Below, piece after piece: positions 1 through 64,000 of a DNA stretch of 64,000 bases. Each line of letters starts with the position of its first letter. Position 1 is the first letter of the stretch. Location of the stretch: positions 12,120,862 to 12,184,861 of the forward strand of contig OX326959.1 in NCBI GenBank assembly GCA_946800325.1, written 5' to 3'. The notes below the pieces were generated by a model. That model was given only the letters and a program-made list of their open reading frames with translations, had not been told where the DNA came from and ran no database searches. Origin of the DNA: Luzula sylvatica (Eukaryota; Streptophyta; Magnoliopsida; Poales; Juncaceae). The position numbers and the translations under genes were made by a program.

Positions 1-1302
1 TTTCCTCTCTGATTTATATGATTTTTCTTCTACTCCTGTTTTAATTGTTTTATCTGTTTTATATGTTTTATCTGTTTTATCCCTAATCCCTGAAATTATA
101 TTAATAATATTCTGATACCAAGGCTCTGGTAAATGATGATTTACTATAAAGTGATTTGCAATATTATATAGAATATGATTTGCACTAATGATTATTCTCT
201 TTTCATGTGACCCTATTCCTAAGGGTATTTCTGGCATTTCTAGCAATTCTACATGGTTTAGACTTGGTTTATCCACCTTTGAAATCACTGGTACCAGTTG
301 AGTAGTTTTTTCCTTCCATACCTTGGTCACTTTAATCTTCCTTTGCCATACTTTTTTAATTTTTGGGTACTTTGGGATCCTCCTAACAGGTACAATAGAA
401 TTATTTGATTTAATAACCTTTTCTCCATATAGTTTCTTATTCATATTATTATTATTTTGTGCAGGAAGATTTTTCAATCCTTTACCTATTTGCTGACACT
501 TGATCAAGGTATCCTCTATTCCTTTAATCCTTATATAGTTTGGTATTATAGTATTTGCATATGTATTTAATACTAATTTCAAGGATTTTATAGGTTCTTC
601 AATCATAACCATATCTACCCTGATTAAAACACCAATATTTGCCATCATAGCTTTGAGAATATCTACTGCACAAAATCTTTGAGGTATATCTAAAAGCTCT
701 ATTGTTGTTTCAAACTTATTTATATTGTTATTAAACTCTGGAGAAAAATATGCTATTTCAGATGATGAAGATCCTTCAACTCTTTCTTTTACTTTTTCAT
801 GCTGAAAGATCATATTTACTGGTTTTTTTGAGAGATTTTTTTGAATCGTCTGTTCAATTTCAGTCTGTAATAATATGGCCTTTCCTTTATTATTTTGATT
901 TAATTTAGGAAACTCTTGATCATAATTGGTTTGCAAATTATTTCCTTTTCCAATTTTTGCATTTTCTTTAGTATTATTAGGGAAAGCTTGCACATATTCT
1001 CTATTCCATTGATAATTCACTTGTCCAGTTTTTCCCTGACTAAATTTAGGTACATCATGACCATAAGTTTTTCTTACATTATTATTCTCTATGTCCTGAT
1101 TTTTGCAATATTTTGCAATATGACCATTTTTTCTACATTTATAACATTTAATTGGGTCCCTACAGTCAATTCTTAGATGAGTCGTAGCTAAGCATCTAAA
1201 GCATTTAGTATTATTTATGTTATTATTAGATATATTATTATTTTTGTGTTTGTGTTGTACTAATTGCCATTTATTTGAATTTGAATTGGGTGCATAATAC
1301 AT
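1..1302 (-). CDS. Retroelement-type protein with two CCHC zinc knuckles, partial
   Basis: An uninterrupted reading frame runs from an ATG at 1302 (starting MYYAPNSNSNKW) to the left edge, 434 codons with no stop, so its C terminus lies outside the window. Near residues 33-66 are two adjacent zinc knuckles, CFRCLATTHLRIDC and CYKCRKNGHIAKYC, both CX2CX4HX4C. An Asn/Lys-rich linker follows, then a segment around residues 195-270 (IELLDIPQRFCAVDILKAMM, NTIIPNYIRIKG) that resembles the domain paired with zinc knuckles in plant DUF4283-type and LINE ORF1 proteins. The frame is also open upstream of the ATG, up to the Helitron end at 1331, so the true N terminus was probably displaced by that insertion. 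By family analogy it would be a nucleic-acid-binding protein of a retroelement. No reverse transcriptase is visible, so the element class is unproven. Confidence 0.6.
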   Translation of the reverse strand, partial: MYYAPNSNSNKWQLVQHKHKNNNISNNNINNTKCFRCLATTHLRIDCRDPIKCYKCRKNGHIAKYCKNQDIENNNVRKTYGHDVPKFSQGKTGQVNYQWNREYVQAFPNNTKENAKIGKGNNLQTNYDQEFPKLNQNNKGKAILLQTEIEQTIQKNLSKKPVNMIFQHEKVKERVEGSSSSEIAYFSPEFNNNINKFETTIELLDIPQRFCAVDILKAMMANIGVLIRVDMVMIEEPIKSLKLVLNTYANTIIPNYIRIKGIEDTLIKCQQIGKGLKNLPAQNNNNMNKKLYGEKVIKSNNSIVPVRRIPKYPKIKKVWQRKIKVTKVWKEKTTQLVPVISKVDKPSLNHVELLEMPEIPLGIGSHEKRIIISANHILYNIANHFIVNHHLPEPWYQNIINIISGIRDKTDKTYKTDKTIKTGVEEKSYKSERK

Positions 1303-1330
1303 GTTCCTAAAAATGTAATTTAAAGAGAAA

Positions 1331-2675
1331 CTAGGAGATTACCCGCGCTTCGCGGCGGTGTTGTTTCATTTGTTTTACCATACACGTAATATATACACAT
1401 AATATATAGTTATGATTTTTCGGGATCAAATATAAGACTTTATGAAAATAAATATCATATTGATTAAGGAAGTTTATGACAAAATTATCATACTATTTTT
1501 GAATATTACACATTGCGAAATATTTTATTTAGTACTATAATGCAACACATACAAAAAATAATAAATGTCACTATAAAATAATAAAACAACATGGGTAGAC
1601 ATAAACAAAAATAAAAACCATATGATATTTTAAATTTTCATATCTAAAATTAAGAATAATAACATTGTAAAAGTTTAAAAAAAATATTTTTTTCTGATAA
1701 ATTTTAAGTTTCATGTTTATTATTGAAAAATATTATATAAGTTAAAGAAATTATTTGTGTTTAGTAAATAAATATCTTTCATTATTTTTTTTGAAGATTT
1801 AACATGAAACTGTTTGAAGTACAAATACAAATATAACATAATTGTTTTAAAAATAATAATAATAATTAGGATGTGCAAATTTTTTTCTATTATATTTTTA
1901 AAAATAATAATAATAAGGATTACAAGGCATTAATATAATTATATTTATTTTTATATCTTTTTTACATAATTGTTTTCATAATTTTAAGTTAGAGAAAAAT
2001 ATTGAATATATGATAATAACATACTTAGTAGTATGTGCAATGTTTTTCAATTATAGTTTTAAAAATAATAATAATTAGTCTTACAAGTCATTAATGTAAT
2101 TATATTTATTTTTATATCTTTTTTTACACAATTGTTTTCATAATTTTAAGTTAGAAAAAATATTAAATATATGATAATATGGATCTCAAAATAAAGATAA
2201 AATTCCAACGAATATATTTCTTAATTTTTTTAAATTATATTATGAACATACTAACAATATTTGATGTATGTTTTATTATATTATATATTGATTTATTAAT
2301 TTATTAATGTTAGATATTTAAACTCTTCACATTCTATTTGTATTCACAATTGATCATGTATCATATTGTGAAAAAATTCAAAATCAAATACAATTGGTCC
2401 AACATGAACCTAACAAATAATATTTTGACACGTCATTAGTGTAAGGTGATGTGGCCTTCTAAATTTGCTTAAAACTATGTGTGAAATAAGGGACACATAA
2501 ATATCTACAAATAAAACATAACCACTCAAAATCAAAGGTTAATCTATGGTTCATATGTTGCCACATATCATAATCTAATGGTTGAAATAATTGTGATGAT
2601 GTTGCATGAGTTGTGATGAGGTGGCATGATGAGATTGCATAAAGATGGGTACAAAATAAGGGGGTTGGTAAATTA
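1331..2675 (-). mobile_element. Non-autonomous Helitron, left copy
   Basis: On the minus strand the 3' end at 1331 reads GCGAAGCGCGGGTAATCTCC followed by TAG and a flanking T, with the short GC hairpin CCGCG-CTT-CGCGG just upstream: the Helitron 3' signature (hairpin, CTAG, then T). The same terminus occurs inverted at 48355. Sequence shared with that copy extends to about 2671 (minus strand TACCAACCCCCTTATTTT). A TC 5' end preceded by A could not be fixed. The internal AT-rich sequence has no coding capacity. Confidence 0.7.
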
Positions 2676-2998
2676 GAAAACTTAGCTGTTTGATGTTGGC
2701 AATAATCTTCAAGCTCCAAAAGTTTCAATCTTCTTTTAGCCCTTAACACCCTGAAACACCTTCTTTCTTCTCCAAAATGAACCTTTAATCAAGAAAATAA
2801 CTCTATAGGCTGAAGAGCTTAGCCACTTTCATCAAGTAGCCTATATACTCTTTTCCCCTATTTAAGTTAATTTTCTTTACAATTCTTGAAATTCCTTTTT
2901 TGAAGAAGAAAATTTCTTGAAGATCTTGTCAAATCCAAAGTCTCAAAGAATTTCCAAGAAGCCTTTTCCTTGCCTCCCAGTGCTCAGTGTCCACTCGC

Positions 2999-3092
2999 GT
3001 GAAGAGATTGCAGGAAGAGATCACCGGATGAGATCGCCAGAAGAGAAGAGATCGCCGGAAGTGATCGCCTGAAGAGATCACCAGAAGAGATC
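2999..3092. repeat. Degenerate GAAGAGATCGCC minisatellite
   Basis: About six imperfect copies of a 15-18 bp unit of the type GAAGAGATCGCCGGAA lie just upstream of the ORF at 3137. They could be 5' leader or unspliced coding sequence of that gene. Confidence 0.6.
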
Positions 3093-3136
3093 GCCTCTGA
3101 ATCGCCGAAAATTATTGCTCCTTCAAAATTAGCGGC

Positions 3137-3705
3137 ATGGCCTCTCTATATATAAGAGGTATATTTCATTTACTGAAACACGAGAAAAAAAAACTATACA
3201 TACAGATTTCTCAAATTAATTACAAGATAATGATTGCACTCTTTTCATTCTCCACTTGTCTCTACATCGCATTGATGCTCACAGTTTTTCTTATTTCATG
3301 GATTGGGATTGTTCTTGCACGTTCGGTTACGTCATTGGACGATCCCGACTCGTTCGACCCTGCCCAACATACAGACTCATTTTCCGAATCAGACAAACCA
3401 TTCCACGAGAAGGTTGAGCCAAATATACTGCCCGACCCTTACGTGGGAAGAGACGTGGGCGACCAATGGGATATAGATTCGATATACAAGGACGTTCGTG
3501 AACCGACTTATCTTAATGGAAGAGTAATTTACCTTAACCCACCCGTTCCAGAGCTCGAAGGCCTCGTGTTACCATAACTAGGCACGTGCTCGATACCATA
3601 TCGGAAGGGAACGAGGACGAACCCGTTTCTGAGAGAAGACGTACCTTGAAAAGAAAGTTAATTACGGGGTGTAGAAGAATTCTGCGGTGTCAGTGCTTTT
3701 CGTAG
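3137..3705 (+). pseudogene. Small single-pass membrane protein gene, apparently frameshifted
   Basis: The frame from 3137 to 3577 encodes 146 residues. Residues 32-62 form one strong membrane segment (IALFSFSTCLYIALMLTVFL and on), followed by an acidic, Pro/Asp-rich tail. After the stop at 3575-3577, a different frame continues in coding-like style to a stop at 3703-3705, giving LDTISEGNEDEP, then the basic stretch SERRRTLKRKL and a Cys-rich end. A frame change near 3555-3580 would join the two parts into a protein of about 190 residues. I do not recognise the family. It could be a decayed gene, a gene with an unseen intron, or a sequencing indel. Confidence 0.4.
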
Positions 3706-5183
3706 AGTATTTATGTGTTTTCTTAATTATTATATATTAGTTTGTTTTCTAGATTTGTTTTGAGGAAGAATACTATGTTAAGCTTTTGAATTAGCTAAAA
3801 GCTCTCGTACTTTGTGTTTTTTGTTTTGTTTTGAGAAATAGAAAGGTCTTAATTACAGCCTTTTGCGACATGATGACATTATCCGGCACTCGACATGATG
3901 ACATCATCCAGCTTTTAGATCGAGTTTTGATTTTACATAGTATTTACCTATATAAAAGTGTATATAAGATCATAAATAATTTTTTGATTCTTTATCCAAT
4001 CTTAAATGCAAATTAACGTCCCGGACGTCTCCGAATCATATCTACTCCCCTTGCTAAAAGCCGACTCGGATGCCACCGAATATCATATATTCCTTCCGTT
4101 TCACATCATTAAAGAATATCAAATACATTTTGGTTGGAACGTGAGGGCCTTTCAATTGGGTAATTTCAATTCGATTTAAAAGAAGTTAGTTGATTTCTGT
4201 CCTCTAAAAACTTCATCAAATCATAATATACAATACCTAATCGTTTTGGAAATATCAAATTCACCGATTTGATTCTTTCGATCCCCATTATTTTGAACTT
4301 TTGATTAGAAATCGGATTTTACTTTTATCTGAATTCGCTAATTAAATACTTTATTAAAAAATAATCATCAAAACCAGACTTAATTGATTTCTATTAATCT
4401 CGAAAATACCACAATTGTAAAAAGTAAACACACTGTAGTAGTAGTACATACTCGATTGAACTTAATTACAAATATTTTTCTTTACTTCTGTTTTTGAAAT
4501 CAACCCGAAAATATTTTGTTTGTTTTATAACACACTCCATTGAACTTAATTACAAATTACAAATTTTAGGTACTCATAGACTCCATATACCAACATCTAC
4601 ACAATTTATTTGTCATTGTTATGCAGAAAATAACCATCCTAAATACATGTACGTAAATTCAGAAGAAAACACGCAGACACAAACAAACACCCATATTCTA
4701 ATGAACGACTGGTTTGAACAAAATTGACTTTGTCAAAACTATGTAGTACAAAAATGATACGACTTTGAATCCACCAAACCGAATTCGATTCCCCCAGCAA
4801 GCTTCTATTTATCAGAAATCCGGTTTGATCCGTAGGTGAACAACCTTATCAGAAATGCTTATGATGCAATGGACTCGAGATCGATCTTACTCGAACTCAG
4901 AACCCGAACCGAAACCAAATTGAATTTGACCCTTATTTGAATCGTCCCAAGCTCGAGTAGCATGTGTAATTAACTCGATCGATCAGCAACAGAGAGTTTG
5001 ACCCATACTGGAAATGACATTTGGACGGACTTAAATTTGAAATTGGCAGCCGATTGGCCCGTTGCACATCACACTCCGACTTAGATGATTCGGCCAAATC
5101 TAAATTAGCCCAAGTACGACTCGACACATGCATAGTGAACCTGATCGATTCCGATGACAGAATGAATGCAATTTGGAAACATT
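3706..5183. other. AT-rich stretch without a recognisable gene
   Basis: No spliced or single-exon gene and no transposon termini were recognised. The last ~250 bases would include the 3'UTR of the minus-strand gene at 5184-5549. Confidence 0.5.
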
Positions 5184-5549
5184 TCAGGATTTGACTTGGA
5201 ATTTGAGGCAATAAATCGACAAAGAAAATACAAGTGCCATATGCGATATGTGCATGGCAACTCTTCCTGCAATGCGAGCAGTACCGCGATATCGAGTTGG
5301 GTAGTCGATAACCAGCACCGAGATGTGAAGGGCCGCCATGCCTGAAGCAAATAATCCAAATAGAATTATATTGAATATTGATCGGAGATGCATGTCTCGC
5401 TCGACGATACATTCCGGTGGGGTGAGAAATGCTAAAATTGCCATCCAAGCGTTGAATAACCCGACTATCTTCAAGTTTCGAGATAGAGTTGCTTCGTTCG
5501 GGTGTGGATCAAAGAAACCGAGGTTAATTAGCTGCCAAAATGCCTCCAT
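5184..5549 (-). CDS. Small multi-pass membrane protein, paralogue 1
   Basis: A single-exon frame of 121 residues starts at MEAFWQLINLGFF. It has about three hydrophobic segments: around 27-45 (IVGLFNAWMAILAFLTPP), 57-81 (IFNIILFGLFASGMAALHIS) and 97-115 (HISHMALVFSLSIYCLKF). The start is supported by alignment with the paralogue at 12738-13091, which begins MEAMEKLVDFGVF. Shared landmarks are GLFNA, PPE, RYRG and HISH. A TATA-like ACTATTTATC lies on the minus strand at 5641-5650, about 90 bases upstream. Copy 1 has four extra residues (IAGR) after RYRGTAR. I do not recognise the family; function is unknown. Confidence 0.6.
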   Translation of the reverse strand: MEAFWQLINLGFFDPHPNEATLSRNLKIVGLFNAWMAILAFLTPPECIVERDMHLRSIFNIILFGLFASGMAALHISVLVIDYPTRYRGTARIAGRVAMHISHMALVFSLSIYCLKFQVKS

Positions 5550-5815
5550 TTTTGCCTCGCTCTCTCAAATTTTTTGTGGGTTCTGGTTGAAGCTTTTGTG
5601 GATTTGGTTGTGTTGGATATGAATCGTCTTAGATGAGAAAGATAAATAGTCAATGAGGGAAGAGGGACAAATATAAAAAATACATCCAAAATGTTTTGAT
5701 TTTTTTACCTCTCGTGTTTTTTTTACCTCAAAAAGAGGAAAAAGAGAGAAAATGACATGTTTCATGTTTGTATAATATTTTTTTTTGTCTCATGCAGATA
5801 AATAAGGAGCCCATT

Positions 5816-6060
5816 TAATATGCCCCTCAAATTCTCCCCAACATACTGAATATCACGAATTAGGGATTAATTTTTATGGTAATTAGTAAAAGGACACTTC
5901 ATTAACAGTTAGTTAATATATAATTAATATACGTTGTATTAACAGTTAATAATTAATATTAATTAATTGTTAATAAAATATATTTTCGTTAATCACCATG
6001 ATGATTAACTACTAATTCGTGATATAGAGGATGATGGGTGGAATTTGAGGGGCGAATAGT
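5816..6060. mobile_element. Foldback MITE with ~75 bp terminal inverted repeats
   Basis: The left arm (TGCCCCTCAAATTCTCCCC, then ATATCACGAATTAG) is mirrored on the right as CTAATTCGTGATATAGAGG and GGAATTTGAGGGGCGAA. The centre is AT-rich with no coding capacity. No target duplication was settled, so the superfamily is undecided. Confidence 0.6.
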
Positions 6061-7315
6061 AGCGTTGGAAAACGAAAAAAACTAGGATTTTGGCCGCGGA
6101 TTGAAATTTTGGTGCAAATTTATCGGCAAAATCGTGGATTTAAGCAAGGAGATTAGTTGGAGAAGTTAATTCGCGGATATTTTCATGCGGATTTTGGGTG
6201 ATTCGAGACTTCGCTACGGGTTGGAATTTTACGGATTTCAGAAGATTTTGATGGGAATTTTTCGGTTTTATTTCTAATTACTCTGCAGTGACTTAATACT
6301 ATTCATATATTGTATAATCTCTCTCTCTCAAAGTAATTTCATCTCTAACTTAGTATTTTCAACTGAAATTGAATTCAAATCGAATTGGGGGCTAATATTA
6401 TTTAACGATTTGATAATTCGATCGTAAAATGGACTGAAATTGGTTGTAATTATTTTGTAAATTGATTATTTTGGTTGTTAATTTGATCCATTTGGGTTAA
6501 TAATTATGTTGGATTTGTCGATTATGTTGGATTTTTTTATTATGTTAACTGATTATGTTAAAATTGATTAATAATTATGTAAATATTATTTTATAATTAG
6601 ATGTATCATGTCTATTTCCGGTTCTCAAAAAAGAAAAAATAAACAAAAATTCGATGTTTTTATTAATTCTCAACGAGGGGCGTTTGATAATTTTTGTTGA
6701 AGAGGCCGGTTGAATCGGTTGATGAAGCAGAAGAGAAAGGAAAAATAATCGAAGAAAAAGAAAAAAAATGAAGTAGTCGTTGAAGTGAATGAAGTAGCGA
6801 AAATAATAGTATCGAATAAAAGTACCGCTGGATATATTGAATGAAATAGACTATTCCATCCTATTCCAAGAGAACACAAGTATGAAATAATAGTATGGAA
6901 TAAAAGTAGTGGAAAGTGAATTAGTGCTATTTCATCCTATATATGAAAAAGGATTTGTTTTCATGAAATAGAACCATTTTACCGACTTGTATTTCATTCC
7001 ATGCTTATATTATACTATATTATATCATATCATGTTATATTATATTATACTAATTATACAATATCATATAATGTTATATTTATATTAATTATATGGGAAA
7101 TAAAAAAAACCTAATTTTTTAGAATGTCGTAAAAAATCCCTCTTTTTTTGGATACTCCAACAAATTCTCTCTAACTAAATTTTTGTTTTCAAATACTCCT
7201 TGTAGGGGTTAAATTAAACTTTGGATGGTGTTAAATATTGTTAGACCAAAATACCCTTCTATTTTGATATTTGATATTAAAAATATATATATTTTGTTAT
7301 TTTGTATTACTTTTA
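6061..7315. other. AT-rich stretch with diffuse transposon debris
   Basis: No gene is seen. Sequence at 7110-7260 resembles the TIR of the MITE at 57806-58400 (ACCAAAATACCCTT motif). GAATAGACTATTCCATCC near 6843 resembles the GGAATAAG-rich ends of the possible element at 33585-35485. Confidence 0.4.
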
Positions 7316-8141
7316 AGGAGGATTTACATATTTACGCTTTCTTAAACTTAAAATTACATATTTACTCTTTCTAAAATTAAAATATCATATTTATCCTTTC
7401 ATAAATCCAAAATATCATATTTATCCAAAAATTAAAAATCATCCAATTCTTCCGGTAAAATTAACGGTCTTCTTCTAAAATCACTATTTTACCCTTTACA
7501 TATTTACTCTTCTAAAAATCCAAAATATCATATTTACCCTTTTAAAAATAAAAATATCATATTTACCCAAATAATATAACAATGTAACCTCATAGATAAC
7601 AATATAAATGCGAAAAATACATCAATAAAATTTCAAAAAATAATCATTCTATCAATCTCAAATGACAAAAACAAAAATGTAAAAAATATAGTTTCATAGA
7701 AAAAATATCAGCATAACTAAAAATATTATTAAATTATAGGGCATGATTTCTTCTTGTCGAGTGAGTAATGGTACGTATGTTATTTTTATTATTTCATATT
7801 TACCAAAAAAATTAAAAACCATCCAATTTCTCCGTTAAACTTAATTGTCAACATTTAAAATTACTATTTTATCCTTTGTATATTTTGAAGGTAAATATGA
7901 TATTTTTATTTTTAAAGGGGTAAATATGATATTTTGGATTTTTGAAGGTCAATATACAATGGATAAAATAGTAATTTTTAATGTTGGCAGTTCATATAAC
8001 GGAGAAATTGGATGGTTTTTAATTTTTGGGTAAATATGATATTTTAGATTTTGAAAAGGTAAATATGATATTTTAATTTTAAGAAGGGTAAATATGTAAT
8101 TTTAAGTTTAACAAATGCTAAATATGTAAATCCCCCTACTA
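7316..8141. mobile_element. Long-TIR foldback element (Mutator-like type)
   Basis: The left end GGATTTACATATTTACGC and the inner arm (CTTAAACTTAAAATTACATA) are mirrored at the right end, which reads GGGTAAATATGTAATTTTAA and ends AAATATGTAAATCCCCC. Arms are at least 150 bp. Related sequence occurs at 30060-30640 and 56825-57400. No coding sequence is present and no clean TSD was found. Confidence 0.6.
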
Positions 8142-8737
8142 TTAAAGCATTTCTTAAATAATTTCAACATGTAATAATTTCAACAAATTATAATAAATTA
8201 TAGTTATATGATTTTAATATTTTTTATTGTTTATTAAAAAATAACAACATATAATAATAAAGTAAACAATAATATTTAAAAAAACATTTTGAGTCACAGT
8301 TTGTCTCATTTAACCGCCTCTCATCAAATACTTCCTATAATCCATTAATAAACAACAGTATTTTATGACATACAAAAATCTTCATTTAATCAACATATGT
8401 CACGATTTTAAAAGATCCAACTTTTGAGTCCATTAATGAAAGATTGACAAATTGGGACGAACACAACTCACGGAAAAAGGAATTTCTTCAGCATTTTTGT
8501 TTATTAAATGAAAAGAAATATTTGTAGTCCATTCATTAATATCAATGAAAATTAAACCATAAAATATGTCATTACGTTATCTATTTAATCACATGAGCTA
8601 TGATTCATTGGGGAAAAAATGCATAGCTTTCTTCCTTCAACGTATTATTCCGTGTAAAGAAAAAAATATTAAACATCTTAGAATGGGGTCCCCACAAAAA
8701 ATTAGATATTAGAAAGTCATTGTCTACAACAACAAAA

Positions 8738-11698
8738 AATCATTTGATTATATATTTGGAGTTAATTGACTTTGCGGTATCAATATTTAGAAGTCAAGTC
8801 AATTCATTTATTATTAAGAATTTGTGTAAACCGCGTATGCTAGTATTATGCAAACTTTGTATCCAATTCAAAGACCGCGTTGTTCACATTCATGTTTGGT
8901 GAGCAGGGGCGGCTCAACCATATAGGCCATGTAGGCTATGGTTGAGAGCCCCATAATTTACAAGGCCCCGTATATATTTATATTATACTCTATTGAGTTT
9001 GGGTTATTGGATTTTTTTTCTACCAAAACAGCTTTATTCATCAAGACCGGTATACTGACAATTGCGAATTTAGAAATTTTTCCATTTCCTATCTAATTTA
9101 GCCAAATTTCTCTCCAAAACTGGCATCTTTTACAAACCCCTTAAATTATGCAAATGATTTCATTCCCATATTAGCTGCTCATTTATAAATTTTGAAGCTT
9201 TGCTTTAATATTGTTTATTAAGGAAATGGTGCCCTGACAGCTTGACCTCATTCTCTCCTAGATTTAGTATCGGTTAAGCAAATTACTTTGATTTATTTTA
9301 ATATTTTCTTTCTCATTTCGTAAAGATTCTTTTTAAATTATCATCCATTGATTTTCTAATTTACATTCATAGATTTAAATTATCATCCATAGATTTAATA
9401 TTTACAGGATTTCATCAATGAAAATTTTGACTGTACTGCTTTAGCATTTTTCCTATTTTTTCTTCAAATGAGAAAAATTGAATGATACAATACTTCAATT
9501 AAATCTCTTCATTTTCATTTATCGAATCTTGATTTATATATAATCATACATATTAGTAGTTTTTAATTGTTGGGAATACATAGGTTCATTTCTTTTCATC
9601 GGATTCAATTAATGATTTTAAGTCACTTTCAAATTATTGTTTTTTCAATCCTCACCACTCCATGTGTTCTCTTTTTCTTGCTGAGTTTTACACTCCAAGT
9701 TTCTGCGCAGCAACGTTTTGTTGAAAGTTTGATTCTTGATCATAAGTTTCATAAGATAGTATTTTGATGCCCTTTTGGTTTTTTTTTTTTCATTCTTGTG
9801 ATGTGTATGTACCAAGTATTATTGATGTATTTCTTGGTTGTTTTGATTTTTAGAATGTATATTTAAATTAAATTAGTGGATAAAAAACAATTGTTTTGCA
9901 ATTATATGAAATAATAGAAGGTTCTTATTTTTCGCCGAGAGCCTCAAAAACAGTTGAGCCGGCCCTGTTGGTGAGGCCATTTACTTTGTCTCATATTTGA
10001 ACATAACACCTTTTATAAAATTATGTGATCGACTAATATATTATATGGATATGCATTTGTCAAATATTAATCGTATTTGTCATCATTAAAAACACGACAA
10101 ATGACAGTTTGATTTTTTTTTTTAATTTTAATCACATTTATCAAATATTAATCGTATTTGTGCATTTCAAACATACAAAAAAAAAAAACAAATAATGATA
10201 CACTCGTTTAAAAAAAACTTTACATTAAAAAATATATCATACATACGTAAAAATATATTATACATATAAGAATATTTAACATATATTTGTATTTAAAAAA
10301 TATATCATTTTCTCAACAACAACAAAAATAAAACATGAAACATTGATGAATGTGTGTTTTGAAGTGCAACCGGAATGTAAAAAATTCGGTTAAAATACTA
10401 TTGTTTAACATGGTAACTACACATGCCATTTACTCATTTTGTGCCATGTTAATTTAATTCCCATGTTATGAACTAAAGTACCACAAACAATCAAAGGTCA
10501 TCAAAAAATAAGAGAGCATACACATCGAGTACACAATATTTTTTCTATTCTTATTAACCCATTTAATTAACATGGTAACTACACGTGCCATTTACTCATT
10601 TGTGCCATGTTAATTTAATTCCCATGTTATGAACTAAAGTACCACAAACAATCAAAGGTCATCAAAAAATACTATTGTGTAAATTTGGCTAGGTATCTTG
10701 ATCCGACAGATCAGAATAAGTCGCGAACGTTTTCCTCTTTTGTTATCCTAGAACATTGCAAATTTAATGAGAATACCATTTGATTATTTATTTGGAGTTA
10801 ATTGGATTTGTGGTATCAATATTTAGAAGTCAGTCATTAATAAAAAATAAAAAAATATTTAGAAGTCAGTCAATTCGTTTATTAATAAGAATTTGTGTAA
10901 ACCGCGTATGCTATTATCATATGCAAACTTTGCATACAATTCAAACACCGCGTTGTTCAACATTCATATTTGGTGAGGCCATTTTCTTTGTCCCATATTT
11001 GAACATAACACCTTCTATTAAAATTATGGGATCGACAAATGTATTATATGGATATGTATTTTATATGAATGTCATCAATAAAAATATGATATGCGACGGT
11101 TTTATTTTTTTATCGATTATATTCGTATTTGTGCACTCCAAACATACAACGGAAAAACAAATAATGATACACTCGTCTAAAAAAACTTTACATTAAAAAA
11201 TATATCATACATACGTGATGAAGAGATATTATACATATAAAAATATATTACATTTATTTGTATTTAAAAAAATATAATATATTCTCAAAAAAATAAAAAT
11301 ATATCATCCATCTTAAGTTATAAGACCTTGATGGAAGACGAGTGTGTTCTGAAATGCGTCGAGAGTGCAAAAAATTCGATTAAAATTGAAACAAATCAAG
11401 AGCCACGTGCTCTCTCGTATTGATAACGTACACATAAGAGTGCATACACATCGAGTACACAATATTTTTTCTATTTTTATTAACCCATTTAATTAACATG
11501 ATAACTACACGTGCCATTTACTCATTTGTGCCATGTTAATTTAATTCCCATGTTATGAACTAAAGTACCACAAACAATCAAAAGTCATCAAAAAATACTA
11601 TTGTGTAAATTTGGCTAGGTATCTTGATCCGACAGATCAGAATAAGTCAAGAACGTTTTCCTCTTTTGTTATCCTAGAACATTGCAAATTTAATGAGA
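8738..11698. repeat. Tandem duplication of a ~925 bp unit, with an extra partial copy
   Basis: Part Y (CATTTGATTAT, GTGTAAACCGCGTATGCTA, TTTGGTGAGGCCATTT) occurs at 8738-10330 and 10776-11400. Part X (GCATACACATCGAGTACACA to GAACATTGCAAATTTAATG) occurs at 10513-10768 and 11431-11698, with a partial X at 10400-10512. The first Y is enlarged by the hAT element at 8904-9967, and the second Y keeps the empty site. No coding function is seen. Confidence 0.75.
8904..9967. mobile_element. Non-autonomous hAT element, 1064 bp, with 8 bp TSD
   Basis: The ends are CAGGGGCGGCTCAACC and the inverse GTTGAGCCGGCCCTG, flanked by the 8 bp duplication TTGGTGAG at 8896-8903 and 9968-9975. The neighbouring tandem copy near 10975 has a single TTGGTGAG with no insertion. 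No transposase is visible inside. Confidence 0.85.
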
Positions 11699-12479
11699 CT
11701 GATAATATGCTCAATTCAGAAAAGAAAACGAATTTTAAATAACCTTGCCGATAGAATGGATGAAGGACTATTTGGTATTTTTGCAAACACATTATGGACA
11801 ATTTGAAAAGATAGATGTGAGTTTATTTTTCAAGGGAAGAAATTCGTACCTAATGAAATAAACAAGGTCGCAACTTCTATCAAGAAAGCTAACAACCCAT
11901 ATTGTGATATCTTAACTCAAAATCAAACAAAGGGTTTTATAGGTACGGAAGACCATACGTGCCATATCGATCCACTAATGTGGAGTATGGTTTTACAATC
12001 GCAAATCAATCTAGCCCTCTTCTTTTTGAAGGAAAACCAATAAACGCTCACTCCGCTTGCCACGCCGAAATCCAAGCTTGCTTATATGCGACGAGGAAAT
12101 TAAATGACCTCCATATAACCTCATGCGCTATCCTCTTCGACAATCTGCAACTAGTATCCGCAATGACAATGGAGTACAAGAGTTGGATTTGAGAGCCTAT
12201 TATCATCTACAAACTTGCAAGGAATTAGCGGCGAATAAGAAGGAATGAAATTTTTATCATATTCCTCGAGAAAAAAATAATGAGGCCGATAAAATAGCTA
12301 AATGTGTGGAAGTAATCAATTGGCCATTAGCGGGTCCTCACCATTTGTAGTATCAAATTCCATTTAATTGGGAGTGGCAAGATAGGTAGAAAAAGTAATA
12401 GGTAGTTTTTATGCGAATTTTATACATGTTACCTAAAATTGTAAATTGCCTAAGAAACTTTATGCACAAAAAAAAAAAA
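11699..12479 (+). pseudogene. 5'-truncated LINE tail with RNase H-like domain
   Basis: Reading plus-strand frames with frameshifts gives a zf-RVT-like stretch (LFGIFANTLWTI, CEFIFQGKKFVPNEI), then an RNase H-like region at 11959-12192 (FEGKPINAHSACHAEIQACL, ILFDNLQLVSAM) and a C-terminal EKNNEADKIAKC. This order matches the end of plant L1-type ORF2 proteins that carry a C-terminal RNase H. In-frame stops and at least one frameshift show it is dead. The 3' end is CTTTATGCAC followed by poly(A) at 12468-12479. The element at 39090-39677 has a related protein and the same tail. No TSD was identified. Confidence 0.6.
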
Positions 12480-12737
12480 CAGAAATCCACACATACATGA
12501 ATTTTAATTGATAATAAGCATGTAGTAAACAACGAGAACTCGAATCCAGTTTTATCCCGGCCAAGAATATAGAAGCCGACCCAATTGATAAGAGATCCGA
12601 TTTGACTGGTACCTGACAGGAGCTCGAGTGACCCAAATTCTGAAATGACGAACCATCTGAATTGAATTTTAACTCTTTAAACCCCAATTTAGTTATTACT
12701 CGTCACGATCCGACACAGACTGATTGGAAATAGTAGT

Positions 12738-13091
12738 TTAGGAATCGACCGAGAATTTGAGCCAGTTAATCGCCAAGGAAAATGCAAGACCCACATGAGA
12801 TATATGCACGGCAGCTCTTGCCGCACCACGATAACGAGCCGGGTTCTCGATGACCAGCAACGCGATCTGACCGGACACCGTCCCGGAAACGAACAATATA
12901 ATTAAAATTGCAAAGAAGATTGTTGGTATAGGCATGCCTTGCACGAGGATGCTTTCCGGTGGAGCGAAGAAAGCCAAAGTTGCCGTCGCAGCGTTGAATA
13001 ACCCGATTATCTGCAAGTTTCGATAACGAGCTGTTTCGTCTTGCTTTGGTGCGAAGACTCCGAAGTCAACCAGCTTCTCCATTGCCTCCAT
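12738..13091 (-). CDS. Small multi-pass membrane protein, paralogue 2
   Basis: A single-exon frame of 117 residues starts at the ATG at 13091 (MEAMEKLVDFGVF). The frame is open 24 codons further upstream, but alignment with paralogue 1 (5184-5549) and the purine-rich leader favour this start. About three hydrophobic segments are visible: 25-43 (IIGLFNAATATLAFFAPP), 53-78 (IFFAILIILFVSGTV) and 95-112 (HISHVGLAFSLAINWLKF). The RYRGAARA motif lies before the last helix. A TATA-like TATTTATAAA is on the minus strand at 13149-13158, about 60 bases upstream. Conservation of the frame in both paralogues argues for real genes. Family and function are unrecognised. Confidence 0.62.
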   Translation of the reverse strand: MEAMEKLVDFGVFAPKQDETARYRNLQIIGLFNAATATLAFFAPPESILVQGMPIPTIFFAILIILFVSGTVSGQIALLVIENPARYRGAARAAVHISHVGLAFSLAINWLKFSVDS

Positions 13092-13286
13092 TTGCAGCTT
13101 CTTCCTCTCTGAATTTCTCTCTCGGTCTTGCGGAATGTGTGGAGACTGTTTATAAATAATCAACTAAAAGAGGGTAAACTTTTATAATTTATAAATAGAA
13201 TTAAAATGGTTTAGAGTTGCCCATTTATTCTTCCTGCTGATTGGAGAATGTTTGACCAATGAAAACGACTTGAACTGGAGAGTAAA

Positions 13287-13490
13287 CAAAGGGAGGGGGA
13301 GGGGGAAAAGAATGTAAATAGAAAAGTTCAATTGGGAAAATAGTAATTACATAATTATTGGAACTTCTATTTCTTTTGTTGCGTTATTTAAATTAAAAAA
13401 AATAATGATAATAATATATTTGTAAATGGATGCATGAAAGTTGAAAAGAAAATTCGTCACTTAACAATATCTATTGAATGTAAATAGTAA
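13287..13490. repeat. Segment also present, split, at 61081-61240 and 63361-63436
   Basis: The GGGAGGGGGAGGGGGAAAAG stretch through GGAACTTCTATTT matches 61081 onward. The AATATATTTGTAAATGGATG stretch through ATCTATTGAATGTAAATAG matches 63361-63436. Here the two parts are nearly contiguous. Confidence 0.8.
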
Positions 13491-15151
13491 TTCCTTTTCA
13501 AAACTTGCATAAATATGATCATGACACCTCCTTTACTAACATTAATGTTGGTGAGTTTTCTAAAGATATTGATCGATTTTGATGTAAATCAATGGAAAAA
13601 ATATGGCCATCATTTCTATTTTTGATTTATTCGACTCTACTAACATAAACATTTTGTCTTCGTGCCTTTCCTCCCCTTCATTCTTCTTACTTTCTCCCCA
13701 CCACCACCACCACACACACACACACACACATCTTTATCGTCCTTTCCCCTTGCTTCCCCTTCAGCAGTCTGAAAACGACCACTTTTATCTTTTTATTTTT
13801 TAAATTGCATCCTTAGCTGCTAAGATAATGTTTTGAGGTTAGAACAAAACGAACAACTATACAACTCACATTTTGCTACTATAGAGGATTTGAAGTTGCT
13901 CGGTTCTTTCCCTTGATGCATTTTTATACAATTTATTGAACTTAAAGTGTCCAATTACACATTTCCTTGAATTTCCCCAAAATATTCAAGAAAAATGTTG
14001 AAATTAAATTTATGGAAAAAAAATAGTTGGAGAGTTGAATTTCTTTCCCTTGCATATTCTTCACTCAAAATAATTAAGCTCTCTGCATTAATAAAATTAT
14101 AAAACAGAAAAAACAAAAATAATATTAGTCTACCCATTAAATCACATGATACAAACAAGCAAGTTATAATAAAAATAATTCACTTAAAAGGAAAATTTAC
14201 TCGAAAAAATTGGCGTACAAAAAAAAATCACATAATTTTTGGGTCATGCTATATTCAGCATGTGTTAAGATTAGTTTCACAATTCTTACTACTAATTTCT
14301 TAGTTAGGAAGAAGATGGAGAATATGAACTCACTGAAATTATTTTCGAACTCTTTAGATAGTAACAATCATTATTCATGTAAAAAAATAAAACTGATATA
14401 ATTTTAACTACAATATACTTTTTGAATACAAATATATCTTTGATTATACATTTCTAGATATGCCATGTAGTTTTTTAGATGTGTGATGTATATCTTTTAT
14501 AGATATTTCACACACTTTCAAATGTGTTATACTTCATTAAATGTATTATATAATTTTTAACTATAATTTATCTTTTTGAATCATACAATTTTATTTATTT
14601 TTATTTTTTTGAATAAAAATACATGTTTTTTTTGCATTATCATTATATATTTTTAAATAACAATGTATTTTTATGAATATATCAAAAAAATTGCTGAGAA
14701 TGTACAGCATTTTGAATATTTGTATATCTCTATTGAATTTTCAATGTTACATATCCTTAAATATTTTCTTAATATACCTTTTTAAACATTATTATTATTT
14801 ATAATATTTTTTGTACCACTTAGTAAAAAAAAAATCGTACCACTTCCAACTTAAAAACAAAAATCGTACCACTAGGCATACCCTGAATGAATAAAATAAT
14901 GCACAAAAAACCTTGCTAAACATTACAAAATAAGCAAATCTAAATAATAAAAATAAAAGAAACAAAACTAAGGTATATTCTTCAGTACATTTTTATTTAG
15001 GAATATTGATCAGTGTCCCACAAACTTTGAAAGAAATCTAAAAATTAAATCACGGTGCAAGTAGTAAAAATCTTTTTTTCACGGCATATATGAGAAATAT
15101 ATGAGAGCAGTATTTTTTTCATACGTTAGGATTTTGATTTCGAAAAAGATT
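13491..15151. other. AT-rich intergenic stretch
   Basis: A short CCA/CA microsatellite lies at 13698-13729. Nothing else is recognised before the SEN54 3' end; the last ~150 bases would include the SEN54 3'UTR. Confidence 0.5.
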
Positions 15152-16312
15152 TCAAGGCAAAATAGGGAGAGAAACTTTGGAGAAAGAAAAGAAGCTAACA
15201 CACCCATGATCGACATAACAAAATTTTAACTGGACTGAATTGCAAAATTTCTCTAAATCTTCAACTTCCTTTCTACATGGTGGTTTGTCCCTACAAAAAG
15301 ATGAAAAAAAATCCTTACAAAATCATTTAAAGGTAACAATCTAATCAAATAATCAAATAAAAATTATACCTTACAAAACAAAGAATGAAGCTAGGATCTC
15401 CATGATTAGTTTTTTTAAATTTACTATTAGGAGGATAAATATCAAAAATAGGATTTATTGCACCGATTTGCAAATCATTCATTCTTTCAGCCATGAATTC
15501 TGGAGAATTAGGGCTTTCGATTTTATTTTCTTGTTTTACGCTCCACGATAAACCGTGCCTCCCAATTATATAACCGAGTAATTTCAAGTGCCTGAATGAT
15601 TTAATTCATTCTAAAAAGAATATTGCTATTTAATGAAGTAAATAAATGTAGTACCTATATGCCTCAAAAGAATCCCAAGTACACCCATTTCTTCCTTCAG
15701 AAAATTTTGCATAAATATCCTTCATTTCTAATATAATATCTCTCTCGTCAAGAAGAACTAACGCCCCTCTTTCTGCTAAAAAACTATAATTTACCATGCA
15801 TAAATCGTTGTTTGATATGAAGAATTGACAAAACAAAATAATAAAAGTTGAATATTTTATTACCAAATTTCTTCAATGTGACAATAAAGTTTGCCGTTTC
15901 TAATTACGCCGGTATTAGTCCAAATGCTTCCTTTTTTCTCAATTATTTCTCCCATTCCAATTTCTTCGACCCATTTTGCCCTCGAAACCTCCTTCCTTCT
16001 CTTCACCAAATATACAAAAAGATAACGCTTATAAAAACTATAATCATGGTAAATTCGAAAGAGTTTTTTCTTTGTGATGGAGAGTAAAAACCTGAATTGG
16101 GGCTTGGAAAGAGACGAATTGCTCGAAAATGGAGAAATTGAAGAAGGAGAAGGGAGAAAGGGGTTGAAGTGATGCTCTTCGGTATCGTCTTCTTGTAACA
16201 AATCCTTGTTTTGTTTTGATTTTCTCGGTTTATTTTCTGTTCGTTTCGATTGACTGCTAAATTCCCCTTCTAATTCTGATTCGTCGAGTTGTGTATCCCT
16301 TGCGGCTTCCAT
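15152..16312 (-). CDS. SEN54: tRNA-splicing endonuclease subunit SEN54 (five coding exons)
   Basis: Joining exons 16312-16092, 15998-15864, 15783-15655, 15591-15370 and 15290-15152 gives 846 bases, 281 codons plus TGA, with every junction in phase 2 and GT/AG introns. Exon 1 encodes a polar N terminus (MEAARDTQLDESELEGEF). From about residue 75 the SEN54 N-terminal domain is recognisable: RRKEVSRAKW, GVIRNGKLYCHIEEI, FLAERGALVLLDERDI, then AYRHLKLLGYIIGRHG. The end (CRKEVEDLEKFC, HGCVSFFSFSKVSLPI) matches the family C terminus. SEN54 is a structural, non-catalytic subunit of the nuclear complex that removes tRNA introns, partnering SEN2. At 281 residues it is much shorter than the human or yeast proteins. 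The intron 1 acceptor (GAAGAG before AAGG) lacks a strong pyrimidine tract and is the least certain border. Confidence 0.9.
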
Positions 16313-16780
16313 CCTCTAAGCTCCTTCCTCACTTTTATTTCTATTTCTTGTTATAATTCAAAAAATAAGAAGAAAAATTACAACCAATTTCAGTTTTTCA
16401 TTTTATAATTTAATTTAACCATATCAAAATAAATTTCAATTGTCGAGAACAGATCTCTTGAATTATCATTTAAGTACTACCCTTCGTACATTTTCTGAAA
16501 ACAAAAGTATAGATCACGTGTGTATAATATATTTCTTCTACTATAGACCTAATAATATAAATTAATAATTCCTACATGAAATTAATTAAACAATAATAGA
16601 AATCATAGTTTTGTCCTAACTGATTTTGTTTGAATTAACCCAATAATAGACCTAATTAAAGACAAATCAAGTTTTATGTTTAAGTAAAGACCTAATCAAA
16701 GAAAATAATAGACCTAATTATTCAATTTTATGCTTAATTGTTAACTCAACAAAAGAAAAAGCAAAAAAGAATAAAATACC

Positions 16781-16975
16781 TGTACGAAATAACAAGTTTT
16801 CAGGGGCCAACGAGTTTAGGACACGGAGCGGCGTTCAGGGGTCGCTTCTGTCGAGGGGAAGGAGCAGAGCTGGGTTAGGGTTTAGGGTAGAGGCGCCAGG
16901 CGGAGCTGCGTTCGCTTCGGAAGCTTCTGTCGCTGGGTCGAGAAGGAAAGAGGAGAGAAGGGTAACGGGTTAGCG
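16781..16975 (-). other. Probable SEN54 5'UTR exon
   Basis: This GC-richer segment ends on the minus strand with CGTACAG before GTATTTTATT, a good donor at the 16780/16779 edge (exon end 16780). A plausible acceptor (AAAGTGAG) lies just upstream of the ATG at 16312, implying a ~450 bp leader intron. The transcription start is not defined. Confidence 0.55.
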
Positions 16976-17075
16976 GATTTTTTTCTTGCGGGTCCTGTTT
17001 CTCTTAATGAGTCTGTTTATTTAATGGGTCGGATCCGATTTCATTAATTCAATCCGCTGGGCTGGATATTGGGCT
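16875..17075 (-). promoter_or_regulatory. Telo-box and two site II motifs of the SEN54 promoter
   Basis: AAACCCTAA (minus strand) lies at 16875-16883. Two TGGGCT motifs (plus strand) lie at 17058-17063 and 17070-17075. This pairing is typical of plant genes for the translation and RNA-processing machinery, which fits SEN54. The duplicated block A starts about 30 bases further upstream. Confidence 0.6.
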
Positions 17076-18291
17076 TAATGGTCAATATTTAGGTAATATT
17101 AATACATATATACATATAATTTTTTCAAAAATTTGAGCCCCTGTTTAAAATGAATCCCAGACCCGGATCTCGTGAGCCTCGCACAATTGAATCGCATCCT
17201 AATACAAAAATGTTCGAATAGAGGATCTATTTTTTTTTGACAAATTATAGATCCCCTGATTTCCGATTACAACGATGTATCAAATCAGATGAAGATGCCT
17301 CAAATCAGATCAAAGTAAAAACATTCTAATTCAAAATCAGAACATAATCTAGTTTTCAAATTCATCAACAGACCCGAGTCATGTGGGCCTGCGCACGATT
17401 GCATCGCATCCAAATACAAAATGTTTGAATAGAGAATTTGTTTTTTTGACAAATTATATATCCCTGATAATTTAAAATTATTACAATGTTGTACGAAATC
17501 AGATAAAGATACCTCAAATCAGATCAAAATCAAAACATCCTAATACGAAATTAGAACACATTGTAGTTTTAAAATTCATCAACACATCTGAATTTGGTAT
17601 AAATTAATTGTCGTAATTAACAGGTCGGAATGTACATCAGTAGGAACTTGGAGAGCATTTGAAGTATTTTGCTTAAAATAAATTTGTTAAATCTCAGACT
17701 TAATTGTTATTTGCAAAAGTAATAAGGACCTGAATGAATTTTCATGTATGTTTTTCAAATCTCAAATTTCAATTTTCCAATTTGGTCAGTCCTCATATTA
17801 TATGTTTGATCTTTAGCTTTGTTGGCGTAATTCAACATCCAACCTGCTTTCTCTCTTTCTGAACATTGTGTGACAAAAAAATGGATCCCATGAATTTAAT
17901 AAATTAAATTAAAATAAAATTTTATGAATTTCCGAAACTTACTTAATAAAAGTGTCGTTGCTAGGAACAAAATAAATATTACAATAAATAATCATAATTA
18001 CAACAACAAAATAATAAATGGACATGTGAACTAAAATAAACCTTGGTTTAGGTGGTTTCTTTCTCACTGAAAAAAAACTAAAATAAATACTCCAAAGTAA
18101 CTCGTTTTAAAGGAAATCGCGTCACAGATAAAATATCCGAACTCCCTATATACAAAGGTTAGCTCTCGGTGCAAAACTCAAAGCAGATCTCCGTAGACAA
18201 TAGAAATAAGAAGAAGAAACAAATTTTTTTATCTAATATCGCTCATCCCCTTAACTACGAAGTCTCGAATATAAAGGTTAGCTCTCGTGAA

Positions 18292-18390
18292 CTATGAAAA
18301 CTCTCGGATATTGGACAATTCGGGACCGAAAAGTATGATTGTTGGCCATGAAACGATGAAAAAGATCAGGAGGATAGGTGATTTGACCAT
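18292..18390 (-). pseudogene. Relic of the secreted Cys-rich peptide gene: signal peptide only (block A)
   Basis: An ATG at 18390 opens 32 codons (MVKSPILLIFFIVSWPT and on) before TAG at 18292-18294. It aligns with the signal peptide of the gene at 37732-38028 (MAKSTLR, LIFLVTSWPT). The leader is also conserved (CCAAAACCAACTCAAA before the ATG), and a TATA box TCTATATAAA sits on the minus strand at 18501-18510. The cysteine-bearing mature part is missing, so this is a broken copy. Confidence 0.6.
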
Positions 18391-18900
18391 TTGCGAAATT
18401 TGAGTTGGTTTTGGTTTACCAAAAATAAAATTTCTGGTTATTATCACTATTTGCTAAGGAGAATTGCTTTGTGTTCTTGAAGGCAGAGCCAGAGGTGACC
18501 TTTATATAGAAGGGTATGGGTATTCGTATTTTAGCTTCAACTAAAAACAAGTTAAATGAGAGCATATTTAAAATCATTTATTTAATTTTATAGTCGACAA
18601 ATTATTTCACCGCTACCTTTTCTTTTGAACCATATTTTTTTATTTATAATCAATGTTTTAAATAGCGTGTAGCGGCACGCAACGTTTTCAGGTTTAATTT
18701 ATCGGTTAGCGTTAGCGGGCGATATAGCGCCGTTTCATCATCGCAGCGGATTTTGATCAAAATTATTATTTTAATAATATTACAATATACATATAAATGT
18801 AAATTAGCGATCCAATATTATAAATAAAATTATATTGATTGCTTATTTATATCAACCTCACAAACCAACATAAATTAAAAATTTATCTCTAAGAAAAATA

Positions 18901-18932
<32 letters not shown>

Positions 18933-19462
18933 TATTGTAATTATAATAAGGCTATTAATAGTTGTTGTTATTATCTTATTCTTCCGATTATTATTATTAT
19001 TATTATTATCATTATTATTATTGTTTTTATTATTAAAATGAGCATGATTCCCTGAGTCCTCAACACTACGACTCATTTTATGTTTTTTTTTTGTAATTAC
19101 GATCATTTATTGCATTGTTCCCCACGATTCATTTAATCTTTCTTGTGATTATGCAAGTTTATTTTCATTATATATTTATGATAACAAGTTTATCAACTTT
19201 TTTCTCAAAAAAAAAAAAGTTATCATCTGGTGTTCATGAAAATATTTATAATTATGATCATTTGTTATATTTTTCATCATAAGCTGATATCAGATAACTA
19301 TCAAACAACGATTACCAAAAACTAAATGGAAGTTTAATTTCATCTTCAATTGACAATATTGTTATACAAAAGCAGATTCAAAAAAAATATTGTTATACAA
19401 AAGTGAATGTAATTTTGGAACAGACCAATGACCAACTAATCCATTTTTATTTCCTACAAGAT

Positions 19463-20879
19463 CAGGGCCGTTCCTGAGATTTAGGAGGCCTATGACGAAT
19501 GTTGTCACGAGGCCATGAAATAAAAAAACCGCACTTCTATTACAAAAAAATGTTCAAATTAGTTAAAAATTATATACATAAATACTCTTATGTAATTATC
19601 GAAATTTTCTTCAAACTTTGAATATGCTAATTTGCCAAGAATTAGGCATCACATATTTCCATCACTCGATTTCTTAATATTCCAAAAGGAGAGACGAATG
19701 GTTGAATGCGGTTATCTTCATCATAATCCATATCTCTATATATACTCCAACTTAGAGGTAATTCCGCAAATGTTGACCAGTGGGACCACCACCTCCTGCC
19801 ACTACATAAATTGTACCACTTCTTGGTGCTCACACATTGATTCGGTCCAAAATACACAGTCACATATTAAAAACTTTATTTTGGAGAAATGAAAAAGAAA
19901 AGAAAATTTTCTAAATTTTTTTTTAGTTAGAACCTACATCACAAAATATGCTCTTTTAGGATTTATTTTTTATTTAATAAAAGAAACTGATAATGGATGT
20001 TTACAATACTTGAAATTATGTATTTTAGTTGTTGTTAAAAGAAATTTTTTCTAATTAATCTCATAAACATGACAAGTTCTATTGTCACTATCCAAATAAT
20101 ACACACGACCATAAAATGTGATATCAGCTTTATATTTCTGCCACAACTTCTCCAAACTTTCTCGGTACATGGGTTGTGCAAACGAAGTTTGATTCACATA
20201 ATTTGTACCTGAGTAATTACCTAAGACTCAGAGTGCCATAATCTGAGAGAAAATGACGAGTCAAATTGACTGAAATTGACTGGAAAGTGATGAAATTGCA
20301 CATGTAATTGACATAAATTGCTGAAATATAATCTGAAATTGAATGGATAATGAAGAAATTGAACCCAACATTGAAATATTTTGCTGAAAAATCAAAAATT
20401 GACTAGCAAATGGCAAAATTGAAGATGAAATTTGCAAAAGTTGAATTGAAGTTGAAGAAATTGACTTCATGTACTGAAACCAGACATTTTCTTTCAAAAT
20501 CACAATCACAATGATTGATCAAAAAGATTTCAAAAGAACCACCACAAGAAAAATCATAAGTGCACTAAAAAAAGAAAAAAAGATCAAACCATATCTCAGA
20601 TTGACAGTTGTAACTGAATGAGGACGAACCGATCTCCAGTGGTGAGGGCGAACTGGTGGGAGGGGGTGGTGATCGGGTCTCTGGTGGCCGTGTAGGCCAG
20701 ACGTAGCTCCATCATCGACTAGGTCTGTAGACGACGAAAAACGTTTGGAGACCTAATGGAGAAAAGAGAGGCCGTGAGGATTCCTCGTATGAGTTTGAGT
20801 TTAATACATAATGGGAGGCCTAATATTTTGGGAGGCCTGTGACCTGGGCCAACTAGGCCAAAACCCAGGTCCGGCCCTG
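19463..20879. mobile_element. Non-autonomous hAT element, 1417 bp, with 8 bp TSD
   Basis: The ends are CAGGGCCGTTCCTGAG and the inverse CCCAGGTCCGGCCCTG, flanked by TACAAGAT at 19455-19462 and 20880-20887. Block B has one TACAAGAT and no insertion near 55273. Inside are a degenerate AAATTGAC-type repeat at 20240-20480 and a GC-richer piece at 20620-20770 that could be captured exon sequence. No transposase is visible. Confidence 0.85.
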
Positions 20880-21499
20880 TACAAGATCCATATTATTTTA
20901 TTTTGTTCCATGTCGTGAGATTATATTTTCTTTAAAAATCGTTTTCGAGTTCCAGTTTAAAATATTGTCTTTGATTTCGAACTACCAAAATCCGAAAGCA
21001 ACTTGCTTCATTTTCTTGCTCTCAAACATAATAATAAAAAAAAAGGTGCTTTTTAACTTTCAGAGTTCGATATAAAAACTTACAAAAATAAGTTTTTCAA
21101 ACTTGAAAATGTTATTATATGAGAGAAAAAGAAGGAGCGCGTAGCCAGGACTATTCCGCTAAGAATTGTGAGGCGTAGCCATGTTTTTCTTCAATATTGG
21201 TTTATATTCGAGAATTTGGTACCATTTTTTTCGAACTATTTTTGTTACTAGCTTTGTGCCCGCGCAATTGCGCGGGATGTTTTTTATATAATTATTTAAA
21301 TAGAATTAACACGCATGCGTTTGAACTAAATAAATCTAATCATGATATATTAACAAATATCATGATGTCAATAGATGCATAAGGTTCATGAAATTAGTCT
21401 ATCGCAGATATTATTTTCTAATATAATTTGTATAAATAGCATTTGCTTAGGTGTTTCTAAAATCGATTAATATAATCATGACATATTCGCAGATTTTAA

Positions 21500-21930
21500 T
21501 ATGTATGTAAAATAGGAAACAAAGACCAAATGTAAAATAAGAAAAAATGATCAAAATTTAAAAAAAGACCGAAATGTAAATAAAAAGGACCAAAATGTAA
21601 AAAAAAGGACCAAATGTAAATTAGAACTAAAAAGGACCAAAATATAGATAAAATGGACCAGAATATAAATAAAAAATATAAAAGAGGACATAAATGTAAA
21701 TAAGAAAGGACCAAAATGTTAATAAAAAGGATCAAAATGTAAATTAAAACAAAAAAGGACCAAAATGTAAATAAAAAGGACCAAAATATAAATTCAAAAA
21801 TGTAAAAAAGGACCGAAATGTAAATAAAAAGCACCGAAATGTAAATAAAAAGGACCAAAATATAAATTAAAACAAAAAAGGACCAAAATACAAATAAAAA
21901 GGAGCAAAATGTAAATTAAAAAATATTTTT
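21500..21930. repeat. GGACCAAAATGTAAAT-type tandem array, first part
   Basis: About 20 degenerate copies of a ~20 bp unit, AAAAGGACCAAAATGTAAAT, lie inside the Helitron. Long frames across it (repeating FGPFYLHFGPF on the minus strand) are only the repeat translated. Confidence 0.85.
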
Positions 21931-23344
21931 GTACACAAAAGCCCTTGATGGCGTGGAGGCATAGAATTGCAAGAATTTTCCCTACTTTATACATAAGATA
22001 AAAGTAATGCCTAAAACATGAAATAAATTATCAACGGTCATAATCAAAATATTGAAAATGACGAAATTACCCCTCAATGAATGTAGCTGAGTATTGTGGC
22101 CATTTTGAAGTAGTCTTCCGGGTATAATACTGATCTCTACCTCGTCGCACTAAAAAACCATTCCATTCTGCCCAAAACGCGAAAGAAATTATCGACATTT
22201 AGAATCAAAATATTGTAAATGACGAAAATACTCCTCGCGGAATGCAACTGAGTATCGTGGACATTTTTATGTAGTCTTGTGGGTTTAATTTTGCTCTCCA
22301 TCTCCCTCGCACTCAAAGCCATTCCATTCTGCCTGAACGAACTCGTTTTGGTTGCACCAATCATAACCAAAATCATGGTCTCTAGTCAGGATAAAATTAC
22401 CATATTACCCTGGTCCTGCAAAGGTCCCGAATTTGTTTCTTTCTTTTCGATTTCCCGAAACATAGCAAAGTCCCAACATTTTTTCCGAATCTGGTGTACT
22501 TATGACAAATATTTCAAAAAAACCCCGTCTTTTAAAAAAAATAGAATTATCACATATATCCCTAGTAAATATGAAACTTATATACCCGTATAAATATATG
22601 AAAATAATGATATAATTTGACCAATATAAAAAGTCTATATTTAAAAAAAAACCTAAAATTTGCATGAATACCCCTACAAAAATCTGAAATTACCATATAT
22701 AACCCTATAAAAATAGAAGTAATGATATCATATGAGAAATATTAAAAAAAAAAAAATTCGAAAAATATAATATATTCATAAAAAACTAACATTAAATTTT
22801 AATATTCCATTCTGAAATTACATATTTTGTTTATATAATTTTAATATTCCATTCTTTATTCATAAAAAACTAACATTAAATAATAATAAATAAACACCTT
22901 GCAAATATATTCATAGAAAAAATCTATTTAAACATCTACTTTTATTTTAGTTTTTCTTCTATGTATTTTTTAATAGTTTTATGATATTTTATTTTTAAAT
23001 AATTGCAAGATGTTCTTTTAATAATATTGTTGAACTTATTATAGTTTCATGTTAGTTTTTCAAGAAAAATAATACATAAGTCGAATATTTGTAATGAATG
23101 AAATATTAAAATTATATAACATATAACATATAGTAATTTTTTTTAATTATTATATATTACAGAAAGTTTAAGAATTTTTTAAAATTAAAGGAAGCATTTT
23201 TTATTAGTGAATAAATATGTAAATTAATTGTTTTTTACAATATCTAAAAATTATGGAGTCTTTTGAAAATTTTCCAAGTAAAGTGGTGATAGGAAGGCAT
23301 AATAAGGTGGTGATGTGGAGGCATGAGATGAGAGGAATTATTAA

Positions 23345-25385
23345 TAATGCAAAAAAGGACCGAAATTTAAATAAAAAAGGACCAAAATATTAATAAAAAG
23401 TACCAAAGTGTGAACTAAAACTGAAAAGGACGAACATATAAATAAAAAAGACTGTAATGTAAATTGAAAAATGTTAAAAAGGACCGATATGTAAATAAAA
23501 GAGGATCAAAATGTAAATATGAAGGACCAAAATGTAAGTTTTTCAACTTAAAAGGACCGAAATGTAAATAAAAAGGACCGAAATGTAGTTTTTTCAATTA
23601 AAAAGGACCAATATATAAATAAAAAAGGACCGAAATGTAAATACATTTTTTTAACAAAGAGGCCCCTGGTCCAAAATGTAAATTTTAAAACTTCAAAGGA
23701 CCAAAATGGAAATATAAAGGATGAAAATGTAAATAAAAAAGAACCAAAATGTAATTTTAAATGCAATTTTTTAATTAAAAAGGACCAAAATGAAAAAAAG
23801 GACCGAAATGTAAATAAAATTTCTTTTTTACAAAGAGGCTCCTCAACCAAAATGTAAATTTTAAAACTTCGAAGGACCAAAATGCAAATATAAAGGACCA
23901 AAATGTAATTTTTTTTTTAAAAAGAGGACCAATTTGAGGCCCCTGGACCAAAATGTAAAATGTAAAACTTCGAAGGACCAAAATACAAATTTAAAGGACT
24001 AAAATGTAAAAAAAAGGACAAAAACGTAATTTTTTTTTTAAAAAAAGGACTAATTTATTAATAAAAAAGGACCAAAATGTAAAAAAAAAATTTCACGAAC
24101 ATATAAATAAAAAAGACTGTAATGTAAATTGAAAAATGTTAAAAAGGACCGATATGTAAATAAAAGAGGATCAAAATGTAAATATGAAGGACCAAAATGT
24201 AAGTTTTTCAACTTAAAAGGACCGAAATGTAAATAAAAAAGACCGAAATGTAGTTTTTTCAATTAAAAAGGACTAATATATAAATAAAAAAGAACCGAAA
24301 TGCAAATAAATTTTGTTAACAAAGAGGCCCCTGGTCCAAAATGTAAATTTTAAAACTTGGAAGGACCAAAATGGAAATATAAAGGATGAAAATGTAAATA
24401 AAAAAGGACTAAAATGTAATTTTAAATGTAATTTTTTAATTAAAAAGGACCAAAATTTAAAAAAAAAGGACCGAAATGTAAATAAAATTTCTTTTTTACA
24501 AAGAGGCTCCTGGACCAAAATGCAAATAAAAAGGACCAAAATGTAATTTTTTTTTAAAAAAGAGGACCAATTTGAGGCCCCTGTACCAAAATGTAAATTG
24601 TAAAACTTCGAAGGACCAAAATGCAAATTTAAAGGACTAAAATATAAAAAAGGACCTAAACGTAAAAAAAATTTAAAACAAGGACTAATTTGTAAATAAA
24701 AAAGGACCAAAATGTTAAAAAAAAAATTTGACGAACATATAAATAAAAAAGACTGTAATGTAAATTGAAAAATGTTAAAAAGGACCGAAATGTAAATAAA
24801 AGAGGATCAAAATGTAAATATGAAGGACCAAAATGTAAGTTTTTGAACTTAAAAGGACCGAAATGTAGTTTTTCCAATTAAAAAGGACCAATATATAAAT
24901 AAAAAAGGACCGAAATGTAAATAAATTTTTTTAACAAAGAGGCCCCAGGTCCAAAATGTAAATTTTAAAACTTCGAAGGACCAAAATGGAAATATAAAGG
25001 ATGAAAATGTAAATAAAAAAGGACCAAAATGTAATTTTAAATGCATTTTTTTAATTAAAAAGGACCAAAATGAAAAAAAGCACCGAAATGTAAATAAAAT
25101 TTCTTTTTTACAAAGAGGCCCTTGGACCAAAATGTAAAATTTAAAACTTCGAAGTATAAAGGACCAAAATGTGAAAAAAAAAGGACCAAAATGTAATTTT
25201 TTTTTAAAAGAGGACCAATTTGAGGCCCCTGGACCACAATGTAAATTGTAAAACTTCGAAGGACCAAAATGCAAATTTAAAGGATTAAAATGTAAAAAAA
25301 AGGACCAAAACTTAATTTTTTTTAAAAAAAAAACTAATTTGTAAAAAAAAAAGGACCAAAATGTAAAAAAAAAAAAAATTACAAA
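23345..25385. repeat. GGACC array with three 640-665 bp higher-order units
   Basis: The same ~20 bp motif forms higher-order units. The landmark CGAACATATAAATAAAAAAG recurs at 23431, 24095 and 24732, giving periods of 664 and 637. Each unit also contains AAAGAGGCCCC-type spacers and TTTTAAAACTTCGAAGGACC. It has no coding meaning. Confidence 0.85.
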
Positions 25386-26461
25386 AAAGCCCCTGGCGAC
25401 GTGGCTCATTGTGGGGGCAGCAAATTGTTCTACTTTAGTACTAAGGATAGATTTCGCAGGTTCTTATTGTTGTTAGAGAGAATGCATAGAAGTTGCTTTT
25501 GTTATAACACCTTAAACACCTCCACTGGAAGAGGTGGGCTAATTTAATATAGTAACATCAGCTTACTTGCTTTTGTTATAACAAGGCGAGCATATGCCAC
25601 TAGCTACTTGTACTTTTGATATTGTAAGATTATTTTATTGTGTTGTCTAGTTTCAGTTTATTACAATTATTTTGCGGTTATGTTTGTTTCCATGTCACAT
25701 GTTATTTTTGACATTATAATTTTTTTATATGATTTCCTTAGAAAATGTAAGAATATAAAGAGTTGTATTGGATTATATTTTATTTTACTTCACAGAAATG
25801 TCAAGATTATAAATAACAAGCTTTTTACCCGCGCGCATTCGCGCGGGAGTTCCGCGAGTATTCTAGAGTTCGAGACTACAATTTTTTATATTTTATTTTT
25901 AAAAAAAAATTCTGTTTTTTGTGGTATTTTATTTCGTATTTAATGTTGCAATTTAGTATAATTTCTCGAATATAAATAAATATATCATATATGTTGGTTG
26001 CACGCATGATATTAATAAATTATGAATATATATCGAATGTAACATATATGAATACAATAAAAAATAATAATTAAACAAACAACAACATATTAATTTTAAT
26101 AATAAAAGAAACAAAAAAATTACAATAATATAAAGTTGTAATTAATTAAATAATTAAAAAATACACAATTTATTGTGAAAATTTCACCGCAAAACAACAT
26201 ATGACATTACATAATTTTTAATGATAATACATCACAAATGTATGAACATGATATGTAAATTAGGAATATTTGACAATAAAACAACACATATAATTACATA
26301 ATTTTTAGTAACATCACAAATGTAAGAATCAAAAACAACATCAAGTATAAATTACTTTAATTTTCATAAAATAACGAATCAAATGCATAGAAAGCAACAA
26401 AACAATTTTTGAAGTATGATTTTTTTTTTTGCCTCAGTAAATTATTATTTTTTATAAATTT

Positions 26462-26529
26462 TACATCAATAGCCGTATGAGTTGTTCAAGAGCCGGCTAT
26501 CTTGAACAATTCAAACGGTTATTGATGTA
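26462..26529. repeat. 30 bp-arm hairpin
   Basis: TACATCAATAGCCGTATGAG is mirrored by TCAAACGGTTATTGATGTA, with few mismatches along ~30 bp arms and the loop GCCGGCTA. It lies inside the Helitron-like insertion. It could be an RNA hairpin or a structural DNA element. Confidence 0.6.
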
Positions 26530-26558
26530 GAATGTGTTTATATTTTACATCATCGGCA

Positions 26559-26560
26559 TT

Positions 26561-26604
<44 letters not shown>

Positions 26605-28023
26605 AATGAAAATGAAAATGACAATGATGATGTTGATTATGATGATGACAATGATGAAGATGATGCGTTATTATTTAGGCTTTGGCATGTCGTTTATTCG
26701 TAGTCTGCAACTTATAGTTCGTGCTCGTGCTCGTATTTCATATTTTGTTTTTCGTATTTTTTTTATTTTAGTATTTCGGATTTCGTTATTCGTAGTCTGC
26801 AACTTATAGTTCATAATTCATAATTCATGATACGTAATTCGTAATTTTTAATTCATAATCATATTTGTATTATTATCCGTGTCCATGTACGAATTCATAT
26901 TTGTATTTCGCATTTGTACATGTACTCGTATTTTGTATTTCATATTCGATATTTAGTATTTCAATCTTTCTATATGTCTTTGTTTGTCTACTGGTTTTGG
27001 TTTCTAATATTTGTAGCTTGTAGTCGCGTTATTATCTCATATTTGTATATTCATTTCATATTTGCATTCGGTGAATGTCTTTCATATCCACATTTGCGTT
27101 TGTACTATGTTCGAATACTTGTATTTGCTTCTTTGTTTGTACTTGCATTTGCGACTTTTTTTATTTGACAGTTTGTATTGAGATCGGTATCGATACGTGG
27201 ATATATTTCTGTCTTTTTTGTTCGTGTTCGTAGAAATGTTTTAATTCATAGTACGCATGCATTTGTATCTCATATTTGTACATGGTTCATAAAAATGTTT
27301 TGGTATTTCATATTTGTACATGTACATGTATTTTGTATTTCATATTTAGTATTTTGAATTTCGGCCTTTGAATGTCTTTGTTTGATTATTCGTATTATTT
27401 TCTAATTTGTTTGAGCTCGTACGTTAGTTTTCGTATATGCATATTCATTTCTTATTTACCTTCGGTGAATGCCTTCCGTATCCACATTTTCATTTGTGTT
27501 ACGTCTGAGTACTTGTATTAGCTTCTTTATATGTACTAACATTTGCGATTTTTGTTTATTCCACAATTTCTTGTCTGCTATGAAACAGGTTTCTCTTTTC
27601 GTTTTAACATTTTAGTGATAATGTGTCATTTTTCATCGGGACATGTAGGTGCTTTTCAATAAGTGTCATTGAAAACTAATTAGTGCATGTGTCGGGACAC
27701 TTTGAATATTTGTTTGTAATCGATTTGCATTTAGATGTGAACTATGTCGCGAGTTTTTTTTTTATAGAATCAATATTAACCCAAAAATGACGTTAAGTAC
27801 TGAAAATATTACCTTTAATGCTGGTTTTTGTTTGTTTCTAATCTTTTAACATAACGAAGAGCACTTGGGATTTACAGAACGTTTTTAGCATCTTAAGAAG
27901 AATCAAGGGGACATATTTAAGCACATGAATATGATTATAATTATCATGCACATGATTATAGTAATGATAGTGATGATGATGATGATGATGATAATGATGC
28001 GCATGATGATGATAATGACGCAC

Positions 28024-28055
<32 letters not shown>

Positions 28056-28135
28056 AATATGCATGTGTATTGAACTAATTATTCAAAACAACAAAAGTAC
28101 TACAATACCACATGTTTCGGGGGGGGGGGGGGGGG
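26559..28135. repeat. GAT microsatellites, TCGTATTT degenerate repeat and a 17-G run
   Basis: (ATG)n runs at 26559-26602. A degenerate repeat of CATATTTGTA / TCGTATTTCATATT words fills 26700-27560. (GAT)n tracts occupy about 27973-28062, and 17 consecutive G lie at 28119-28135. Predicted frames here (poly-Met, poly-His) are artefacts. Confidence 0.75.
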
Positions 28136-29171
28136 TGTCGCTTACTTTCCTACATAGTCGTATAAAATAAAACCAGTACCGGTTCTGGTGCTGGTACGGC
28201 ATCTTGATTGCTTTGTCCGATGCTTTCCTCTGTGAAACCTAACCTAACCATTTCGTCGGAAAAAAAAAATTAAATTCTGATATCGACGAAAATAAGAGAA
28301 TTATATTCTTATTAAATTTCATAATAGAAATAATACACCGAAAATTAATACCTTCTAATACACCGGTCAAACGCCAATCCGAATCGAACGAAGAAGCCGC
28401 GCAAGCACGACCTCCACAACTCTCATGGCTTTGGGATTTTCTCCAGATCTCGTCGCCGTTTCGCTCGTAGTGGTTCCTTCTCTGGTACGCTTCGAAAAAT
28501 GATCATCACACATGCCGAAACCTGTACCTGTTCTGGTAAAGGAACGAAAAAGGCTAAAAAATGCAATAATTACAAATTGATCCCAAAAGTAAATTAATAA
28601 ATCAATTAACCCTCAAAAAGTCAAACACCAATTCGAATCGACACACAAAGCCCATAATGCATCATGCACCATGCAATAAAAAAGGAAAAATCAAAATTAC
28701 ATCTCTCTTTTGTTGCAATTTTATTGCAAAGAATCCCGAAAGATATATATATGATGCTGATGTTGACTGATGAAATGATTAATGAGAAAGAAAAATGCGG
28801 CCCCTTCTTTTAATTCCAATTTTGAAAGATACACCATGATGTAATGATTCGTAATTAGGGGTATCAATGATAATCTGATAATTTGCAATTTGCAATTTTA
28901 AAGGAGGGACATATATGATGTTTCTTTTACTCCGTAACATATATGTTTCATAAGGGTATCAATGATAATTCTTATTTTGTATTGTTATACATGACATTCT
29001 GAGATTTTGTAGGGGTATTAATGCTAACATGACAACATTTATTACCATTGCTATAACCTTCGGACAGTAACTCTTTTGATAATTTTATATCCCAAAACTT
29101 TCAAGATTAACTAATGAATATTAAATCTTAATGAATATTAAATCTGCTCCTACAATGAACTAATTCATGAA

Positions 29172-29620
29172 TCAATTGTCCATATTCGCAATATCAGACT
29201 CAAAGCGAGAGAAAACAATCAAATAAATAGAACAATAGATCGAAAAAGATAAAAAAAACTCACCACAAATCCCGGATTCGCGTGAACATGAGAAACAGGG
29301 TTTGATCAAGTAGAAAAAGCGAAACAAAGGGGCGCGTAGTCTGCCGCAGCAGCAGCTGTCGTGCTGGGCTGTTACGGCGACGAAATCTCCGTCACAATCG
29401 CCCGCTAGGGTTTGTGCTGCTTTCTTCATTTTTCGCTTCGATCAGCTCAGACCTTGTCGTCGCCGCGATCGTCTCGCTCGCCGGTTCAGAAAAAAAGGAT
29501 CGACGAATCGTCTCTTCCGTCGCTTCCGTCGCGGTTCAGGGTTAGGGTTTCCATTTTTTTTCTCTCTTTTGTGAGCGGCCGAAAAATGTGAAGAAATGGG
29601 AGAGAAAGAGTGAGGGAGGG
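29172..29620 (-). pseudogene. Broken 5' exon of an unknown gene inside the Helitron-like insertion
   Basis: A GC-richer island on the minus strand has a CT-rich leader, a first ATG at 29552 (METLTLNRDGSDGRDDSSIL) whose frame breaks in a T run, and AAACCCTAACCC-type words. A second frame from 29429 (MKKAAQTLAGDCDGDFV, CCCGRLRAPLF) runs into an excellent donor (GTGAGTTTTT) after GGGATTTGTG near 29260. The structure looks like a first exon whose downstream exons are missing or unrecognised. A further coding-like stretch on the same strand lies at 28395-28540 (SKRTREGTTTSETATRSGEN). Function is unknown; a captured gene fragment is likely. Confidence 0.4.
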
Positions 29621-30044
29621 GAAATATATGTCTGTTGAGGAATAAAATTGAGTAAACTTGGTTCATCATGATTCAAATTCAAAGATATTTTATATTGTAT
29701 TATGATGTATGCAGACCAAGTCTAGGCAAGAAACGGACGGTCCAGATGGAAGAATGAAAATTACAATGAAATCCGACGGTTCAGATTAAAAGGGTGTGAC
29801 GTGGCTTTACCACATTAGGGTAAATTCCCTAAAATTATAACTATTAATAATTTGTTTGATTATGTTATACAAAAGTATCAAAATTTTACAATTACAACAC
29901 ATTTTTCAAGTAATATTTATAGAATTATTTACATGACAATAAACATACATTTGTATTAATCTAAGAACACACACTCAAAACAAAAAAATGAGTGAGAAAA
30001 TGGAGATTGAATTGGGCTGATGATATTTCCATGATAGAAGGCCT

Positions 30045-30660
30045 GGCTCGGGTATTATAATAAGGGGATTTACATATTTACCTTTTTTTTAACTTAAAAT
30101 TACATATTATTCTTCTCAAAGTTAAAATATCATATTATTCTTTCATAAATATAAAAATATCATATTTACCCAAAAATTAAAAATCATCCAATTTCTCCGT
30201 TAAAATTAACGATCCACTAGTTTCCCCTTGACATATTTACCCTTCTAAAATCCCAAAATATCATATTTACCTTTTTAAAAATAAAAATATCACATTTACC
30301 CAAAGAATATAACAATGTAATCTCACAAATAGCAATATAAACACAAAAATACATCATAAAATTTCAAAAGATAATCATTCTACCAATCTCGAATGACAAA
30401 AATAAAAATATAAAAAAAAATATAGCTTCAGTGCAAAAATATAATCATAACTAAAAATACTATTAAATTGTAGGGTGTGATTTCTTCTTGTTGAGTCAGT
30501 AAGGGTACGTATGTTATTTTTATTATTGAGAGGTTAAATATGATATTTTTATTTTTAAAGAGGTAAATTCAATATTTTGGATTTTTAGAAGGGTAAATAT
30601 GCAAAGGGTAAAATAGTAATTTCTAGGATAAAAGTCTTGGCTCGGGTATTATAATTAAAA
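30045..30660. mobile_element. Foldback-element fragment flanked by a ~33 bp direct repeat (block A)
   Basis: The interior is related to the element at 7316-8141 (GGGGATTTACATATTTACC, then ATATCATATTTACC words) but lacks the right TIR end. CCTGGCTCGGGTATTATAAT occurs on the left and, nearly identical, on the right (30636 onward); block B shows the same arrangement at 56800-57420. Confidence 0.5.
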
Positions 30661-30674
30661 TGAGTTATAAGAAT

Positions 30675-30830
30675 AACAATGTATCAATAGCCTTTAGCAT
30701 AGTGATAAAATGTTTAGAACAAAATATCAAAAATTAAGGGTTCAAGTCTCAATGATATCACAATTTAAAAATGAGACAAAAATATCTATATTCATGAATT
30801 ACGTTTCACTTCAAAAAAATTAAATAATAT
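30675..30830 (+). repeat. Possible tRNA-derived SINE relic (block A)
   Basis: TAGCATAGTGATAAAATG resembles a Pol III A box, and GGTTCAAGTCTC about 35 bases later resembles a B box. Block B has the corresponding sequence near 57455-57600, with B-box-like GATTCAAGTCTA. No tail or TSD was defined. Confidence 0.35.
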
Positions 30831-31116
30831 CAATGTATTCTTCGATCTAGCCGCAAAATTTGTATATTTATCGAATGTATTATATACTAATACACACGAA
30901 TACGCATCGTACTTGACGCCCTGGCTGAACATTCTTCACGAATACACACGATCGTACTTGATGCCCCTGTTCCACGATTTTCATTCCCATAATTCATTTA
31001 TATAGTTCTCGATGATAAGTTCCTTAAATTAAAAAGGGGAATTATTGAAAAAATCCCTAACTTTTGGGATTTATCAAAAACTCCCTAATTTTTAGATGAG
31101 CTCATATATGAAGCCC

Positions 31117-31287
31117 GAGTAATGATACAATCCACGAATTGGGACCAAGCATTGCCCACGAATTGCCACGTGTCAGCTTCCGATTGGCTGCATCTTTTGC
31201 ACAACTTTATTGCAGCCAATCGGAAGCTGACACGTGGCAATTCGTGGGCAATTCTTGGTCCCAATTCGTGGACTGTATCATTAGTCC
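31117..31287. mobile_element. Palindromic MITE nested in the MULE TIR, with 9 bp TSD
   Basis: An almost perfect palindrome has ~75 bp arms (TAATGATACAATCCACGAAT, mirrored as ATTCGTGGACTGTATCATTA) around a ~20 base centre. ATGAAGCCC flanks it at 31108-31116 and 31288-31296, a 9 bp duplication typical of Mutator-type MITEs. It splits the left TIR of the surrounding element. Confidence 0.8.
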
Positions 31288-31460
31288 ATGAAGCCCCCCC
31301 ATTTCCTCCCGCGCTTGATGATTGAATCAGCAAGCGTCGGGTTGTCAATACAGGGCCGTTATGCATCTCCGAAAAAACACCCTATTGATGGTTATTGATG
31401 GTTAATGCACAGAGTTATTTTGAGATATATAACCCGTGACTTCTCTCTCTTCCCGTCATT

Positions 31461-31464
<4 letters not shown>

Positions 31465-31534
<70 letters not shown>
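31465..31534. repeat. (CT)35 microsatellite
   Basis: This uninterrupted CT run lies inside the Mutator-like element. The Arg/Glu and Ser/Leu frames over it are artefacts. Confidence 0.95.
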
Positions 31535-31537
<3 letters not shown>

Positions 31538-33584
31538 GCCGCTTCCATTAATGGCGGATCCGGATGCTCTCTCTCTCTCTCGTCGCTGCCGCTTCCATCA
31601 ATTTGCGCCGCCAGAAAACTCTCTCTCTCCTCTTCTTCATTTGCGCCGCCAGACAACTCATTCCTCTCTCTCGACAGCTAGGGTTGGCGATTAATGGCGA
31701 TTAAGAAGCTTCTCTGCTTTCGTTCTGTGAAGACGACGACGATGATGGATCTGTGAAGACGACGACCATTAAGAAGCTTCTCTCGCTCGTTCAAAGTAAG
31801 CTAGGATTTGTCCACGCGTACGCCTATCTGTGAAGATGACGACAATGGATCTGTGAAGACGCCTATCCAGCATTGCTTTGAAGACGACAATGGATCTGTG
31901 AAGATTCAGGGGCTTTTCTGCAATTTTTTCCATTTCCAGGGTATAGTATGCCATTATTCAATTAATGTTGATTATTTTTGTTCAAAGTAATGCTGATTGC
32001 AGTCGATTTGTAGGTACTGGTAAGGACCGAATTAACCGGTAATTGGACGCAGCAGGTAAAAGATGGAAGAATGTTTTGGAATTAACGGGTAATTGGACTG
32101 GAACTGTAATGAACGACCCAGAAATTACTGGTACGCTTCGATTAACGACGCAGAAATCCGGTGCCCCGACGCTTGGATTACTGGTACGCTTCTATTACTG
32201 GTACGTCCCGATTAAGTACTGGTACCAGATTTAATTTCTTTTTTTCATTGTTTTGAATTGACTTTGAATGCGTAATGGGTTTGTTTGTGTTTTTTTTGTT
32301 AATGCAGGGGATAATTGGAATATCGGTACTGGTACGCTTCGATTATGGGTACCAGACGATGCTTCGATTACTTCGATCGGCTATGATTGGCGGCGAGTTG
32401 GCTTCGATTGAGGATTGGTGGATGCGGTGGTGCTGGATGGAATTGGCGGCGATTGGTGGCTTTTGTAAGGAGCTTCGATTGAAGACTTCGGTTAATTGGA
32501 GCGATTGGTGAGAATGCGGTTATAAGGAGCGATTGGTGGCTTTTAATGGTACGGTTTCAGGTCTGCAGATTGACAGGGAATTTAGGCTTGAAGAGGACGG
32601 TTGATTGGAGGCGGTGGTGGATTACGAAAGACTTCGGTTAATTGGAGGCGACGATTTGCTGGGGTTTATAAGGAGCTTCGATTGAAGACGACGATTTGCC
32701 GGGTCTTTGTGGAGCTTGGATTGACGACTACGATTTGCTGAGATTTGCTGGGACTTTGTTAATATGCGAGTCGAGTCGAGTCGAGTCGATTTGCTGAGAG
32801 TCGAGTCGATTGGGGACTGGCAATGCTGAGAATAATGGTTGTTTTAATTAGTTATTCATTGAATTAATTTTATAGTTATTAATGCTGAGATTAATGATGA
32901 GATTAATAGTTAATTAACTTAGTAAATGGAATCATTTTTGTTAATTGAATTAATTTTATTAATTAACTATTAGTCAGAACATATTTTAATTATTTTGGTT
33001 AATTTAATTATGTTGTTAATTATGGTATTAATTAACATTAGTCATAACATATTGGTATTAATGAAACTAATGTTGTTAATTTAATTATGTTGTTAATTTA
33101 AAATAGGTTGTTAAATATATTATGTTATTAGTTTTGATTGATTATGTTGTTTGAATTTGAATAAAGTAGAAAATTTTGTTTGAATTTATCTAATTAATTA
33201 TGTTGTTAATTTTGTTAATTTGAATTTAATTATGTTGTTTGCATTTTACTAATTTTTGTTAATTTTATAATGAAACTAATTTTGTAATTGAATTGTTGGT
33301 TAATAAAGTATAAAATTTTGAATGTAAAGAGGGGAAAATTTGAATTTGAATATAGTTGAATTGTTCATCAATCCATGGCAAATGATGACATATGATGATT
33401 CAATCATCAATGGTGGGGGGAAATAGGGGGCATAGTAAAATTATCCTTTTTAGATTACTTCAAAAATTCCTAAACACAAAGTGGGCATCATTTAGAGTAG
33501 AGGTATGCTTAGTGTACAGTATATGGAAGCTTGGTAAGGTGGTTGGTTTGTTTAATCCTGTTCAAATAAAAAAAATCCCATTGG

Positions 33585-35485
33585 GCCCGTTCGGCAACAC
33601 ATGGAATAAGAGAATAATGGAAGAGAGACTAGTCAACAATTCCATTTTATTCCATATGTGTTCGGCAATGTCATTAGAATAAGAATTTGGATTAAATGTA
33701 CAAATTAATGTCAATTACCAAAATACCCTTGTATTTATAATTTATCATTTGTTAAATTTAAAAGACAATGAAAAATATATTTTTACAAAGCAGGAACAAA
33801 TATTTAAGTATCAAATATATTACAAGAAAAATTAACAAATCAATTCATAAACAAGAAAATATTAACGAACTTCAAAATATTGTACATCCATTTTTCTCAT
33901 ACAAAATGGTAAATTCTTTATTCTGCAAAAAAAAAATCATTGCCTGTTTCCATCTTCTCTGTACCAGCATCCATACCATTACCCGTTCCGACATTGTACC
34001 TTCTCACTCAAAATTATATGCGAAATTTGCTTACAGACCTCTAAAAATTCCAAAAAAGCCTAAAATTCACACTACTACTATAATTAATTGTCTGGAGATG
34101 GAATTACGCAAGTATGGTATCCAACCTGATTGGAGGCCTGGCGTAATGATTGAAAAATATGCTTCCTCATCCTTCTTCCAACCTGATCATGAAATTTAAC
34201 AACGCTTGAATAAAAATCCATGACAAGAATAATGATCAAATCAATTGAAGAAACATACTTCAAATTAACCCTAATACAGAGCTCCTTGCCCAATAAATCA
34301 ATTTTTAAGCATATCCCAATTAAATCTCGTATAAATTAACCCTAATACATACCCTCATACAACCCCAATTAAATATTATATGATGTGAAATAAGAGGTTA
34401 AGAAAGGTAAAAGTGTAGAAATACTTGTTCTCGACTGGTAACAAAAATAGTGTCGAAACCAAAGACTTGGCCTTTGAGAATACCAATTGTAGCCTTTTGA
34501 ATCCTCATTGTTACATCACATTGTTTCTGAAAATTAAATTAATTTCAAAAAAGAAAGAGAGCAATGAAGCTCATCTAGGATTAAATTAATTTCATAATCC
34601 TAAAAAAATTGATGAATTTGCAATATGTAGTATAAATCTCATCTAGGATTATTTTTGTAGCTCTCCAATTAAATTGTTTTTGCTTCAATTGAGTTGTGTT
34701 TCCTTGTTCTAGCCGGGGATATTTTCTGAGTATAAAGTATTTAGAATTAAAACTATTTGAATTACTAAATTCGATGAAATTTCGAATTGAATCTAGATAA
34801 AAAGAAAAAATGAGTAAAATGTATGATTTAAAGCCTTATCAGATGAAGGATTTCTTTCCTCCTTTGCAGATGATGTTTGAACAACAATATAACCCAATGT
34901 TTTACTTTTCAAGTCAAAAATTTGTTCGAAGTTAGACATTTGTGCTACAATAAAATGAAAATAATATTTAAAATTGAGTGAATAAAAAACGAACCTCGTC
35001 AAACCAAGGCTTTGCTCTCCTCTCTCCATTGTTGAGCTCCAAAGATCTATTTTACTCTCGGATGGAGCTTGGAAGCTCGGATGGAGACAAAGAAACTCAT
35101 ACATATGGATCTCTTTAGAAAGATAAAAACGAGCACAACTATAAGTGAGATTTTGGCAAGACCAATATCCAACGAATTGTCCAGATTTCGCCGGAGAAAA
35201 CAACGAAGGAGGAGGATTTTATTTTGTCCCCACGAAACAGAGAGAGAAAGGAGACCAAAAAAAAAAATTATTTTATTGGCCACGTAGGCAGGAGGTGGAA
35301 GAGCAAGGGGCAATTTTGTCCTAAAATATTTCCTATTCCATGGAATAAAGAACTTCCATCCTTACCATGGAATAGAGATCTTCCAAAAAATTACTTCCTA
35401 TTCCATTTAATTCCAAGCGTGTTCGGCTGGAATAAGACACTTAATCCGTTATTCCATCCTAATTCCGGTCTGCCGAACAACTACA
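33585..35485. mobile_element. Possible inverted-repeat-ended element
   Basis: The left edge GGGCCCGTTCGGCAACACAT, followed by GGAATAAGAG, is loosely mirrored at the right edge (GGAATAAGACACTTAATCC, then GGTCTGCCGAACAAC). Ends with GTTCGGCA and GGAATAA words are common in plant DNA transposons, but I found no convincing TSD. A GC-richer stretch at 34980-35260 looks like a first exon but has no clear gene. Confidence 0.4.
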
Positions 35486-36239
35486 TTATGATGTTTGTTG
35501 TCTAAGTTCATTTCAAAACAAAAGATAAGGAACCCTTTCCATTTCCAAATCACCACAAGATCGTATTTGTGTACAAGAGGAGAAGCAACAAAAAGATCAT
35601 TATATAATAAAATAAATATGAACTAGAAAAATAATGGCTGTATTTTCAACTTCTAGGTTGTATTTTTGTTTGCCACTCATTTGTTCCTCTTTGCTAAAGA
35701 AACGAAGATAAAAAGATCTAATTTGTAAGTAAAATAATAATCCTAATTTTACTGCTCGTGAGTAGATTTTTCTTTTTCTGTTCTTATCTTTTGTTGAGAA
35801 TTAAGAAGCACTACACAAATATTTTCACCTAACAAAATCATATTACCATGTTTCTGTCATCATTGTCAAAGTACTATTATTTTTTACTATTCGTACATAA
35901 CTGATACCAACCATCATAGTCAAGAAATCTTTATCAAATTATCATGCCGTTGAATCAATATTATCCATATGCAAGCTTGTAAGTCATCGTCATAAAAGTA
36001 CTTGAATAATGCAATAATCAAGAGCAATATTGTGCTTAGTGCTCATGCTGCCACTGCATTCTATGATTTCAAGCTCGATCTTTAAACTACTGCATAATCT
36101 TCAATCACAAAATATTTTATCAAAGTGAAATAATCTTTAATTGAGGAGTTTGTTTAAAAAAAATACAAATACGGTTTAGAATGTACTGAAATTTATTTTT
36201 TTGTTGATAATGAATGCATGTCGAATGTTTTTTTTCCTT

Positions 36240-36330
36240 GTAATTTTCGTCGCGGGGCAACATTTCGCGCAACAATTTGACGCTATTATAAACTCAGGCT
36301 AGGGCAACTAAAACATCTGGGCCGGCCCTG
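36240..36330. mobile_element. Orphan hAT-type terminus
   Basis: The sequence ends CATCTGGGCCGGCCCTG, the inverse of the CAGGGCCGG end seen on the hAT elements at 8904 and 19463. No matching left end or 8 bp duplication was found in 33.5-36.2 kb, so this is probably a truncated remnant. The rest of 35486-36240 shows nothing recognisable. Confidence 0.4.
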
Positions 36331-37731
36331 ATGGCTTGTAATCCGTATTGTAAGCATATGATATGAATTTTTATCTTTTTTCTGTAATCTGCTTTATGAA
36401 TTTATTTTTCATGTCGAATCTTGTTGTACTATTATAAAATATTTCAACTTTACAATTGTATATATCGGGATTCACTTGAATTGTGTTGTGTGTTTATCTG
36501 ATTTTATATTTATATATTTATGGGGAATTTAAAAAAAAAAAAACACTAATTTTGTGATATTTCAGAAAATCATCACATTTTAGACGCTTCAAGAAAACCT
36601 TACAAAAAAAATGTATATGATATATATATTAGAAATACAATACATTTTTGGTTTAAATAAATTCTGAAATAAATTCTTTTAAATGTACGTGATTTAGATG
36701 TATAATATATATTTTTAAATATGTCGGATATTATTTGAAATGAGTGATATATTTTTTGCATGTAACATATTTTTTTGGAAAGTACATTTATTAGACTTTA
36801 TTTGTAAAAACTTATCTATGACAATCGGAAAAGAAATAAGTCACGTGTCGTAGTCGTCGGATTGGTGGCGAACAAACTCTTATTTATTTATTCTCCTCGT
36901 GATCCATTACATATTTTTTAACTATAACGAGCTTACAATCATTATTTTTTAATTCATCGTGATCCATTTTATGATAATTTTATAGTTGTGATCATGATTC
37001 CCTGAGTCCTCAAGCCTCATTTTATATCATATAATTCCTCACGACTTATATTGTGTTTTTCATGATTACGACACTTTATTGCATCCATAAATTTTATTAG
37101 TTTTGCATTTTACGATTTGCAAGGATATCATTGAACACTCCCACGAGTCCACGACGCTTGCTTGAAGATGTAAAATAATGATGTAAGTAAATGTTTTCTT
37201 ATTTGTTTCGTCATGTCATCGATTCACAAATACTATCAATCCCGATGTTTGAAGTCAACTGTGTAATAAATAATAAGGAAATTATACTTTTTCTTTCCAT
37301 TTCCCTCGTATTTCTTCCACATTAATTAATTCCATAATTAACAAATTAGATTAATAATTAATTTATGATTACTAAAAATTTAATATATAATTAAGGTTCA
37401 TACCAAACAATTAAAAGAATTAAAAGAAAACTAAAGATACAATATTTTCAAGCAAGCAAATGATACAACTGAAAAAGTATATAATCATGGAAACAAATTT
37501 CATTTCATAAAAGCTGATAAAAACAACGACAAGCAAATACAAGGAATTGAAATATGAGTTGAGAACTTGAGAGGTTCCGAGTGCTCATACGAGCACGAAA
37601 GCTTCAAGTACGAAAAGAATTTTTTTTAACAACATTACACATCGTGAGAAGAAAAATATTACGGAAATTCAAACATGAAATGAAATGAAAATAAAACATG
37701 CTCACCAAACCTTTTTTTCAAACCGGGCACT

Positions 37732-38028
37732 TCAAGTACAACCATAACATCCTTCAACCATTAGCCGACTCAGAAAATTGCATTCACAATTTAGTTCTCC
37801 TGCTGCTTTTGCTGCTTTTCGCACTGCTATTGCTGCATCGCAGCAGTTTCCTAATAATAATTGATTAGAATTAGAATTTTTACACGCCGATTGAACGTTT
37901 TCAGGTATTGGTAAATCTTTACAAGCCGGAGTGTCGTCACCATGGACAAAAAGTAGAGTTGTTGGCCATGAGGTGACCAAAAAGATGAGCATTAGAGCAC
38001 ATGACATGCGCAAAGTTGATTTGGCCAT
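37732..38028 (-). CDS. Secreted eight-cysteine peptide
   Basis: A 98-residue single-exon frame starts at the ATG at 38028 (MAKSTLRMSCALMLIFLV). The frame is open 11 codons further, but no ATG is there and the relics at 18390 and 54202 support this start. Residues 1 to about 31 form a signal peptide, probably cut before DDTPACKD. The mature part has eight cysteines in the order C-C-CC-CxC-C-C, the layout of the lipid-transfer/prolamin superfamily, but C6-C7 (10 residues) and C7-C8 (YG) spacings are short for that family. An apoplastic role is likely; the partner is unknown. A TATA box TCTATATAAA lies at 38147-38156, about 120 bases upstream of the ATG. Confidence 0.7.
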   Translation of the reverse strand: MAKSTLRMSCALMLIFLVTSWPTTLLFVHGDDTPACKDLPIPENVQSACKNSNSNQLLLGNCCDAAIAVRKAAKAAGELNCECNFLSRLMVEGCYGCT

Positions 38029-39089
38029 TCTTGGTATTTTGAGTTGCTTTTGGTTTTCCAAAAATAAAGTATTTCTGGTTGTGAATTGTGATCACTATTT
38101 GCTAGGCAGGGAGAATTGTTTTGTGCTCTTCAAAGGAGAGCTGGCCTTTATATAGACAAGTTTGGCTATTTATTTAAGGGAAATTTAAAAACAAATTACC
38201 AAGAGAGCAATTATTTTATTTTATTTTTTTAGTCCAGACTCCAGAGATGAATTTCATCGCGAGCTTCTTCTTTTTTTAGCATTATTTTTAAATTATAATA
38301 CATATGTTTAGTCGAGAAGGAATCATCACCATTTTTCTTTTAATATTATATTTTTAATTATATTACATGTATTTGTATAATATAAATCCTTTTTAATTAC
38401 AATACATATTTTGATTAATCTTCCAAAAAATTAAAATTGAGTGGAATGTTAAAGTTAACATTTGTAGGGGAAAAAAAATTGAACTCAATTTCTAGAGAGG
38501 TTTGAAGTAATTTGAAAATAAGGGTGTTTTCAGCTGTATGATATACATGCGTTACATGAGTCGGACACACTTAAAAATATGTGATATACGTTTTTAAATG
38601 CAATATACCGTTGTAGTTATGTGTTATGTCGTTATATATATATATATATATATATTTTACAAGTAAAATACATGTTTGGTTTACATAACTTTTGAAATAT
38701 ATCATTTAAGTTGCATGATATATTTTGAAAGCAGTATCTTTTTTTTTTTTTGAAAAACAATACTTTAGATTTTATTTGTAAAATTACATATAACATTCGT
38801 AATTTTTTTTAATAAAATGTCATGTGCTGTCATTTTATTGGTGGGAGACGATTTCACTAAAATTAGTCAATCTCGTTTTAATGGGAAATGAACCACCTAG
38901 GTTACAAGTTATGTTTCTAATGTTCATTTAATTATTTAATGGGAAAATGAACCACCTAGTTTTGCAGTCCATTCAATTTCCGTTTGATATCTTTTTTCAT
39001 TGTTGGCAGTAAGTCTAGATCTCGATTTCTTAGTTATTATTACATTAAAGATCCCCTCTTCATTTTAATTATTACTCGCATAGCTCTTG

Positions 39090-39677
39090 GGATCACCAAA
39101 GCAAATAACCCGTTTCAAAATATAAGCATCATCGCTCCGACGAGCGGTTTCATTGGAGATAAGAAATTTACATGTCATGTCGACGGTTCATGGACCGAAG
39201 ATGGTACGGGTTTGGGAGTTGTAGTTACAAGAGGCACGGAGGTCACGTTTTGTGCGAGTATATATACTCAAGCTATTTCTCCTCTTCAATAGGAATTAAA
39301 AGTATGTATAGCGGCGCTCCATCATCTTAAATCGTCAAAAATTAAGTCTTGCACGATTTTGTGTGATAATATCTCAATCATCCAAGTCATGAAAAAAAAT
39401 CACTCATGACTTGAATTAGATAAAAGATGAAAGATGGTTGACATTTCTATCATATATCGAGAAGGGACAACCCGAAGGCGGACGCGCTAGCTCTTAAAGC
39501 AAGAATTGATAAAGGTTTCATTTCACGGTTGTGATTCTCCTTCGTAAAGGCTCGACATTTGTTTAGAAGCCGATTTTTATAGTCATGTGTTTATGCGTAA
39601 TTTAACTTTATGTAATGTGACATTGTTCGTTTTAATATAGTCTAAGGGTCTTTATGCAAAAAAAAAAAAAAAAAAAC
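39090..39677 (+). pseudogene. Second 5'-truncated LINE tail with RNase H-like domain
   Basis: The plus-strand frame reads GFIGDKKFTCHVDGSWTEDG, then GLGVVVTRGTEVTFCASIY, a TAG at the position equivalent to a Glu/Gln-rich helix start (before ELKVCIAALHHL), then CTILCDNISIIQVM. The CHVDGSW...GLGVV opening is the RNase H (RVT_3-like) start with its catalytic Asp. The 3' end is GTCTTTATGC followed by poly(A) at 39658-39677, the same tail as at 12460. Stops and frame breaks make it dead. Confidence 0.65.
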
Positions 39678-41411
39678 GGTTAGGAGCTTACAATCTTGAT
39701 TCTTTAATTCATCGTGATTCATTATATGCCTATTTTTTATGATTATCGAATTCCTCACAACTCATTTTGTGTTTTCTATAGTTATACTTATGGCAGCTTA
39801 TTACATTGTTTCTCAAGATTCATTAAATTTCTTTTGTTATTATGTCAATTTATTTTCATTACATTTTTATGATAATAAAAGTTTATGATTTTGTGGGTCG
39901 TGATTTATTTATGATTATGATTATTTATTGTGCTGTTCCTCAAGTGCTAGATGGCATGAGATAACTATCAAACAACAATTATAGATGACTAAATAAAAGT
40001 TCTATTTTATCTTCAACTAAATATTATTATACAAAATCAAATGTAGTTTCGGAACCGACCTAACGCCAACTACCAAAATCTTAAAATATTTATTTATTTA
40101 TTTCTCATGAGATCAATATAATTAGTTATTTATTTCTCATGAGATCAATATAATTCATTTTGTTTCATTTCCTTTACGTTATGAGATGATTTTATTTTAA
40201 AAGAAATATTTTTTTCGAGTTTCAATTACAAATTTGCCTTGATGTTTCCAACTACCAAAATTCAAAAATAACTTGCTGAATTTTCTTCCTCTGAAACAGA
40301 ATCAAAGAAAAAAAAAGATAAGATAAAAGTTATTTTGAACTTTGAGAGTTTCGTACAAAAAGTATTTCAAACTCGAAAATATTGTTTACACATATAAAAA
40401 CAATCTAATGTGTTATTTTCACAAATTCAATTTGTTTAGGCGCTAATTTAAAACATAACTCACATGTTTAGTATTTCAGAGAGATCTGGTCAACTCATCC
40501 ATAAATTTTGTTTGTTTTCTTGAGATAACCAAGAGGGAACCTGAGGACGACTTCAGATGTGTTCCCGAGTTTTGGATAAAAGGAAAGAGAGAAAAATATG
40601 AATGAATGAATGAAAAACATATTTAAAAAAAAAAAAAGATAATGATGTTTTCGTATCAATGTCAACTAAAAGTAAATAAATATTATATGATACTTTCTTA
40701 TAGCACAAAAAAAAACAAAAAAAACTGTTAGAGACAATCAAAATAGTAAATAAATTGTTATATTTTTTGAAAATGAGAAAAAAGAAAACAATCAAATTTC
40801 GAAACTTTCATATTGTCTAATCCAAATAATTTAGTCTGAAAATGTGTAATATATTTTTTGTAAGGTAATATATCCTTTTGAAGAATAATTTTCTTTTAAT
40901 AAATTCAATACGTAGGACTACACAATACTTCAAAAAAAAACCTGACATGATTAGTGGTGGACAAGCCGGGCTACAATTTTAGTCAATCTCGTTTTAAAGG
41001 AAAATGAACAACGGAGATTACGAGAATTCTTAATAATGCTCCTTGATTATTTATTCTCCTCGTTATTCATTTTCATGTTTGTTTAATGGCTATGAACTGG
41101 CAATCATTTTATGATACTTTTATTGTTATAATCACATGAGCCCTTGATTCCTCACGACACATTTTATGATTTTCTTATTCTTCACAACTCATTTACTGTT
41201 TTTCATGACCAATTATTACATTATTTCTTATGGTTCAATTAATATTTCTTGTAATTATTCGAGTTTATTTTTGTTATATTTTATAAAAATTTATTATTTT
41301 GTTGGTCGTCACTTATGTATAATTATGATCATTTGTTATCTTGTTCCTCACATGATATCAGATAACTATCGAACAACTAATACAAATAACTAAATAAAGG
41401 TTTAATTTTAT

Positions 41412-41413
<2 letters not shown>

Positions 41414-41488
<75 letters not shown>
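41414..41488. repeat. (AT)n microsatellite, ~75 bp
   Basis: A near-pure TA dinucleotide run within the local AT-rich repeat family. Confidence 0.95.
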
Positions 41489-41492
<4 letters not shown>

Positions 41493-42879
41493 ACATAAAA
41501 AGTAAATTTGGTTTTGGAACGGATTTAAGGCCAACTAATCTCTTTTTATTTCTCACGAAATCCATATAATTTTATTTTGTTCTATTTTCTTTACTATGAA
41601 ATGATTTTTTTTTTCAAAGTATTGAACTACTAAAATCCGAAAGTAACTTGTTGCATTTTCTTCCTCTCAAACAGAAGCGCAAAAAAATAGTTGTTTTGAA
41701 CGTTGAGAGTTTGAAACAAAAAAATATTACTTATTCAAATAAAAACATTTTAATGTTATTTCCACGTATTCAATTTATTTTAAGGCTAATTTAAAACACA
41801 ACTTACATATTTAGTATTTCAATGAGATCTAGTCAACTCATCCACAAATTTGTATTTGTTTTTTTTATATAACCAATAAAAAGGAACGTGGGGTGAAACT
41901 TTAGATGGAATAATAATACCGACATATAAATCAATTACAAATTTAATACAAATACATAAGTTCGTGTTTATGATAGTTTACAATAGATTACAAGGATTCT
42001 TAATAATGCACCTGGATTATTAATTCTCTTCATTTTTCATGTTTATGTTGTTTAATGGCTATGAACTGACAATCCTGGTTCTTTAATTCATCATGATTCA
42101 TTTTATGATAGTTTTATCGTTATGATCATGATTCCTTGATTCCTCACGACGCATTTTATGATTTTCTAATTCCCCCCAACTCGTTAAGATCATATTTTTA
42201 TTAATTTTAAAAAAATCATAAATATTTTTTAACATATATTAATTATAAGTTATGTTTATATAATTTTGATGTTTCATTTTTTATATAACATCAAATAATA
42301 ATAAAATAAATAAAAACATTGAAAATATATTGGCAAAAAAATATTTTTGTCCAAAAAAAAAAAAAGTGTATGGAAAGTTAAAGTTAACCTTTGTAAGGAA
42401 TAAATAAAAATTCAACTCAATTTTTAGAAATTTTTTGAAGTAATATGAAAGTTAGGATGTTTTCAGATGTATGATATAACTGTGTTAGATGAGTCTGACA
42501 CATTTATAAAATATATGATATACATTTTTAAAACACATATACCTTTTTATTTATGTGTTATATCATTTTACGTATATGATATATATTTTAGAAGTACAAT
42601 ACATGTTTTGTTTAAATAAATTCTGAAATATCTCTTTAAATGTACGTGATTTAGATGTATAATATATATTTCTAAATATGTCCGATATTGTTTGAACTGA
42701 GTGATATATTTTCTAAATGCAACATATTTTTTTGGAAAGTACGTTTAATAGATTTTATTTCATTATTTGTGAAAAATTACACACAACAATGGGAAAAAAA
42801 AGGTCACGTGTCGGCGTCGTCAGATTGGTGGCGGACAAACTGACTACAATTAGTCAACCTCATTTTAATGGGAAATGAC

Positions 42880-43545
42880 TAGAGCTGGCAAAATCTGACC
42901 CGATCCGAAAAAATGACCCGGCCCGTCCGAATCAGAACCCGACCCGCCCCGAAAATATTGAAAAGTCAACGACCCGAACCCGAACCCGAAACCGAATGAC
43001 CCGAATCCGAAATCGACCCGAAACCGAATGACCCGAAACCCGAACGACCCGAAATCCGAACTAACCCGAAATCCGAATGACCCGAAACTCACGACCCGAA
43101 TGACCCGAAATTCACGACCCGAATGACCCGAAAATTAAAATATTATTGGTAAAATCATTATAATATTGCTAAAATATGTCGGAATCAATAAAATAAATCA
43201 AAAATTACCCGAAAATTAAATTTTTGGAAAATCGAATAATTCGAAATCAAATTTTGTGAAATCTGAATTACCCGAAAATCAAAATAGTCAAGACCCGGAT
43301 GACTCGAAAACCGAAACGACCCGAACCCGAATGACCCGAAAACCGAAACGACCCGGAACCGAATGACCCCAAAACCAGAAACGATCCGAACCCGAATGAC
43401 CCGAAACCCGAACGACCCGAACCCGAATGACCCGAAACCCGAACGACCCGCGACCCGAACGACCCGATGACCCGCAACCCGAAACGACCCGAACCCGAAA
43501 TGACCCGATCCGAACCCGACCCGACCCGTCCGATTGCCGCCTCTA
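42880..43545. mobile_element. hAT-type MITE, 666 bp, CCGAA-rich, 8 bp TSD
   Basis: The ends TAGAGCTGGCAAAA and the inverse CCGATTGCCGCCTCTA share TAGAG..GGCAA. GAAATGAC flanks it at 42872-42879 and 43546-43553. The interior is a degenerate array of GACCCGAA / CCCGAATGACC words on both sides of an AT-rich centre (43130-43260). Long frames across it (repeating FGSFGF) are repeat artefacts. Confidence 0.85.
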
Positions 43546-43965
43546 GAAATGACTAGTTATATTTCTAGGGAGCATTTCTGTATGTAACCCCTTAAGTAAT
43601 CAAAATTCAAAAAATAATCTCCTTTCTAAAAATATTCCAAAAATAACCCCCTTTTTTGTAATATTTCAAAAATAATCCATAACTGATTTTAAAATCCGCC
43701 GTTAAAGTTGCAAATTTTTAAATATGATATATCTCCCCAATTTTTACCATAACATCATCAGTGTTCTAATTAGTATATTTAATTAAAATGATAACTAGTA
43801 CGTGTTAGCTATTAATTTAATACATAATTAATATTTATTCGAATTCATAAATTTGAATAAATTTTAATGAATATATAATTATATATTTTAATTATCACGT
43901 TAATTAAATGTATTAGTTCAATAATGAAGAATTCGGCGGGTACATTTTGGAGATGGGCATTGGGC

Positions 43966-45060
43966 CCTGACTAAAGAAATGAAAATGATGAGAAATCAAT
44001 TAAATTGATATAAACCTAATGATTTCGAAACCCATAGGTTAAGAGAAAAAAATCTGATCGTTTGAGAAGTTTATTTCTCAAAAGGTATTGAATTATTACC
44101 GATTTGTAATTCGGTCTTTAATTAATACACAATTATTAAAGTGAATTCATATTTGATATGTTTTTTTTTTTACTTTTCAGATTAATGAACACAAGAGCTT
44201 ATATTGTTTATGCAATGAAAAAGAAATTCAACTCAAGTCTCTTAGAGTAATGGTATGTGTGCATTTATCCTACTATATTTTATAAATTTTCAGGGTTATA
44301 ATTGTAATTATTCCTTCACATTTAGTATTTATTTTCAGGTAAATATTTTTGAGAAGCAAAGTCAAAAGTTACAAATAATTCTAGACATGCACACCAACTA
44401 ATCTTCCGAATCCGGGTACTTTTCCGCTATTTTCGCAAACATGAGCTCTTTTGCAAATTTCTAATATTTATCCACTTTCTGCAAATTTGAGAACCATACA
44501 GGAAATAAGAAAATCTGAAGAAAATGCGATAAAACAAAGCAAATATTTAAAAATAAACATAGAGGACCATAATCTTGAATTACGAGTAAAAGCCGCAAAA
44601 GAAGCCGAGTCGGCGTGTAAATTAAATATTTTGCTCGATGAGTCAGAAATTAATGATTTAAGAAGCAAACTCGATTCGTCATAACGGTACACTTGTGCTG
44701 CAAAAGACCCTAAATTTTGCGTAATTAATAATATGTATAAAATTTTGCGTAGTTAATAATATTTAATGTTGTTGTTGAATTTCCTAGAAAAACAATGGAG
44801 CATACATAAGCGATACGAATAAAAGACGCTGAAGGAGAAGCATATATTTCTGAAATCGAGGTTATTTTTGTTTTGCAAAATAATAAATAATATAATATTT
44901 TTATAATAATATACTATTTTATTTTCCAGGCGATTGGGCAAGCATGTGAAGATATGCAATCGCAAAACCAGCATTTAATTAAAAAAGTTGCGAATCAAGA
45001 CGATAATAATATCAAATTGATTTCAGAGAGTGTGAAACGAGCCAAATCCAGAATATTTTT
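43966..45060 (+). pseudogene. HUB1/HUB2 (BRE1-type) E3 ligase gene fragment
   Basis: Coding-like blocks with retained splice sites match the coiled-coil C-terminal half of plant histone H2B monoubiquitination ligases. Block 43967-44083 gives KEMKMMRNQLN and THRLRE with two stops. Block 44494-44684 gives LELRVKAAKEAESACKLN and EINDLRSKLDSS, then TAA. Block 44815-44860 gives EGEAYISEIE before GT. Block 44931-45050 gives AIGQACEDMQSQNQHL and NNIKLISESVKRA after AG. Retained introns show a genomic duplication, not a retrocopy. The catalytic RING domain is absent. Stops and a tandemly garbled end (45060-45210) mean it is nonfunctional. Confidence 0.65.
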
Positions 45061-47195
45061 TTTTTCTGAAAAACAAATGTTAATTGAACCATTTCAACAT
45101 GTTATTCTTCTCTGAAAAACAAATGTTAATTGATTTCAGAGAGTGTGAACCATTTGAACAGAGAGTGTTAAACGAGCCAAATTGATTTCAGAGAATGTGA
45201 ATGTTTTCCTCTAGGAATCCCCCTACCCACGATTTGCATGGTTATGTATCCCTGTTTATATGCTTGTTATTCTCGTGTCAATGCAACAGCTCTGGAATTC
45301 AATTGTAGTATTTCTCTGAAGATCTGCATGTTTTTATTTTTTAGAAAATTATTAGGCGAAAGGAGCAATCAATGAAATCCTTCCATGTATTTCAGTTGAT
45401 TTATCATTTTATTTTTCAACTCAAATGATTCTATCAGAACTAAAAAATAATTATCCTTCATTAGTATAAGCCCACTAAACAAAATAGTTCATTAAAATAA
45501 ATGAAATAAGATGATCTCCAGATTATCGATTTCGTCTGATTTATATATGTATTTTATAATCAAATCATAATCGCTAAACAAGTTGTACGTTCGTTAACAA
45601 GTAGTTCTTTTTTCGAAATATATTTTAGATGCATGATATATGTTTCTAGATGTACTATATATTTTTGTTCGATGAGCCAGACACTTTTAAAAATGTGTAA
45701 TATATATTTTTAATTACAATATATATATTTTTTAGTTATGTGTTATGCTGTTTAATATGTGTAATATATATTTTCGAAGTACAATACATGTTCGATTAAT
45801 ACCAATCCTCAAATATATAATTTTAAATATACAATATATATTTTAGATATATGATATATTTTGTAGATGTGTCGGCATTATTTGAAAAATATGGGATATA
45901 TAATTTTGAATGCAAAAGTAATGATATGTACACATGAACCGATTACAAATTTTGACCCAAATACATAAGTATGTGTCAAATTTGTGGTTATTTATGTGTA
46001 TTTATTTTTTAATGCAATATTTTTTTTTTGAAGAATAATGATTTTGTATTTCAATGGAGTGCACTCCAAACGGCCAAAAATACATTTTCGAGTGCACTTA
46101 AAAATGCATTGTTGTCCGGTCCTCTTTCCACATTATCATATATTATATATTGTATAGTTTTTCACTTTTTCTTTATTATTGTTTATATCTTTTTTGTATA
46201 ATATGTATAAATGATATGTTCTTATTTATAACTTTTAATTATATTTTATACAAGTTTCAAATATTTTTATAACATTTTCTTATACCATGAAAATAAAGAT
46301 CCGTGGTTAATATCTTTCACTATATTTTTTTTCTATACTTCAAATAAAATATTTGTTGTAGTTTATATTTTTTTTACTATTATTTATACATTATTTTCTA
46401 TATTCTTGATAAAAAATTATGTAAATAATTATTATTTATATATATTGTATACTACGAATACAAGTTATGTTTTATTTATGTTTTTTTACTGTGGATAAAC
46501 ATATGTTGATATTTATATCTTGTTTAATATTATTTATAAATTTTTAAATACTTGTTGAAGAAAAATGTATGAATATTAGTGTTTTTAATTAAGAATATTT
46601 GTAAAAAGGTATAAATATAATGGTGAAAGCGCAAAAATAATTATCTGAATATGTTGGAGGCTGTCCGTATTTTGGACGCTATCCGTATTTTGGACGCTGC
46701 CCGTTAATGTTGTCGTTCATCTTATTTTGTTGTTCGCGTTTTTTTTAAGCCAGCGCCTTGTTATGTGCCGCTACCTAAGGGGTGACGTAATCATTCTTGT
46801 TTTAGTGGGAAATGAACCATTTAGAAGACATGTTTTCTTTTGCTCCTCGATTATTTATTGTCCTCGCGATTTATTTAATTGTTGTGGACTTAAAATTATT
46901 ATTTTTTTAATCCATCTACTTCCATTTATGATATATTTTTATATCAAGATTTCTTGATTTCTCATGACTCATTTTATGATTCTCTAATATTTCCCAACTC
47001 ATTGTACGTTTTTTTTTTTTAATTTTACGATTCTCTAATATTTGACAATTAATTTTAAATATTTTTATGATTATGATTATTTATTATTGTTGGGATTAAA
47101 AGAAATAGTGAGAGATTGAGAGAGAAACAAACAAATATGTTTGGAAATACGCTAAGTTTTGACTGGAAGATGAGAGTTGTTTTGAGGAGAAAGTA
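45061..47195. other. Gene-free AT-rich stretch
   Basis: The end of the pseudogene is garbled by repeats of ACAAATGTTAATTG and TTTCAGAGAGTGTGAA (45080-45210). A ~20 bp tandem repeat of TCCGTATTTTGGACGCT lies at 46666-46701. The remainder is the local repeat family. Confidence 0.5.
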
Positions 47196-48355
47196 ACAAT
47201 AACTTACCAACCCCCTTATTTTGGACCCAACTTTATGCAATTTTCTCAAACCACCTCATCACAACTCATGCCACATCATCACAATTATTTCAACCATTAG
47301 ATTATGATATGTGGCAATATATAAACCATAGATTAACCTTTGATTTTGTGTGATTATGTTTTATTTGTAGATATTTATGTGTCCCTTATTTTACACATAG
47401 TTTTAAACAATTTTAGAAGGCCACATCACCTTACACTGATGACGTGTCAAAATATTATTTGTTAGGTTCATATTGGACCAGTTGTATTTGATTTTGAATT
47501 TTTTCACAATATGTTACATGATCAATTGTGAACACAAATAGAATGTGAAGAGTTTAAATATCTAACATTAATAAATTAATATATAATATCATAAAACAAA
47601 CATCAAATATTGTTAGTATTTTCATATATAATTTAAAAAAATTAAGAAATATATTCGCTTGAATTTTATTTTTATTTTCAGATCCATATTATCATATTTT
47701 TAATATTTTTCTTTAACTTAAAATTATGAAAACAATTATGTAAAAAAAATATAAAAAAAAAATATAATTACATTAATGACTTTTAAGCCTAATAAAATTT
47801 TTATTAAAACTATAATTGAAAAAATTGCACATAATACTAAGTATGTTATATTTGTATTTTTACTTAAAACAATTTTATGTTAATCTTAAAAAAAAATAAA
47901 AATAATGAAAGATATTTATTTACTAAACGTAAATAATTTATGTAACTTATATAATATTTTTCAATAATAAACATGAAACATAAAATTTATCAGACACAAA
48001 TAATTTTTTTGAGCTTTTAAAATGCTATTATTCTTATTTTTAGATATGAAAATTTATAATATCATATGGTTTTGCTTTTTATTTATGCCCACTGTTATTT
48101 TTAGATATGAAAATTTTATTATCGTATAGTAACATTTTTTTTATGTGTTGTATTAAAATACTACATAAATATTTCGAATTGTGTCGGATTCAAAAATAAT
48201 ATAATAATTTTGTCATCATCAAAATTCCTTAATCAATATGATTTTTATTTTCACAAAGTTTTATCTTTGATCCCGAAAAATCATAAATATATTATATTAT
48301 GTGTATGGCAAAACAAATGAAACGAAACCGCCGCGAAGCGCGGGTAATCTCCTAG
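47196..48355 (+). mobile_element. Non-autonomous Helitron, right copy (inverse of 1331-2675)
   Basis: The 3' end reads CCGCGAAGCGCGGGTAATCT then CCTAG, then T, identical in its last ~30 bases to the minus-strand end at 1331. Similarity to the other copy starts near TACCAACCCCCTTATTTT (47205). The 5' TC end is not definable. No coding sequence is present. Confidence 0.7.
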
Positions 48356-48573
48356 TTAAAATAATAAGAGGTACAAAATGAGCCTTGTACTCTCATTAGT
48401 TCTTGGTCCATTTAATACAAAAATACAAAATTTTAATTTAAAAATAGACCTTGATAATATCTAGACCATAGACCAGTAGCAATTTGGGTTATCTACCATA
48501 ACCTTCTTCAGCGCGAACCAAATTTTATAAAAATAAACCTACAAATTAAGCATAAATTTACACTAACAACATG

Positions 48574-49005
48574 CTAAACACAAACCGACACCAAATTTGA
48601 GCAAAGACTAAACTTCGCAATTGGAAGGGGCTTCGTAATCATATCGGCCGAATTCGACTCGGTATCAATCTTCTTCACGAGAACTTTTTCATTTGAAATC
48701 ACGTCTCGAAAAAATAGAGACCTAATGTCGATGTACTTCATCTTCTCAAGATTCACACGATTATTGGTCAAATGTATGGTGTTTTGGTTATCACAATCCA
48801 CCGTAATAGGACCTTCGAATGAAGACATCTCGCCAACAAACGCCTTAAGACAAATAGTCTCCTTGATTGTGTCAGTTAAAACCATATACTAGGCTTCGGT
48901 ATTTGAGATTGCAACGGTAGTTTGGAGTGTCGACTTTCAACTGACCGCACAACCACAAAGTGTAAAAATATACAATGTTGATGAACGCCTCTTATCTAGA
49001 TCACT
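48574..49005 (-). pseudogene. Ty1/copia pol fragment: RNase H C terminus
   Basis: The minus-strand frame starts SDLDKRRSSTLYIFTL, passes a TGA at 48937-48939 (in place of a Trp) and a TAG at 48889-48891 within the TEAEYM motif, then continues YMVLTDTIKETICLKAF, TVDCDNQNTIHLTNN, and ends DMITKPLPIAKF. This is the typical end of copia polyproteins (TEAEY, CD.Q..I.L, D..TKPL). No LTR or upstream pol was recognised around it, so it is an isolated remnant. Confidence 0.85.
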
Positions 49006-49132
49006 CGCAAAACCTGTTGTTTCTAAATGACCTAGGAGTGAGAAAATCGCAAAACCTGTTATATACAATGTTGACAAAGAGTAAAAATATACAATGTTGA
49101 TTAACACCATATAAATATCTACTGTTGCATTT

Positions 49133-49735
49133 TAGCGTGGCAGTCTTGTTTCGCTTGCTTCGATTCCCGTGCCGCGGCCTCTTCCTGTTGAGATTTGTCA
49201 GACCTGATTCGAATTTATGACAAGGAGTGAATGAGAAAGAGACATACTTCGCATTAAGCTTCGCGGCGATTATCTTTGCTCCACTGTTCAAGCGATATGC
49301 TACAGCTCCAACTAAACCAGAAAAGAAATAAACAAAATTTATTTCAACCATGAAAGACAGAAAAACCAACATCTAGAAAAACCTAGAAACGAACTTGCTA
49401 CAGGATCTAAAAAACAACCTGCACAATGCATGGAATCGTGTACAAATCGAGCACGAATCAAACAAAAAACAATAGCAGAACAAACCGAAGTGAGAAAATC
49501 GAACCAAAAAAGATTACCTTCACCTGAGCCGAAATCTGCGCAAGCCCTAGAATCGCCGTGCTCGTCGGCAGAAGAAACCCTAAAAATCGCCGTCGTGCTC
49601 GTCGACTGCAACCCCATAAATCACCGTGCTCGTCGGCAGAAGAAACCCTAAAATTCGCCGTCGTGCTCGTCGACTGCAACCCCATAAATCACCGTGCTCG
49701 TCGGCTGCCCAAACCCTAGGAATCGCCTTTTTTCG
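49133..49735 (-). pseudogene. Spliced gene-like locus with repeat-bearing first exon
   Basis: The minus-strand frame MGLQSTSTTAIFRVSSADEH to GDSRACADFGSGE ends at a donor (GTGAAG then GTAATC) near 49520. After TTTCTGGTTTAG at about 49311, the frame resumes VGAVAYRLNSGAKIIAAKLN to a donor (GCGAA then GTATGT). A third block after CAACAG near 49190 can read EEAAARESKQAKQ to a stop, but that reading is out of phase with the preceding exon. The first exon lies in 68 bp tandem repeats, and a CT-rich leader precedes it. The family is unrecognised. It may be a small gene with a frame error or a duplicated fragment. Confidence 0.35.
49556..49735. repeat. 68 bp tandem repeat, about 2.5 copies
   Basis: CCGTGCTCGTCGGCAGAAGA recurs at 49556 and 49624, with a diverged third start at 49692. 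Units contain AAACCCTAAAA and GTCGTGCTCGTCGACTGCAA. Confidence 0.85.
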
Positions 49736-50694
49736 TCGCGGATATGTTCTGTCTAGCCGACCTAAAAAACTGAGGAGAGAGAAAGAGCTGTTGTTCTTAT
49801 ACATGTCACAGTAACGTGGACTTGGTCTATCATGGACCAGGGAAGGTAATAACTGAGGTGTACAAACACCGAGCGTAGGCAAAGATGAACGGCTGCGATG
49901 TGTAGCGAAAATTTACAGTCTAATCGGACGGTCCAAACTTTTTGGATGATGTGGCAGCTGAAAATGCAAGCAAATCAGGCTGCATTAGAATTCTGCTATG
50001 ATATACATATAATTTTTTCAAAAATTTGAGCCCCTGTTTAAAATGAATCGCAGACCCGGATCTCGTGAGCCTCGCAATTGCATCGCATCCTAATACAAAA
50101 TGTTTGAATAGAGAATATGTTTTTTTGGACAAATTATATATCCCCTGATAGTTTTTTACAATGTTATACGAAATCAGATAAAGATACCTCAAATCAGATC
50201 AAAGCCAAAACATCCTAATACGAAATTAGAACACATTGTAGTTTTAAAATTCATCAACACATCTGAATTTGGTATAAATTAATTGTCGTAATTAACAGAT
50301 CGGAATGTACATCAGTAGGAACTTGGAGAGCATTTGAAGTATTTTGCTTAAAATAAATTTGTTAAATCTCAGACTTAATTGTTATTTGCAAAAGTAAATT
50401 TCAATTTTCCAATTTGGTCAGTCCTCATATTATATGTTTGATCTTTAGCTTTGTTGGCGTAATTTAACATCAAACCTGCTTTCTCTCTTTCTGAACATTG
50501 TGTGACAAAAAAATGGATCCCATGAATTCAATAAATTAAATTAAAATAAAATTTTATGAATTTCCGAAACATACTTAATAAAAGTGTCGTTGCTAGGAAC
50601 AAAATAAATATTAGAATAAATGATCATAATTACAACAACAAAATAATAAATGGACATGTGAACTAAAATAAACCTCGGTTTAGGTGGTTTCTTT

Positions 50695-53600
50695 TTTTTT
50701 TTGAGTTTTATGGAGAGGGCTTAATATCCCTCTTCCACATATTTTTATTAATATAAACGGTTATTTACATGAGTTTGCTGATTGCATCAAAGAAATAAGG
50801 ATAAATACTAGTCTATTACACGATAATATGCTGTTGATTGAGATCTGGAATTAAGTTCTCGGATTTGAAGATCCTAGAGCTAAAATCCCTTGCATGCAGC
50901 AGGATTCCTATTCCGGGTTATTCTAATAAACCGGGATTATGAATCCCTTTGCTCGAGCCGAGTATATAACCGGCTTCTTCTCTCTCTTTCCTTCTAGGGC
51001 AGGCGCAGTTCGCATCCCTCTTTCCTCTTCTGTGGTGTTCGTCACTCGCGCTAGTGGTCTTCACTGCTCCGCCTTGCCTTGGTCGGTTCTTTTTCCGCCG
51101 CTTCCAGCTACGTGAATCGAGTATATAGCCGGTGTACATCGCTCGCGCCGGTCTTGTCCCCAGCGGGACTGATCGGTTACGTACTGCTTGTGTTGCTCTC
51201 TCCGCTTCCGATCTTGTCCCCAGCGGGACTGATCGGCTACGTGAGTCTTCTGTTTCTTCTTCCTTTGCTTTAATTCGTGTTCTGTCTGTGCTTTGGGTTG
51301 CTGTTTTCGATTTGATCTGGGGTTTTGAGCACTTTTATGCTTTTTCTTTTATTAGTGCTCACCTTTTTTGCTAATTTTACTTCTTCCTCCACTGATTGCA
51401 AGAGTTTTTCGGTTTCTGTTTCTGTGTGGCCAAAGATTCTCTTACATCTCTCTCTCCATGCAACAAAAATGAAGATGGCTAGGGTTTGTGTTTGTGATTT
51501 TGATCCCTTGTCTTGGCACATATCTTGGAACCAGTCCTCTAGGGGGCGTGTGTGAGGTATGTGCCAGGATTTAGCTTGGCAGATCTGGATCCAGTTTTGT
51601 TTCATAAATGAGCATTCGTCTGATGTGATGTGAGAGATTGTTTCTCTTGCCTGTTTGCATAGCGGGCATCGGTTGACTAGTACTATACCTCTTTTCTGTA
51701 CGTTGTCTTGTGTGAGAATTTTGCCTTGCCTTAAGATCCAGTGGAAGATTCGCATTCTCAGTGGGATTTTGAGGTTCCATGTGGACAGCCATGGTATTGA
51801 TTTAGAGTTTACTCTGGATCTGAGTGTTCTGTATGCACTCTTGGTTGTGAATTTGCCTTTCGGACCTGGTTTCCATTTTACCACATCTTTGTTGCAGTTT
51901 AGATCTATGGTTGCGATGTTTTGTTGTAACCGTTGTAGTTCGAATTGCGCTGTTGATGACAGTGGTAGTCTGAGACTATCTGTCAGGGCTGAAGTGGTTT
52001 TGGCTTGTGCTAGTGATATGGTATTGTTTTCTGTGTGGCTGTATAGGTGGGGGAATAGGCCGACTGGGCGCCCTCCCCCCCAGTTTGAGTGCCAGAGGCT
52101 TGTTTTTTGGGCATTATTTGGCTCGAATTCTGTGTGGATGTAGAAGAATTCCATTGATTTTTTGACATCTCTCCAGAATTGTGAGTCGCGTGGGTTGTGA
52201 TTGCTGTTGTGTGGGATTGGCTCTGAGACTAGTTCTTGCCAGTTCAGTGATGTTTGTTTTGTGTGGAAGTATTTCCACAGCCACTTTTGCAGCACCGCTG
52301 TGTTAAAGGTCTTGAGATCGATTATTCCCATGCCTCCTTCACTCTTAGGCTGGCATACATTGTCCCATGATATTAGATGGAACCCTGTTTCCTTGTTGCC
52401 TTTCCACAAGAAGTTTTTTCTGATCTTGTCCATTTCAGCGATGACCCATTGGGGGAATTTGTAGACTGTTAAGAAGTACATTGGTATGGCTGTGAGCACT
52501 GAGTTAATCAGAAGGATCCGGCCCCCAATGTTGAGCAGTTTGCTTTTCCACCCTTGGAGTCTCTGCTTCATGGATTCGATGAGTTTTAGGTATACCTCTT
52601 TTGTGGGATTTTTAAAGTGTAAGGGGAAGCCCAGGTATGTGAAAGGGAGACTAGTATGCTTGCATTGCAGTATCTCTTTTATCAGTTCTATTTCTCTGGT
52701 ATTCTCTGGGATTGTGGTGAATTCTGATTTGTCGTAATTGATTCTCAGTCCCGAGGAGTTGGTAAATGTGTCGATTATGAAGATTAGTCTTTTGATTTGG
52801 GTTTGATTTGGCTTGATTATGAATAAGGCATCGTCTGCATATAAGAGGCAGATGTGTACATTAGGCATCGGTCTGTCAATGAAATTGGCTTGGATGAGTT
52901 TGGCTATTAGCCTGCTGAGTGCATCCATGGCTATTATGAATAAATATGGGGACATGGGATCCCCTTGCCTTACCCCTCTCTTGTAATGAACTGTTTTACC
53001 GGGTATCCCATTTAGCAGAATTTTTGTGGATCCATTTAGCACATATTTGTGTATCCAGTTGATCCATCTTGTGCCGAAGCCCCTTGCTCGAAGTATGGTT
53101 GAGATGAACTGTCATGATATTGTATCAAAAGCTTTTTGTATGTCCGCTTTAAATAAGAGGATGTGTTGATTGGTTTTGTGGGCCTGATTAATGGTTTCTC
53201 GTGCATAAACGTAGCATTCAGCTATTTCTCTGTTTCGGATGAAACCTAGCTGGTTTGGGAGAATGAGTTTGTCGATGTGAGATTGCAGTCGGTTAGTTAG
53301 GGTTTTTGAGAGTATCTTTTGGATGCTACTTATTAGGCTGATGGGCCTGAGGTCTTTTGCCATTGTTGGGCCTTCTTTCTTGGGAAGGAGGGTAATATAG
53401 GACGAAGCAAATTTGCCGAGAGAATTTGAATCAAGGTGAACTAAGATTTCGTGAATTTCTTTTCTTAGCAGCGGCCATGTTGCTTTGAAAAATTCCCCTG
53501 TGTATCCGTCAGGGCCTGGGGCTTTATTATTCTTCCATTTCTTTACTACCTCATCTAACTCTTCTATTCTTATCTCCTCCTCTAAACTGGACAGATCCAG

Positions 53601-53777
53601 TTGCTCCCCTTGGTATAAACTGGAGATGTCCAGCGTGGCCTGATTTGGTTGTGTTGTGGGTTGTTTGCCGATGAGATCTTTGTAAAAGTTGAAAAGGATT
53701 TGTGCTTTTTGTTTGTGAGATGTTTGTAAAGTGGCATTTGGATCTGTTTGGAGGGCTGTAATGATTGATTTGCTTTT
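50695..53777 (-). mobile_element. 5'-truncated L1-type LINE with 18 bp TSD and poly(A)
   Basis: The target duplication GGTTTAGGTGGTTTCTTT is at 50677-50694 and 53778-53795; block A has it once near 18052. The poly(A) tail appears as the T run at 50692-50702, so the element is on the minus strand. The 5' end is truncated within ORF2, so ORF1 and the endonuclease are missing. The ~575 base 3'UTR contains CTTGTCCCCAGCGGGACTGA twice (51153 and 51220). Confidence 0.9.
51270..53777 (-). pseudogene. LINE ORF2: reverse transcriptase plus zf-RVT, truncated, one nonsense codon
   Basis: The frame is open from the 5' truncation (KSKSIITALQTDPNATL) through NNKAPGPDGYTGEFF, LLPKKEG, DLRPISL, LGFIRNREIAE and KADIQKAFDTIS to a TGA at 53112-53114 where the family has Trp. 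It then continues in the same frame for over 600 codons: RGVRQGDPMSPYLF, the catalytic YADD (in LLYADDALFI), then the zf-RVT region (KSAYRTL, IPLRMRIFHWILRQGKILT, CPLCKQARETISH). Only one disabling base is visible apart from the missing N terminus, so the copy is young. No C-terminal RNase H is present, which separates it from the two LINE tails at 12 and 39 kb. Confidence 0.9.
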
Positions 53778-54103
53778 GGTTTAGGTGGTTTCTTTCTCAC
53801 TGAAAAAAAACTAAAATAAATACTCCAAAGTAACTCGTTTTAAAGGAAATCGCGTCACAGATAAAATATCCGAACTCCCTATATACAAAGGTTAGCTCTC
53901 GGCGCAAAACTCAAAGCAGATCTTCCTAGACAATAGTAGTAATAAGAAGAAGAAACCAGTTATTTGGGGAAAACAGAAAGAACACTGACTCAAATTTCGT
54001 GGATGTCCAAATCATTTGTCCGCATCACCTGTGTTTTTTTTTATCTAATCTCGCTCATCCCCTTAACTACGAAGTCTCGAATATAAAGGTTAGCTCTCCT
54101 GAA

Positions 54104-54202
54104 CTATGAAAACTCTCGGATATTGGACAATTCGGGACCGAAAAGTATGATTGTTGGCCATGAAACGATGAAAATGATCAGGAGGATAAGTGATTTGACC
54201 AT
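54104..54202 (-). pseudogene. Relic of the secreted Cys-rich peptide gene: signal peptide only (block B)
   Basis: The ATG at 54202 opens 32 codons (MVKSLILLIIFIVSWPT and on) to TAG at 54104-54106, the same length and stop as the block A relic at 18390. The break therefore predates the A/B duplication. The TATA region is shortened here (TCTATAAAGG). Confidence 0.6.
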
Positions 54203-54789
54203 TTGAGAAATTTGAGTTGGTTTTGGTTTACCAAAAATAAAATTTCTGGTTATTATCACTATTTGCTAAGGAGAATTGCTTTGTGTTCTTGCAGGCAGAG
54301 CCAGAGGTGACCTTTATAGAGAAGGGTATGGGTATTCGTATTTTAGCTTCAACTAAAAACAAGTTATATGAGAGCATTTATTTAAAATCATTTATTTAAT
54401 TTTATAGTCAACAAATTATTTCACCGCTAGCTTTTCTTTTGAAACATATTTTTTTTTATTTATAATCAATGTTTTGAATAACGTATAGCGGCACGCAGCG
54501 TTTTCAGGTTTAACTTATCGGTTAGCGTTAGCGGACGATATAGCGCCGTTTCATCATCGCAGCGGATTTTGATCAAAATTATTATTTTTATAATATTACA
54601 ATATGCATATAAATGTAAATTTAAAATTATATCGAATGCTTATTTATATCAACCTCATAAACTACCATAAATTAAAAATTCATCTCTAAGAAAAATATAT
54701 TATTATTACTTTTATTTTTATTTGTATTATTATATTATTGTAATTATAATAAGGCTATTAATAATTGTTGTTGTTATTATCTTATTCTT

Positions 54790-54791
54790 CT

Positions 54792-54833
<42 letters not shown>

Positions 54834-54850
54834 TGATTATTATTATTATT
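54790..54850. repeat. (TAA/ATT)n microsatellite
   Basis: The trinucleotide run corresponds to the ATT tracts at 18901-18935 and 18983-19025 in block A, with a different length and phase. Confidence 0.8.
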
Positions 54851-56205
54851 GTTTTTATTATTAAAATGAGCATGATTCCCTGAATCCTGAACACTACGAC
54901 TCATTTTATGTTTTTTTATGTAATTACGATCATTTATTGCATTGTTCCCCACGATTCATTTAATCTTTCTTGTGATTATGCAAGTTTATTTTCATTATGT
55001 ATTTATGATAACAAGTTTATCATCTTTTTTCTCAAAAAAACAAAAAAGTTATCATCTGGTGTTCATGAAATTATTTATAATTATGATCATTTGTTATATT
55101 TTTCATCATAAGCTGATATCAGATAACTATCGAACAACGATTACCAAAAACTAAATGGAAGTTTAATTTCATCTTCAATTGACAATATTGTTATACAAAA
55201 GCTGATTCAAAAAAAATATTGTTATACAAAAGTGAATGTAATTTTGGAACCCAACTAATCCATTTTTATTTCCTACAAGATCCATGTTATTTTATTTTGT
55301 TCCATGTCGTGAGATTATTTTTTCTTTAAAAATCGTTTTCGAGTTCCAGTTTAAAATTTTGTCTTTGGTTTCGAACTACCAAAATCCGAAAGCAACTTGC
55401 TTCATTTTCTTGCTCTCAAACATAATCAAACAAAAAAAAAAAAGGATGTTTTTTAACTTTCAGAGTTCGTTATAAAAACTTACAAAAATAAGTTTTTCAA
55501 ACTTTAAAATGTTATTATATGAGAGAAAAAGAAGGAGCGCGTAGCGGGGACTATTCCGCTAAGAATTGTGAGGCGTAGCCATGTTTTTCTTCAATATTGG
55601 TTTATATTCGAGAATTTGGTACCATTTTTTTTCGAACTTTTTTTGTTATTTCGCAGGTTCTTATTGTTGTTAGAGAGAATGCAAAGAAGTTGTATTCTGT
55701 TAAAACTCACCTCCACTGGAAGAGGTGGGCTAATTAATATAGTAACATACTTGCTTTTGTTATAACAAGGCGAGCATATGCCACTAGTTACAGGCGAGCA
55801 TATGCCACTAGTTACTTGGTACTTTTGATATTGTAAGATTATTTTATTGTGTTGTCTAGTTTCAGTCTATTACAATTATTTTGCGATTATGCTTGTTTCC
55901 ATGTCACATATTATTTTTGACATTATTATTTTTTTATATGATTTCATTAGAAAATGTAAGAATATAAAGAGTTGTATTGGATTATATTTTATTTTACTTC
56001 ACAGAAATGTCAAGATTATAAATAATTTGTTTGATTATGTTATACAAAAGTATCAAAATTTTACAATTACAACACATTTTTCAAGTAATATTTATAGAAT
56101 TATTTACATGACAATAAACATACATTTGTATTAATCTAAGAAAAACACAAAAACAAAAAAAAATGAGTTACTGAAAATGGAGATTGAATTGGGCTGATGC
56201 TATTT

Positions 56206-56785
56206 TAGGGATGTCAACATGACGGGTCGGATTCGGGTAAGTCTCCTCCATACCCGAACCCGAATTTTCGAGTATTACCCGGACCCGAACCAAAAATATC
56301 CGCAGGTAAAAAATCATGTCCGAACCCGAACTCGTGGGTAACGGGTATACCCGAACCAGAACCCGTTACCCGAAAATTATTAATAAAAAATCTAAAATAA
56401 TTAAAAAAATAAAAAATTATTATACAAATACATAAAATTATCAACAATTTTAAATACATAAAACAAACAACTTGTACAAATACATTAAAAATCCAAAGAT
56501 TACAAATAATTAATCCATAAAACATCCAAAATTTTCATATTATGGAACATTTTCGGATATTTTTCGGGTATTTTTCGGAGATATTTCGGGTTCGGGTTCG
56601 GGTTCGGATAACGGGAATATCCATGGGTAAAAAATTTCCCGCGTACCCGAACCCGAACCCGAACCCGGAGCGGATATTTTTTCGGTTATTACCCGACCCG
56701 CGGATATTTTTTTCGGGTATTACCCGTCCCGTTCGGGTCGGGTACCCGCGGGTTCGGATTTCTACCCGACCCATTGGCATCCCTA
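56206..56785. mobile_element. hAT-type MITE, 580 bp, CCCGAA/GGTTCGG-rich, 8 bp TSD
   Basis: The ends TAGGGATGTCAACATGACGG and the inverse ACCCATTGGCATCCCTA share TAGGGATG.CAA. TGCTATTT flanks it at 56198-56205 and 56786-56793. Block A has the uninterrupted site near 30017. Both ends carry CCCGAACCCGAA arrays in opposite orientation around an AT-rich centre. Confidence 0.9.
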
Positions 56786-56799
56786 TGCTATTTCCAGGA

Positions 56800-57420
56800 T
56801 AGAAGACCTGGCTCGGATATTATAATAAGGGGATTTACATATTTACCCTTTCTTAAACTTAAAATTACATATTATCCTTCTCAAAATTAAAATATCATAT
56901 TTATCCTTTAATAAATATAAAATATCATATTGACCAAAAAATTAAAAATCATCCAATTTCTCCGTTAAAATTAATGATCCACTAGTTTTCCCTTTACATA
57001 TTTACCCTTCTAAAATCCCAAAATATCAGATTTACCTTTTTAAAAATAAAAATATCACATTTATCCAAATAATATAACAATATAATCTCACAAATAGCAA
57101 TATAAACACAAAAATACATCATAAAAATCCAAAAGATAATCATTCTACCAATCTCGAATGACAAAAATAAAAATATAAAAAAAATAGCTTCAGTGCAAAT
57201 ATATGACCTTAACTAAAAATATTATTAAATTGTAGGGTGTGATTTTTTCTTGTTGAGTGAGTAAGGGTACGTATGTTATTTTTTTATTATTGAGAGGTTA
57301 GATATGATATTTTTATTTTTAAAGAGGTAAATTCAATATTTTGAATTTTTAGATTGGTAAATATGCAAAGGGTAAAATAGTAATTTTTAGGATAAAAGGC
57401 CTGGCTCGGGTATTATAATT
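56800..57420. mobile_element. Foldback-element fragment flanked by a ~33 bp direct repeat (block B)
   Basis: This is the same arrangement as 30045-30660. GACCTGGCTCGGATATTATA precedes the fragment and GGCCTGGCTCGGGTATTATA follows it. The SINE-like sequence follows at about 57440-57600. Confidence 0.5.
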
Positions 57421-57805
57421 AAAATGAGTTATAAGAATAACAATGTACCAATAGTCTTTAGCATAGTGATAAAATATTTAGTACAAGATACAAAAAATTA
57501 TGGATTCAAGTCTAATTGGTATTACAAATTAAAAATGAAACAAAAAATATCTATATTCATGAATTACGGTTCACTTCAACAAAAAATAAATAATAATAAC
57601 AATGTATTCTTCATCTAGCCAGAAAATTTGTATATTTATCGAATGTATTATATACTAATACACACGATTACGCATCGTACTTGACGCCCTGGCTGAACAT
57701 GCATTCACGAATACACACGATCGTACTTGGTGCACCTGTTCCACGATTTTCATTCCCATAATTCATTTATATCGTTCTCCATGATAAGTTCCTTAATTAA
57801 AAATG

Positions 57806-58400
57806 GGAATTATTGAAAAAACCCCGAACTTTTGGGGATTTGTCAAAAATTCCCTAATTTTTAGATTACTTCAAAAATTCCTAAAAATTAAGTTTAATTC
57901 TTCAAAAATCTCCTATTAGTGTTAACTTTATCATTCCGTTCAATTTTTCTTTTTTTGGACAATATACCCTTATTAATTTCTTTCATAAATTCTTTTATTC
58001 AATATAAGTAAATAAATAATAAATAATATGTTTCAATATAATATTTTATGATATTATATTATGATATTTATTACACTACTCTATAAATTTCTATATGAAT
58101 TTTTTTATAAAATCATTTCATGTAAAAAATTGAAATTGTAATATGAAATAGTATTTATTTAATAACGTGAAATATTTATTTTATTTATGTATTTATTAAT
58201 TTATACTGTAAAAAAAATTATAAAAGAAAATTAATAAGGGTATTTTGGTCCGAAAATTAAAATTGGATGGAATATTAAAGTTAACACTAGTAGGCGATTT
58301 TGAAAAATTAAACTTAATTTCTCGGGGGATTTTGAAGTAATACAAAAGTTTGGGGGTTTTTAACAAATCCAAAAAATAGAGAGTTTTTCAAGAATTTTCC
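57806..58400. mobile_element. Long-TIR MITE, 595 bp, with 11 bp direct repeat
   Basis: Inverted repeats of ~200 bp: GGAATTATTGAAAAAACC mirrored by TTTTTCAAGAATTTTCC, and GTGTTAACTTTATCATTCCG mirrored by GGAATATTAAAGTTAACAC. AATTAAAAATG flanks it at 57795-57805 and 58401-58411, in the size range of Mutator-type duplications. Fragments of the same TIR occur at 38410-38520 and 42360-42470, and a left part survives in block A. Confidence 0.75.
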
Positions 58401-58489
58401 AATTAAAAATGTAAACAATAAACTGTTTTGTTTACTTAAATTAATATGGATTCACCTTATATGAAAACTGTGTGCTGGGTTGTGTAATA

Positions 58490-60541
58490 TGATTGTTACA
58501 TGAACCTTGATTTGAACTTGTGTGGACGTCGACACGGTTGAGGACCATGTGCAGCAAAACCGTCACACTTAAAGTGTCATTTCTAAACATCCCTAGTCGC
58601 GAATTAGCTTGCTTAAGAGAGAAGCATTTCTATTATTAGATAATAGACTGAACGCGTACACTAGTACGTTTGCCGAGGAGATGATTATGTTTTGCTAATC
58701 ATGGGACAAGGTGCTTGTCGAATCGGGAACGTAGATATATGTTAGGTTACATGTATTGGATATGACCGAAGCCGCGAGTCCATGACATGGTTTAGTCATT
58801 ATAGATGGACTTGCGACGGATGGGGTTTTAGGTTCTTCATACTTGAGGGGATCATTGATTGCGTTACGTGCGTAACAAAATGCTTTGATATGATCTTACG
58901 CTCACCGTAACAGGGAGTTAAAAGGGTCATCATTGGGTATTGTCCGAAACACGGAATTCAATGTGAGTCTCCAAGATAGGAATTGTTTATTCCGAAAGGA
59001 AGAGATATCTCTTAGGCGCCGCTCGATGAGTCGATTAACGAAATCTTTGGCCAGAGTCAATGATATTAATGGTTAATATCGATTGAAATTTGTTAAATCA
59101 ACTCGGAATCGGGGAATAAGTGTAGTTAATCAAATTATAACGATGACTATTACCATGCCTTTTGATTAACGGATATCGTAAACAAGAGAACTAGTAACCG
59201 CTATTCGAGATAGGCACAATGATCACAATCATTATTCGTTTAACATGGGTAGCTATGATGGAGTGACTAGATCCCGTTCATGAGCTTGTAGGCATTGGAA
59301 ACAACCTACTGCCATCGTTAAGTCGAACCTACATGGTCACACAACGAGTCGTACTAAGTCGGGGTTGATCATAAAATCGGCACATTGGATGTGCATAGCT
59401 TGGTATTTGATACGCGAGCTATATTCTCTAAAATCGTGCATATTGGATATGCATGAGTACCTTTTAGGTAGATCTGAAATTGAGTGGGAGACTGAAAGAA
59501 ATACAGTTTCGGATCAACCGTAAAAGTGTACACGTGGATGAACGAATGTAAGCGTACATTTGGAGCCATAACTTTCATTAAGAAAATCCGATTTGAATGG
59601 TTCAAATTGGGTTAGATAGACAATTAGATTATCTATAACCTTCAAGTAGAAATATATTTCATATGAACGAAGTATCAGTGTCGTTTATGTGAAATACCGA
59701 AAGGGTGCAATAGTATGACATACAGTTAATAAAACAGTCATAACCTTTGCATACGAACTCCAATTGGGCTGGGCCAAATTGAGTTTTGTAGATAATTAGA
59801 TTATCTACAACTTTCATGTTAGGTGATTTTCTGTCAGAGAAATTTATCAATTTCGTCTGGACAGAATACTGACCAGGTTCATGCAGTTTTCTGTGTGAAA
59901 GGGTGTATATTGGATATACATGCCTTTTGGCTAATCGTAATCCTATTAGATATAAATATGATACTTTCTCTCTCCTCACTAATGCAATTCTACAGAATTA
60001 TTCTGCCTAATACACAAGAGAAAAAGAGCAAATTCAGATTTGATCTTTCGTGAGTTAAAAGGTGCGAAGAGAGAGAAATCGAGAAAAAGAGTTTCTCGAG
60101 GAATAGAGAATCGATTAGATCGAGCAAGTTCGCCGGTGCATCGTCTAGGCAGGTGCATCCGCGACCGACGTCTTACGAATCACCGTGGATACAAGTAGAG
60201 GAGTGACGTTTGTGACTCTTCGATTGTGATCGACTCGAGTAAGAAAGACGATAGAAACGCTTGGATACACGAGGACGAAGTCGAGTGAACCGGCGTAGCA
60301 AACGATTGGTGAAGGACGCGTGGTGTGGGACGCGCGGATTGTCACCAACGTGACAGGAAATAGAAGGCGGCGATCAACCCTTCGTGTGCCATCAATTTGG
60401 CACTGGTATAGATCTATCCTTCTATTCGCATCGTACCCTCGAAGTCGTGGCGTGATCTCGGAAATCAGGGAATCGGACCGGGCCTTCATTCCGCTGCGCG
60501 GGCCCGGGGTCGAGGATATTTCCCAACAAATATGACCTACA
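58490..60541. mobile_element. Solo-LTR-like segment, ~2.05 kb
   Basis: This non-coding stretch has higher GC than its flanks, an LTR-like texture (GAGTGGGAGACTGAAAG, a CT-rich possible start near 59960-60020) and an end with TATTTCCCAACA. A candidate TG...CA pair with TAATA on both sides (58485-58489, 60542-60546) exists, but the right flank is AT-repeat so the match is weak. No primer-binding site or pol follows. Orientation is undecided. Confidence 0.4.
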
Positions 60542-60740
60542 TAATATAATATAATATAATATAATACATAATTTAATTTATTTTAATATAATATAATACA
60601 ATATAGTATAACATAACATAATATATTTTAATTCAATTCGATAAAATACAATATAATATGATATAATATGACAAAATTTAATTTAATTCAATTCAATACA
60701 ATAGAATAGAATATAATATAATATATCATGATATGATATA
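60542..60740. repeat. (AATAT)n-type degenerate microsatellite
   Basis: ATAATATAATATAATATAAT and variants run for about 200 bases. The following 60741-61080 shows nothing recognisable. Confidence 0.85.
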
Positions 60741-61080
60741 ATATTTAATATAATGTTGTTGGTTCAAATTTCCTAGGGTTTGATTATCTCAAAATAATGT
60801 CGATACCACTAATCTATTTGCGGGAGTAACATTTATAGAGATAGAAGACGTAACCCACAAAAGGATCAAAAGAAGAATCAAGACGTCGCAAGTCAAGACG
60901 GTGAAGAAACGATGGCATGAAAACGCATGATCAAGTGAAGATATCAAGACATCGAAGATTCCGCAAGTTGGGGTATCCCACAAATCACCAAAACAACTTT
61001 TAGGTATCTCTAAATTTGTTTATGAATTATTAAGCTCAAAATTAGTCAAAAAAATATATTCGAAATCCATCAAAATTAGT

Positions 61081-63440
61081 CAAAGGGAGGGGGAGGGGGA
61101 AAAGAATGTAAATAGAAAAGTTCAATTGGGAAAATAGTAATTACATAATTATTGGAACTTCTATTTTTAGTTTAAGGAATGTCCAGTGTGATTAATGTTC
61201 GATCTATTTCTTTTGTTGCGTTATTTAAATTAAAATAATAATAATTATTATTCTTCGGTGGACTTAAAATTTCACCAACTATTTTGATAGATTCAATCCT
61301 CACCGTTTATTGATAGCTGGGTATTTTGGGAAGTACATTTGAGCCGGTCACTTGAAGAAATGTTAAAAAGTTGAAAAATCTACCATCATTAAATAATGAT
61401 AATTCCAAAAAAAAAAAATATTATAGTGGCAATTAACATTGTCGGTGCAAATAATATTTTGTAATATTAGCCTCACATTATTAAAAGGATATTTTAGGGA
61501 AAAAATATTATCATTTATTTAATTAAGGAAAAGATAATGCAAAATTGATCTATTTATTTTGAGTGACGAGATTATACCGGTGCATTCGAAAATTTATCCT
61601 TATACTATGCATTATGCACAGACAAGGTATATATGATCGTGTAACAAGATTAAGCACTATATTTACATTAAATTTTTTAACAAAATAACATATATTAGGG
61701 AATTCCATAGTATATCATTATTATGATTGATATTTCAGAGCAGACATTCAATTTATGTAATAAATGATATTGAATATTGAAAATAAATTATAAACATAAT
61801 GTGTGAAAAATAAAATAAAATATTTTCGTTAAAAATACATTTAACACTAAAATTGGTATACTGACTTAAAATTAATATATTATTTATCACAATTAATGTA
61901 TTAACTCTGAAGATAGTATATTAACTTTAAATAGTTATGTTTATATCACGAAACTATACTAACACCGAAAATGATATAGTAATAATAAAACGTAAATCCA
62001 AACTGTAATGAAAAATGAGCATTTGAAAAAAAATTCGGTTTATTTGGTTCAACAAAATAAGAAACATTATAATCTTACAATAATACTAAATTATTATAAA
62101 ATTGATTAGTATTTAATAAATTAGATAATATAAATAAGTCTTATCATATTATTTTAAAGATTATTATATCAAAATTTAATATTTTGACATTGAACTTAAA
62201 AAAAATATATAAAAAAAATGGGACGTTATTCGGTAAGTTCGCTTAACCGATTTTTAAAACACCAAAATCGAACCGAACCGACCCATTTAAACCGAACGAT
62301 GTTATTTTTTAAACCGATAGTTATCTTATAACCATGTATATTATCAATAAAAAAGATATTAAAATTGTAAAGAATATAATTTTATTAATAAATATTATTA
62401 ACACTAAAAACAATATATGAACACTCAAAACGGTGTGTGGGTATTTAAAATGATACATTGGTTATTGGCTTAATACTAGCAAAATAATTGTACTCATCAA
62501 AATATAAACTTAAAAATTAGAATATTAAACTCGGAGTAATATTAGTCATAATAAAATAATATATAATGTTAATGTTTTAAGGGTATAATTAAGAATGGGC
62601 TAAATACAATTTATGTTAAAATAATGTTTTAAGGGTATAATATTGACATCAAAAATAATATTTTTCTTTTTGGTAAATCCGTTGAAAAATAACATATTTG
62701 GATTTTTAAAATAGTATCAAAAATAATATTTTTCTTTTATAATGTAGAATGGGCTAAGAACAATATATCAATATTGAAAATAGTATATTAATATTCAACA
62801 TTTGGATTTTTAAAATTATACTTACATTTATTCATTTTTGAATTGTTAATAGTATATTTACTTGAGATTATATTTCATTTCAATTTTGTGACAGTACTTT
62901 GTCTAGAAATTTTGTAATAATATTATATTTTAGTTTGAATATATATTTTTTGATGGGTAAGTGTCACGGTGAGATTTTTATCATCTAGTTTCTTCTCAAA
63001 ATGTTCATGCAGAGTATATTTATTGTTCACTTTGCAAATTTGGTAATCTGTGAGATTAGGTAAAGATAATTATTGCAGATATTAACGTTATTATCTTCTC
63101 CATTGTAAGTCTGTCTAGGTTCGTGTACGTCTATTTTGAACAAATGGAGAGAAGTTTATAAGAGAATTAAATACTGGGTCTCGGGGTTAGAGTTCTTGGG
63201 TAACTGTTATGACCCATTTACCCCCAATTAAATGTATAGGAACCGGCTACAGTCATTTTTGCAACAGGCTGAATGCAAATTTTACCGACTGATTTCGATT
63301 TACAAGATTAACATGGTTAATATTAGCCTTAGATCTTGGTGTATTGAAGCTTTTCTCTAATAATATATTTGTAAATGGATGCATGAAAGTTGAAAAGAAA
63401 ATTCGTCACTTAACAATATCTATTGAATGTAAATAGCAAT
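61081..63440. repeat. Split copy of the 13287-13490 segment around ~2.1 kb of other sequence
   Basis: 61081-61240 matches 13287-13400, and 63361-63436 matches 13414-13490. The ~2.1 kb between is AT-rich with no gene. It includes a CGAACCGAACCGACCC stretch at 62270-62285 resembling decayed hAT-type sequence. Confidence 0.7.
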
Positions 63441-64000
63441 GTTTTAAATTGCGATATTGCGGTCCATTGCGGTCGGGTCTTTTTTGTAGCGGATTGCGTT
63501 TGCGGGCGCAATTGCGGCGCAATGAACTTATTGCGGACAGTCGTTGCGATATTAAATTATGTAAAAATAATAGTTTGTTTAAATATATTTTTCACAATAT
63601 TTTCTTCTAAAAAGGATAAAAAAGTTGATTGTCCAGGAACATTTTCAGTATAAATAAAAGTTGATCATAAAATTTTCATTAAAATGGCAATTATACGGGA
63701 TCTTTGGATTTGTATTTTGTTGAAGAATTTTTTTTCGACATCCAAAAATATCAAAACACTATAACTCAAATTTTAAATCGAAACATCAATGAAATACAAT
63801 GAAAATTATGAAAGCCATATATTTATAGATGAAAATGACATATTTTAGAAGTTATGTATGTTATGAGTATATTTTATCAAATATTTTGATAATAAAACAT
63901 GGAAACTAAGTATTAAATAATCTCAAAAATTATGTTATAATGTTTATATTAAATAATTCTCGACGAAATTAATTTAACGTGTGTTTCGTGTTTAATTCAG
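63441..64000. other. AT-rich end with a TTGCGGTCCATTGCGGTC-type repeat
   Basis: 63435-63560 contains TTGCG-rich words after AATGTTTTAAATTGCG. A similar AATGTTTTAAATAGCG stretch starts the GCG-rich pieces at 18652-18760 and 54467-54575. It is probably a small MITE family; borders are unknown. No gene is seen. Confidence 0.4.

What the first reader, a model, noticed from the sequence alone, without database searches (positions are those of the whole stretch)
17105..57884. Two direct segmental copies that act as each other's empty sites
Blocks A (17.1-33.5 kb) and B (50.0-57.9 kb) are the same ancestral sequence. Five insertions in one or the other can be defined to the base from the other block: Helitron, hAT, MULE, LINE and hAT MITE, each with its expected target signature. 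All five postdate the duplication; the gene relic, foldback fragment and long-TIR MITE predate it. The order of transposon activity can be read from one window.
Basis: seen in the sequence. Interest (0 to 1): 0.8.

Follow-up and report, generated by a model that had tools for sequence, protein, structure and literature searches.

The report
Transposon-studded tandem gene-relic array
Two stretches of a plant chromosome are copies of the same ancestral DNA, each holding different jumping genes that the other lacks; they are two units of a larger, repeatedly reshuffled tandem array around a small secreted-protein gene family, a clean example of an ordinary kind of plant genome evolution.

Summary
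A (17109-33474) and B (50002-57885) are collinear direct copies and give base-precise empty sites for each other's insertions. There are six clean insertions, not five: hAT, Helitron, Helitron-like element and MULE in A; LINE and hAT MITE in B. Three conclusions need correction. (1) A and B are no lone pair: three more partial copies (A', G, F) lie downstream on the same chromosome, among 97-98-aa cysteine-rich secreted-protein genes whose signal-peptide remnant is the 'gene relic'. (2) B's left edge is the sharp end of a dispersed element, not a shown duplication breakpoint. (3) There is no single date: A-B divergence rises from 1.8% to 7.9% along the block, the closest pair among A, B and G changes, and A and A' share a near-identical 1.8-kb tract between more diverged sides, pointing to conversion or unequal exchange. 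The hAT MITE is shared by B and G, so it predates their split; a small MITE is nested in the MULE; the other insertions cannot be ordered. Two-allele collapse is unlikely for A/B, but nearby 99% repeats and an N gap need reads. Known kind; modest interest.

The parts
17109..33474 (.). Block copy A, interrupted by four insertions
50002..57885 (.). Block copy B, interrupted by a LINE and a hAT MITE
19463..20879 (+). hAT element, TIR CAGGGCCG, TSD TACAAGAT (19455-19462, 20880-20887); empty in B at 55268-55290
   Evidence: no stop-to-stop ORF of 100 aa or more inside
21248..25451 (-). Helitron: 5'-TC, 3'-CTAG with CCCGCGCAATTGCGCGGG hairpin, at A^T; internal minisatellite; empty in B (55643) and G (ext 197802)
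   Evidence: relatives at ext 66147-66897 and 174764-175877
25817..29850 (-). Helitron-like element: CCCGCGCGAATGCGCGCGGG hairpin, ends TT...CTTG instead of TC...CTRR, GCCACGTC box 45 nt from its 5' end; empty in B (56017) and G (ext 198155)
31098..33446 (+). MULE with imperfect TIRs, TSD TTTTTAGAT (31089-31097, 33447-33455); empty in B
31116..31286 (.). Palindromic MITE nested in the MULE's left TIR, 9-bp TSD TATGAAGCC/CATGAAGCC (one mismatch); scores as Rfam MIR6288 (31156-31247)
50695..53777 (-). L1-type LINE (RVT_1 in two ORFs, zf-RVT; T run at its left end; 5' truncation inferred), TSD GGTTTAGGTGGTTTCTTT; site uninterrupted in A, A' and F
56206..56785 (.). hAT MITE, TIR TAGGGATG, TSD TGCTATTT; absent in A, present in G with the same TSD
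49109..50001 (-). Dispersed Helitron-like element whose 5' end makes B's left edge; its left limit is uncertain, and its right limit may be up to 2 bp further
18328..18375 (-). Gene relic in A: signal-peptide remnant of the 97-98-aa secreted family; also in A', F and B
37732..38028 (-). Intact 98-aa cysteine-rich secreted-protein gene between A and B
   Evidence: no Pfam match (a paralogue)
30045..30640 (.). Long-TIR MITE in A; same place in B (56810-57404) and G; another copy at about 7304-8142
57808..58396 (.). Foldback element in B; A keeps only its left part

Best explanation
A and B are two units of an older local tandem array that grew around a small secreted-protein gene family. Unequal exchange multiplied and trimmed the units; gene conversion then patched stretches of some copies, so different parts of one block have different ages. 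Transposons hit individual copies afterwards. Because the copies align base by base, each unhit copy is a paralogous empty site. Shown: collinearity, the six insertions with target signatures, the extra copies, uneven divergence, the change of closest pair among A, B and G, the near-identical A/A' tract. Inferred: that exchange and conversion (not uneven mutation) caused the unevenness, and that the array began by unequal crossing over.
For: Six insertions with exact target signatures; copies A', G, F downstream on the same chromosome; A-B differences 8/438, 14/516, 77/1747, 87/1099 from left to right, chi-square p 5.7e-8, last piece versus the two left pieces permuted in 50-bp windows p 1e-4. 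In three-way sites, G alone differs at 26, A alone at 10 and B alone at 5 left of the Helitron-like element's site; in the last piece G alone at 29, A alone at 50, B alone at 10; Fisher on the G-alone/A-alone counts p 5.6e-4. A/A' has 57 differences in the first 1200 aligned bases, 3 in the next 1800, 8 in the last 548; right of about 75500 A' is nearly identical to F. A's right flank 34618-36878 recurs at 99.0-99.9% at ext 201307-204175, about 1.5 kb right of G, although A and G differ at 80 of 935 sites in the last block piece.
Against: There is no outgroup: with three sequences the counts are differences of one copy against the other two, and 'closest pair' assumes similar rates. Uneven constraint or mutation rate is therefore not excluded, though CpG-type transitions do not explain it (2 of 87 differences in the last piece). 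The hAT MITE differs between B and G at 48 of 590 sites, more than its flanks (39/691 and 40/939), so rates do vary along the block. G is partial and begins about 0.7 kb after an N run. The original duplication breakpoints are not visible. Only 200 kb downstream and nothing upstream was read.
Confidence: 0.85

Rival explanations
1. A and B are two alleles of one locus that the assembler placed in tandem (haplotype duplication).
For: One 200-base N run lies at ext 196729-196928 near copy G, and 16 kb at ext 204457-220583 recurs at 99.3% 29.5 kb further on, which is what a misplaced haplotype can look like.
Against: A and B differ at 186 of 3800 sites and by all six insertions; five copies, some partial, exist, more than two alleles; A, B and A' lie in a stretch without N of a 72.9-Mb contig; A's right flank 33483-36000 has no listed match right of B before ext 201307.
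Confidence: 0.05
2. A and B arose by one duplication and have diverged without exchange; the uneven divergence reflects local mutation rate, low-complexity alignment or chance.
For: Some pieces are microsatellite-rich; the hAT MITE itself evolves faster than its flanks between B and G.
Against: The last piece is as diverged outside the long-TIR MITE (46 of 499 in the later windows) as in the part that holds it (41 of 600; windows); the change of closest pair and the A/A' tract fit exchange better.
Confidence: 0.1
3. The block is itself a mobile element and A and B are two of its insertions.
For: Three copies (A, B, F) begin within about 2 bp of the same base.
Against: B's and F's left edges are ends of other elements; right edges differ; no target duplication common to the two ends was seen at the edges of A or B. 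With the first 1.4 kb as query the genome search found strong copies only in this cluster (the seven best of 19 rows on C4 within 214 kb, the eighth a 76% row on C1); the rest of the block was not searched genome-wide.
Confidence: 0.03

Closest known systems
Maize p1/p2 tandem clusters (PMC2686159, PMC3014980; abstracts and section lists seen)
   Same: Plant tandem gene units with chimeric copies, transposition and homologous recombination reconstructed from sequence
   Different: There a studied Myb gene and several alleles; here decayed flanks of a family with no Pfam match, in one assembly
Paralogous empty site test (PMC4495683; passages seen)
   Same: A paralogue lacking the element shows its exact ends and target, as A and B do for each other
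   Different: There one empty site was reported for each of two elements; here one block pair gives six insertions of four kinds

Membership tests
Tandem array evolving by unequal exchange and gene conversion | More than two direct copies, local | tested here: met
   A, B, A', G, F within about 214 kb of C4, same strand
Tandem array evolving by unequal exchange and gene conversion | Chimeric copies or tracts with different histories | tested here: met
   (no outgroup)
Tandem array evolving by unequal exchange and gene conversion | Copies in cis on one chromosome molecule | not testable with these tools
   no reads or phasing
hAT superfamily (19463-20879; 56206-56785) | 8-bp TSD and short TIR | tested here: met
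   (TACAAGAT, CAGGGCCG; TGCTATTT, TAGGGATG); that these TIRs are typical is recalled
hAT superfamily (19463-20879; 56206-56785) | hAT transposase | tested here: inconclusive
   no stop-to-stop ORF of 100 aa in the first; one of 106 aa (56214-56534, minus) in the second, not searched for domains. At 1417 and 580 bp both are taken as non-autonomous (inference)
Helitron (21248-25451) | 5'-TC, 3'-CTRR, hairpin before the 3' end, A^T target, no TSD | tested here: met
Helitron (21248-25451) | Rep/helicase protein | not tested
   ORFs listed were not run against Pfam
Helitron (25817-29850) | 5'-TC and 3'-CTRR | tested here: not met
   ends TT and CTTG; called Helitron-like
Helitron (25817-29850) | 3' hairpin and A^T target | tested here: met
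   target also readable as a 3-bp TAA repeat
MULE (31098-33446) | 9-bp TSD and TIR | tested here: met
   TTTTTAGAT; TIR match 31295-31332/33430-33393, 84%
MULE (31098-33446) | MuDR transposase | tested here: inconclusive
   26 stop-to-stop ORFs of 45 aa or more overlap it, the longest 98 aa; none was searched for domains
L1-type LINE (50695-53777) | Reverse transcriptase, tail at the 3' end, long TSD | tested here: met
   RVT_1 and zf-RVT, T run and 18-bp TSD

The most novel reading that the evidence does not exclude
Transposon insertions may have split the block into exchange domains: A-B divergence is 1.8-4.4% in the pieces left of the Helitron-like element at 25817-29850 and 6.7-7.9% right of it, and the closest pair among A, B and G changes there, as if conversion stopped crossing the inserted DNA. 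The array would then record how insertions shut down homogenisation of tandem genes.
Probability: 0.12. Interest if true: 0.5.

Novelty: new member of a known kind. Interest (0 to 1): 0.25.

Why it matters
It is a compact worked case: one tandem block gives exact ends for six insertions of four transposon kinds, and shows why a single divergence value from two paralogous segments must not be read as one duplication date. If the exchange-domain reading held, it would bear on how gene arrays escape concerted evolution.

Tried and rejected
Single-pair, single-event duplication: rejected by the extra copies and uneven history. Block as a mobile element: rejected (edges, distribution of its first 1.4 kb). 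Naming the 98-aa family: no Pfam match and no relative in the protein search (15 candidates, none at E 0.001 or better); its eight cysteines recall lipid-transfer-like proteins from memory only. Naming the reading frame at 49001-49372 in the element left of B: no Pfam or PDB match. Species: not identified. Genome-wide copy numbers of the LINE, hAT, MULE, Helitron-like element and MIR6288-like MITE could not be had (search machine unreachable, and repeats).

Full report
What was checked. The window is C4:12120862-12184861 of a 445-Mb assembly in 37 contigs, a plant by its repeats and genes (inference). 'Ext' coordinates continue the window with 200 kb of downstream sequence: genome position minus 12120861.

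The two copies. A and B align in nine collinear direct pieces. Outside insertions and without the first tandem repeat, 186 of 3800 aligned bases differ (four pieces). A has a 214-bp tandem repeat about twice at its left end; B has about one unit (alignment). A stretch of 76 bp in B and 73 bp in F is absent from A and A'.

The insertions. In A: a 1417-bp hAT; a 4204-bp Helitron on the minus strand; a 4034-bp Helitron-like element on the minus strand; a 2349-bp MULE whose left terminal repeat was later hit by a 171-bp palindromic MITE. In B: a 3083-bp LINE; a 580-bp hAT MITE. Every target is single and uninterrupted in the opposite copy. Third copies back this where they reach: the LINE site is uninterrupted in A, A' and F; both Helitron-type sites in B and G. 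The hAT and MULE sites are covered by B alone. The Helitron-like element has the hairpin and the A^T target but not the canonical ends.

The array. The genome search with 17105-18500 listed 19 matches. The best seven are on C4 within 214 kb and belong to A, A', B and F; the eighth is a 76% match on C1. Of the other eleven, ten are short C4 matches (E 1.9e-24 to 8.5e-5) and one is on C1 (E 7e-6); five of the C4 ones lie beside the intact genes at 37732 and ext 205101, 223555, 234641 and 253264. Copy G, the right part of the block, was found in the downstream sequence. A' (ext 74296-75768) continues to the right as F does (ext 230405 on), not as A does. The right side of A' and F matches B's right flank 59762-60528 at 73-74%, so A' and F look like units that lost the middle (inference). 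The block keeps only a signal-peptide remnant and upstream similarity of about 72% of the 97-98-aa genes.

The edges. B's left edge is the sharp end of a dispersed element: the search with 49700-49998 had 76 candidates and scored 40, all matches, on contigs C1-C6; 30 of the 40 rows, the window's own included, reach the last five bases of the query. Of six copies inspected, five end in ATGATA and one in AAGATA at that place; two of them (L031, L032) share 1.8 kb up to it. Read on the minus strand it has TC and a GCCACATC box 46 nt further in; the Helitron at 21248-25451 has the same spacing and the Helitron-like element 45 (positions). All six copies carry TA before the TC, so the true end may lie 2 bp further. 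F's left edge is a Helitron 3' end with hairpin and CTAG in the plus direction. Both abut the block within about 2 bp of the same base; I do not know why. A's homology with B stops near 33474/57885, inside a foldback that goes on to 58396 in B.

The clock. A-B differences are 8/438, 14/516, 77/1747 and 87/1099 from left to right; within the third piece 38/861, 14/360, 13/347 and 12/179. Chi-square p is 5.7e-8; a 50-bp window permutation of the last piece against the two left ones gives p 1e-4. Left of the Helitron-like element's site G is the odd copy (26 sites, against 10 for A and 5 for B); in the last piece A is (50, against 29 for G and 10 for B). There is no outgroup, so this assumes similar rates. 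A and A' differ by 57 in the first six 200-base windows, 3 in the next nine and 8 in the last 548 bases. Exchange between copies is the simplest reading. Against an even clock too, the hAT MITE differs between B and G at 48 of 590 sites, more than its flanks. I give no age in years.

What can be ordered. Older than the A/B separation: gene relic, long-TIR MITE (also in G), foldback. Between the A/B and the B/G separation in that part of the block: the hAT MITE, which B and G share with the same TSD and A lacks. After the MULE: the nested MITE. The LINE, hAT, MULE and both Helitron-type elements have only an upper limit, the local divergence of their flanks.

Literature. The test by paralogous empty sites is established (passages of PMC4495683; the listing shows six papers with the phrase). 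Plant tandem arrays reconstructed from transposition and recombination are known (abstracts of PMC2686159 and PMC3014980). The listings showed no paper on this locus, but I do not know the species, so this says little.

Verdict. A real and well-read observation of a known kind; the simple two-copy, one-date, ordered-insertions story does not hold.

Noticed in passing
31116-31286: The Rfam MIR6288 match (31156-31247, 74.6 bits, cut-off 74) lies in a palindromic MITE with its own 9-bp target duplication, nested in a MULE; related stretches lie at ext 68690 and 153969. This microRNA family may be transposon-derived.
   Followed up: partly
50002 and ext 229312: Two different Helitron-type elements, in opposite orientation, abut two block copies within about 2 bp of the same base.
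   Followed up: partly
ext 204457-220583 and 233997-250186: 16 kb repeated at 99.3% with 29.5-kb spacing, downstream of an N run at 196729-196928: a very recent duplication or a haplotype artefact.
   Followed up: no
ext 122840-138123: A second cluster of small cysteine-rich secreted proteins (MARHASCMIV...).
   Followed up: no
5184-5564 and 12738-13163: Two reading frames matching DUF3681; only the second passes the Pfam cut-off.
   Followed up: no
15860-16315: Reading frame matching the N-terminal domain of tRNA-splicing endonuclease subunit Sen54, left of block A.
   Followed up: no
30025-30061 and 30619-30655: The long-TIR MITE is flanked by a direct repeat of about 37 bp (seen), unusually long for a target duplication.
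   Followed up: no
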